Origin: Acanthornis magna
Taxonomy: Eukaryota > Chordata > Aves > Passeriformes > Acanthizidae
Assembly (NCBI GenBank): GCA_036785705.1
Contig: JAWUZG010000360.1
Coordinates: forward strand, 372,001-436,000
DNA: 64,000 bases
Direction of reading: 5' to 3'
Under the pieces are notes generated by a model. That model ran no database searches. It was not told the origin of the DNA and saw only the letters and a program-made list of their open reading frames with translations. Made by a program: the position numbers and the translations under genes. Below, piece by piece: positions 1 to 64,000 of the stretch. Each line of letters opens with the position of its first letter. The stretch's first letter is position 1.

Positions 1-3000
1 TAGATGCAACATTAGTAAGACTTTTCATTTAAACAAAGCAAGACAGATGCTATGTTATCTGGCAAGCAAGTTGCATTGAGCCTTTCTTACAGTATTTTTT
101 AAAAATAAAGTATGGGTGTGGAATTCCCATACTGGTCCCTCCCTTGTTCCTCATGTCTCCTTCCTCCCCCCAGAGTAATGCAATAACATGCACTACTAAA
201 GTTCGATAAAGTCTCCTAAATCCTGATCTTTAGTACTGGAAAAAGGTAGGCTTATAATACACCAAATTCTAGACTGTCTTCAGTTACCTGGCACTGTATT
301 TACCCAAGCTCACTTGACATGTCATTTGTATTTATTTTAAATACTTGTCTAATCTCTCTGCATTTGGAATCTCATGCTTTTCTCTGGAAACTTAGAATTC
401 GGAAGAAAACTTGTGGTTTCATTATGTTGTGTTATTTTTAATAATATTTGTTCTTTCAACTAGGATCTCAAACTACCTCTTACACTGTCCTAATCTTTTG
501 GCATATGTTATTGCTCTTTAAAATGAATCAGTTGGAATTTCTCCAAATAAATCTTCTCTCAGCTTCAGCTGGGGAAAGGAAGCATAGATGATGAATTACC
601 CATTTCAGTTGTATAGATGAGAAATTAGCAATTTCAGACCTGAGCTCCTTCTTGAGCTCCTCCAAGGTGTGAGGCAGAGTCTGGAACACCATCTGGTCAA
701 AAGGTGTTCTCTTCTAGGGATAATAAATCTTTGGACTATTGGTATTTGGATTATTGCATCCTGATGTAATCAGTGCTGTTTGGGTAGTGTTTCATGTCAT
801 ATCTTCCTCCAATTTTTGCTTTCTGAAACTGTGTCTTAATTATGATCCATGTTCTGAGACTGCTGAGTTACAGTCACACATTCATGCTGAAGTCACAGAA
901 GAGCTCATATCAGTTGGGCGTTAACCCCATTTTGTCACCCAAAGAGCTTCAAGAGAAACAGAGATTTTGAGGCTGCTGGTCACACTGCACCGATAACAAG
1001 TACACAGTTCCCTGCACTACATGTGACTTTTGTAGGAAAGACAGGGGAAGAATTTGGTGTAAAATATTTTCACATTCTGAAGTTGACCTTCCTTATTTTT
1101 GTCATTGCCAATTGTATCTGTAGGCATACTACAGACATACCGCTTTCAAACTCTTCACTTGAGTTTAGAACTATTAATTTAATGAACTTAGGGTCCAAAT
1201 ACATTGTTTGGATATGTAGTGAAACATTTCATTCATGTTTCAGCTTTTTTTTCAGTCTGACCTTTCTGGCTATTATGTGCGATGAGAAGTATAAAACTGC
1301 AGTTTACAAAAAGATAGTCTTCCAAATTTTGGACGTACTGAGATACTCATCTCTGCTAAAAGAAAATAAGTTCTGAGAAATTAGAGGGGAAAATATTTAC
1401 CCAAGATGCACATCATAAATTCTACCACCTCAAATCATTGGATTTGTGGTGTTATTTCTCACAAAGTGTGGTGGATCTGCCTGTATAAGGCTAAGCTGTG
1501 CCACAATAACTCAACCCTATTAGAGAAAAAAAGACGAAGAGAAGATCATCACATTTTTATGACTGTCATGGACCTTATTTTTCAAGGGCTAAAGTCAAAA
1601 GCATTGTTGCGTAACTGTTGCAGAGCTTTTTTTCAGAACTGACATTAAAGTTTACAAAGATGAGGATGAGCTGAGCTTTCACGAAACAGCTAAAGCTGTC
1701 AAATGTGTTGATATTTAGAGTAAACTTCTGCTCACCATGATGGGCCTTGCCTTAGAGGTGGAATCTATTCTGTGGAATTTTGGATATTTTTAAGATAGAT
1801 ATCTATTTCAAAGCAGGTTGTTTGGACTCTTTTTGCAGTCAGAGGTTAAAACGTAAGCTGGGATGAACTACATCAAATCTAAACCAGACAGCCACTTTAA
1901 AATAAGATGACTCATGATCTAGAAAAGGCCATTTCTCTCTGGTGGTTCTAAAGAGAAATAGAACAGCTCTCTGGGATGTATGTCTAGAATTTGCTTGACT
2001 CACCTTAGCCTGGATTATTAATTACTCATGTTAATTCCACATGTGTGTGTGTGACTTTGATGAAAAAAGCCCCAATTAGAGGTTTTCTTGTGTATTTGAT
2101 CTGTAACTGTAGCTTTGATCTGCTTTTGTTTCATTGCCAGACAGTGAATACTATACAGCCAGCTACTCATCTATGAAAATTCTGATGTTTCATTTTTTGT
2201 CAGTCCCGTGATCTGTAGTTTGAAATAAGCAATGAGAAGTAAGAAATTAGATAATGTTACCAAACCAAGTGCTCAGAATTTACTGCCAGTGATTGAATCA
2301 CTGATCCAGTTGGTTCATTTATGTTCTTGTGTTCACATCTTGGGCATATATATTCAAGGGTTGCTGTTCAGATAATTTTGGTTTTTGGCTTTGTAATACT
2401 TGTAGCACATAATCTGGGTTGTCCACACTGTGTGCTTCACATGAGAGTAAGAACACTGGAGCTCATTTCTACCTCAGTTTCCTCTCATTTGTTGTTTGTA
2501 TTATAATTTCTGTTTTCTCCCCACTGTTTGGATGCATCACGACCCTTAAATTTTTAATTTTAATTTGCTTTAACTACTTTTTAAATGGTTTTGAGAACTT
2601 GCACTATTTTATTTTTTTGCTTTTTAACTTTGGTCCTGGGTTTCCCCATCTTGTTCTTAAATTCCACACTGTAGTATCTGACTTTGGTCTAGAAAGTGTG
2701 TGGTTATGATCAACCCGGGCATCAAGGGCTATGGTAGCGAATTTTTTGGTCTCTAATGGGTCTACCCAGTTGTTTTCCTGTCTGGAAGAAGAAAACATCA
2801 CAGTTAAATATCCTGCATGACACTGAAGCAAAGAGCTAAAAAGAAATGAAGAGAGCTATCCCCAGCTGCTCAATGAATTTGCATACAAAGGTTTATACAT
2901 TTTCCCTCTTCAGCAGGTCTAGAGTCAGCTAGAAAGAAAAGTAAACCTAATTAAAAACACCCTTTTTTCCAGGGCTGCTCTCTGGCAGAGTTTCCTTGAG

Positions 3001-3187
3001 ACACAGGAAATTGTGCTCTCATCAGCTGGGCTCCAAAACCAGACAAAATCGGTCTTCAGGACAAACCTGTCAGCATGAGAACTGCTGAAAGTTTCTGGTT
3101 TTCTGTGTTGGTAGAACACCACCTTTTAGAGGGCCACTCACCTTTGTGTGACTAGAACAGAAATGTCAAACAGGCCCCTATTCTCCT

Positions 3188-3306
3188 AAAAAAAAAACAA
3201 ACAAGAAACCACACAAAAAATCCAAACAAACGAACAAGCAAACAAACAAAAACAACAACAAACAAACAAACAAACAAAAAAACCCAAAACAAAAAAAAAA
3301 CCAAAC
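3188..3306. repeat. A/C-rich (CAAA)n low-complexity tract
   Basis: About 120 bases made almost only of A and C, dominated by CAAA and CAAAA units. The minus strand reads as GTTTT-rich DNA like the tracts at 4,694 and 40,015. It yields a spurious Phe/Leu/Cys-rich frame on the minus strand, which is not a gene. Confidence 0.9.
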
Positions 3307-4307
3307 TGTCACAGTGGAATTCTTACAACGGAAAGGAATGTTCTCACATTTCAGATTATGACTGCTCACTTCCCTGGAGGCCAGACAGAAAAACTCAAGG
3401 TTTCTTCATCTCCCTGTCTGAGTGGCTGGCAGGGCAGCTGCCTGAAGCACCAGTTGGAGTTGAGTTCTGTTTGTCACTGTTGATGTTTTGGGAGCAATGC
3501 TGGACTTGGCAGGGGCTGTGCTTCAGCTTTTGTTCATGTCATGGCTTTGCACACTGAAGCCATTCACAGAATGACTTCATACTCGCATCCAAAGGAGAAG
3601 GGCATACTCACTTGGATATCAGAAGGATACTCACTTGTGTCTCTTTGACTTTGAAATGTGCCACTAGTGTGTACACGTGCAACATTTTCTCCTGTTACAG
3701 TTCTGTTGAAGGGTTTGATCTCATCTCGGACCTCTTTGGCTGAGAGAAAGGTCCCCTCTGTGCCCCTTTTCTGACTGTATGAAGGGAAGGTGGCTGGCAG
3801 CATGCCTTCTGCATTTACTGCTAGGACAGAATCTCCCCTGGTGCCAGCACACATCCCTCCTGTGAGCTCCATATGGCACCACATCTCAAAGGAACACTTA
3901 GAGGTCAGCAGCATATCTTTTACCTTGGAGCTTACCTTTATTGTTACAGTCCCATCCTGACACCTTCTGGGCAGGAGCCTTTGTGTGGGTATGAACTCAG
4001 CAGCCTGAGTTGTCAGTTCCCCTGTAAAATCCCTCAGCTACAGGAGGGGTGAGAGGGAATATGTTTAGAGAAGAAATTTGCCATATTTGCATGATGTTAG
4101 TAACCCAAACAGCTACGCAGGAGTCATTCTACTTAATTTCAGAAAAAAAAAAATCTCCATCCTGTGTGTTACCAAATATTTCACAGAAATTGATAAAGAA
4201 TAATTTAACTAAGAAACACTGTCAGTGCAGCTGAAATTTGAAATTCTGAACTTGTGAGATGTGGTGGTTCATAACATTGTGATCTTATTCTCACCAATGT
4301 GCCCAGG

Positions 4308-4348
4308 CACACACACATACACACACACACAAATATACACACACACAT
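4308..4348. repeat. Interrupted (AC)n microsatellite
   Basis: A dinucleotide AC run broken by a few AT steps. Open frames of His-Thr repeats across it are artefacts. Confidence 0.9.
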
Positions 4349-4693
4349 CCACCCATGTCCACATGTGCTCAAAATTGCCTGGAATAGGACGTATTTACAG
4401 AAAATACTTGCCTGTAGGGTTGTTGTGGTAGGATTCACACCCCATACTTTATACCTGAGAGTGGGCTGTTTACAACCTTTGCTAAACATAACAGCATTTT
4501 AAGGAAGGAGTTTGCAGGAACATTTGGCTTTCCATCCCCCAGTGGATCGCACTTTGACCCTTTTTTGAACATTTTTCATATATGGCACAATTGCTAAAAT
4601 CCCAGTTGTTTCCTATTTACTTGATTGTAGAAGTTTGTTATGTACATATGTTTTTTGATTCAGATGGCATGATAAGGGCTGGTTTAAATAACA

Positions 4694-4815
4694 GTTTGTT
4701 TGTTTTGTTTTTTGGTGCGGGGGTTTTTTTGTTGTTTTTTTTGTTTTGGGGGGTTTTTTGTTGTTGGGGGGGTTGGGGTTTTTTTTTGTTTGTTTGTTAG
4801 TTTGGTTTTTTTCTT
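4694..4815. repeat. G/T-rich low-complexity tract
   Basis: About 120 bases of T runs separated by G runs (GTTTT, GGGG). Several G4-G7 runs on this strand could stack, but spacing is irregular. The same composition recurs at 40,015-40,223 and, on the opposite strand, at 3,188-3,306. Confidence 0.9.
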
Positions 4816-5692
4816 GTTAATAGAAATTATCTCCTTTAAGGAGTTTTATGGCTAACAGCAATGTCACCTTTGTTTAGCGTATTTGGGGGGCTCATTCCTT
4901 GTTCAGATGCCTAGAAGGCCTCAGCACAGAAAAAATGTTGCCTAATCTTTAACATAACTCAGAAGTCTTGCTGAGAAGTTGAAACAGGATTAGAAAACTC
5001 AGTGTCTGATCCTTTGAGGACTGCTGCTTCAAAGGAGCTATACAAAGCTGCACAAAAAAAAGGAGTGAATGAACAAGATTGAGCCCTTTGAAATATTTAC
5101 TGTTCAATGAATTTGGAGAGGAAGGCAGAATATGATGAGGCCTTCCCACTCCTGAAAGGTGATAGTATCCTCTTGTTTTATTAATAGGAAAAGTATGATA
5201 TTACTACTTTGACATTTCTTTTGTTTGGCAGAACCTGGAGACACTGATTTAAGTATTATACCATATATCTATACATACATATGCAAGTGGTAGAAAAAAA
5301 CTTAAAAGTTCCATTTATTACTCACTATTATCTTCTTTTTTTTCCCCCGGAGTACTTCCATTCCCTGTAAAACACATCCAGTAACTGGATCAATAGCCAT
5401 CATATATTAAACACTAATCATTAAGAATAATTCTTTTACATGGTTTACACTATCGCTCAATGTCCTGGTAGCAGTTCCTCTCAATTTCAAAGCAGTTGTC
5501 GAGCTTGAATTCTTGTTTTGGCTCTGCAACAGATGGAGATGTGCGTGTCCTGATGAAAATTCAGACTTGGCAGGGAACTGTTCCCCTATCACATAGTGTG
5601 TACCAAGCCTGTGCCTGAATTTATTTACCCAGCCACTATTTGCAAACAATTATGTGTTTCTCTGGTTTCCTCCAGTTTCTCAGCTTCCTCTC

Positions 5693-5697
<5 letters not shown>

Positions 5698-5729
<32 letters not shown>
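5698..5729. repeat. Poly-T run of 32
   Basis: An uninterrupted run of 32 T. It could be the reverse-strand poly-A tail of an old retroposed sequence, but I see no target-site duplication or recognisable body next to it. The length may be affected by sequencing error. Confidence 0.85.
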
Positions 5730-5730
<1 letters not shown>

Positions 5731-8700
5731 GAAACACAGGCTTCAGGTTTTTGTTGATAAACTTGAATGTTTTCATTATATATTTCCTTATGCTCATCTT
5801 CTGAAAGCATCTTAAAAGATCACCTGATCCATAGAGTAAACTATAATTTCATTAAAATGGGTAGACTTCAGGTGACAATATGATCCATCGAGATAATATC
5901 ATCCAAAGGACACAGCACAGCACGCCTTAGAAGCCTAGGGGCTCAGACTTTGTTATCCATGCGGTGTTGTGTTTATATGAGCTCCTAAATGCAAGGAAGA
6001 CTTTTCAACCATAAACCAAACATAGCTTTTCATATTTTATTTGGCAACTTCATTGGCGAGTTGCTGTATGGAGCCAGTAAAACTCAACGTGGAGGAACAA
6101 CTTTTGCCATCTCAACTTGAGAATGAGGATCCCAGTAACCAGGCATATGCCCTTCCTGTGTGCATGGTATTGTGTTTTTAATTGCATTTAGTGCAAAGGT
6201 TAATAAGAGCTTGCTAATAGATTTAGGAAAAATAATTGTTGAAAACAAAACCCAGTCCCGAGTCAAAAGTTCATTGGTTTTGAGAGGATTGTAAAAATAT
6301 TTCAGGGGAGGCCTTAAATTCTTCAGTGGATTGCTATTTATCTATGGTCATGCACATGCTAAATAATGATATTAAATAAATTACTCTCCTGTTGTGTTTT
6401 ATAACAGAGCAAAGCCTTCCAGCTATATAAACAACACTTTATTTTTCCAGCATTATGGAATAAAATGGAGAGATGGCCTTGTGGGTTGACTATTTGAGGT
6501 TCACGACTGAACAGCAATTTCCAAAGCTAAGCCTAACTGTGATGAGAAGTTATGCCTTTTGTAATGCTCCCTCATGCAAATTAAGGCATCTTTTGAGCAA
6601 CCTGTGCACATTACATTTCATATTTGGTAAATCTTATGCATTTCCCATCATGTTGGAAGGAACTGCCAGTGTTTTAAAAAAGCAATTTATTTTGTTGTCT
6701 TTGAAGTAGCTGATGCATTAGTAACCCTGCCACCTTTGAAATTAAACAGGATTTTGTCTGCAGTTGGAACACTCTGAAGTGTTCTTCTATTTTTAAATCT
6801 CATATGCGTATTTGAAATGCCTTCAGCTCTCCTGCAGATGGGTTTTTTTTAATGATTGCTGTTGTCTCTAAATGGGTCTTGGCATTTTTATTCAGTTTGT
6901 GATGAAGCAATTATTTTTGCTAATTGAATGTACAGGGAATGACTTGAGACAGGGAGCAAACAACATCACATAGTCATGGGTGCTTTAGAACTAAGGTCAT
7001 CCAAAATACAGCATAGCAGCCTTTGTATTTCATCTTCTAACTCTCCCAATAGATGAGTAAATTTAATGTCTCTGACTCCAAGGCTTTATTACTTCCTCAA
7101 GTAGAAGAGAAATATTCACTTTACATGTGTACAGCTTGCAAAAGAAGTGTCCTAAGTGATGTTTGCCAAAGGACATTGGTGTTGGTACACTGCGTGTTAT
7201 CATTAACTGCTCAAGTACTACACTGGTGAGTATAAATAACAGGAAGATAGATGTGCTGTCAGATTCTTCTGACTACCTGAGATATTTCGGCACAGAATCA
7301 GAGCAGTGGAAGGAGAGACAGCTTTGAGCCAGACCTGCAGGTCTCAGATGCTTGCAACAACAGTAGATATTTGTGCATGCTGGGAAGATAGAAATGTTCC
7401 AGTAATTTCTCTCCCAGTCCCTTGCTGACTATAGCTTAGAGCAGTGTAAAAAGTACCTTACTGTCACTTCTTCAGTGTTGATCATCACCAAACATGACAA
7501 TAAATAAGTTTCAGGCTAAATCAGCCATCTAATTCTTTCAAACAGTCTTCAAAACATACTGCTTTCTACTGAACTGTATTGATAGGAAAAACTAAAGAAA
7601 GAAGGAAGCTTACTAATTGCACAGCAATTGAGCAGTGGGATAAGAATGCTTTGGGAGAGGATGAAGTTAACAAGAGAAAACTGAGCTACATTTTAGAGAG
7701 CTATTGCTCACTGAGAGCCCTGTTCAATGCACATCTGTTGCCAAGAAAGGAAACCAAACTAGGCTTACTGAGAGTGGCAAAATAAGTAATATTTGAAAAT
7801 ACCATATGGATAACATTAGTCACTTGGTCCTGGACAAGGTGAACGATGAGGTTAATCTAGTATGGCAAATCCCATTGATAATGTTGGCATGTGCTCCACA
7901 AAATTGTCTGCCCAGGGAACAAGGGAAACACTGTTTTTTTACTGTGTGACACAGGAGACCTAAAGCAGTCAAAAATCCAGTTACTGGAAGATAGTACACA
8001 CCAGACAGGAGGTATTTGCTAAAATTACACATGCTGGACATTGCTGCCCTAATTTCCCTGTATAATTGCTGAATTTGTATTGTAGCGTATGCATCACTAA
8101 ATTTCCTAAAACTGCGAAGCAATTTGATCAGCTCTGTTGAGGAGTTTTTATGTGTCAAACCTTGTAAAGTACTGATTGTGAAAGAACCATGAAAGAGAAA
8201 GCCACAGAATCCCTTTAAAATATGTCAAACAAATCAAGCAAGGACAAAAATCAGGTGACAGAAGTTGCATTTCTTTTTGTGAACAGGAAAAAAGGAATTT
8301 TGCTGTAAGCTAGGCCATGCTTTTCCATCACTTAGCACCATTAATGCTGCACTAACATAGCCTAATCCTTTTTGTCAATGTATTTCTGTTAATTTGACAG
8401 CCTTTGGTAACATTCACATCTCTCTTGGGATGTTAATATATCCTGGGTTGAAGTGAATAGAGTGTGAAATCATGGTTTATAGCTCATTTTGAAATTATTT
8501 TCTTCTTCAGAAGATTAGAGAAACCCATATGCATGGTTCAAACTCTCCCCTACCCATGTGATGGGGAATGGAATAAACAAATAAATATTGGTCAGCGTCC
8601 TTGCAGCACGCTGTTGCACTATGTCTGGCCTTGGGAGAGCTGTATTAATTCCACTGCAGTGCTCTGTCAGAGGAGTAATCCTCCACTCAGAGTCAGGTGA

Positions 8701-10682
8701 AGTTTCCCTAGAGCTGTGGCACAGTGGATCTGCCACCTACCTGTGGATGTTGGCGAGCTCCCAAATACTTTGGAGTTGAGTATGTGTGTCTAAGAGCCAC
8801 TTTGAAAACATCAGGGCTAAAGATGTGGACAAGTCATTGTGCTTTTAAATAAGACATTATGGTCAGTGGTTTTTTTGTCTTCCATGTGATAATCATGGTC
8901 TTGTTAGATTTCCACATTCCCATGGGAATGAAGTTAGGATGTGCACAGAAATACTGCCGTTCATTTTGTATTCTTTCCAGTGCGCTTTTCATCTACACAT
9001 CATGGAGCAGAAAATGAGAGGCTTGCACTCCCCTAATTCTCACAGGGGATCATTAGGATTCCCCACTGTTGTCTAATCATGTGCTGTCCCATTGATGTGT
9101 AGTCAATTGCTGGGTAATTGTGTTTTGTGGAGTAGATCTCGCTTGAGTAAAGCAGTGTGTTGGCTTTAGTTCGGGGAAACTGGTATGGATTTTTAAGCTC
9201 TTAAATGAACAACAGATCATTCTGTGCTCCACAATGTATAAGCACAAAGTATGGAGGGAATAAGTAATGGAGAAAGGAACATTTAAAATTTATGTTTGCA
9301 GGTGGACTTGTGTGTGGAAGAAGTATCTCACATGCATGGCAAATCAGCTTATTTTTAATTTTTGAAATGCTGGAAGGAGTTTGTGAATAAGACTGCCAGT
9401 GGGGCTGCCTTAGCCACTGGAATATGCCTGTCATAACACACTGGGTTGAAGTTCCTGCTGTGAACTGGGGAGCTGTGAGGCCTGAGCAACACCAGGGAGA
9501 GTAAATGAGTGGTGTGGAGGAAAAAAGTTGTCTTCAAACTCTTTTTTTATTGTGTGCTCCTCATGCTCTGAGCTGCAGTCGTTAGCCCACTGTGGGTGAA
9601 TGGAGTAGAGTTCCAGCTGAAGCCGTGCTGTGTACCCAAGCTTCTTTGGTCTGGATAATATTGCTGAGTGTTTTCTGCAAGTTGAGGGAATGCAGGGCCC
9701 TGCAGTCTAATATTCAGGTATATATTAGGAAAAGAATCCCTTGGCACCAGGGCAGTTATGGCGAGTCCCATGATGTCTCATGGGCATAGGCCATTATTTA
9801 TGAAACAAAACTTATAAATCAAAATCTCTTCCCCACAAAGTTATAGATGGGCAGGGTGGAGGGAAAACTGACTCCTTTCACAGAAGTACCAAATTCACTG
9901 AATTCACCACATCAACTTCATTTTGTACGGTCTAGCTGGTTGGCCCAGAAAGTGCTTCTGTCTTTGAGGGTTTCTGCAGGTGGGGGTCGTGCCTGTCCCA
10001 GGCAGCCAGTGGGGTCATCTGCTGGGGGGGACACTTTGGGCTGTCTGGCCTGGCTTGGCTTTTGCTTTGTTGCCACCTCTGTGGGGTACACTAGGCTATT
10101 TTCAAGCTAGTGGTATTATTAGGCTAAATGACTTTAAACCAGGAACCTTCATGAGTGTGTGGGTGCTGCAGGGCAGTGTTGATCAGCCTCGGTGTGAAAC
10201 TGAGAGCAGCAGCACAGGAAAGGTTACTTAATGTTATTTTATGGCAGCACATACGTTTTGCAAATGGCTGTTTTGAAGGTCAGCCTTTTGCACGTGCTGC
10301 TTTTCGCAGTTCCCTGTCTGCCTTCAGCTCACAGCCAGGCTGGCCATGGTTATTACCTTAGAGTCATTTTTTGAGTTGCATTTGAGATGAAGATAAGAGG
10401 TAGGGCAGATTATCGGTGATAGCTGATGAGGTTGTTATGATGAGACATTAGCTAGGGATGGGAGAAAAGGGAGAAAATAATAATGTGTTCGCTTTCCTGT
10501 GTGATAATGGTGTGGCAGTTTCTGTGCACATACAACGCCAGTAACTCCGTGTGTTGAGAACCACGAACAGAAGGTTATAAAGGCTGCAGAGCAGTTCCAG
10601 CTGCTGTTTTATGCAGATGCACCACAGTATGAAATGATGACATTTGCTTGTAGCAAGTTTTGCTTCCTCTTATTTTATTACA

Positions 10683-10733
10683 TTTTGTATACTTTTTATA
10701 CTGTATTTTGTATACTTTTTTATACTGTATTTT
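10683..10733. repeat. Two-copy tandem repeat, period 23-24 bp
   Basis: A TTTGTATAC...ATACTGTAT unit is repeated twice with one extra T in the second copy. It is short and AT-rich, with no coding meaning. Confidence 0.8.
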
Positions 10734-13700
10734 GTGTTCTATCATAAAACTCCATTTTCACTGACCCATAGATTTTTTGAATATGCACCAGCTCTCTCAG
10801 ACAAGGCAGACGCAATTTTTCTTAACATATTTTTCAGCAAGACCAAGGAAAAAGAGTGAATTATGATGAATTTTGTATAAAAAGGTACATCAGAAAATAA
10901 TCTGAATTAAGACTAAATGCTTGGGTTTATATTTTTCTTACTTTTCTTTCTTATTTAACTGCTCTATCCTTTTTCCCTAGTCCTTGTCTAAAGATTGAAA
11001 AATTCATAGTAAAAGAAGTATGTGATCACAATCCGATCTTTACTGTGCAGACAAATGCAGAATTCCTTCAGTTTAATGACTCCACTGATTAAAAAACTCA
11101 TAGGAAAGACTGGGAGGAACTGTAAAAGTTCAGTAAAATTAAGAAGTCCTGGGGGTTTTTGTTTTGTTTTGTTTTGTGAATATAATTACTGAATAAGCAG
11201 GTCCCAAGAAAATGTTGAGCTGAAACCAAATCCTTAATTTGGCCATTGAAGTTGAATTCATAATTCCTCAGTGAAGTTATTTTTACTGCTTAAGGTAAAG
11301 AAGTTCTAAATATTACTGTAATATCACCGATTCTTAAACATGGAGGTAAAAGCTGAGTATTTATGCTTTATGAGAAGGTAGAGGAGTGGTACAAGACATC
11401 ATGACTATTGTTATATTTTTATTCCTTGACAGACAGCTACTAACACCTTGTACTATAAAATATGGGCATATATGCCAAATAACATTGGTTACACATTGTT
11501 CTTTGTGGCATTTTCAACACATCCACTAAGTCTCTGTTCTACTCACCACTCTCTTATTGCCTGCAGAGAGCTTTGCCAATACTTGATGAGTCATCACATG
11601 ATTTCTGAATTTAAGGAAAATAAATGCTCATTTGATATGAACAGGGCTGATGCCACTAAGAGGACTTTGGGGTTTGCAGGTTTATCACAAGTTGCATGTG
11701 TGTTACCTTCACAATAAGGCTTTAGGTGTTAGAAGGATGAAGAATGCAGTCTATTACCACCTCTTAACAGATATCAGGACTATCCTGTTCACAGGGATGG
11801 ATGTGTACTTGAGGCAGCCACCATGCTAATTACCACTTCCTCAACTTGGGAATCCCAGTTTGTTCATCAAACATGAAATATCAAAGTCAACAACAGTCTG
11901 GCATTTAGTATTTTCATATTCACATCTTCACTGTTACTGGTATGTTTTTTTAAGTCATATTTTACGCATCCAGTTGCAAACACGAGTTGGTTTTCAGTGT
12001 AAGGACAGCTGGTAAGGGCAGATTGGGAATGCAGGAAAACAAGAATTAATTGCCCAGGCCTATCAGTTGTGCAGCAGAGGGATATAGGAATTGAAATGTC
12101 AGTGTTTTGGAGAGGGGGTGATCAATGTGAATTTGAAGCTTGTTTCTGCCTCACTTCAAGTGACAAAGTATTCCTGACATCAGCTTTAGGAAAGAGACTT
12201 ATATTACCTGTGAATTGGTTAGGGACTGCCTTGCAAGGAGAACTTTGTATATATTATCAATTGCAGTATTTTTGAAACAAACACAACCAAGACTCATAAT
12301 TTCACAGCAAGGACAAGAAAACAAATCTCAGTGGCAGGCTCACACTGAAGGAAAGGAACTAAAAGGTACCAAGCCTACCTCACTCCAAAGATAAAGGTTA
12401 TAAGAGCAGCTCTTATACACCTCAGTGCAGAAGCTTGCATCCACTAAATGGCCATCTGCTGAGTAGAAAAAATAAATGGAAGTGTGAAGGGTTTTTCTTG
12501 GCATAGTATAATGTCAGATACCCATATCTGCAATTTAAGATTATACTACACTGGGAAGTAAAGCAAAAATAACCCTAAAAAATCTCCAGCCTTTTCCAGC
12601 TGATTGTTGCCTAGGATAATTCAATTACATATTATACATGTAGAATGAATTATTTAAAAATCCAGTATTAAAAGACTTAAAAAGCAGCAATTCTTTTATT
12701 TCCCTGCTAAATGTAACCACCAAGACTTTGTCCTTCTGTAAGTAAAATCAGAAATATCTAAACTTTTGCCAGGGTGTGTGTCCTGTTGGATCTATATATT
12801 CACTAGAAACACAAGGGTGCTAGGGTAGGAATCACCAACCTGTTCTATGCATATCATTGAATATTCCTTGTAGATGATAGCTGTGAGTCTTTTGTGAGTT
12901 GCTGTGCCTATCAGTACCACTGGATCCTCTAGGGCTTGTGCTCAGGCTGGAGAGATGTCCTGAAACACCTTGTGCACAGCCATGGATAAAGGCCCAAATA
13001 TGGATTTGCACATAGAGTGCAAATCTCAAAAGCAGGGCAGAAACACAACCATGTATAAAGATTTGATTTTATCAGTAACCTGGCAAGCAGAGTCTAGAAA
13101 AAGAAAGAGGCCTCTGTTCAGCATATTGCCAGCTTTTCTGTTGTGTCCTAAATTTTTTGTACCAGTAACATTTCTCAAGGTGTTGGTAGGAATTTCTGCA
13201 TGAGCAAGGCTGCAAGATATGGTTCTACTAATGCCAATATCTTTTGAGGTGTATGGCTGCTCCATTCGGTGGGGATTTGTACTGATGGGTAGCTCTCTAG
13301 AAGCCAGCTGAAATATGTACCCATATGAATTTATGTTGGTTGTAAAATTACATGACAGAAGTGCAGTATTTCCTGCGAATTATTGCTGTATGCCTTCCTA
13401 AGTCTCTCATCTTACATTACATTTCCTAAACTCAGGGCTAAAATGCTGTACTTTTTAGGCATGTATTTCAAAGGTCAGCATGGAGTTATATCTCAATTCA
13501 TATATAAGAAAGAAAAATAATAATTGCAAGGAAGTGTTACTATTCATTGGCTTTTCCATCAATCTCCTTCTTGTTTTTACTTCATTTGCAGCATATGATT
13601 TCAGGGCATGAAGCCAAAGTGGACTTTTGCGTCAGCTAGTCTCACTTGCATATAGCAACTCCTCAATTATCACTTAGCTTCTCCTTTGTTATGCTCTGTG

Positions 13701-15328
13701 CTCCTTAGTTTATAAGGATTACTTTCAGTAAGACAGTTAAACTCAATATAAATGTGCTTTGAGATTAATACCTTGCCTGTTAATTTGTTCCCAGCTTCTC
13801 ATCTTCATGGTTAAAAATATACATCAGGTAGGAATCTGAATGCACTTAGTTTTGGCTTTTAGCTGACTGTTCTTGCTGCCTACCAAGAGTGTTAAGTCAT
13901 TACAGACATCTGGCTATATATAGAGAGGAAAAAACTGTAAATATTATTTGAATGCTAAGTGTACTTCAGGATTTTTAAGACATCTCACTATAAGCCTTAT
14001 TAGTCTTTTATGTTCTTGCATTTCCGGGCTGGTATGACCTGAACAGAGAGAATGAGATTGTCATTTCCCTTCTGCTAGGGGCGAATATAATTTATTTTTC
14101 TTCTTCTTATTGGACTCTCTTAACAGGAATTAAGGCTCATTGCTTTAAAGACACATGTGTTTAATAACAGGGATTTGATGTGTGCTGATCTCAGTGCCCA
14201 TATGAAGTCTCCTGCAGATCAGAAGCAGTGCACAGCTGCAGATATTTGTGCACATGAAGTGCCTTAGAGGACCACTGCCTAACTGCATGCATTTTACATG
14301 CTTTTCTTCTGATATGGATCTAAAGCTGCCAACAACAGCGTGGGAGCAGCAAAACTTAAAAGGAAAGGAAGGAATGTTTCCAATAAAATTTGCCTCCCTT
14401 GCATAGTCTAACTGACAGCAAGCATTCCAGCTTTGAGGGCTTCCAGTTGGCATTGTATGAAAATATATTTCAAAGTGGGGAGAAAATATGAATATAAAGA
14501 GGAGGAAGAATGAACTGCGGCACCACTGGGCTTCATTCACAGCCAAGGCTGTGGAGAGGGAAGTGGTGACAACTTTGGAGTTATATGTGCGTAAGAGCAA
14601 AGTTTCCCACATGTGTTCTCATCAGTATCACAGTTTGGGGTGCTTGGTAATGGAGGTTTGGGCTTCAGCCAGTGGGAGGCAAGGCCAACCACAAAGTTCA
14701 GATCTGGATCCAAATGCCTGCGTGTTTGGGAGTAGTTATCCCTCTGGTTCGAGATTTTACTCATCTTAGCCATGCACAAAAATAAGTAACAAACATGAAA
14801 AAAGATGATTTTCAAGTTGGAGCTGTAATACTTTAAGTATTTAAGCCCTTTAGCAGTTTTGATTAACCAGGGGATTGCATGAGATTTTGTGTGCCATTTA
14901 CTTTATTTCATTTTAGCAAATTTATATATGACAAATACTTTGTCATTTGTACTGCAGATCAATCTTAAATGAGCCTGAAATGAGGTTTGGAGTAAATATC
15001 ACTTGTGCCTCCATATCAGATCTTGTGCTTTAGGGAGCACTTGGTTATCTGCAGGAGAGAGAGTGAGCTCCTCCCATACTCTAAAACCAGCTCTTCAGCT
15101 GTACTAAGGGAGAAGAGATGGAGGCCACTGTGCTGGCAGTGACGTGGCAGCCACTTGCCAATGTCACAAAGCCATGGGCAGAAATGGCTGCTGTGAGTTG
15201 CACTTGCTGTAGAACATTGCTGCATTTTGCTAAATATCCTCATTTTCTGCTTGGAAGATCTGATTTTTTCCCCATTTCGGGGGACTCTGCTTCTACAAGC
15301 ATAAATGTGGACATTTTGTGCTTCTACT

Positions 15329-15384
15329 TATTCTACACCCTGCAATTAGGTCATCTTCCTGACCTAATTGCATGGGGTAGAATA
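15329..15384. repeat. Perfectly nested hairpin, 25-bp stem, 6-nt loop
   Basis: Two 25-base arms (15,329-15,353 and 15,360-15,384) are reverse complements except for two positions and enclose the loop TCTTCC. The innermost 13 bases (TGCAATTAGGTCA) pair perfectly. Weaker pairing extends a further eight bases or so on each side. The shape fits a precursor-microRNA-like hairpin or the terminal pairing of a small inverted-repeat element; the sequence alone does not distinguish these. The same hairpin is kept in the right arm. Confidence 0.8.
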
Positions 15385-15549
15385 TACAGAAGATGCTGGA
15401 GAGTGCTTAATTTATTTGGAGTTGAGGAGATGGCTTCAGTTGCCGGAGTTGGCACAGCAGCAGCCTACAACCATTGCTCTTGCACTTCTGTTGTGGCAGG
15501 AGCTCCTTGGTTCTTGGAGGTGCTAGAAAATCCCTGCTTCTTGTAAGAA

Positions 15550-15603
15550 GAATTCTTTGCTACAATTTCACCCCCTGAATTCTTTGCTACAATTTCACCC
15601 CCT
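15550..15603. repeat. Perfect 27-bp tandem duplication
   Basis: A 27-bp unit beginning GAATTCTTTGCTACAATTTC is present twice head to tail, followed by a shorter echo of its end. Both copies are kept in the right arm, so the duplication predates or was copied between the arms. A minus-strand open frame reads it as a repeated nine-residue block, but that frame has no recognisable product. Confidence 0.9.
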
Positions 15604-17698
15604 GAAACCCCCTGAAACTCTGCCTGAGTTGGGGTCAAAAGCACATCCAGCAGCTCCTTTGGAATAAGAGGCAATGGAATTGTGACAATCATTTTCCATT
15701 TTATTCCATTTCAACCACAGATAAAACTAACACCAATTTAATTAAACGATCTTGCATATATTGATCAGATTCTGAAATTTGCATTTAATACTAATAGCTG
15801 CAGTGGCTCGTAACATATTATATAGAATAAACAGGTTTTGAAGAGATGATTTGCTATGTTGGTGGTGGTTTTGTAAGAAAAGAAGCTAGTGGCCCTTTCT
15901 AAAAGCTTTGTAACTCAGGGTCTCCTAAATAATAAATGTCTGCCTTGAAAATAAGGCTGTCCCATGTTCCCTTGTGTCCTGGTGGTTAGGTCACACGAAG
16001 CAAACAATTGAGCAAGCACACTGCATAAGTCTGACAATAGATAGGTCCTTGGGAGCAGTTGTTCACGCTTTAGCTATTCTTTTAAAAGAGCATGATCATT
16101 CTAATGTAAACCAAAGGTGTTTCTTTTTTCCTGGTCATACAAAAAAACCCACATCTGAGTAGTCCTCATGCTCCTTCTAATTATACGACCTACTGATTTT
16201 GGGTTAATGTTCTTCGTTCCAATTCAGACTGTTCCTGTTAAGATGCAGCTGGCGTCAAAATGATCCTATCTTATGACTACTACTGTATATGATATAATTA
16301 AGGAGTAATCCCTTTCAAAATTGGTCATTAGCATTAGCTAGCAATTTGCTAAATTTGCTTCAAAAGGTTAATGCTACAGCTATGGTAAACAATAACTAAT
16401 TTCATGGGGATTTATTGCTGTTAAAAAGTATAATCAGTTTCTAATAGCAATACTTAATTTTTAAAAAAAACTGTAGATTGGTTGACTGCACTCGGATTGC
16501 TTACAATGGATATTTTCCTGGCAGATGGGTAATCCTCTGTTAGTAATTTCAATTCTGAGTTCTCAGATTTAGCACTTCAATTATGCATTCTTCGTTTGTT
16601 TTATTAATTGGTTATATTTGACAATGCTGAACTATACATGCATGCATAATATATGACATATTATTCATGAAATTTTGCAATGTGACAGGCTCTGGTTACT
16701 CATGAGTAATACAGCAACCGTCACATAATAAATAAAGTGACTTTATGTAAGCTTGTTCTAAGTCCTTAAACATAATTATCTGAATTGTTGAAAGGAAATA
16801 AGTGCTGAAATTACTCTGATGCGTGATGTAGTAATTTGAGGAAATAAATTCTTATGCAATAGGTAGAACTCTTCTAAAGATGTTTATGAAAGGAACAAAT
16901 GAGATAAATGGAGATATTCTGTGCTTAATACCAAGGCTGAAGGTGGCTGAGATTGGTGTGCTAACCCTTGCTGTAAATTTCTGCCGCTTTATTAACTGCA
17001 GCAGAACTGGATATAATTACATAGGCATAGAATTTAGCCGGGAGGGAATATTGCTACTGTGTGGAGCTGAAGTTCTTGCAGGGTAGGAAACACATGACTG
17101 ATGAATTCTGTGAGTTGCTGGAGAGCCTCATTCATGTCTCTGGTTTCATGTCTCTTCTGGTCATAAAACCCAATAACCTCAGCTCCCTCTCAGTGCCTTC
17201 AGATGCAAATATTCTGCCATGGAAATCTAAAGTAAACCTTTAGTTTGAATCAAACAAAATGAAAACAGTTTGCTGAGTTGCGGAGTCTCATTTCAGGTGA
17301 CTTTGAGGTGTGTGTGGCAGGTGTGTGCTGCTCTGGTGCCTCGTGGGAGCTGTGTGTGGGTGCGTTCTTCCCTCATTCTTCACTCCTCCTGTACTGCCTG
17401 ACCCCCAGATCTCTGTGTGCAGAGATATTCTGAATTTGGCAAAAGGCTGAGTCTGACCACAGAGTTTGCAGGTGACGGAGAAGGTGAAGTGACAGTCGCT
17501 GGAACTACAGCTCCCACAGTTCTCCAGGGCTTGAGGATTGCAGGTTTTGCACTGAAGTTGTCTTTTTTGAAAAGTAACATTACATAAGGACTCAGGGAAA
17601 TATATTCCAGTGCTTGCATTAAATGTTTTGAGGCTTTTGTTCCAAAGTACTTTTGTTTGTATTGAAAGTACCAGGAAAACACTTATATTTTCAAAATT

Positions 17699-17722
17699 AA
17701 AAAAAAAAAAAAAAAAAAAAAA
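17699..17722. repeat. Poly-A run, 24 A (37 T in the right arm)
   Basis: The run has 24 A here and 37 T at the paired position in the right arm. The 13-base difference accounts exactly for the step in pairing sum from 78,243 to 78,256. This shows that the arms are two different molecules of sequence and not one sequence copied by software. Confidence 0.9.
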
Positions 17723-20130
17723 TCCAGAACATTTCATTCTGTAAAGCATTTTGATGTATAAAAACTCCACAATTTTTCCTTAGGCTGCATGATATTACAC
17801 TAGTCTTGTTTTTAGTAAAATATTTTTCAGTGATTTCTCACATTATATAGGGGTTCTGTATACAAAGAAGGAGAAATAATGGTTGCAGATAAATTTTTTC
17901 GCTTACTGAATTCCATAAAATGCATACTCACCTTCTTTGCACTTACAGAGTAAAATTATTTTTAAAATTTCCAAATATTTTGTTAAATCTTCCTTCTTGT
18001 TGCTTTTTTCTTCCCCTCTAAAGCCCATATTAGCATTCCTACTTTAGGACTTTTACCAATTGTTTAAATTACAATACAATTTTGAGATAATTCAACCTCT
18101 AAATAGCAGAATTTAGTAGCAAATTATCACCTTAAGTGAAATCACAGAAATCATTGATGCAATAATCCATTACACTTTTGTTACCAGTTTCTTGTTGGTT
18201 GTTATTCACCTGCATTACAGTCAGTAACTTCACAGGAGAAAAGCAGACCTCAGTAGAAAGAACATCAACCAACCTGGTCAAGACTACCACCTCCAAATTT
18301 ACAGTTTTTATTATATTTTTATATTTATATTATATTCATATGCTCTGGACAGTTCCTCCAGCTTCATTTAGACAGGGTCAATAGAACCTAACCGTTCTTT
18401 TCTGGGTTTCTAGAGAGAATTAGAAAATAGTATCTGTTCATTTCCTTGCAAATCTCAACATTTTATCAAGACAGGAATGCATTACTGCAAAGAGTTCATT
18501 TGTGAAGCAGGTTCCACAGATTAAAGATTTAAATAGGTATTTTTTTTGTGATTGTCATTTTTGTTTCCCTTTTGAATTGTCTTTAAAGACAAACTGGCAG
18601 CCTTGTAAATTAAATAGAAATTGTTATGTCTGAAATTCATGTGCATTCATTAATATTGGAAGTTAATGTTATAAAAATCTTCAGCCATATCATAATCTCT
18701 TTAAGTGCTACTAATGCATACTCATACTTTTCTTATGTTGTCTTCTGTCACTAAAAAGTAGATTCTGCTTTCATTTACTGTAGCTACAAACTACTGACAG
18801 CATAGCTCATTTCCGAGCATGTAAAACTGTAATTAAGATTGTGGCATGCAGTTTTGCCTCCCTGGTGCACTACAAAAAGAAAACTGACTTTCCCCAAAAT
18901 TTCTCATCTGCAAAAGGAATTTTGGGACACTTTAAGAGAGTGCATTCAGTGACTTTTTATAATCTTTATTTCCTACTCCATTACAGAATTGCATAGACTA
19001 ATAGCACTATTTTTTTTAAGCAGAACTAGATTCAGCTTGTGAGCGGTAAACCACAATTCAGTAGAAAAAGGTCTATGTGAAAATTCATTGCAAACATAAA
19101 CAAGAATATCTCTGTTGACTGCACTGGCCTTGTGCATTTCAGGAGACAGAGTAGTCTAAGAAGTCAGTACCTCAGTCAGGACAGATGGATGTATTTTACT
19201 CTCTTTTAGTCTCGTTCTATCAGCTGTGTGATTCAGCTGGCATCTGTGCTTTGGTTTTCATGCTACAGATCCTGTTATATCAGTTCCAGTGACACAGAAG
19301 TAGTAATTCATCTGTATGCTGACTTTTCTGACACAGGTATGTTTGAGATCATGGAGGTGTTATTTTAAAGAGCACATTGTTACATTGGTCATGGAGTTAC
19401 ACAGCAGTGTCTGTTTTACAGAGAAGTGTGTATGAATGAAATGCACTGTTACTACTGAATAATTAAGCTTCATTGTGGCAATTTTTACGTATGAAGAGTA
19501 GGAGAGGAGATCTGTCAGTAGCATCTGAATAATAAGTCTGAGATGTACCAAATGCCTTGTGGAAATGTGGTTCCTAGAGCTGTTCTCCCATGCTGAATTC
19601 TAAATATAGGCTTCTGAGATGGAGTAAAATCAGCATTCAAAGCATATTTGTGTTAGGGCTGTTAAAGGATTTACTTCCCATTCACTACCAGCATTTTTGC
19701 TCTCACATTTCTCATCCGTTTACCTACAGACTTACCACAGGGCTTCATTGTGTGCCCTCTTCTGTCACACAAATGTGCTGGCTAGCAGAAAACCAACCAT
19801 TACTGTATTGATTTTCTTTCATGCCTGCAAGTCATGAAGGTTTTGTGATTAATATAAATCAATATTTGTGGTGGAGCAGAAAGTGATTTGCGTAACTGCT
19901 GATGAAAAAGAGAACACTGAAACTTTCATTCAACATCATTTTTATCTGTAAATATTTGTCTTAATAGGATTTCCACTGTACCAGGCTTCATACTGTGAAG
20001 CAGGAAGTTTTTGGTGTGATATTGGCAGAATTTCCTCAGCTGTGACCCCCTACAATTTTAACACAATTTTAAAAAGAGCTAGAATCTAAGCTAGATACCC
20101 TGCTTCCTTATTACTTGTTAGAGGAGAGAT

Positions 20131-20230
20131 GGGATGGGATGGGATGGGATGGGATGGGATAGAATAGAATAGAATAGAATAGAATAGAATAGAATAGAAT
20201 AGAATAGAATAGAATAGAATAGAATAGAAT
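20131..20230. repeat. (GGGAT)6(AGAAT)14 pentanucleotide microsatellite
   Basis: Six GGGAT units are followed by fourteen AGAAT units, directly abutting the CR1 fragment at its 3' end. CR1 elements end in a short microsatellite, so this array probably grew from the CR1 tail. The right arm has one more AGAAT-type unit, giving the 5-bp step in pairing sum from 78,232 to 78,237. Confidence 0.9.
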
Positions 20231-20330
20231 AGATTATTTCAGTTGAAGTGCAATAATCACCTAGTCCACCCACCTGACCAAGGACCAACCAAGTCAAAGC
20301 TTGTACGTAAGGGTCTTGTCGAAATGCCTC
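20231..20330 (-). mobile_element. CR1 LINE fragment, 3' part (minus strand)
   Basis: Read on the plus strand, the segment follows the reverse complement of the CR1 3' region: an ATCACCTAGTCCACCCACC-like block, then CTGACCAAGG and a conserved AATGCCTC stretch. CR1 is the predominant LINE of birds and other reptiles. The element lies on the minus strand with its tail microsatellite at 20,131-20,230. It is interrupted at GCCTC (20,326-20,330) by a solo LTR and resumes at 21,723. Recognition is from memory of the family, not from a search. Confidence 0.75.
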
Positions 20331-21722
20331 TGTGGTAGTTTTGCCTGGCCCAGTTTTTGCCAGTGGATAGGGTGGGGTACAAAGATGGCTCCTGCATGTC
20401 CTGAGTAAAGATTCTGGACATTTCTCCACCATGTCCAGCAGAGCCAATCTCTGATGGCTCTGAAGATGATGGACATGCTGCTGGCCAAACCTGGGCCAAT
20501 TAGAGATGTTAGTTACGCCTCTGTGAAAACATATTTAAGAAGAAATCAGAACAAGGTAAGCACGCACTTCTTTGTAGCCAGGGAAGGAGGAGGAGGAGGT
20601 AAAAATATGTGAGGGAGAACAACATGGAGGCACCAAGGTCAGTGGAGAAGGTGTGGGAGGAGGTGCTCCAGGCGCCGGAGCTGAAAACCCTCTGCCAGCC
20701 GTGGTGAAGACCATGGGGGAGCAGGTGGTCCCCCTGCAGCCCATGGGGTCCAGGGGGATGCAGAGAACCCCCCACAGCCTGTGGGGAGGTGCCCACGCCA
20801 GAGGAGCAGGTGGAAGCCTGCAGGAAGCTGTGATCCAGTGGGAGTCCCAGAGACTGAGAGTTGCAAAAGCCTTGCAGGAGAGAGAAAGGCCTTGCTCCCG
20901 GGATGGAAACAGCCTGGCCTCGGCTTGGAAGTCTGCAGCCTGGAGAGAATCTCGAACAGCAGCAATCGGGCGGGGCTGCTCGTGAGATTGGACCCACGCC
21001 AAAGAAGTTCGCAGAGGACTGTCTCTCGTGGGAGGGACCCCCATGGCTAAGTAGAGGATTCTTTTCCCCTGATGGACTGACCCTGACCAAAGGAAAACCC
21101 CCATGCCCTGCCCCCACCCCGGAGCTGTTGGTTAGAAGGAAGGAGGGAGGGGGTGAGCTGAGAAACGGCCTTAATAGGGAGAGGGGTGAGCAGAACAACA
21201 GTGTTTGTAGCAGAAGAATTGTGGCGTTGGACTGACTAAGAAAAGCCACATATCTTGCCCCAACCCGGATCTGCTGGTTGAATGGAAGGAGGGGGCGAAT
21301 AGAGAAACAGTGTCTGTAGTAGAAGAATTGTGATGGACTGACTTAAAGAAAAAACCCCACACCCTGCCCCTGCCTGGGAGTTGTTGGTTAGTTAGAAAGG
21401 TGGGAGGGGGTGAGCTGGGAAGCGGTGCCTTAAGAGGGAAGGGGGGTCAGTGAAGAAACGGTGTCTTGAGAGCTTATTTTTATCTCTGATTTATCCTCCG
21501 ACTCTGTTAGACTAATAAATCACTTTTTTTTTGCAACCTTAAGTTTCCCCGCCTGCTTTTGCCCTGAATCTAGTGCGTCCCCTTATCAGTGGTCTTATCT
21601 CAACTCATAAGTCCAGTGTTTTGTGTTAATTTTCCCTCTCCTCTGCATAGCTGCAGCAGGAGAGAGCATAGAGAGCAAACGTCGTAGGTGCCTGGCATTT
21701 AGCCAGGGTCAAACCCACGACA
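20331..21722 (+). mobile_element. Solo LTR of an endogenous retrovirus inserted in CR1, 5-bp TSD
   Basis: The 1,392-bp element begins TGTGGTAG and ends CCCACGACA, so it has the retroviral TG...CA termini. It is flanked on both sides by GCCTC (20,326-20,330 and 21,723-21,727), a 5-bp target-site duplication that splits one CR1 sequence into two collinear pieces. A polyadenylation signal AATAAA lies near 21,512, so it reads on the plus strand. There is no internal retroviral sequence, so this is a solo LTR left by LTR-LTR recombination. The family (ERVK- or ERVL-like) cannot be fixed without a library search. Open frames up to 246 codons inside it on both strands are not genes. The identical insertion is in the right arm. 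Confidence 0.9.
21074..21475 (+). repeat. Three imperfect tandem units inside the solo LTR
   Basis: Three consecutive blocks start with GGACTGAC (at 21,074, 21,229 and 21,335). Each runs through an A-rich stretch, CCTGCCCC-like or TTGCCCC-like bases, a TGTTGGTT/TGCTGGTT motif and a GGAGGGGG/GGAGGGGGTGAG purine block. Unit lengths are about 155, 106 and 140 bp. Duplicated blocks in the U3 part of an LTR are commonly enhancer repeats; that role here is inference. Confidence 0.75.
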
Positions 21723-21870
21723 GCCTCTTAAACCCTGACAGGCTTGGGACCTCACTACCTCTCTAGGAAAGGCTGTTCCAGTGTTTGACCCCCCTTTCAG
21801 TTAAAAAATGCTTGCTACAGTCCAGTCTAAAGCTCCAGATGAAGGGCATTAAATTGTTCCTTGAAAACTG
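21723..21870 (-). mobile_element. CR1 LINE fragment, continuation after the LTR
   Basis: After the second GCCTC the CR1 match resumes: a TTAAACCCTGACAGGCTTGG block, CTCTCTAGGAAAGGCTGTTC and a CCAGTGTTTGACC block, all typical of the reverse complement of the CR1 3' region. The element fades out near 21,870, as expected for a 5'-truncated LINE. Together with 20,231-20,330 it shows that the LTR landed in a pre-existing CR1. Confidence 0.75.
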
Positions 21871-24514
21871 AAAGAGTTGTACATAGTGTACAGGTGCAAG
21901 GTGAAAGAGTGTGCATAGTGATAATGCTGGGCTTTTTGCAGGCTAGAAAATTGCAGTCTTAGCTATATAGCTTATCTGCTCTTCTCTGTAATAGCAGGAG
22001 GAGAGCAGATAAGTATTTATACACCTATTTTATATAAGTTCACCAGTATTTCCCTTTTGCTTTCCTCATGCGGGATTCATTGCAGTCTCTTTTTTACCAA
22101 CCCTCTATAAAGAGATCAAAAAACAACAACTGTAAACTTTGAAATTGTAATTAATAACTTAATCTATTAAAGGTATGTGTTCATATGCTACATGCATACA
22201 AGTATAGTATAAGAGTATTATGCAAGTGATGGGGAAATGATTTTCACATAAAGTCTTTGTAGATATTACGGATGTGATTCATAGGTCAAATTGCAGCTAG
22301 AAATTATATTCTTCCTGTGCTCTTTTTTTCAAGAAAAAAATAAGCTATTGCTGTGGACTTGGTATATAATCATTTTAAGGCATAAAAGGATGTGTATGGA
22401 TTTTGAAAACTTAGTTACTGGTTTTCAAAATGGAAGAAATCCAGAGCATGATCCTCTTCCACACTTTTTTCAGCTGTTTGTACAAATTCTGCACAGAAAA
22501 CTGGCCTGCCACACATGTTGTAAAATATATATATATATTAGAAAACAGTTTTGCAATACTTCATTTTTCTCACTGTTATGACTGGATTTGTATCAACAAA
22601 TCCACCTTTTAAAAGCTTCACATTGTAAGTATGTGAGTAGCTCAGGGAAAACAGGTCTCTGATATGGGCTAGTAACTGAATGTACTGAAGTAAATGGTGG
22701 TTCTGTATCCCTTTAAAGTTTAAAATTACTTAAAACTGTATTACAGCTAAATTAGCTATGCTTTCGGGGCTACATATGTTTTTATATTTCTAAGGAACAC
22801 AGCATAGCAAATGGTCTAATCTGACTGCCACCGCCTGTCTTTGGACCTGAGTATGTGAAATGTCAGTGATCACAGTCATAGACTTTGGCAGTTTGTTGTC
22901 GATAAAAGATGTACAGTCCTAAACAGACATCAGTATTGTAACACACTGTAGAAAATCCCCATTTCAGTGTTGAGATATACAATTTTCAAAGTAAAGAAAT
23001 CAAAAGGGGGAATGCTTCCATCCAGCCTGTCTACAGCATGAACTGAGAAAGGGAAAAAATAAGTGATTAAATTTTGATCAACTTTATGCAGATGTTTGTA
23101 TCAAAGAACTCTTTTTGAATCTTTGTTTCTTGGTATTAGAAATGGATGTTTGGCACAAGCTGGATGCATAGAAGTCAGACTGCTTGTATTTTTTGGTAGA
23201 ATTAAGGCTGAGAAATGCAGGTGAATCCTTGGAAGTTAACATTGCATACACTGATGAGAATTGTAGAATGTGCAAATTATATGTTACACTAGATAGAGAT
23301 TTCCTTTTAATGCTAAAGAGTTTTCTCTGGTGGTTCTTGTATTTATGTCATTTGTGTGAGTGTTGTGTCATTTGTATGAGTGTTGTAACAACTAGTGTGG
23401 CAACAATTTTGCTTGTGCATGATTGCTGTCAAACTCAGTGTCCCAGAACCAAGGAATTTGCCTGATATTGACATGAGTCACTGGTTATCTGATGCAGAAA
23501 CAAGGTTTGCATAAGTCCCAGCACTTTACATCACTAGTTTGACCAGTAAATCATGTGTAGTTTCATTACTCTTGTTTTGTACTTGTTTTTGGAGACACTG
23601 GTATTCATCCCTGCCAACTGCTTGTCAGTCTGGTACTTTCTGAATGACTGCCTTGTCTCCTACTTCTGAATAACAGCAGGGGCAGGTGGCTGCGTAGTTT
23701 CCAATCAAGAAGGAATGCTAATGAATTATAAAGAACTTCTGACTTGCATTTAATAGCACCATGACATGTTATAACAGCCTGCCAAACACAACATTTCTTA
23801 TAAATCACACTTCAAGGGACAAAAGTATCCACCTCTCGTATCTGAGGCCTCTGCAAAAGTCAGTGTTTGAAGATGACACAATTTGCTCCACCTTGTAAAG
23901 TACCCTCTTATGATAAATGTTTCTTTCTTTCATGCACAAAATAAGATAATTTAACATTTTCTCGCTTCTCCCCAACCACAACGGCACTGAGCACTTTGTC
24001 TCATTTTAGGAAACACTCTATTGTTCTTTTGCAGGAAGAAAATCCATTTCAGGGATGGTGTTTGAATAATAATTGGCAGCATGCCTGAAGTATTGACATT
24101 GACATATTGACATTGACTCATTGGAGGCCAAATCTGAGTCGGGGTTAGCAGCTGTGCAGATAACAGGCACGGATAAGGGAACCATTGAAATGGCCCCATC
24201 TTGATTTGTATCCGCTTTTGTCTTCTAGCTGTTTCAGAAGCACAGGTGTTCTTCACTCTGGAGCAGTGAATTGCGGGTCCTCTGGCCGTAACCTCGCCTT
24301 CAGTGAGGGTCATCGGGACTTGGAACGGTGCTCTGGACTTGGTTGGTAAAGTGCCTGTTTTTCCATGGAGCACAGCTTCAGTCTCCAGGCAGGAAGAGGT
24401 GGGCAGGTGCGTGTGGAGAAGATGACGAATGTGCAGAGTTTCGGCAAAGTGGAACTTCCAAGCTGTTCGATACCTTGGCAAGGTAAGCTGCTTTCTCATC
24501 TCGCCATTTTTCTT
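21871..24514. other. AT-rich arm DNA without recognisable genes
   Basis: The stretch contains a short (AT)n run near 22,527, a direct tandem duplication of about 22 bp near 23,345-23,390 and repeated TGACAT steps near 24,095-24,115. No coding signature or transposon is recognised. A consensus-like splice donor (AAGGTAAG) occurs at about 24,479-24,486, but no exon can be supported. Few differences from the right arm were seen here. Confidence 0.7.
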
Positions 24515-25577
24515 GCCCGAGACTTCACTTGCTATGGCCTGCCACGCAATATTTCCTAAATATTTCCTCCTGTTGTCTCTCTCCGCCGGGGTTGTACGCG
24601 GACTCTCTGGAAGGCTTGAGGCCAGGCCTGAACCTATGTCTTGGATGTTTTTGACCACTTGGAGTCCTCTGTGTTTTGAGGCTTCCATTGACACGTTCAG
24701 CCTTAGCACCTTCCTTTCTTTCTCTCTTTTTCTTTCTCACTTTCTTTCTTTCTCTCTCTCTCTCTTTGTCTCTCTCTCTCTTTTTTCTTTCATTCTTTTC
24801 CTCTTTCTTTCTTGCTTTCTTTATCTCTCTCTTTCTCTCTATCTTTCCCTTTCTTTCTTTCTTTCTTTCCCTCATTCTCTCTTTCTCTCTTTCAATCTTT
24901 ATCACTCTCTTAATCTCTCTTTCTATCTTTCTCTCCTTTTTTCTTTCCCTCTTTCTCTCTTTCTCTCTCTCTTTCTTTCTCTCTTCCCCTCTTTCTTTCT
25001 TAATTCCTCTCTTTCTCTCTTTCTTTCTCTCTATCCTTCTCCCTTTCTTTCTCTCTCTCTTTCATTCTTTCTTTTCCTTCCTTCCTTCCTTCCTTCCTTC
25101 CTTCCTTCCTTCCTTCCTTCCTTCCTTCCTTCCTTCCTTCCTTCCTTCCTTCCTTCCTTCCTTCCTTCCTTCCTTCCTTCCTTCCTTCCTTCCTTCCTTC
25201 CTTCCTTCCTTCCTTCCTTCCTTCCTTCCTTCCTCCCTCCCTCCCTCCCTCCCTCCCTCCCTCCCTCCCTCCCTCCCTCCCTCCCTCCCTTCCTCCCTCC
25301 CTCCCTCCCTTCCTCCCTCCCTCCCTTCCTCCCTTCCTCCCTTCCTCCCTCCCTCCCTCCCTCCCTCCCTCCCTCCCTCCCTCGCTTCCTCCCTTCCTTC
25401 CTTCCTTCCTTCCTTCCTTCCTTCCTTCCTTCCTTCCTTCCTTCCTTCCTTCCTTCCTTCCTTCCTTCCTTCCTCCCTCCCTCCCTCCCTCCCTTCCTTC
25501 CTTCCGCACCCTTCCTTCCTTCCTTCCGCACCCTTCCTTCCTCTCTTCCTTCCTCTCTTTCTTTCTCTCTTTCTTTC
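24515..25577. other. 1,063-bp segment present only in the left arm
   Basis: The sequence on both sides is collinear with the right arm, but the right arm joins them directly near 53,715/53,716. The missing block consists of about 190 bp of unique DNA (24,515-24,705) followed by the polypyrimidine tract. The right-arm junction falls in a run of T and TTTCT motifs shared by both ends of the block, so a deletion in the right arm through short homology is the simpler reading. An insertion in the left arm, or an assembly collapse at the low-complexity tract, cannot be excluded. Confidence 0.9.
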
Positions 25578-25590
25578 TCTCTTTCTTTTC
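24711..25590. repeat. Polypyrimidine tract: CTTT/CTCT, then (CCTT)n and (CCCT)n
   Basis: About 880 bases are almost purely pyrimidine on the plus strand. The first third is irregular CTTT/CTCT. From 25,077 it becomes a long (CCTT)n array, changes to (CCCT)n near 25,232, alternates between the two, and ends with CCGCACCC interruptions near 25,503-25,530. Frames of up to 427 codons (Phe-Leu-Pro-Ser on one strand, Glu-Gly-Arg-Lys on the other) are simple-repeat translations and not proteins. Mirror-symmetric purine-pyrimidine tracts of this kind can form triplex (H-DNA). Confidence 0.95.
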
Positions 25591-25599
25591 CTCTCTTGT

Positions 25600-26560
25600 T
25601 TTCTGCCGTCTCCACACTTCCCTGAGGCACCGTGGTGCCACAGGGGAGCCTGGCTTCCAATAACATTCCACGGCGTCAACACAGCCAGCATCTCCAGGGT
25701 GCCTGCCTGTGACACGGTGACAACACCGCCGTGTCACAATGGCCCCTGGCTTGGGCAAGATCCAGGGTGCCAGTTGGCCCTTGGCTGTGGGAGCGGCTGG
25801 CTGGCTGGCTGGGAGCTCCTGCCTGGCCAGAGGCTGGGGGAGAAGCGGCAGGGGCAGGGCGCACACAGTATTGTGGCCCCTTCCTCGTGTGCCCACGAGG
25901 CCCGAGGCTGGCCCTGCCGCAGGCCTGGTGGTACGCAAGGCCCGCTGCTGTGAGGCCTTGGCTGTGCAGGTGACAGCGGTGTCCTGGCGTGGAGCATGGC
26001 TGCTCCAGGCCGGGGGGGTGGGGAGTGGGGGCCGCCTGGGGTGGGAAAGCGGCAGGGATGAGCCCTTGGCCTGCACACTGTGCTGCAGCTGCCCGTGCCG
26101 CGGGAGACTGAGTCCCTGTGCGAGCGAGCGAAGGCAGGCAGCCCTCTCCAGCAAACAGCCAGGGCCCTGCCACCCCCTCAGCTCCCTGCAAAGGCCAGCT
26201 TGGGCAGCTTGGAGGCCAAAAGGGCAGTGGCAGGCAGTCTGCCGCTCCGACTTGTGTCTAGAGGTGAGGCAGAAATGTGCCATTTGGAGGGGGTGGGTGC
26301 CCCTTTCCTGCAGTCACAGCCACCCCGGGACCACAGCCGGAGTTGGGCGGGGCACGGGGGGAGGGAAAGCTGGGGGGGTGGGAAGGAGCAGGTTGCGCAG
26401 CAAAGCCCCGCCCCCGCCAAGAGGGCAGAATCATTGGCAAGTCACTCCTGGAGGCGCTTGAAAGCCCAGGGGGGTGCTTCCCGATGGAGGGAAGCAGGAG
26501 CCCGAGCACTGCCAGGGTGGCAGCACATAGGCTGGCGAGAGAAAGCGCGAGAAAGAAGCG
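25600..26560. promoter_or_regulatory. GC-rich island with two GC boxes, candidate promoter
   Basis: Nearly 1 kb of GC-rich DNA stands out from AT-rich surroundings. It carries the GC-box cores GGGCGGGGC (26,345-26,353) and, on the opposite strand sense, CCCCGCCCCCGCC (26,406-26,418), which are typical Sp1-type sites. CpG density is only moderate by eye. There is also a small inverted repeat with 9-bp stems (25,709-25,717 and 25,729-25,737, GTGACACGG). Long open frames on both strands are the usual by-product of GC richness and have no recognisable domain. The island is kept in the right arm with one extra GGCT unit there. Promoter activity is inference. Confidence 0.4.
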
Positions 26561-26569
26561 GGCGGCTCT

Positions 26570-27696
26570 CTGCGGTCCGGCACAAGATGCAAACAGAAGA
26601 GGCTATGTGGAGAACACATTCTCCACGCACGCTACCTTCTCCGGGAGCTGCAACTGCACGAGTTTTGTAAGACTAAAGCTGGGGAAAAGTGTTTCTCTCT
26701 CTCTCTCGCTCCCTCTCTCTCTGCACATTGTCCCCGTGTCCCGGTGCTGCCAGAACATCGTAGCAGCGAGAAACATCCTTTGGAGATGAGCCTGCATGCT
26801 GCTATGCCTGCCGGTGCAGTTTGGATGTGAAATGCAGGGTGCACAGCAGCTCCGCGTTCTCCGGCACCTCGCTTCGGCTTGTAGCCGCCTAAGACGCACC
26901 TTCGCCGGCTAGGCGTTCTTAGCTCGCAAAGCACGAGAAAGAAGCGGACGGCTCTCTGCGGTCCGGCACAGATGCGAACAGAAGAGGCTACGTGGAGAAT
27001 ACATTCTCCACGCACGCTACCTTCTCTGGGAGCTGCAACTGCACGAGTTTTGTAAGACTAAAGCTGGGGAAAAGTGTTTCTCTCTCTCTCTCGCTCCCTC
27101 TCTCTCTGCACATTGTCCCCGTGTCCCGGTGCTGCCAGACCTTCGTAGCAGCGAGAAACATCCTTTGGAGATGAGCCTGCATGATGCTATGCCTGCCCCA
27201 GGCTTTAGTCTTACAGAACTCGTGCAGTGGAAGCTCCCAGAGAAGGTGGCGTGCGTGGAGAATGTATTCTCCATGTAGCCTCTTCTGTTCACGTCTTTGC
27301 AGGACTGCAGAGAGCCGTCCACTTCTTTCTCGCGCTTTGTGAGCCAAGGGTGCCTAGCCGGCAAAGGTGCGTCTTTGGCGGCTACAAGCCGAAGCGAGGT
27401 GCCGGAGAACGCGGAGCTGCTGTGCACCCTGCATTTCACATCCAAACTGCACCGGCAGGCATAGCAGCATGCAGGCTCATCTCCAAAGGATGTTTCTCGC
27501 TGCTACGATGTTCTGGCAGCACCGGGACACGGGGACAATGTGCAGAGAGAGAGGGAGCGAGAGAGAGAGAGAAACACTTTTCCCCAGCTTTAGTCTTACA
27601 AAACTCGTGCAGTTGCAGCTCCCAGAGAAGGTAGCGTGCGTGCAGAATGTGTTCTGCACATGGCCTCTTCTGTTTGCTTCTTTGCTGGACCACAGA
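26570..27696. repeat. Nested palindrome built from a 265-bp repeat unit
   Basis: The left half (26,570-27,065) and right half (27,197-27,696) are reverse complements with pairing sum about 54,265 (centre about 27,132) and a central loop of about 130 bp. Each half contains the repeat unit about twice, so unit order is forward, forward, reverse, reverse. About 270 bases around the junction of the two units are identical between halves; the outer ends show scattered mismatches. The unit includes a small hairpin (GTGGAGAA...TTCTCCAC) and a (TC)n block before CGCTCCCTC. No protein product is supported: frames on both strands repeat because the DNA is palindromic. Confidence 0.92.
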
Positions 27697-27714
27697 GAGT
27701 GAAGAGAGGGTGAC

Positions 27715-27868
27715 CAAGTGAATTAAGCAGGTAGCTGCTCTGGGAGACGCTGTTCCATGTGAGTGTGTGGCATATGGAAGGTCGAGAGTTTGTCCAGGTG
27801 TCCGGCTGTATGTCGGTACTTAATGGTGTTTTTCTGTGTCTGTGATGTGACTGGTGCCATACACTTGT
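27715..27868 (+). repeat. Left member of an older inverted repeat pair
   Basis: This 154-bp block is the reverse complement of 29,785-29,938 with no indel (pairing sum 57,653). I count 12 mismatches over 142 bases, about 91 percent identity. It begins only about 20 bp after the nested palindrome ends. The pair encloses about 1.9 kb of unrelated DNA, so it could be the terminal inverted repeats of a 2.2 kb element or the remains of another palindrome. Confidence 0.9.
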
Positions 27869-28282
27869 TGTTGCACAGTGTTTGCATTGTAATCCTCTAT
27901 TTACAGGTCCGTTAGAAAAAGCTTTTCAGGCCTTTGTGTTTGTGGTATCACTGGAGAATACCCGTAGAAGAAAATCTTTGCTATTTCTGCTGCTGTGACC
28001 ACGTCGTAGTGCATTAGTAGAGATATTCTGTAAGAAGGAACCTCAGGCTGTGAGTCTGCCAGTGAAGCAACTTGAGTGGATGCAGGAACCACGGAGCACA
28101 TTGTGGGGCAAGCTGGAAACTTGTACAAGTATTGGGCCCAAACCACAGGAGGCTGAAGACACCACTGGAGTGCTAAAAGACTGTTGTGGATTTTGTGCCA
28201 ACTCCTCAGACACGCTCTGAAGAGCGTCTTCTTATTCATGCTGGATGCCAGGGTGAATGTCTGTTATTTGCGTACAAAGTAG

Positions 28283-28426
28283 CAGCTGAAAAGAACACAG
28301 AGCTTTGAAAAGCAGTTAGTGGAAGGAGACAAGGCCATAGAACAGCTGAGGACTGATATGATGTTGCAAAGGCAGGCATTTGTGGCTGCTGCCACCACAC
28401 TGCAATCTGAGATCTCAGAAAGTTAG
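28283..28426 (+). pseudogene. Short coiled-coil-like open remnant
   Basis: A 47-codon open stretch ending in TAG at 28,424-28,426 has a heptad-like pattern of Leu, Ile and Met with charged residues between (for example EKQLVEGDKAIEQLRTDMML). It is preceded by an in-frame stop, has no start codon and is followed at 28,429 by a GTAAGT splice-donor-like sequence. It could be a piece of an exon or of a decayed retroelement gene. The family is not recognised, and chance is possible at this length. Confidence 0.25.
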
Positions 28427-28587
28427 GCCTGTAAGTGAGGTTCTGTCCTAAGTTACAAGTGAAGTTAAATAGAAGTCTTGTTCCTTTGTTAAATGTTTAA
28501 GTTTTAAGTAGAAGTAAAGTGAAAGTGCTGGTAAACTTTTAAGCCATGTTCCTTTTTATCCTTACCTCACTGTCCTTTTGTCACATG

Positions 28588-28591
28588 CACA

Positions 28592-28633
<42 letters not shown>
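28588..28633. repeat. (CA)n(GA)n compound microsatellite
   Basis: About 20 bases of CA repeat pass directly into about 25 bases of GA repeat. The paired array at 50,659-50,704 in the right arm has the same length, notable for a normally fast-changing locus and in line with recent homogenisation of this inner part of the arms. Confidence 0.95.
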
Positions 28634-29784
28634 TAGTTCCTGGTTCATTTTTCTTTTGATTTCCTGGACTTTATTTGCTTTGTTGTTGCTTGTTTTTCCT
28701 TGGTGTGCCTTAACTGCTCGTTAAGCAACAGTTCATTGAATGTTGTCAATGAACTGTGTTGTGCTGTCGCTTGATATTCAGTCTGGTTTTTGCTGATACT
28801 CCTGCTGATGATTTTGAAAGTGATCTCAAACTCAGTAACCCTCAGTTACAACCTTGGATGCAGGAAATTCAAAGAAATTCTTGGTGCTGCAGCCAAATTC
28901 TTTTGAGCAGAATGCACTTGAAATTAATGCACAGGGTACAAATTTGCTCGCCTTGGCTGCTCAGGGATGTGGTGCTAAATACCCCGCAGGAAATAATTAA
29001 CCATGCTCTGAGTGCCTGGGGTGTGACCTGTGAAATCGTACACAGTGAATGAAAGAAAAAGGGATGGAAACAGCGATTTTTATCGGGAACATCTGTTACT
29101 ATGAGAAATAGACTGATTGAGACTACTCCCCAAGCATGCACAAATGTGATAATGAGCCTTTTAATTAATAAAACAGGAAATCCTCTGGATGAGATAATTG
29201 AAAATATACAAGGCTAGGTGACCTTGGGGAGTGGAACGCCCAGAATCGAGATAAGAATCAAGAAAACCTGCCTATTAGCCTTTTGATACCACACGGTGGC
29301 TACATGCCAGACTTAAAATTCCAGGAGGAGATGCAGAAATCCAAGCAACTATTAATGATTTGTTACCAGCAAGTCATTTTCTGTTTTGTTTTCAGCCCTG
29401 CTCTAGTAGCAAGTGAATTTGTGGTGTTAAATTCTGTACACCCACAGTATGGAGTGGCCTTACAAGTTGCTGGTTTTAACGTTTATCCAAGCAAAATGGA
29501 TTATCTAATTTGTGATTCAGTCTTCTAGACTGGAGATTTCATTCTATGAATTTTCAAAGTATGTGCTGCAAGTTTTGGGGATGACAGAAAGCAAAAAGGT
29601 TGTTTGCAATAGTGTTGGAAAACTGCAGTAAGCAGAACCTCCAGAGCGCAGGCTGGTGTGTGCTGTCTTTGGAGAAGAGCTGTTAGTGAGCGATGGGCAG
29701 AGCTAGCTGATTTCCTTCAAGGGAAAACTGGAGAGCAAAGTAACCAGGTGACCTCGACCTGGGAGATTGTCAAGCCGCGCCACT

Positions 29785-29938
29785 ACAAGTGTATGGTACC
29801 AGTCACATCACAGACACAGAAAAACACCATTAAGTTCCCACATACAGCCGGGCACCTGGACTAAATCTTGACCTTCCATATGCCACACACTCACACAGAA
29901 CAGCATCTCTCAGTGCAGCTACCTGCTTCACTCTCCTG
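29785..29938 (-). repeat. Right member of the older inverted repeat pair
   Basis: Reverse complement of 27,715-27,868 at about 91 percent identity. Just beyond it, short GGTGCAGC / CTCTCTTGGTGCA units recur through 30,075 on either side of a CCCA-rich tract. Confidence 0.9.
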
Positions 29939-29978
29939 GTGCAGCCCTGCGCTTAGCTGATTGAGCCCTGCTCTTTTC

Positions 29979-30029
29979 ACACACCCATCCACGCACCCAC
30001 CCACCCACACACCCACACCCACACCCACC
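29979..30029. repeat. (CCCA)n/(CACC)n simple repeat
   Basis: About 50 bases of CCCA/CACC units on the plus strand. Pro-Thr-His frames across it are artefacts. Confidence 0.9.
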
Positions 30030-31139
30030 AGCCTCTCTTGGTGCAGCTATGCGTTTCACTCTCTTGGTGCAACTACGCGCTCCACTGCCCAAGCCCTGTC
30101 TGGTCTTTGCGTCAATTTTTGTGCTCTGGGCATCCCATCATGCTCATTGCCATTAATGTTAATGTTCTGGAGGATGCCTGTGCACAAAAAATCTGAAACA
30201 CAGTTGTGATTGGAAAGCAACTTAATCTTCTTAGTTGCTGTAGCCAATAGTACATACCAGCTCCTGGATTCTTGAAAAGCCACTGAGCAGGAGAAAGAGA
30301 TGGAGCATGGTGCTCAGGGGGGAGGGGGAGGTCGGCTGTGCACCTTCAGGGTGTCCCCTGGACCCAAGAGGAATGCTTCATGTCCTCCTCTCCCCCTCCA
30401 CCCCAGAACCCCACCTTATCTGTCCTCCTCCTGGAATGGTGGAATTTTTTCCAGTTACCATGTCATCTCACGCTTGGCCAGAGGGTGAGATGGGGCCACA
30501 ATGGCTCGTGATAGCACCTCCATGCTAACAACAGCTCCGTTATGCATTGTACCACTTCCACAGGTTAACTTCCCATCGACTGCCAACACATTCTTTTTCT
30601 TTAGGGTCAAGTTCCAAGCAGTTAAACAAGAAAGTTTTCTTCATTGTCTTTTCTTCATTATCTCGTGAACGTGCACAACAGCACAGGACCAAATATGGCA
30701 GGGCTTTCGACATGAATTCAGTCCCAGACACAAGCAGTAAGCAGGTCTAGGTTACGGAATGGGCATGAAAGGGAATGCACAGCAAGGATGGTTTAGCAAG
30801 GCAAGACAAGCGAGGGGTACGCTCATGGATTACTGGCAGATGGAAGCAGCCAGGAAAGACTGATTTGACTGGCCTTGGTCTCACCTGCACCAGCTCTAAT
30901 CTGCACCTAAAACACTGGGACTACCTGCTTTCCTTGCAATGCAGAAGAAGTGTCATCTTGGTCCCAGAGCCCAGAAGAGAAATGTGAATTGCCTGTCCAA
31001 AATGCCATCCATGCAAGAATTGGTGCCAGACAAAAGCTGCCGGGACAGACGGGTCTGGCTTCACATGACCTCCTATGAGCTTCCTCTTACATGCTCCTGA
31101 AACACTGCGGGTATGTGAAGGCCTTGAAGGCTTCCTCAG

Positions 31140-31345
31140 GGAAGCAGGCAGGGCAAGACAAGTTGAAGAAATGCCCTGAAAAGAGGGGTCTTGAATTCCA
31201 GGTGGGGGAGGGGTGAGCAAGGTCCTGCAAGGCAAGTGAGGGCTTCGAGGGCAACACAAGGCAACTGCTGCATTTACAGGGCAAGGCAAGGCAAGGGAGA
31301 GGTAGGCAAGGCAATGAGAGTCCTAGAAGGAGAAGGGAAGGCAAG
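31140..31345. repeat. GGCAAGGCAA-type imperfect tandem region
   Basis: The pentamer GGCAA/GCAAG recurs irregularly, including GGGCAAGGCAAGGCAAGG near 31,279. It produces a Leu-Pro-Cys-Leu repeat frame on the minus strand that is not a gene. Confidence 0.7.
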
Positions 31346-32133
31346 GCTGGAAGTTTGCAGGGTGTAAAGCGAAGGAAGCTCTCATTTGATTGTGGAGCGA
31401 ATGGACCTTTTCTAACTTAAGCACCAAGGTCTGAGCAACCTTTTCCTCCTGGCACATCTGTGCATGCGAGGTGCAGCCAGAAACTTCTCAGTTTAGATTC
31501 AGACTGCAAGCGGGACAGAGAACGTGACAGTGCAAATAGCTGGGAAGGAGAGCGCGTGGCATTGGCACGTTTTGACAGAAGCACTCGTCTGTGCGAGAAG
31601 GAGATGGACGTATGGGACTCTGGCAATGTGACAATACACTCAGCTGAGAAGCAAAGTGCAGAGCCTCAGTGCGTGCTCTGGAGAGGAAATGCTGCAAGGA
31701 AAGGGCAAGGGGGCGGGTCAGAGAAAGTGTTCTCTCGTGGCCCATTGAGCTGTTTGCAGTGGAACTGCTCTTCACTTTAAGGACTCTGCCATCCTGAGAG
31801 CCTGTGCTCACGTGTAGCTGAGAAGCGAAGTGAGAATCACCCGTATGTCTGGCAGAGTTTGTAAGCTGCAAGGGGAAACCAGGCCTGGCTCTTGGCTGTG
31901 GCACTTGTTGCAAGGAAGCAGCTGCTGGATGTTTTAAGCTTTTTGGGATCTGTGAGAGTGAAAAACTACGCTGCTACCTAATGAAACGAATGATTGTTGA
32001 CCATCTGGCAGATTCTAATTACATAAAGCAGGATGCGGACTTTCCCCCTTTCACCCCAGTAGTTTTGCCTTTTCATTGAGCAATCTTTTTGGAGGATACT
32101 GTGAGATGCCTTGCCTTGAAAACTGGAAGTGCC

Positions 32134-32235
32134 CTTGTGTCCATGATACTCTCAGGGCTCAAGGCCCCACTGAACTCCCCAGTTTACAGACACGCAAGGA
32201 AAGCCCACTGACAGTGCAGTGCTCCTGCACTTCAG
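32134..32235. repeat. Residual inverted homology inside the spacer, left side
   Basis: Just past the arm boundary, about 100 bases match the reverse complement of 46,630-46,725 at roughly 86 percent by eye. A well-matched core reads ATGATACTCTCAGGGCTCAA in both. The right side has about 430 extra bases between this block and its arm boundary (46,726-47,156) with no equivalent here. This is read as an older, no longer homogenised part of the inverted duplication, with a deletion on the left side. Confidence 0.75.
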
Positions 32236-32579
32236 CTTCAACAAGCTTCAGTTTGTTTCCCCCCTAAACCTCTAATAATCACTGGCTGTCCTTCAAATCT
32301 CTTGGCATTGCCATCAATTCAAGAGCCCTCCACTCTGCTGTCATTTAGAGTTTTTACAGTTTGTGAGGACCGGTTTTTGCAAAATATCTGAAGCTCCGCA
32401 TGAGGTTGCCAGTCCTTTTGCGCCGCATCACTTGTCCTTGTGATGAGTTGTCTTGGGGATGAGTTGTCTTTGGGACCACATGGTGGTAGCACTAAAAGGG
32501 AGAGAGGGAGAGAGAGGGAAGGAAAAGAAGCAAAGGAAACAAGGCAGAAAAAATTTTATGTTTATGAATCAATGTGAAG

Positions 32580-34640
32580 TTAGATTTCAGAATTTGGTGT
32601 GAAGCAACTGAAGCTGAGCAAAAAAAAAAAAAAGAAGTTACATTGTGTGATTTCAGTAAAATTACCAACACAAAAATTCATGTGATTACTGGTATAAGCT
32701 ACTACATTTTCTACTCTGGTATTATTACAAACAGTTTTTAAACATAGACAACCTTTGCCAATATAGATTATGACAGTTTTACGGTTAACTTCAGGATGAA
32801 CTTCAAAGTGGCAAACTTTTTGGTCAGTGTCTAAACAAAAATCATGGCTACTTTCCCAGATGGTGTTACTTTCACAAACAATTCCTAGTTGCTCCCACAC
32901 AATGCAGGATTCCAGGTCCACTGTTTGCCATCAATCATTCACCTTTTGGGCCCATGCTCTATGCTGGAAAGGATAGAATATAGTCCCATTGTGGTTCACT
33001 GTGGCCTAATGTGAAAACAGGATAAAGACAGGAAGTATTGTGAATGGTTGACACATAAGCCGTGACAGTGTTATTAACAGGATCATAGGTAAAATTTACC
33101 AACTTCTACCAGGATTGGAGGTTCTTTTCAAAATTGCTAGCACTATCCTAAATGATTTTTCAGGTTTTTGTTAAATGCTGTTGCATTTTTGCTAAATCAA
33201 AAGTTGTAGCAGCTAATTTGTTGAATAATACCTCTGAATCAATGCTATTTAGAACCTCCAATCCAGTTGCCAAAACACCAGTTAGGTCTCTCGATATTGG
33301 CCTCCAGGAAGATCTACGTAACTAGCTGGTCCATCCTTCACAGGAAGTGCATAAAAAGGGAGAACAGGCAGGTTGAATTTCTGAGCTATTATTTTGCATC
33401 AGCAATTCAACCTTTCTGAGAGGCCATTCTGGTTTAATTAACATTTGTTGTTGGCCAGTGTTTCCAATTACAAAAGGTCCAACCTCATAAATCCTTGGTT
33501 GAAGTGTTAGTTTGGGAGGAATTGTAGGTATCAAATTTCTATTATGAATTTTTTTTTTAATATCTGGTGTTATTTTCTTTACACATGACCTTATGGGAGA
33601 ATTTTACTGTGTGAAATGTAACCAACAGTTCAAATTTTGGGTTCTGCACGGTAGGATAGGGCCATGTGGTCCCATAGCATAGCTGTTTGCTGGTTCAACA
33701 ATGGATTCAGTCATTACTTGGCATTTGATATGAATGTCGTCACCTTGAGTAACGACAGACAAAAAGAGAAGCTGTTTTCTCACTGTTTAAAACAAGGGAA
33801 ATTTCTCTGCCTTGGTGTGTAAGTATTGCAACAAGCCTTGGTTTGGTTACCACATTCATTTTGAATTTCTGAGTTCAACCTAATCATGTTGGTTGGGGTT
33901 TTGGGTCAGGTCTCCAATTGCACACCACAGAGAAAAAATTAACTATAGTAAAATTGAACCAGCAATCGCTTTGATTTTTTTTTTTTTACAAGATTTGGTA
34001 ACCTTTACATTAATGTCACTCAGGTTCTCAGAAGTATTGTTGCCAGTAAATTTCTGGCGGCAACACAAGATCAAAGTATCTTGTCTAATACATTTCTAAT
34101 CCTTAGTAGGATATACTTCTTCCAAAATGCCAGGGTGAATTTTGGATGTCATATTGAAATGTAAAAATTGCCAAAAACTGTAATAGAAGAGGACTTTCCA
34201 TATTGAAAACCAGATTCCACTTTTCTGCATCCCACTTGAATTTTTTCATCAGCGATACCAGCTGGGGTTCTAACTGACTCATTTTTATCCCAGACCCACT
34301 CAGCTGAATGGTAAACTTTGTTATCATGCATTATGACTACAGCCAAATTTGGATGGCTGTCTTTGGGATAGTTTCTGAAAGAGCTAGAATATCCTATGAG
34401 GGTTGGAGACCAAGGCCATTCAGTTTTATTTTGGTTACAGGTAGGAGCTGTAATGCAGAAAAGTACGACTAACTTAAAATTTTGTAGGCCATTTTCAGAT
34501 TTGAGTCTTCAATTCTTATTCCTTTCTTCTGTAGAAATTCTTATCGTCCCATGGGGTTCTTCTGCAAAAACAAAATTTAAAAACTTGCCCTTTTTTAGGC
34601 AAAAAGGAATTAAAATGATGGAACAATCCAGGGGGTATTA
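32580..34640 (-). pseudogene. Env-like remnant of the provirus
   Basis: Minus-strand open pieces at 34,346-34,103, 33,534-33,322 and 32,921-32,580 lie in different frames separated by stops and frameshifts. Visible envelope-like traits are several N-x-S/T sites (for example NNT and NFT in the last piece, NNS in the middle one), clustered cysteines near 32,640-32,830, and a position directly downstream of pol. The assignment rests on position and these traits, not on a search. A poly-T run makes the hydrophobic tail of the last frame artificial. Confidence 0.45.
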
Positions 34641-34671
34641 ATCCTATGTTCCTTTCTTGGGGTATTGGTGG

Positions 34672-34945
34672 CTATCCATGTATCATAATTGGATGAGCCC
34701 TTTTTCGAATAGATGTTATCAGTTCTGCCAAATTGGGGACTGCAGCAGTCAGAGGGTCAGTATTGGCATTTAGCCTTCGAAAATCAACTGTAAGTTGCCA
34801 CTTCCCGTTAGGTTTTTTTACTGGCCATCCAGGGGAGTTGAAAGGAGAATGACTATTTATCACAACTCCCTGTTCTTTCATTTCTTGCGTAACTGGTTTT
34901 ATACCTTCCTTAGCTCCCAAAGGAGGGGGATACTGCTTGACATGA
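34672..34945 (-). pseudogene. Reverse transcriptase, amino-terminal fragment only
   Basis: The open frame continuing from the protease shows RT fingers/palm features: NSPGWPVKKPNGKW, LTVDFRRLN and AAVPN. It stops with TAG at about 34,669-34,671, before the aspartates of the polymerase active site (YxDD block), RNase H and integrase. Env-like sequence follows at once, so an internal deletion removed most of pol. Confidence 0.75.
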
Positions 34946-35508
34946 GTGTTCTTGCTAAACGATAGTGGTGGAGCTTCTTGTAACAGTCTGATGCACAGTT
35001 GGGGTATCCCAAAAGACCACAGTAGTCCTTCTGTATCCTCCCACTGTCTTCCCTTCAGGACATCTATCCTTAACAAGTTCAAAGGAATATTGCCAATCAC
35101 CATTACAAGAGTAATTGAGCTCTCTTCCCCCGGCAGGGTTAATTTTACTGCAGCAACATTCATGACTTCTGTTGATCCCAAAGCGTTTAGCACGGATAGA
35201 TTTTGCTTTAAGGGAGCAACTCCATACTTCTTGGCATCCTCCTCAGTCCGGGCAGAAATCTGTGTACCTGTATCAATTCAAAAGGTCACTGGTGCTTGTT
35301 TAGGTCCCATGATAGCAGTGATTAACACATCTCCTTTTTCTGTTTTAGTGAGCTGTCGAATAGAAATCCTTTCTCCATTTCCCCGCCCACCACTAGGAAA
35401 CAGAGAGTCTAGTTTCCCTGTTTGGGGGGGAAAAGTTTGCTTTGATGTTTTGTCTGCACCGTCAATGAAAGGGGGGGCAGAAGCCGTGGCGGGTGCACTT
35501 TCTTTCAC
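34946..35508 (-). pseudogene. Retroviral aspartic protease remnant with in-frame stop
   Basis: The catalytic triad Asp-Thr-Gly is at 35,266-35,274 in the context IDTGTQIS. A TGA codon at 35,278-35,280 lies in frame two codons upstream of the Asp, and the reading frame is open on both sides of it. Downstream the segment LLRIDVLKGR resembles the carboxy-terminal glycine-loop region of retroviral proteases. In some retroviruses the gag stop is read through to make pro-pol; here the stop is within the protease domain, so it is better read as a disabling mutation. Confidence 0.7.
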
Positions 35509-35799
35509 CGGTTTTGGCGCACACCACCGGTTTGCTCAATTGATCTCAAGGTAAGCCATCCATTAAATCTTTAGGAATTCCTTTTTTAAGCCTAAACACC
35601 ACCAATCAAGCTGGACCAAAAGCGATTTACGTTGTGACTGCTCTTTGGCAACATCTGCAGTTCTACTGGGATGGGGGAGTGCATTTTGAACTCCTACATG
35701 TTGGATGCCACTTGATCTTTCTTCTAAAGGCTTGACAAGATAGTATTTTCTACCTTAATCAATTAATTCTTGTGCTACCTCCCCCCATGTCCAGACTTT

Positions 35800-37044
35800 A
35801 GCTCTAGGGTGAGGTCTGTTACCTAGTGGGGCTGGTGTTGAAAAGTCAGAGGAATTTCCCTAAGAGTCTGTAACAGTACTGCCTGTATTTTTGCTATTAT
35901 CACTTCCGCGCATAAAATTCTCCAACTTTTCCACAGGACTTATTGATGCTGTGGTTCTCTGGAGACTTATCCCTGTGGCTTTAAGTGACTTGGGGAGCCC
36001 CCTTATTAAGGGAGTCATCATTTCAGGGTTAACAGGCAACAGCATTGTTGATTCACATCCGGGAATTAATTTTCTCTCATGTATCATTTGTAGGCAAGCA
36101 GCTTTGTGTATACTTCCTAGTAATTGGTCAACTGTGCCTCTTATTGCCAAGGGGTCTCCCCTATCCAGAGGGTTTAACCCTCCAGCCCAGTAAGCAGCAC
36201 GCTGAGTTAAGGACCATGGGCCCCAGCAATCGCCTGGTGGTAAGAAAAGTCCGTGGCCCCAGCAACCCTCAGCTTCCTTTTCGCTCCGTTGAATTTAGTC
36301 ATCCCCAGTTAAAGACACACGCCACACACATTCTGTTTCAGATTCTTTGATAAGACGGCCATATTCCTTTCTTAACTTTGCCAGTTGCATGGCAGAAGAG
36401 GGCGTTTCCTTGGTACTCATATGGGGGTCTGTATCTTCATCATTAAGAGAAGAAAATTCTGTTTTGGTTAAGGGTCCTAAATGAGGGAGATTTTTATCAA
36501 GTTTTCTCATCTCTTCCAATTCCCTTTGTGGATACATCAGGTTAATTTGGCGGGTAAGCCTTTCCTCAGGTTCTGATGATACTATATCCTGTGAACTAGT
36601 GTTCTGTGAATTAGTGGTACTGGTAATACAATTTACTTCAAGAGCAACTCTTAATGGATGGATTTCTTCCTCCTCGCACTTCAATTCCTTTTCTAGATTG
36701 GAAATTGTTGCTTGGTGACAGTACACCAGGTTTTCTAGGGATTCCATGGTTTTTTCTTCATTACTACGCTGCCTAAGATGGTCTTGAACAGCTGCAACCA
36801 CGCTGGCACCCAAAACACAGCAGACTATTGCCCTGGCTTTTCCTGGCACTAAAAACTTAACCTTAGCCTCATTTTGCCATCAAGAAATTCAGTCCATTAT
36901 ACTCTGCAAATTTTTCCAATTGTCTCGAGCCCAGTCTTCCCCAATAGGAGAGGGTGGAGCACCATATTTAGCCAAAAATGCAAAAAATAAATCTCTATCA
37001 TTAATCAACTGAGAATCTCTATTCTCCTGTTTTTCAGTCATCAT
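35800..37044 (-). pseudogene. Gag remnant with several stops
   Basis: A plausible start ATG is at 37,042-37,044, shortly after the leader. An in-frame TGA lies at 36,889-36,891 and a TAA at about 36,295-36,297. The first part (36,849-36,298) has a Glu/Leu-rich coiled-coil-like section near the middle. The next open piece (36,150-35,860) is capsid-like by position, with WAGGLNPLDRGDPLA just before it and KLIPGCESTMLLPVNPEMMT within it. I cannot point to a CCHC zinc knuckle. The lower boundary is approximate. Confidence 0.6.
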
Positions 37045-37089
37045 TTTCCCTATGCTGACTCAGAAACAAAACATTCTCCAAAAACAGTC

Positions 37090-37335
37090 TCAGAAACAAC
37101 AACAACAAGTACCTCAAATTCACTTCAGAAAATTAGGCCCCAAAACCAATCTTCACTTGAGAAAGACAGGCCTCAAAAACAACTTCAGAAACAACAACAA
37201 GCAACCCAAATTCAGTTGAGAAAGTTAGGCCCCAAAAACAATCTCCACTTGAGAAAGTCAGGCCTCAAAAACAACCTCAGAAACAACAAGAAAAAAGAAC
37301 CAACACAAAATTACTTGAGAAAGTTAGGCACTTGC
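37090..37335 (-). repeat. Tandem repeats in the provirus leader, 2.6 copies of about 93 bp
   Basis: Units start with TCAGAAACAACAA at 37,090, 37,185 and 37,277 (plus-strand reading). The first two are 95 and 92 bp and share the blocks AGGCCTCAAAAACAAC and TTGAGAAAG; the third is partial. They lie between the primer-binding-like site and gag, where the packaging leader of a retrovirus sits. The role is unknown. Confidence 0.85.
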
Positions 37336-37484
37336 CAACGGCCACTTGTACTCTTCCTCAAGTAGCTAACAAAAAAATTCAACTCCCTTTTTTTTTTTTT
37401 CATTTTACATTCCAATAGCCAGAGTCCCAATAGAGTCCTCAAAAAAGGAGTTTGGAGGGCTTTTACCCCTCTGGTTCTATCAGG

Positions 37485-37502
37485 ATCCTGTCCGTGATGC
37501 CA
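37485..37502 (-). other. Primer-binding-site-like sequence
   Basis: The minus strand reads TGGCATCACGGACAGGAT, starting with the TGG that pairs with the CCA end of a tRNA and placed 6 bases after the presumed LTR end. I could not match it with confidence to one tRNA. Confidence 0.55.
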
Positions 37503-37508
37503 ATTTAA

Positions 37509-38177
37509 TGTCACGGCCCGCTCATAAGCGGATGCGTGATGGTTCATTTCAGCCATGATCTCAGAGTGCAAAACCAAAGATAGGATAGCAAAAGTAATTC
37601 AACAAGTCAAGGGAGTTAAATTTCAATCCAAAGAGAAACTCTATCTATTGTGCCCGTAAAGCAGCTTGCGATAGAAAGAGAGAGAGAAAATAAAGGAAAA
37701 GATAGGAAGGAAAGGGAGGAAAAAGGAAAAGGTCCACAGAGGTCCAGCATCTCTGGGGGTCCCAGTCCAGAAGGCGTTCCTCTGCCTCTGTCTTCGGTCG
37801 ATGTGATTTCACGGTGGCGAAGATCTTCAGAGTTCAGTTGTTCCAGAGCTGTCTTTTATGTTAGTCCATACACCTGGTCCCCCCTTGTGACCTGCCTTTG
37901 CTCCCCCTTAATTCTTGTGGAGATATGCCAAACTCTACCTGGCAGGCCACACATGCCAAGAGAGGAGTGTCTGAGGCGCGGTCGGCTTTGGAGGCAGAGA
38001 GTCTGTGGTCTCGTGCTCTATGGATCTTTTACAATGGTAGGGACTTGGGGACAGGTGGAAAGCCTTCCTTCCGTACCAACTTTAGCAGGCACAGCATTCT
38101 TTGCCTAAGTCCTGCACCTGTGGTTTCTGATGAGAAATGTTGAGACAGAACTCGATTCTTTGACCGATTCTTACACA
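37509..38177 (-). mobile_element. 5' LTR of the decayed provirus
   Basis: On the minus strand it ends ...GCCGTGACA at 37,509, a CA terminus, just before the primer-binding-like site. A TATA-like CATAAAAG lies at about 37,853-37,860. The 5' edge is uncertain: TG starts at 38,147, 38,177 or about 38,191 are all possible because no second LTR is available for comparison. No clear AATAAA is seen on the minus strand. Confidence 0.6.
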
Positions 38178-38592
38178 GGGTCACTGGACACACTGCACGG
38201 TCAGAGCTGCTCTGCCAGTTGGTGGCAGCTGGGTCAGCTTTCCGACCGAGGGGTGAGAAGCACCGAGCACAGCAGGACGAGCTGGCGGCCAGGGGAGTCA
38301 GGCATGTGGGACTGGAGATCTGGGCTCTGAGCCACCGAGTAGCCCCTGGGAGGAGAAATATTAACATCAAGGCTTCTCTCATTAGGAAATCAAGTTCCGT
38401 AAGGAATAATAAAAGGCACTCCAATATGGAGAATGTGTTGCAATACTTTGAAACTGCACCGACTCTTCGGGATACCTCCAGGGGAAGAGCGCAGCTTTCA
38501 AGCGGGGGGAGGACAAGCCAAAGGCGAAGCAGCCGCGGTGGGGGAGTCGGCTGTTGGGGTGGTAACTGCAGACATGAGTCCTGAACTGAGCG

Positions 38593-39276
38593 CTACGTCA
38601 TTAGTAATTTTTCGGTTATTTCATCCCCTTTTCTGTAGCTGCCTCCCACAACTTGACAAAAGAAGCAGTCTGCATATCCTTTCTCTTCCCGCTTTCTTCT
38701 ACTTCTTTTTAAGGCGTCCTGCACCACCCTCCAATTATTCGTCAAAGATTTGGCAGTTTCATAGCCCCAGGAAGCAGAGTCAAAGATAAGTTGTCCCGCT
38801 CGCTTCCAGATCATCACAGCAAAGGCATTTCCAGAGCCAACCTCTAAGCCCAGGCTCCTATGCCACAACAGCAGGGTCCTCAACAAGGCCCTCCATGCAA
38901 ACAGCACAGTCTTTTCCTGGCTAGACAAATGATACCCCATATCTGGGGTGTCCCCAGCGGCTCGCCTGCATTCCAGGTGTCTAAAAATCTGGTTGGGACC
39001 TGAGCAGAATCCTCCCCTCTCACGCTTCCCTGGGCTCCATCTCCGCAGTGCGTCATCCACCGCTCTTTGTGCTATGCCGTCCACTGCAGCTGACGATTCA
39101 CCGATCATTACCCGAAGCTGTTGTATCACTTCGGGGTCACCGGATGTCATTGTTGAGACGGAGGTGACACGTAAAAAACCACAACAGCTTCTGGTCAAAG
39201 AAAGTTTGGGAGATTTGAACTGCATAAGCTTTTCATCAATTCTTTTTTGCATCAGATTGGCTATGAAATGGCTCAT
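38593..39276 (-). pseudogene. Gag matrix-like open frame of a second ERV
   Basis: About 228 codons are open from ATG at 39,276 (the frame is open to 39,327) to a stop at about 38,593-38,595. The carboxy half has IWKRAGQLIFDSASW and ETAKSLTNNWRVVQDALK followed by a basic stretch. That resembles the end of a betaretrovirus/ERVK Gag matrix domain as I know the family. Pro/Ala-rich low-complexity sequence follows in shifted frames (38,500-38,590). It is clearly not the gag of the neighbouring provirus, whose LTR lies immediately downstream, so two elements may be nested. It is the longest spacer frame not explained by simple repeats. Alternatives are an unrelated host pseudogene or chance; a search is needed. 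Confidence 0.45.
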
Positions 39277-39820
39277 CTGAGATGACTTGGTTGAGGGTTC
39301 CAAAAGCCTGTAAGCAGGTATTGAAAGTCATTGCTGTACATTTGGTAACTTGTGATAGAGCCAGCCCCTCAGCAAGTTACTACCAACGAGTTTGTGCTGC
39401 AGAGCATCATCTGCATTTCTTTGCATTACCTTTGTGTCTGGATGTCCCTGAATGTATTGCAGGGCATTGCCCAGCTTTGTAGTAAGTGCCAATTCATGGC
39501 CCAAGAAGCCAGAAGGGAAGTATATGGGGGAGACTGAAGACCTTTCTTGCTCTTTTCATATGCAGAATGAAAGATGGTTGGAGCGAGCATCAATTATGTA
39601 CTCAAGTCACCACGTTGTCTCCATGGAAATGAGTCTAGACTTCCTATGGGCTGCTGAGAAAGTAAGAATTTTGTTTGACAGAAAAATTCATCCTTTTGAC
39701 ATTGGTTTCCCTTGTAATGAATGAGGGAAAACAACTGATCAGAAATTTCTTATGGGTAAGGAAAAAAGACAAAGTTGAAGATTGGGAGAAACATAGGAAG
39801 ATGATAAAATAGGCAGGAAA

Positions 39821-39857
39821 AAGAGAGAGACAGAGAGACAGAGAGAGAGAGAGAGAA
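39821..39857. repeat. (GA)n microsatellite
   Basis: About 37 bases of GA/GAC repeat. A Leu-Ser repeat frame on the minus strand is an artefact. Confidence 0.9.
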
Positions 39858-40014
39858 GTAGGTTGGGGCATTTGTATGAAAGGGGGAAAAATCAAAGTGG
39901 TTTTTCCTCCTCGTGGTTTAGCTCCTTCAACTGACATACTGTTTTAAATAAGTTCCAATTACGAAACACTTGTCTTTTCTTTATGCTTGTGACCCAGAAT
40001 GCTATTTTTAGAAC

Positions 40015-40223
40015 TTTGGTGGTTTTGGGGGGTTTTTTTTTGGTTTTTTGTTTGTGGTTTGTTTTGTTTGGTTTTTTGTTTGGTTTTGGGTGCTTTTTGT
40101 TGGGGTTTTTTTGTTTTTTTTTTTTTTTTGTTTTGTTTTTGTGGTTTTTTTTTTTTTATTTTGGGGTTTTTTTGGTTTTGGGGTGTTTTTTTGTTTGTTT
40201 GTGGTGTTTTTGGTTTTTGTTTC
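40015..40223. repeat. T/G-rich low-complexity tract
   Basis: About 210 bases of T runs split by GG, GGGG and GTTT. Frames of Phe/Trp/Gly/Cys on the plus strand (up to 150 codons) or Lys/Pro/Gln on the minus strand are artefacts. Confidence 0.92.
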
Positions 40224-41912
40224 TGGGCATGAGAGGCAAAGGGAGAGGCAGAAAAGATAGATTTTGGCAAAAAAGAGTTTCAGTTGACAGAAGACAGAAG
40301 TCTTCCCAAAATGTTTCTGACTACCTCCATTGCAGAATCTTAGGTAATCTTACTTCTATTACTGCATTACAGTGCTTTCAGACAAGAATCATTCTATTCC
40401 ACAAGGTGCATAGGGAATGGGAATGTAACTCTTAGGTGTCCTCTCTGTTGGAGAAGAGTCTCACTAAGATGCACAAAAAATGGAAACATCTGTGTTTTTC
40501 CAGGCAGATATGCTTTAAAGCAGATGTGAATTCATCTATATATTCAAAGAGTATTTATGAATGTGATTTCATACTAAATTTCCAGGTGGTGATACTAAAC
40601 TAAAACGAAACTAAATACTAGCCATCATTTTAATGATAGAGTTAGTGTCTATTTGATGCTTCATGAGAATAGTTCTTTATAGTCCTTCCCTTGCTGACAT
40701 CAGTAGCTTTTGTGTTTTCCTGGTTGTGCTGGTGGCTATACATTGGTTATGAATAGAAAGGAATAAGTTTTAGAGATATGCTGCAAGTAAGCAGATTGGT
40801 AGTTCCAGTTCCATTTCTCATTGTCTAAGAAGAAGTCTAATTCTTTTTGGACTTTTCATAGACCTCTGACTAGGCTAGTGTTAGTCTTGGATTGACCCAG
40901 CAAGTTTTCAGCTACTAAGCTTGAGTAATGAATGTAAAGGGAAAAGTCTGAGAGCTTAGCTGGTTGGTGTGTCAGCAGCTTCTCAATAGTAAGAGATTGA
41001 TGTTCTCAAGTTTGTGACTTCAGCTAGCTGATTATGCCCACTCCAAAAGAGGGTGAGAAGGTTGGTTCCCTAAATGGTGAGATAATTCTTCCTGCTATTT
41101 GTGACTGTTTTGCGTGACTGGTGTTTATTACAGAAGGTTGGATGAAATTGCGTGCATGTGGTCTTGGGGGAAAGAGAATATTCTTTAGTCAATTGCATGT
41201 AGGCTTTTATCAAACGGAGATGGTCTTCAAGGACTGGAAACTTAAAAGACAGTAATTCTTGCTAGTTTCAGTTCCATTTTTAGACTCAACAAACAGAATG
41301 TTCAACCTCCCCCAACAGGGAGGGAAATTGAATTTGGCTTCCTCCTTCTTAGAAAGAAGCTCATGAAAAGGATCAGAGCAGGCTGTAAAAGCAGAAGAGC
41401 GTCATGAAGAAGACCAATCCTATCCTCTTAGTATTACTCTTGGGCATTGGATTTGAATGAAATGTGTCAAATCTGTGTTCCTGGCTATCACATCAGTATG
41501 AGGTACTTCAGCTGCTGTACACCTCTCCTAAAGCTAAAAATAGAATCCAAATAGTCTTGATTCCATGGTCACAATTCCCCCTGTGACGTTGGCACGTGAG
41601 AAAGGTGCAAGAAAGTGTATCTGTAAATTATTTCAATCATCTATCTAAATCACTAGTCATTGATTTCCTGTAGATTTAAGGCGGTCAGTTGCCCATATCT
41701 TTCAGAATTTTTGGTCATGTTTTTCCTGGGATTCTTTCAATCTTTCCCCATTAGTTCAGTGTCGGCTCTCAATCCCTTTCTCACATTTGAAGTACCTCGA
41801 TAGCCTGGAAATGTGGGGTTATTTTTATTTATCACATCATTATTCTCTTCCAAGGGTTGTTTGCCTGAGGTCTCATTTATGCTGATTTTCTGCTAGTTTA
41901 TTTTCAGACAGG

Positions 41913-42231
41913 TGTTTCAGTAGTGAGAACTAACTTGCAGTGGGAACTGTTAGCTTGCCTCGGTTCACAGGCATCAATTCTAGCTCAAAACAAGCAAGAA
42001 CCACAAGTAGCGATAAGAAGAGACTGGCAGCTGGTGTTATTGCAAGATGTTACGCTAACTCTAGGTAGCCAATGACATTGTGGGGTGGTGAATTGGGAGC
42101 CAATGGATAGGAGACATAAATGTTAGAAAAAGTAGAAAAGAGGCCTTGTAAAATAAAGAGTAGTTCCTTTCTTTGACCAGAAGCTGTTGTGGTGAGTTTT
42201 TTTACGTGCCATGTCCGTCTCAATAACGACA
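41913..42231 (+). mobile_element. LTR-like fragment with promoter and poly-A signals
   Basis: In order on the plus strand: two CCAAT boxes (GCCAAT at 42,068 and 42,099), a TATA-like CATAAATG (42,115-42,122) and AATAAA (42,152-42,157), all within 90 bases. This spacing is typical of a retroviral U3-R region. The segment ends near ...AACGACA at 42,231. No target duplication or partner LTR was found and the start is a guess. Confidence 0.35.
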
Positions 42232-42532
42232 GTTTCGGAATAGCAAGTACACATCTCTCTAGCCTGCTTTTCTTTTTAGTTGGTCTGTCTTGCAAATGGA
42301 ATGACTTGAACATCTCAGACAAGAATTTCTCTCCAGAAGACATTTCACTTGAAGGGCATATATTTATATCTCTAAGATCATCTACTGATGAGGCCGACAG
42401 CTGGTCTGAGGCCTCACAGAGTTGGACCTAAATGCAGTCAGAATTTACCCGTGAGATTTTGCAGCCCCAGTGAAAGCCAGAGCAAAAGCCAAGAAGATAA
42501 TCAGTGAAAGAAAACGCTCTGGACACAAAGAG

Positions 42533-42809
42533 ATGTTCTTGTTATGGAGCATGAAGTGTGTACAAGAAGGAACTTGCCCAGAATTTGTAACCAACTCTAC
42601 TTTTGCTTGTATAGCTCATTGTATTACTGCTTGAATTGCCATTGTTTGTTAGACAGCCTTGTCATTGTTTGCTAGCCGCCAATCTTCATGTGCCACAGTA
42701 ATTATGAAAAGGTGTAAGAGCAGCAGCAGCAGAGAATAATAAAAAACTTCTTCTGGCTTTGGATTACAAGAAGCGTGTGTGTCGTTGTCAGTCTCGAGAA
42801 GTGACAATC
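42533..42809 (+). mobile_element. Second LTR-like fragment
   Basis: A CCAAT box (GCCGCCAATC near 42,677), an AATAAA (about 42,738) and a terminal CGAGAAGTGACA suggest a compact LTR of ERVK style on the plus strand. Within it CATTGTTTG(T/C)TAG is repeated twice near 42,632 and 42,663. No flanking duplication is found. It could instead be a chance combination of signals. Confidence 0.35.
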
Positions 42810-44175
42810 TACCTAAAATCTTGGCACTGAAGAAACTAGTGGTTTGCCAGGAAGATGAGAAGTAGAAATGCTACAGAGCTGCTATGTGCCTATTAATGGG
42901 ATGCCAGGCAGTGAAGCAGTGGACATTTCTGGGGTTGAGCACAATGTTGCTGCCTTGGTGTCAGTTTTCTCAATGTATCAGTGGCATTTCTAGCTAGAAG
43001 TATGCTGCCCAGAGTCTTTCTAGTATTTGATGCTGTTTCTTTGCTGTCATTTTCATACCTTGCTTCTGATCAAAGGATGATATACTCTTTCTCTTTTGAA
43101 AATCCCTGTTAGAAAACACTATCTTGGACTAGTCATCACTCCCCTTTTCTTTTGCCTCATTTGTCATTTTCATAGACTCACTGCAAATTTCTGCTAAAGT
43201 CGATAAGAATTCTAGCGTTTCTTATACCACTTAACAGGGTTGATGCTCTTGAGTGCTTTCCTCTTTCCTACTGCTTGTTTCTGACCTAGTGGCCTCTTTT
43301 GGTGATCAGCATTTTGCTGTGATTTGGTCAAATCTGGCATCCCAACTCACAACTCGTATGGTGGGATTTAAAGGGCTTGGATGGCTTCCTTTCAGAGACT
43401 GCCATGCACTGCTCTATAAGTCACCAGGACTTCATCTTCCATAGGTCGTTTCAGGATTGAATGCCCTTCCTTGGAATGTAGACAATCTAGCAGAAAGCAC
43501 CACATTCCCTGCAAGGCCTGTCTTCCCAAAGGACCATTAAGAAAGATTGCTTTTCTCCTCTGACTAATGTGCCAGTATTTGGATGGAGCATTTAGTACGG
43601 AAAGTGAACCTGTTGGAACCTGGGATCTCATCACAGGCAATATCTCATGCTTGCCTGTAAGACTTGCTCTTTTGGATCCTAATTCTATTCAGAGTACATG
43701 TAGGATTTTTTTCACTGAAGCCACTCATCAATGTCTCTTTTCTTATCAAATGAGTCTGAAGTGTGCATCCTGAGGATGCATCCCCACTCAAGGTTATAAG
43801 GTTAATTCTAATATTGGTGGCTCACACCTGCAGTTACATTTGGAAAAGAGTTGATTTTCCAAAGCTACGTGTTGCAGGCCTTTGAAGACAAAAGGCAGTC
43901 TTTGCCTTTTGCAAGAATTCCCCCTAGGAGGACTTGTGTTCATTTTGATTTCTAAGCTGTTGGCCCTGTTGCTGGCTTCACTGTTGCTTAAGAATCTAAA
44001 AAAGCAGATTGTATTCTCTTCTTGTACGCTCATTCCCCCCTCTCTGCTTTGGGTGCCCTAGTCTACCAGCCAGTGGGACTCATTTGGTATCCATTACTAG
44101 CGCAAATTCTGCATCGTTTCAGGCACTTACAAACGCCAGTTGCCAAGGAGCATAACCATTCAAGGGGCAAAGAAT
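42810..44175. other. Spacer DNA without recognisable features
   Basis: Mixed-composition DNA with only short open frames (up to 82 codons) on both strands. I see no repeat, RNA or domain in it. Confidence 0.65.
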
Positions 44176-44375
44176 CGGAGGGCTGAGCGAACGGCTCTTT
44201 GCAGCGTGGCAAGGCTGCCAACAGAAGGGGCTACTCGGAGAGTACATTCTCCACGCATGCTACCTCCTCTGGCAGCTCCAGCTGCTCAAGTTCTGCAAGC
44301 CTGACGCTGGGGCAAAGTGCTTCTCTCTCTCTCTCTTTCTTGCTCGCTCCCTCTGTCTCTCTCTCCCCCACAAAA
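44176..44375 (+). repeat. Diverged copy of the arm repeat unit
   Basis: It follows the order of the unit in the nested palindrome: ACGGCTCT, a CAACAGAAG(A/G)GGCTA block, ACATTCTCCACGCA, CTGGCAGCTCCAGCTGC, then GCTGGGGCAAAGTG and a (TC)n block before CGCTCCCTCTG. Identity to the copy at 26,575 is clearly lower (about 75-80 percent by eye) than among the arm copies. It is a single copy in the spacer, so the unit was dispersed before or outside the palindrome. Confidence 0.8.
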
Positions 44376-46629
44376 GAAGTCTGTCTGAAATGTTACTCAG
44401 AGTTTAAAAGGCCACCCTGTACAATGTGTTGCTGACAGTGTGCGGTAACTGCAGCTTAGCTTCTGGTGATGGTAACGTGGGTTAAATGTCATTCCTTCTG
44501 CTGTGCTGGAAACTCTGCGGCTGTCTACGCAGACATACACAACAAAGGCTAGGATGGTTTAGCTCGAGAACTAAAGTTAAAGTGTGTTTTAAAACCTTGC
44601 CAGCAAGGTGAATTCAACCTCCTTTATTTATGTACACTGGAGTCCAAAGAGAATTTCCATGTAGTTTTTGTCATTTCCATCTGTCATTTCCAGCTGTCAT
44701 TGCTTAGCTGCTGAATGTGAGACTCCCTCAAGATTGATGTAAGTTGCCTAGTTCAGAGGGGGTCAATAGACGTGCTCCTGCTCTGGCAGGAGAGTGGCTT
44801 AGATGAGAAGATTTTTGCAGTCTTACTGCAGTCTACTCTGTGTGATCTCGATAAGAAACTGGTGGGAAGTTTTCTGAAGGTAGTCAGGAAGTTGGCAACA
44901 TGGACAGCTTAGAATGGAATGCTTGCTGCAGTGCTGCCATGGTAAAGATAGAAAGAACTGAAAAGATTAAAAAGGGCAAACCAAAAAGAAGCAGTTGAAA
45001 GTAAAAGAAAATTAACCATTCTTCCATTCTTCAAATGGATCACTCTTTCAGTCATCATTTTAATGCCATTTCACAGCCTGAGTTGGTATCCCTGAGAAGG
45101 AATCTGAGGCAGAGCAAGCTTTGGGATGGAGTCGATGCGATAAACAGAGGCCAAGTGGCATTTTTTGCATAAAATAGAAGTAGTGCTTGAGATACTTCAG
45201 GTACTTAGCTCACGTTTGCTCAGAATTTGACTGTCATGACTGTCATTTAAATTTTTCACGGAAAGCTCCAAATAGCTATGTTTATCTAAAACTGGTAATT
45301 CATCTCCTGTATTTGTGTGAAGCAGGTGAAGCCTTTTGAGGTCAACAGTGTTGCTTAAGCTTTTCTGTTGTATCCCTGTTGCATATTGTGCTTAAGGGTT
45401 ATGAGTCTACTTGAGAATTGTCATGTGGGAGAATAGAATACTTTTTCTCTTTGAAAGCTCATGTCATTTGGCCTAATTCCAGCAAATAATCCATTCAGTC
45501 CCCAGCTTGCATATTTGACGCATATTCTAAGCTTTTAAACTAGTAACAAATGCACTCTAAAATATTTTCCTTTTTGAAGCACACAAAATGCTTGCTTCAT
45601 TTGCAGTTGGTAACTATGCCATGAACGACATGTCTGCAGTCTTCTAATGTACACCATGTTTAGACAAGTAACTGAAAACAAAGAACTAGTAGTTCCTTCA
45701 GCTGGGAAATATTTTTAAGTTGTTTTTTGAATATACAAAACATACACTTACCTTATGCACTGCATGCAGCTTCAATTGTCATAAAAACAAACCTGATTTT
45801 TATGTTTGGAGAGCACAGTTTTCCACAGTTTTCCACACTTGTTCTTGGCACAGTCTTCTACTTCCATGACTTTTAAGACACCATCGGGTACTTCTAAGAT
45901 ACTGTAGGAAGATGAAAAGGAGGAGAGGTTGTGTCTTATTTCTGACTTCCTTTAGTTTTCTTTCTTTTTTTACTTCCTCTTGTTCTTTTGCATGTCGCCT
46001 TTCAAGATACTGTGTGGTTTAGATTTAGATCTGCATTTTAATCAACTATACTTTTTCTCTGTAACTCTCTGAAATTTTTTTAAAACCCCTGTAAATATGC
46101 ATTTTTTGTATGGTTTGCTAGCGACATATAAAATCTTGCTGCTGCTGTAAAATGCTTTTATTTGATTTGCTTTTTTATCACCATTCAAATTGAAAGGGAT
46201 CCTTTCCTGTCTTCACTGCTTTTGTACTGAATTCAGTTCAGCAATGTGGGCTAATGGTGCCAAAAAGTTCTGCCGAAGGAAAGGAGCCGCAGATAGATTG
46301 AGCAAGACACATGGTTGAAGTGTCTTGTAGAGATTCAAAATGGCTCTACCATTCCGGCAGTGTGTTTTCACAGTAAGAGTTGATGAGGTATTTGACTAGC
46401 ATTACTTTGACAGAAGATAGCAGCAAAATGTACATTATCGCCACCATTACTTATCATTGTCTAAGGAAATTCATTCTTGCTGTTACATAAAACATCTTAG
46501 TAGAGCCAAAGACGATAGAAATGCTACTTTGTTCTGGATTCATTAAAACTAAACGTGTCTGTGGACAGAATTGGCCGGCCTGATGCTGTGAACTCCTAGC
46601 TGTCGAGAGTCACTGGTTTCAGTGAGCTG
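44376..46629. other. Spacer DNA without recognisable features
   Basis: AT-rich DNA with no open frame of note, no recognised transposon and only short homopolymers. Confidence 0.65.
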
Positions 46630-46725
46630 TCAGGAGGACTGTACTTTCAGTGGGCTTTCCTTGTGTGTCTGTAAGGTGGAGAGTTCTCTGGGACTTTGAG
46701 CCCTGAGAGTATCATGAACACAAGC
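46630..46725. repeat. Residual inverted homology inside the spacer, right side
   Basis: Reverse complement of 32,134-32,235 at about 86 percent by eye. Bases 46,726-47,156 between it and the right arm have no counterpart on the left. Within that gap GGAAAATGGAAGTG-like sequence (minus strand) occurs twice near 46,830-46,862 and resembles GAAAACTGGAAGTG at the left boundary, which could have guided a deletion there. Confidence 0.7.
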
Positions 46726-47156
46726 ATGGTGTAGCTCTTTGGCCAGCAGTGGTATGCTGAGGTGTGATGGATTACTCCCAGACTTTCTGTGCTGGAAAGG
46801 TTTTGTGCCCCTGTGAAGAACAAGACTTCCATTTTCCTGCGCAGACACTTCCATTTTCCTGTATGTTGCAATGGTACGTTGAAGTAATCGAGTGCTATTT
46901 GCATGAAGGTCAGTGAGCTTGGCCTATGAAGCGTCTCGTGTTTGATCTGTTTCGGGTTTCAGCAAACAGCAAAACTTCCAATGACGCCGGTGAGAATAAG
47001 ATGAAGCTGCTGCTGTATTTCACATATTTGCATAATAAAATGGTGGTTCTTGCAAATCTTTTCAATGGCAATTTCAAGTACTGAAACAGCAGCTCTGCTC
47101 AGGGCAATTCTGAAATTGACTTGAGTTGTTTTCCATGTTTCTTAGAGGGTGAACTG

Positions 47157-49353
47157 AGGGCACTTCCAGTTTTCAAGGCAAGGCATCTCACAGTATCCTC
47201 CAAAAAGATTGCTCAATGAAAAGGCAAAACTACTGGGGTGAAAGGGGGAAAGTCCGCATCCTGCTTTATGTAATTAGAATCTGCCAGATGGTCAACAATC
47301 ATTCGTTTCATTAGGTAGCAGCGTAGTTTTTCACTCTCACAGATCCCAAAAAGCTTAAAACATCCAGCAGCTGCTTCCTTGCAACAAGTGCCACAGCCAA
47401 GAGCCAGGCCTGGTTTCCCCTTGCAGCTTACAAACTCTGCCAGACATACGGGTGATTCTCACTTCGCTTCTCAGCTACACGTGAGCACAGGCTCTCAGGA
47501 TGGCAGAGTCCTTAAAGTGAAGAGCAGTTCCACTGCAAACAGCTCAATGGGCCACGAGAGAACACTTTCTCTGACCCGCCCCCTTGCCCTTTCCTTGCAG
47601 CATTTCCTCTCCAGAGCACGCACTGAGGCTCTGCACTTTGCTTCTCAGCTGAGTGTATTGTCACATTGCCAGAGTCCCATACGTCCATCTCCTTCTCGCA
47701 CAGACGAGTGCTTCTGTCAAAACGTGCCAATGCCACGCGCTCTCCTTCCCAGCTATTTGCACTGTCACGTTCTCTGTCCCGCTTGCAGTCTGAATCTAAA
47801 CTGAGAAGTTTCTGGCTGCACCTCGCATGCACAGATGTGCCAGGAGGAAAAGGTTGCTCAGACCTTGGTGCTTAAGTTAGAAAAGGTCCATTCGCTCCAC
47901 AATCAAATGAGAGCTTCCTTCGCTTTACACCCTGCAAACTTCCAGCCTTGCCTTCCCTTCTCCTTCTAGGACTCTCATTGCCTTGCCTACCTCTCCCTTG
48001 CCTTGCCTTGCCCTGTAAATGCAGCAGTTGCCTTGTGTTGCCCTCGAAGCCCTCACTTGCCTTGCAGGACCTTGCTCACCCCTCCCCCACCTGGAATTCA
48101 AGACCCCTCTTTTCAGGGCATTTCTTCAACTTGTCTTGCCCTGCCTGCTTCCCTGAGGAAGCCTTCAAGGCCTTCACATACCCGCAGTGTTTCAGGAGCA
48201 TGTAAGAGGAAGCTCATAGGAGGTCATGTGAAGCCAGACCCGTCTGTCCCGGCAGCTTTTGTCTGGCACCAATTCTTGCATGGATGGCATTTTGGACAGG
48301 CAATTCACATTTCTCTTCTGGGCTCTGGGACCAAGATGACACTTCTTCTGCATTGCAAGGAAAGCAGGTAGTCCCAGTGTTTTAGGTGCAGATTAGAGCT
48401 GGTGCAGGTGAGACCAAGGCCAGTCAAATCAGTCTTTCCTGGCTGCTTCCATCTGCCAGTAATCCATGAGCGTACCCCTCGCTTGTCTTGCCTTGCTAAA
48501 CCATCCTTGCTGTGCATTCCCTTTCATGCCCATTCCGTAACCTAGACCTGCTTACTGCTTGTGTCTGGGACTGAATTCATGTCGAAAGCCCTGCCATATT
48601 TGGTCCTGTGCTGTTGTGCACGTTCACGAGATAATGAAGAAAAGACAATGAAGAAAACTTTCTTGTTTAACTGCTTGGAACTTGACCCTAAAGAAAAAGA
48701 ATGTGTTGGCAGTCGATGGGAAGTTAACCTGTGGAAGTGGTACAATGCATAACGGAGCTGTTGTTAGCATGGAGGTGCTATCACGAGCCATTGTGGCCCC
48801 ATCTCACCCTCTGGCCAAGCGTGAGATGACATGGTAACTGGAAAAAATTCCACCATTCCAGGAGGAGGACAGATAAGGTGGGGTTCTGGGGTGGAGGGGG
48901 AGAGGAGGACATGAAGCATTCCTCTTGGGTCCAGGGGACACCCTGAAGGTGCACAGCCGACCTCCCCCTCCCCCCTGAGCACCATGCTCCATCTCTTTCT
49001 CCTGCTCAGTGGCTTTTCAAGAATCCAGGAGCTGGTATGTACTATTGGCTACAGCAACTAAGAAGATTAAGTTGCTTTCCAATCACAACTGTGTTTCAGA
49101 TTTTTTGTGCACAGGCATCCTCCAGAACATTAACATTAATGGCAATGAGCATGATGGGATGCCCAGAGCACAAAAATTGACGCAAAGACCAGACAGGGCT
49201 TGGGCAGTGGAGCGCGTAGTTGCACCAAGAGAGTGAAACGCATAGCTGCACCAAGAGAGGCTGGTGGGTGTGGGTGTGGGTGTGTGGGTGGGTGGGTGCG
49301 TGGATGGGTGTGTGAAAAGAGCAGGGCTCAATCAGCTAAGCGCAGGGCTGCAC
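47157..49353. other. Inner right arm, mirror of 29,939-32,135
   Basis: Same content as the left partner in reverse complement: the GGCAA-rich region maps to 47,947-48,152 and the CCCA tract to 49,263-49,313. No gene is recognised. Confidence 0.7.
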
Positions 49354-50658
49354 CAGGAGAGTGAAGCAGGTAGCTGCACTGAGAGATGCTGTTCTGTGTG
49401 AGTGTGTGGCATATGGAAGGTCAAGATTTAGTCCAGGTGCCCGGCTGTATGTGGGAACTTAATGGTGTTTTTCTGTGTCTGTGATGTGACTGGTACCATA
49501 CACTTGTAGTGGCGCGGCTTGACAATCTCCCAGGTCGAGGTCACCTGGTTACTTTGCTCTCCAGTTTTCCCTTGAAGGAAATCAGCTAGCTCTGCCCATC
49601 GCTCACTAACAGCTCTTCTCCAAAGACAGCACACACCAGCCTGCGCTCTGGAGGTTCTGCTTACTGCAGTTTTCCAACACTATTGCAAACAACCTTTTTG
49701 CTTTCTGTCATCCCCAAAACTTGCAGCACATACTTTGAAAATTCATAGAATGAAATCTCCAGTCTAGAAGACTGAATCACAAATTAGATAATCCATTTTG
49801 CTTGGATAAACGTTAAAACCAGCAACTTGTAAGGCCACTCCATACTGTGGGTGTACAGAATTTAACACCACAAATTCACTTGCTACTAGAGCAGGGCTGA
49901 AAACAAAACAGAAAATGACTTGCTGGTAACAAATCATTAATAGTTGCTTGGATTTCTGCATCTCCTCCTGGAATTTTAAGTCTGGCATGTAGCCACCGTG
50001 TGGTATCAAAAGGCTAATAGGCAGGTTTTCTTGATTCTTATCTCGATTCTGGGCGTTCCACTCCCCAAGGTCACCTAGCCTTGTATATTTTCAATTATCT
50101 CATCCAGAGGATTTCCTGTTTTATTAATTAAAAGGCTCATTATCACATTTGTGCATGCTTGGGGAGTAGTCTCAATCAGTCTATTTCTCATAGTAACAGA
50201 TGTTCCCGATAAAAATCGCTGTTTCCATCCCTTTTTCTTTCATTCACTGTGTACGATTTCACAGGTCACACCCCAGGCACTCAGAGCATGGTTAATTATT
50301 TCCTGCGGGGTATTTAGCACCACATCCCTGAGCAGCCAAGGCGAGCAAATTTGTACCCTGTGCATTAATTTCAAGTGCATTCTGCTCAAAAGAATTTGGC
50401 TGCAGCACCAAGAATTTCTTTGAATTTCCTGCATCCAAGGTTGTAACTGAGGGTTACTGAGTTTGAGATCACTTTCAAAATCATCAGCAGGAGTATCAGC
50501 AAAAACCAGACTGAATATCAAGCGACAGCACAACACAGTTCATTGACAACATTCAATGAACTGTTGCTTAACGAGCAGTTAAGGCACACCAAGGAAAAAC
50601 AAGCAACAACAAAGCAAATAAAGTCCAGGAAATCAAAAGAAAAATGAACCAGGAACTA

Positions 50659-50700
<42 letters not shown>

Positions 50701-51577
50701 TGTGCATGTGACAAAAGGACAGTGAGGTAAGGATAAAAAGGAACATGGCTTAAAAGTTTACCAGCACTTTCACTTTACTTCTACTTAAAACTTAAACATT
50801 TAACAAAGGAACAAGACTTCTATTTAACTTCACTTGTAACTTAGGACAGAACCTCACTTACAGGCCTAACTTTCTGAGATCTCAGATTGCAGTGTGGTGG
50901 CAGCAGCCACAAATGCCTGCCTTTGCAACATCATATCAGTCCTCAGCTGTTCTATGGCCTTGTCTCCTTCCACTAACTGCTTTTCAAAGCTCTGTGTTCT
51001 TTTCAGCTGCTACTTTGTACGCAAATAACAGACATTCACCCTGGCATCCAGCATGAATAAGAAGACGCTCTTCAGAGCGTGTCTGAGGAGTTGGCACAAA
51101 ATCCACAACAGTCTTTTAGCACTCCAGTGGTGTCTTCAGCCTCCTGTGGTTTGGGCCCAATACTTGTACAAGTTTCCAGCTTGCCCCACAATGTGCTCCG
51201 TGGTTCCTGCATCCACTCAAGTTGCTTCACTGGCAGACTCACAGCCTGAGGTTCCTTCTTACAGAATATCTCTACTAATGCACTACGACGTGGTCACAGC
51301 AGCAGAAATAGCAAAGATTTTCTTCTACGGGTATTCTCCAGTGATACCACAAACACAAAGGCCTGAAAAGCTTTTTCTAACGGACCTGTAAATAGAGGAT
51401 TACAATGCAAACACTGTGCAACAACAAGTGTATGGCACCAGTCACATCACAGACACAGAAAAACACCATTAAGTACCGACATACAGCCGGACACCTGGAC
51501 AAACTCTCGACCTTCCATATGCCACACACTCACATGGAACAGCGTCTCCCAGAGCAGCTACCTGCTTAATTCACTTG
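49354..51577. repeat. Older inverted pair and its 1.9 kb interior, right-arm copy
   Basis: The inverted repeats lie at 49,354-49,507 and 51,424-51,577. The interior contains the mirrored microsatellite (50,659-50,704) and the coiled-coil-like remnant (50,866-51,009, minus strand). Confidence 0.88.
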
Positions 51578-51596
51578 GTCACCCTCTCTTCACTCT

Positions 51597-52722
51597 CTGT
51601 GGTCCAGCAAAGAAGCAAACAGAAGAGGCCATGTGCAGAACACATTCTCCACGCACGCTACCTTCTCTGGGAGCTGCAACTGCACGAGTTTTGTAAGACT
51701 AAAGCTGGGGAAAAGTGTTTCTCTCTCTCTCTCGCTCCCTCTCTCTCTGCACATTGTCCCCGTGTCCCGGTGCTGCCAGAACATCGTAGCAGCGAGAAAC
51801 ATCCTTTGGAGATGAGCCTGCATGCTGCTATGCCTGCCGGTGCAGTTTGGATGTGAAATGCAGGGTGCACAGCAGCTCCGCGTTCTCCGGCACCTCGCTT
51901 CGGCTTGTAGCCGCCAAAGACGCACCTTTGCCGGCTAGGCACCCTTGGCTCACAAAGCGCGAGAAAGAAGTGGACGGCTCTCTGCAGTCCTGCAAAGACG
52001 TGAACAGAAGAGGCTACATGGAGAATACATTCTCCACGCACGCCACCTTCTCTGGGAGCTTCCACTGCACGAGTTCTGTAAGACTAAAGCCTGGGGCAGG
52101 CATAGCATCATGCAGGCTCATCTCCAAAGGATGTTTCTCGCTGCTACGAAGGTCTGGCAGCACCGGGACACGGGGACAATGTGCAGAGAGAGAGGGAGCG
52201 AGAGAGAGAGAGAAACACTTTTCCCCAGCTTTAGTCTTACAAAACTCGTGCAGTTGCAGCTCCCAGAGAAGGTAGCGTGCGTGGAGAATGTATTCTCCAC
52301 GTAGCCTCTTCTGTTCGCATCTGTGCCGGACCGCAGAGAGCCGTCCGCTTCTTTCTCGTGCTTTGCGAGCTAAGAACGCCTAGCCGGCGAAGGTGCGTCT
52401 TAGGCGGCTACAAGCCGAAGCGAGGTGCCGGAGAACGCGGAGCTGCTGTGCACCCTGCATTTCACATCCAAACTGCACCGGCAGGCATAGCAGCATGCAG
52501 GCTCATCTCCAAAGGATGTTTCTCGCTGCTACGATGTTCTGGCAGCACCGGGACACGGGGACAATGTGCAGAGAGAGAGGGAGCGAGAGAGAGAGAGAAA
52601 CACTTTTCCCCAGCTTTAGTCTTACAAAACTCGTGCAGTTGCAGCTCCCGGAGAAGGTAGCGTGCGTGGAGAATGTGTTCTCCACATAGCCTCTTCTGTT
52701 TGCATCTTTGCCGGACCGCAGA
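51597..52722. repeat. Nested palindrome, right-arm copy
   Basis: Mirror of 26,570-27,696, with the same four-unit arrangement. One base differs at the outer unit (GGAGAA here against GCAGAA in the left-arm partner near 27,652), and there is a 1-bp indel near 52,710. Confidence 0.92.
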
Positions 52723-52779
52723 GAGCCGCCCGCTTCTTTCTCACGCTTTCTCTCGCCAGCCTATGTGCTGCCACCCTGG

Positions 52780-53690
52780 CAGTGCTCGGGCTCCTGCTTC
52801 CCTCCATCGGGAAGCACCCCCCTGGGCTTTCAAGCGCCTCCAGGAGTGACTTGCCAATGATTCTGCCCTCTTGGCGGGGGCGGGGCTTTGCTGCGCAACC
52901 TGCTCCTTCCCACCCCCCCAGCTTTCCCTCCCCCCGTGCCCCGCCCAACTCCGGCTGTGCTCCCGGGGTGGCTGTGACTGCAGGAAAGGGGCACCCACCC
53001 CCTCCAAATGGCACATTTCTGCCTCACCTCTAGACACAAGTCGGAGCGGCAGACTGCCTGCCACTGCCCTTTTGGCCTCCAAGCTGCCCAAGCTGGCCTT
53101 TGCAGGGAGCTGAGGGGGTGGCAGGGCCCTGGCTGTTTGCTGGAGAGGGCTGCCTGCCTTCGCTCGCTCGCACAGGGACTCAGTCTCCCGCGGCACGGGC
53201 AGCTGCAGCACAGTGTGCAGGCCAAGGGCTCATCCCTGCCGCTTTCCCACCCCAGGCGGCCCCCACTCCCCACCCCCCCGGCCTGGAGCAGCCATGCTCC
53301 ACGCCAGGACACCGCTGTCACCTGCACAGCCAAGGCCTCACAGCAGCGGGCCTTGCGTACCACCAGGCCTGCGGCAGGGCCAGCCTCGGGCCTCGTGGGC
53401 ACACGAGGAAGGGGCCACAATACTGTGTGCGCCCTGCCCCTGCCGCTTCTCCCCCAGCCTCTGGCCAGGCAGGAGCTCCCAGCCAGCCAGCCAGCCAGCC
53501 GCTCCCACAGCCAAGGGCCAACTGGCACCCTGGATCTTGCCCAAGCCAGGGGCCATTGTGACACGGCGGTGTTGTCACCGTGTCACAGGCAGGCACCCTG
53601 GAGATGCTGGCTGTGTTGACGCCGTGGAATGTTATTGGAAGCCAGGCTCCCCTGTGGCACCACGGTGCCTCAGGGAAGTGTGGAGACGGC
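52780..53690. promoter_or_regulatory. GC-rich island, right-arm copy
   Basis: Mirror of 25,600-26,560. GC boxes fall at 52,873-52,885 and 52,938-52,946, and the 9-bp-stem inverted repeat at 53,558-53,586. It has one extra CAGC/GGCT unit near 53,490 relative to the left arm. Promoter function is inference. Confidence 0.4.
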
Positions 53691-53699
53691 AGAAAACAA

Positions 53700-53730
53700 G
53701 AGAGGAAAAGAAAGAGAAAGAAAAATGGCG
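53700..53730. other. Junction where the 1,063-bp left-arm segment is missing
   Basis: The GC-rich side and the outer side are joined here through a short purine run (GGAAAAGAAAGAGAAAG). The same motif class is present at both ends of the missing segment in the left arm. Confidence 0.85.
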
Positions 53731-56361
53731 AGATGAGAAAGCAGCTTACCTTGCCAAGGTATCGAACAGCTTGGAAGTTCCACTTTGCCGAAACTCTGCA
53801 CATTCGTCATCTTCTCCACACGCACCTGCCCACCTCTTCCTGCCTGGAGACTGAAGCTGTGCTCCGTGGAAAAACAGGCACTTTACCAACCAAGTCCAGA
53901 GCACCATTCCAAGTCCCGATGACCCTCACTGAAGGCGAGGTTACGGCCAGAGGACCCGCAATTCACTGCTCCAGAGTGAAGAACACCTGTGCTTCTGAAA
54001 CAGCTAGAAGACAAAAGCGGATACAAATCAAGATGGGGCCATTTCAATGGTTCCCTTATCCGTGCCTGTTATCTGCACAGCTGCTAACCCCGACTCAGAT
54101 TTGGCCTCCAATGAGTCAATGTCAATATGTCAATGTCAATACTTCAGGCATGCTGCCAATTATTATTCAAACACCATCCCTGAAATGGATTTTCTTCCTG
54201 CAAAAGAACAATAGAGTGTTTCCTAAAATGAGACAAAGTGCTCAGTGCCGTTGTGGTTGGGGAGAAGCGAGAAAATGTTAAATTATCTTATTTTGTGCAT
54301 GAAAGAAAGAAACATTTCTCATAAGAGGGTACTTTACAAGGTGGAGCAAATTGTGTCATCTTCAAACACTGACTTTTGCAGAGGCCTCAGATATGAGAGG
54401 TGGATACTTTTGTCCCTTGAAGTGTGATTTATAAGAAATATTGTGTTTGGCAGGCTGTTATAACATGTCATGGTGCTATTAAATGCAAGTCAGAAGTTCT
54501 TTATAATTCATTAGCATTCCTTCTTGATTGGAAACTACGCAGCCACCTGCCCCTGCTGTTATTCAGAAGTAGGAGACAAGGCAGTCATTCAGAAAGTACC
54601 AGACTGACAAGCAGTTGGCAGGGATGAATACCAGTGTCTCCAAAAACAAGTACAAAACAAGAGTAATGAAACTACACATGATTTACTGGTCAAACTAGTG
54701 ATGTAAAGTGCTGGGACTTATGCAAACCTTGTTTCTGCATCAGATAACCAGTGACTCATGTCAATATCAGGCAAATTCCTTGGTTCTGGGACACTGAGTT
54801 TGACAGCAATCATGCACAAGCAAAATTGTTGCCACACTAGTTGTTACAACACTCATACAAATGACACAACACTCACACAAATGACATAAATACAAGAACC
54901 ACCAGAGAAAACTCTTTAGCATTAAAAGGAAATCTCTATCTAGTGTAACATATAATTTGCACATTCTACAATTCTCATCAGTGTATGCAATGTTAACTTC
55001 CAAGGATTCACCTGCATTTCTCAGCCTTAATTCTACCAAAAAATACAAGCAGTCTGACTTCTATGCATCCAGCTTGTGCCAAACATCCATTTCTAATACC
55101 AAGAAACAAAGATTCAAAAAGAGTTCTTTGATACAAACATCTGCATAAAGTTGATCAAAATTTAATCACTTATTTTTTCCCTTTCTCAGTTCATGCTGTA
55201 GACAGGCTGGATGGAAGCATTCCCCCTTTTGATTTCTTTACTTTGAAAATTGTATATCTCAACACTGAAATGGGGATTTTCTACAGTGTGTTACAATACT
55301 GATGTCTGTTTAGGACTGTACATCTTTTATCGACAACAAACTGCCAAAGTCTATGACTGTGATCACTGACATTTCACATACTCAGGTCCAAAGACAGGCG
55401 GTGGCAGTCAGATTAGACCATTTGCTATGCTGTGTTCCTTAGAAATATAAAAACATATGTAGCCCCGAAAGCATAGCTAATTTAGCTGTAATACAGTTTT
55501 AAGTAATTTTAAACTTTAAAGGGATACAGAACCACCATTTACTTCAGTACATTCAGTTACTAGCCCATATCAGAGACCTGTTTTCCCTGAGCTACTCACA
55601 TACTTACAATGTGAAGCTTTTAAAAGGTGGATTTGTTGATACAAATCCAGTCATAACAGTGAGAAAAATGAAGTATTGCAAAACTGTTTTCTAATATATA
55701 TATATATTTTACAACATGTGTGGCAGGCCAGTTTTCTGTGCAGAATTTGTACAAACAGCTGAAAAAAGTGTGGAAGAGGATCATGCTCTGGATTTCTTCC
55801 ATTTTGAAAACCAGTAACTAAGTTTTCAAAATCCATACACATCCTTTTATGCCTTAAAATGATTATATACCAAGTCCACAGCAATAGCTTATTTTTTTCT
55901 TGAAAAAAAGAGCACAGGAAGAATATAATTTCTAGCTGCAATTTGACCTATGAATCACATCCGTAATATCTACAAAGACTTTATGTGAAAATCATTTCCC
56001 CATCACTTGCATAATACTCTTATACTATACTTGTATGCATGTAGCATATGAACACATACCTTTAATAGATTAAGTTATTAATTACAATTTCAAAGTTTAC
56101 AGTTGTTGTTTTTTGATCTCTTTATAGAGGGTTGGTAAAAAAGAGACTGCAATGAATCCCGCATGAGGAAAGCAAAAGGGAAATACTGGTGAACTTATAT
56201 AAAATAGGTGTATAAATACTTATCTGCTCTCCTCCTGCTATTACAGAGAAGAGCAGATAAGCTATATAGCTAAGACTGCAATTTTCTAGCCTGCAAAAAG
56301 CCCAGCATTATCACTATGCACACTCTTTCACCTTGCACCTGTACACTATGTACAACTCTTT
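53717..56361. other. AT-rich right-arm DNA, mirror of 21,871-24,514
   Basis: No gene or transposon recognised. A few substitutions relative to the left arm are visible, for example near 53,865, 54,325 and 54,442. Confidence 0.7.
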
Positions 56362-56509
56362 CAGTTTTCAAGGAACAATTTAATGCCCTTCATCTGGAGC
56401 TTTAGACTGGACTGTAGCAAGCATTTTTTAACTGAAAGGGGGGTCAAACACTGGAACAGCCTTTCCTAGAGAGGTAGTGAGGTCCCAAGCCTGTCAGGGT
56501 TTAAGAGGC
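56362..56509 (+). mobile_element. CR1 LINE fragment, right-arm copy (5' side)
   Basis: Mirror of 21,723-21,870, here in CR1 sense orientation: a GGTCAAACACTGGAACAGCC block and CTAGAGAGGTAGTGAGG are characteristic of the CR1 3' region. It ends at GAGGC (56,505-56,509), the target duplication of the LTR. Confidence 0.75.
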
Positions 56510-57901
56510 TGTCGTGGGTTTGACCCTGGCTAAATGCCAGGCACCTACGACGTTTGCTCTCTATGCTCTCTCCTGCTGCAGCTATGCAGAGGAGAGGGAA
56601 AATTAACACAAAACACTGGACTTATGAGTTGAGATAAGACCACTGATAAGGGGACGCACTAGATTCAGGGCAAAAGCAGGCGGGGAAACTTAAGGTTGCA
56701 AAAAAAAAGTGATTTATTAGTCTAACAGAGTCGGAGGATAAATCAGAGATAAAAATAAGCTCTCAAGACACCGTTTCTTCACTGACCCCCCTTCCCTCTT
56801 AAGGCACCGCTTCCCAGCTCACCCCCTCCCACCTTTCTAACTAACCAACAACTCCCAGGCAGGGGCAGGGTGTGGGGTTTTTTCTTTAAGTCAGTCCATC
56901 ACAATTCTTCTACTACAGACACTGTTTCTCTATTCGCCCCCTCCTTCCATTCAACCAGCAGATCCGGGTTGGGGCAAGATATGTGGCTTTTCTTAGTCAG
57001 TCCAACGCCACAATTCTTCTGCTACAAACACTGTTGTTCTGCTCACCCCTCTCCCTATTAAGGCCGTTTCTCAGCTCACCCCCTCCCTCCTTCCTTCTAA
57101 CCAACAGCTCCGGGGTGGGGGCAGGGCATGGGGGTTTTCCTTTGGTCAGGGTCAGTCCATCAGGGGAAAAGAATCCTCTACTTAGCCATGGGGGTCCCTC
57201 CCACGAGAGACAGTCCTCTGCGAACTTCTTTGGCGTGGGTCCAATCTCACGAGCAGCCCCGCCCGATTGCTGCTGTTCGAGATTCTCTCCAGGCTGCAGA
57301 CTTCCAAGCCGAGGCCAGGCTGTTTCCATCCCGGGAGCAAGGCCTTTCTCTCTCCTGCAAGGCTTTTGCAACTCTCAGTCTCTGGGACTCCCACTGGATC
57401 ACAGCTTCCTGCAGGCTTCCACCTGCTCCTCTGGCGTGGGCACCTCCCCACAGGCTGTGGGGGGTTCTCTGCATCCCCCTGGACCCCATGGGCTGCAGGG
57501 GGACCACCTGCTCCCCCATGGTCTTCACCACGGCTGGCAGAGGGTTTTCAGCTCCGGCGCCTGGAGCACCTCCTCCCACACCTTCTCCACTGACCTTGGT
57601 GCCTCCATGTTGTTCTCCCTCACATATTTTTACCTCCTCCTCCTCCTTCCCTGGCTACAAAGAAGTGCGTGCTTACCTTGTTTTGATTTCTTCTTAAATA
57701 TGTTTTCACAGAGGCGTAACTAACATCTCTAATTGGCCCAGGTTTGGCCAGCAGCATGTCCATCATCTTCAGAGCCATCAGAGATTGGCTCTGCTGGACA
57801 TGGTGGAGAAATGTCCAGAATCTTTACTCAGGACATGCAGGAGCCATCTTTGTACCCCACCCTATCCACTGGCAAAAACTGGGCCAGGCAAAACTACCAC
57901 A
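56510..57901 (-). mobile_element. Solo LTR, right-arm copy
   Basis: Same 1,392-bp length, same TG...CA ends (reverse complement) and same 5-bp target duplication GAGGC (56,505-56,509 and 57,902-57,906). Internal tandem units map to 56,757-57,158. The shared insertion site shows that the LTR was present before the arms were duplicated, or was copied between them. Confidence 0.9.
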
Positions 57902-58000
57902 GAGGCATTTCGACAAGACCCTTACGTACAAGCTTTGACTTGGTTGGTCCTTGGTCAGGTGGGTGGACTAGGTGATTATTGCACTTCAACTGAAATAATC
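57902..58000 (+). mobile_element. CR1 LINE fragment, right-arm copy (3' side)
   Basis: Mirror of 20,231-20,330, ending in the pentanucleotide microsatellite as expected for a CR1 3' terminus. Confidence 0.75.
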
Positions 58001-58109
58001 TATTCTATTCTATTCTATTCTATTCTATTCTATTCTATTCTATTCTATTCTATTCTATTCTATTCTATTCTATTCTATCCCATCCCATCCCATCCCATCC
58101 CATCCCATC
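58001..58109. repeat. (TATTC)15 then (ATCCC)n microsatellite
   Basis: Mirror of 20,131-20,230, with one more TATTC-type unit than the left arm. Confidence 0.9.
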
Positions 58110-60517
58110 TCTCCTCTAACAAGTAATAAGGAAGCAGGGTATCTAGCTTAGATTCTAGCTCTTTTTAAAATTGTGTTAAAATTGTAGGGGGTCACAGCTG
58201 AGGAAATTCTGCCAATATCACACCAAAAACTTCCTGCTTCACAGTATGAAGCCTGGTACAGTGGAAATCCTATTAAGACAAATATTTACAGATAAAAATG
58301 ATGTTGAATGAAAGTTTCAGTGTTCTCTTTTTCATCAGCAGTTACGCAAATCACTTTCTGCTCCACCACAAATATTGATTTATATTAATCACAAAACCTT
58401 CATGACTTGCAGGCATGAAAGAAAATCAATACAGTAATGGTTGGTTTTCTGCTAGCCAGCACATTTGTGTGACAGAAGAGGGCACACAATGAAGCCCTGT
58501 GGTAAGTCTGTAGGTAAACGGATGAGAAATGTGAGAGCAAAAATGCTGGTAGTGAATGGGAAGTAAATCCTTTAACAGCCCTAACACAAATATGCTTTGA
58601 ATGCTGATTTTACTCCATCTCAGAAGCCTATATTTAGAATTCAGCATGGGAGAACAGCTCTAGGAACCACATTTCCACAAGGCATTTGGTACATCTCAGA
58701 CTTATTATTCAGATGCTACTGACAGATCTCCTCTCCTACTCTTCATACGTAAAAATTGCCACAATGAAGCTTAATTATTCAGTAGTAACAGTGCATTTCA
58801 TTCATACACACTTCTCTGTAAAACAGACACTGCTGTGTAACTCCATGACCAATGTAACAATGTGCTCTTTAAAATAACACCTCCATGATCTCAAACATAC
58901 CTGTGTCAGAAAAGTCAGCATACAGATGAATTACTACTTCTGTGTCACTGGAACTGATATAACAGGATCTGTAGCATGAAAACCAAAGCACAGATGCCAG
59001 CTGAATCACACAGCTGATAGAACGAGACTAAAAGAGAGTAAAATACATCCATCTGTCCTGACTGAGGTACTGACTTCTTAGACTACTCTGTCTCCTGAAA
59101 TGCACAAGGCCAGTGCAGTCAACAGAGATATTCTTGTTTATGTTTGCAATGAATTTTCACATAGACCTTTTTCTACTGAATTGTGGTTTACCGCTCACAA
59201 GCTGAATCTAGTTCTGCTTAAAAAAAATAGTGCTATTAGTCTATGCAATTCTGTAATGGAGTAGGAAATAAAGATTATAAAAAGTCACTGAATGCACTCT
59301 CTTAAAGTGTCCCAAAATTCCTTTTGCAGATAAGAAATTTTGGGGAAAGTCAGTTTTCTTTTTGTAGCGCACCAGGGAGGCAAAACTGCATGCCACAATC
59401 TTAATTACATTTTTACATGCTCGGAAATGAGCTATGCTGTCAGTAGTTTGTAGCTACAGTAAACGAAAGCAGAATCTACTTTTTAGTGACAGAAGACAAC
59501 ATAAGAAAAGTATGAGTATGCATTAGTAGCACTTAAAGAGATTATGATATGGCTGAAGATTTTTATAACATTAACTTCCAATATTAATGAATGCACATGA
59601 ATTTCAGACATAACAATTTCTATTTAATTTACAAGGCTGCCAGTTTGTCTTTAAAGACAATTCAAAAGGGAAACAAAAATGACAATCACAAAAAAAATAC
59701 CTATTTAAATCTTTAAATCTAATCTGTGGAACCTGCTTCACAAATGAACTCTTTGCAGTAATGCATTCCTGTCTTGATAAAATGTTGAGATTTGCAAGGA
59801 AATGAACAGATACTATTTTCTAATTCTCTCTAGAAACCCAGAAAAGAACGGTTAGGTTCTATTGACCCTGTCTAAATGAAGCTGGAGGAACTGTCCAGAG
59901 CAAATGAATATAATATAAATATAAAAATATAATAAAAACTGTAAATTTGGAGGTGGTAGTCTTGACCAGGTTGGTTGATGTTCTTTCTACTGAGGTCTGC
60001 TTTTCTCCTGTGAAGTTACTGACTGTAATGCAGGTGAATAACAACCAACAAGAAACTGGTAACAAAAGTGTAATGGATTATTGCATCAATGATTTCTGTG
60101 ATTTCACTTAAGGTGATAATTTGCTACTAAATTCTGCTATTTAGAGGTTGAATTATCTCAAAATTGTATTGTAATTTAAACAATTGGTAAAAGTCCTAAA
60201 GTAGGAATGCTAATATGGGCTTTAGAGGGGAAGAAAAAAGCAACAAGAAGGAAGATTTAACAAAATATTTGGAAATTTTAAAAATAATTTTACTCTGTAA
60301 GTGCAAAGAAGGTGAGTATGCATTTTATGGAATTCAGTAAGCGAAAAAATTTATCTGCAACCATTATTTCTCCTTCTTTGTATACAGAACCCCTATATAA
60401 TGTGAGAAATCACTGAAAAATATTTCACTAAAAACAAGACTAGTGTAATATCATGCAGCCTAAGGAAAAATTGTGGAGTTTTTATACATCAAAATGCTTT
60501 ACAGAATGAAATGTTCT

Positions 60518-60520
<3 letters not shown>

Positions 60521-60557
<37 letters not shown>
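60521..60557. repeat. Poly-T run, 37 T (24 A in the left arm)
   Basis: Partner of 17,699-17,722, 13 bases longer. Confidence 0.9.
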
Positions 60558-60562
<5 letters not shown>

Positions 60563-62661
60563 TGAAAATATAAGTGTTTTCCTGGTACTTTCAATACAAA
60601 CAAAAGTACTTTGGAACAAAAGCCTCAAAACATTTAATGCAAGCACTGGAATATATTTCCCTGAGTCCTTATGTAATGTTACTTTTCAAAAAAGACAACT
60701 TCAGTGCAAAACCTGCAATCCTCAAGCCCTGGAGAACTGTGGGAGCTGTAGTTCCAGCGACTGTCACTTCACCTTCTCCGTCACCTGCAAACTCTGTGGT
60801 CAGACTCAGCCTTTTGCCAAATTCAGAATATCTCTGCACACAGAGATCTGGGGGTCAGGCAGTACAGGAGGAGTGAAGAATGAGGGAAGAACGCACCCAC
60901 ACACAGCTCCCACGAGGCACCAGAGCAGCACACACCTGCCACACACACCTCAAAGTCACCTGAAATGAGACTCCGCAACTCAGCAAACTGTTTTCATTTT
61001 GTTTGATTCAAACTAAAGGTTTACTTTAGATTTCCATGGCAGAATATTTGCATCTGAAGGCACTGAGAGGGAGTTGAGGTTATTGGGTTTTATGACCAGA
61101 AGAGACATGAAACCAGAGACATGAATGAGGCTCTCCAGCAACTCACAGAATTCATCAGTCATGTGTTTCCTACCCTGCAAGAACTTCAGCTCCACACAGT
61201 AGCAATATTCCCTCCCGGCTAAATTCTATGCCTATGTAATTATATCCAGTTCTGCTGCAGTTAATAAAGCGGCAGAAATTTACAGCAAGGGTTAGCACAC
61301 CAATCTCAGCCACCTTCAGCCTTGGTATTAAGCACAGAATATCTCCATTTATCTCATTTGTTCCTTTCATAAACATCTTTAGAAGAGTTCTACCTATTGC
61401 ATAAGAATTTATTTCCTCAAATTACTACATCACGCATCAGAGTAATTTCAGCACTTATTTCCTTTCAACAATTCAGATAATTATGTTTAAGGACTTAGAA
61501 CAAGCTTACATAAAGTCACTTTACTTTATTTATTATGTGACGGTTGCTGTATTACTCATGAGTAACCAGAGCCTGTCACATTGCAAAATTTCATGAATAA
61601 TATGTCATATATTATGCATGCATGTATAGTTCAGCATTGTCAAATATAACCAAACAATTAATAAAACAAACGAAGAATGCATAATTGAAGTGCTAAATCT
61701 GAGAACTCAGAATTGAAATTACTAACAGAGGATTACCCATCTGCCAGGAAAATATCCATTGTAAGCAATCCGAGTGCAGTCAACCAATCTACAGTTTTTT
61801 TTAAAAATTAAGTATTGCTATTAGAAACTGATTATACTTTTTAACAGCAATAAATCCCCATGAAATTAGTTATTGTTTACCATAGCTGTAGCATTAACCT
61901 TTTGAAGCAAATTTAGCAAATTGCTAGCTAATGCTAATGACCAATTTTGAAAGGGATTACTCCTTAATTATATCATATACAGTAGTAGTCATAAGATAGG
62001 ATCATTTTGACGCCAGCTGCATCTTAACAGGAACAGTCTGAATTGGAACGAAGAACATTAACCCAAAATCAGTAGGTCGTATAATTAGAAGGAGCATGAG
62101 GACTACTCAGATGTGGGTTTTTTTGTATGACCAGGAAAAAAGAAACACCTTTGGTTTACATTAGAATGACCATGCTCTTTTAAAAGAACAGCTAAAGCGT
62201 GAACAACTGCTCCCAAGGACCTATCTATTGTCAGACTTATGCAGTGTGCTTGCTCAATTGTTTGCTTCGTGTGACCTAACCACCAGGACACAAGGGAACA
62301 TGGGACAGCCTTATTTTCAAGGCAGACATTTATTATTTAGGAGACCCTGAGTTACAAAGCTTTTAGAAAGGGCCACTAGCTTCTTTTCTTACAAAACCAC
62401 CACCAACATAGCAAATCATCTCTTCAAAACCTGTTTATTCTATATAATATGTTACGAGCCACTGCAGCTATTAGTATTAAATGCAAATTTCAGAATCTGA
62501 TCAATATATGCAAGATCGTTTAATTAAATTGGTGTTAGTTTTATCTGTGGTTGAAATGGAATAAAATGGAAAATGATTGTCACAATTCCATTGCCTCTTA
62601 TTCCAAAGGAGCTGCTGGATGTGCTTTTGACCCCAACTCAGGCAGAGTTTCAGGGGGTTTC

Positions 62662-62715
62662 AGGGGGTGAAATTGTAGCAAAGAATTCAGGGGGTGAAAT
62701 TGTAGCAAAGAATTC
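62662..62715. repeat. 27-bp tandem duplication, right-arm copy
   Basis: Mirror of 15,550-15,603; both copies kept. Confidence 0.9.
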
Positions 62716-62880
62716 TTCTTACAAGAAGCAGGGATTTTCTAGCACCTCCAAGAACCAAGGAGCTCCTGCCACAACAGAAGTGCAAGAGCAATGGTTATAG
62801 GCTGCTGCTGTGCCAACTCCGGCAACTGAAGCCATCTCCTCAACTCCAAATAAATTAAGCACTCTCCAGCATCTTCTGTA

Positions 62881-62936
62881 TATTCTACCCCATGCAATTA
62901 GGTCAGGAAGATGACCTAATTGCAGGGTGTAGAATA
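62881..62936. repeat. Long-stem hairpin, right-arm copy
   Basis: Mirror of 15,329-15,384, loop GGAAGA, with the stem retained. Confidence 0.8.
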
Positions 62937-64000
62937 AGTAGAAGCACAAAATGTCCACATTTATGCTTGTAGAAGCAGAGTCCCCCGAAATGGGGAAAAA
63001 ATCAGATCTTCCAAGCAGAAAATGAGGATATTTAGCAAAATGCAGCAATGTTCTACAGCAAGTGCAACTCACAGCAGCCATTTCTGCCCATGGCTTTGTG
63101 ACATTGGCAAGTGGCTGCCACGTCACTGCCAGCACAGTGGCCTCCATCTCTTCTCCCTTAGTACAGCTGAAGAGCTGGTTTTAGAGTATGGGAGGAGCTC
63201 ACTCTCTCTCCTGCAGATAACCAAGTGCTCCCTAAAGCACAAGATCTGATATGGAGGCACAAGTGATATTTACTCCAAACCTCATTTCAGGCTCATTTAA
63301 GATTGATCTGCAGTACAAATGACAAAGTATTTGTCATATATAAATTTGCTAAAATGAAATAAAGTAAATGGCACACAAAATCTCATGTAATCCCCTGGTT
63401 AATCAAAACTGCTAAAGGGCTTAAATACTTAAAGTATTACAGCTCCAACTTGAAAATCATCTTTTTTCATGTTTGTTACTTATTTTTGTGCATGGCTAAG
63501 ATGAGTAAAATCTCGAACCAGAGGGATAACTACTCCCAAACACGCAGGCATTTGGATCCAGATCTGAACTTTGTGGTTGGCCTTGCCTCCCACTGGCTGA
63601 AGCCCAAACCTCCATTACCAAGCACCCCAAACTGTGATACTGATGAGAACACATGTGGGAAACTTTGCTCTTACGCACATATAACTCCAAAGTTGTCACC
63701 ACTTCCCTCTCCACAGCCTTGGCTGTGAATGAAGCCCAGTGGTGCCGCAGTTCATTCTTCCTCCTCTTTATATTCATATTTTCTCCCCACTTTGAAATAT
63801 ATTTTCATACAATGCCAACTGGAAGCCCTCAAAGCTGGAATGCTTGCTGTCAGTTAGACTATGCAAGGGAGGCAAATTTTATTGGAAACATTCCTTCCTT
63901 TCAAGTTTTGCTGCTCCCACGCTGTTGTTGGCAGCTTTAGATCCATATCAGAAGAAAAGCATGTAAAATGCATGCAGTTAGGCAGTGGTCCTCTAAGGCA

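Follow-up and report, generated by a model that had tools for sequence, protein, structure and literature searches.

Palindromes with large arms have been described on the sex chromosomes of birds and primates. On the duck W, 38 palindromes of 15.2-345.5 kb are listed in the available part of PMC7787181; they are described as nested enriched repeats and are said there to lack robustly expressed genes. A W-linked palindrome of New World sparrows and blackbirds, which includes part of a CHD1W intron and bears signs of gene conversion, was reported by Davis et al. 2010, as cited in the excerpted text of PMC3403216. These two, the second as cited, are the avian W palindromes that we met in the open-licence literature. 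In the flycatcher, HINTW is named as the only ampliconic W gene (excerpt of PMC4468903). The primate Y and X palindromes have arms more than 99% alike around a nonduplicated spacer, and gene conversion between the arms was inferred (excerpts of PMC3403216, PMC3723533 and PMC8981503); the ampliconic Y of primates is gene-rich (PMC3403216, in part).

Since W palindromes are already described in the duck and the sparrows, the array that we report here is one more case of the known W/Y palindrome type, and what distinguishes it is a built-in comparison of shared and unshared flanks. Like the duck palindromes, it consists of large inverted repeats in a bird; the duck palindromes are described as nested enriched repeats, whereas the arms described here had no match to the one pol-like frame tried (PMC7787181, in part). 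To the duck case the array adds a third copy and a common flank, and its W linkage is a best guess. With the sparrow and blackbird palindrome it shares a probable songbird host and signs that fit conversion; that palindrome includes part of a CHD1W intron, and this one lies beside a SEMA4D copy (PMC3403216, in part). As in the primate palindromes, long inverted arms more than 99% identical flank a spacer present once, and conversion is invoked; unlike the gene-rich primate ampliconic Y, the part of the arm examined yielded no gene, and GC is not elevated across the arm as a whole (PMC3403216, in part).

An inverted repeat of about 370 kb

The window, a stretch of 64,000 bp at positions 372,001-436,000 of contig JAWUZG010000360.1 (C360; 692,635 bp, in a genome assembly of 1.48 Gb and 1,515 contigs), had been given a preliminary description as a giant inverted repeat with arms of at least 17 kb, about 99% or more identical, around a spacer of about 15 kb. 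Self-comparison of the window found both arms, in reversed orientation, as described. Window positions 14,260-24,514 matched 64,000-53,718 at 99.47% over 10,288 columns (17 mismatches), and 25,570-32,135 matched 53,723-47,157 at 99.85% over 6,570 columns (3 mismatches). Chance cannot account for matches so long. The inner boundaries at 32,135 and 47,157, described as sharp, proved exact to the base, with no arm difference in the last 4,493 bp before them, and the spacer came to 15,021 bp. The left arm had also been taken to begin at 14,261; this is no boundary, only the point at which the right arm is cut off by the end of the window. The one large offset between the arms is a 1,055-bp CTTT/TTCC array of the left arm, nearly absent in the right (Table 1). 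A 1.1-kb inverted repeat, which has short internal duplicates, is nested in each arm.

Table 1. Features of the inverted repeat in window coordinates.
Feature	Window position	Strand	Remarks
Left arm A, inner 32 kb	1-32,135	+	whole arm C360:225,887-404,135, 178,249 bp; begins 146 kb left of the window
CTTT/TTCC microsatellite array	24,515-25,569	+	left arm; also in the third copy (L073) as far as read; almost gone from the right arm (53,718-53,723)
Small inverted repeat within the arm	26,566-27,699	.	halves of about 0.5 kb, 94% alike, GC-rich; mirror at 51,593-52,725
94-bp stretch directly past the inner edge of the left arm	32,134-32,227	+	87% identical, inverted, to 46,631-46,724
Spacer S	32,136-47,156	.	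15,021 bp; matches to other stretches examined only short or diverged
94-bp partner stretch	46,631-46,724	-	432 bp, on the right side only, between it and the right arm
Right arm A', inner 17 kb	47,157-64,000	-	whole arm C360:419,157-596,404, 177,248 bp; extends 160 kb past the window on the right

Comparison of the window with its neighbours, a check proposed in the preliminary description, carried the arms far past the window on both sides, well beyond the 17 kb given there as a minimum (Table 1). Within the 200 kb examined around the window, the arms continued to the right end, where 286,290 pairs with 536,000. Further out, six of eight 400-bp mirror probes from the right side matched (543, 549, 558, 568, 578 and 588 kb), and those at 598 and 608 kb had no match in the left side. 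The outer arm ends, read across the edge, lie at C360:225,887 and 596,404. The inverted repeat is about 370,000 bases long overall, with the window at its middle. About 117 kb of each arm was compared continuously outward from the inner edge (286,290-404,135 against 536,000-419,157), as were 8.4 kb at the outer arm end; the stretch between rests on five of five 400-bp probes (543, 549, 558, 568 and 578 kb). Possibly, the 94-bp pair beyond the inner edges is an older, diverged remnant of the inverted repeat.

A third copy and a shared flank

A third copy of the arm, A3, occupies the start of the contig (C360:1-174,357) in the orientation of the right arm. Six of eight A3 pieces (L067, L068, L069, L070, L071 and L073) matched the arm at 97-100% outside the microsatellite; the other two (L030 and L072) were without counterpart in the sequence compared. 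Directly after both right-oriented copies comes a flank of about 36 kb, D at C360:174,358-210,178 and D' at 596,405-631,941. The right flank D' is a direct, not mirrored, copy of sequence that begins 51.5 kb left of the left arm. The direct match runs from D back into arm sequence, and the junction between inverted A and D was found twice, at 174,357/8 and 596,404/5. Beyond D the copies part, one passing into a stretch designated U and the other into SEMA4D. The order of the array is A3(inverted)-D-U-A-S-A'(inverted)-D'-decayed SEMA4D-tandem repeats. Because A3 has the orientation of the right arm, A and A3 make up a second palindrome, with D and U at its centre; the two palindromes overlap with one arm in common, and their spacers measure 15.0 kb and 51.5 kb.

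This arrangement bears on whether the repeat was made during assembly, by a chimeric read or by two haplotypes of one locus being joined head to head. The divergence of 0.18% between the arms (see below) would also be plausible as an allelic difference, but the 15-kb spacer occurs once, a 94-bp inverted match of 87% lies at the inner edge, the right arm passes into a direct copy of D and not into a mirrored left flank, the copies continue differently after D (U or SEMA4D), and no N was present among 269,501 further letters read. We regard such an artefact as improbable, and its plain form, an allelic head-to-head join, is ruled out by the flanks, which are not mirrored.

Strand-changing junctions together with a flank repeated in direct orientation would also suit the geometry of replication-based template switching (plus-minus-plus, DUP-TRP/INV-DUP-like) in one event, with gene conversion in a minor role, and rearrangements of this kind are on record in the literature, as far as the available excerpts go. 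The upstream A3, however, demands further copies, and the divergence gradient described below is left unexplained, which makes this reading very unlikely. A simple plus-minus-plus switch had been considered for the D copies and became insufficient once the third arm copy was found.

The region that follows SEMA4D seems to be a tandem array with a register of about 4.715 kb (C360:647,500-692,000), reaching the contig end. Eight probes were taken from 645.9 to 690 kb, and four of them (647.5, 675.9, 685.9 and 690.0 kb) proved to be direct repeats of one another, 98.5-100% alike and set apart by multiples (1, 3 and 9) of about 4,715 bp. Among the remaining four, similarity was shorter or out of register (L051 and L055, 93%; L053 and L054, 69 bp at 83%). 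By eye, probes L029, L052, L056 and L057 in this region are GC-rich and built of degenerate shorter repeats. Elsewhere, just beyond the outer edge of the left arm, lies a GC-rich stretch with open frames (L048:1-1021; C360:224,601-225,621), two frames of which gave no Pfam match.

Divergence between the copies

Across 127,187 aligned bases of the left arm, 230 SNVs separate A from A' (0.18%); one secondary 271-bp block is excluded from this count. The SNVs are clustered, with a variance-to-mean ratio of 2.66 per 2-kb bin that was equalled in none of 5,000 uniform draws. The innermost 4,493 bp are identical, and the outer 8.4 kb carry 39 SNVs (0.46%) as against 186 in 116,791 bases of the core (Fisher p 5e-8). 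Divergence of the flank was also graded. Summed over 11 comparisons, D and D' show 7 differences in 2,396 sites within about 12 kb of the arm, 26 in 2,400 sites of the middle pieces and 61 in 2,375 sites of the last pieces. The divergence rises from 0.3% next to the arms to 2.6% in the most distant pieces (near versus far, p 2.5e-12). A three-way comparison of A3, A and A' (4,749 columns, one genome) showed that the outlier copy changes along the arm: in the inner 1,500 bp it is A3, with 7 private sites against 1 and 0, and in the outer 849 columns it is A, with 13 against 3 and 1 (inner versus outer, Fisher p 0.0023). The other three of the five segments, of 800 columns each, had 1, 0 and 4 variable sites, too few to be informative.

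The uneven divergence and the switch of the outlier are more than a single age for each duplication can account for, and sequence exchange between the copies suffices. They are best explained, as far as sequence comparison can tell, by gene conversion between the copies and not by one recent duplication. It seems possible that the gradient in D consists of stepwise blocks of different age, left by successive unequal exchanges, and the identical inner 4.5 kb could reflect a recent duplication instead. The whole pattern might also be ascribed to young segmental duplications on the Z or an autosome, without gene conversion, the duplication that gave D and D' being older than the palindrome arms. 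The low arm divergence (0.16-0.18%) agrees with this, and the SEMA4D copy could be a tandem pseudogene on the Z. Without conversion, however, A3/A' and D/D' would be one direct duplication of one age, and yet divergence climbs from 0-0.5% across the arms and the near part of D to 2.3-3.0% in its farthest pieces; nor would the outlier copy be expected to change along the arm. We consider this explanation unlikely.

We think it rather probable that the locus is a multi-copy amplicon array which arose by inverted and direct duplication and was homogenised by gene conversion, on a bird W beside a decayed SEMA4D gametolog. The structure on the contig, the uneven divergence and the change of outlier are direct observations; from them we infer conversion as the cause, the order of events and the location. 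A unit of 178 kb is present in at least three copies of alternating orientation. These would have been produced by an inverted duplication and by a direct one that took along the junction of inverted A with D, at a distance of about 422 kb. Later, intrachromosomal gene conversion would have kept the copies alike, with most force inside the arms and less and less toward the outer limits of homology. The preliminary description had likened the window to ampliconic palindromes and to recent segmental duplications; the likeness is supported, and the third arm copy, the common flank D and the conversion-like divergence extend it.

The direction of the SNVs between the arms (112 S/W, 81 W/S) is unpolarised and so uninformative. 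GC content is 39.8% in the left arm (132,135 bp read), 41.8% in the spacer and 44.4% in the right-arm portion of the window (17 kb). Since the arm does not exceed the spacer, GC-biased conversion has left no sign when the arm is taken as a whole, a point against conversion. Among 80 small indel events, 36 fall within C360:294,000-300,000 relative to the right arm, a cluster that inflates the indel count and is perhaps a sequencing-error hotspot.

Content of the arms and chromosomal setting

The examined part of the arm yielded no convincing gene. A home-made exon finder, run without a positive control on 132,135 bp of the left arm and the 15,021-bp spacer, gave no credible gene, although a weakly scoring one could for that reason be missed. 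The bar was the best score of the reversed string (16.6), and it was exceeded only in GC-rich or microsatellite sequence (25.5-26.1 kb; in one instance joined to a partner exon at 30.3 kb) and by one three-exon chain (18.1) that spans the arm/spacer edge; a lone exon 47 kb to the left of the window scored 12.9. Pfam searches gave no domain over the cut-off in 10 window frames (four weak matches below it, E 0.011-0.1, in three frames), in five flank frames (two below it) or in eight further arm frames including the GC-rich part, two of them nearly identical. As to multi-copy genes in the arm, the 13 arm frames among these, five of the 10 window frames and the eight further ones, gave no Pfam family over the cut-off. 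The window held no tRNA, and neither the window nor 13 further pieces had an Rfam match at gathering score.

In the spacer, window 34,672-36,879 on the minus strand holds broken pieces that we read as retrovirus-like; a weak aspartyl-protease match among them lies below the cut-off. Reverse-transcriptase matches in our sampling were at first assigned to CR1, an assignment that was dropped; the translation resembles pol of endogenous retroviruses, and we take the frame to be of that kind. One such pol-like frame sampled from the genome gave one weak match, which lies in the spacer; the arms, as far as read, had none. W chromosomes abound in elements of the endogenous-retrovirus type, so the lack of a match in the arms counts against a W location.

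After D', at C360:632.7-635.1 kb, are two SEMA4D exons, the PSI exon and the last exon. The best PDB match of the PSI exon was 1olz, Semaphorin-4D (E 6.8e-16); the last exon alone had no PDB match. Its best homologue was the protein P0001 (288 bits), and P0019, which is named Semaphorin-4D, was among its 27 homologues. Against P0001 the last exon shows 35 residues without difference, after which about residues 41-131 of P0001 are missing, in our reading the Ig-like part; further on there are a gap of about 40 codons, a four-residue insertion and a frame change near the end. In the tail, the copy matches P0001 at 101 of 121 residues and turtle at 89 of 121, and P0001 matches turtle at 104 of 121. 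Three-point arithmetic then assigns about 17.5 amino acid changes to the contig copy and 2.5 to P0001, indicating that the copy is fast-evolving, as expected of a broken gene. Read from its sequence, the SEMA4D copy beside the array is decayed, with internal stretches missing and a frameshift.

Table 3 of PMC5698929 (excerpt) includes SEMA4D in a chicken Z region of 41 genes, and SHC3 and SYK, two further genes of human 9q22, are placed on the chicken Z, with GADD45G unplaced there (PMC1876622, excerpt). Among the open-licence papers searched, none mentioned both SEMA4D and Z-linkage, and the excerpted texts of PMC7692361 and PMC7599627 hold nothing on SEMA4D or comparable palindromes. The decayed copy beside the array, together with SEMA4D on the chicken Z, gives indirect support for sex-chromosome linkage. 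With a decayed copy lying in the repeat array, a W-linked array is our best guess; an origin on a germline-restricted chromosome is possible.

It is conceivable, though less likely than not, that the locus is a gene-free amplicon of a bird W whose three 178-kb copies have stayed near-identical through gene conversion alone, with a readable conversion gradient. If so, the homogenisation of palindromes would follow from their geometry, and not from selection that preserves genes. With its three copies, its shared and unshared flanks and its internal gradient, the array lets one ask whether conversion works without genes to protect, and it also permits the reach of conversion to be measured from the ends of homology.
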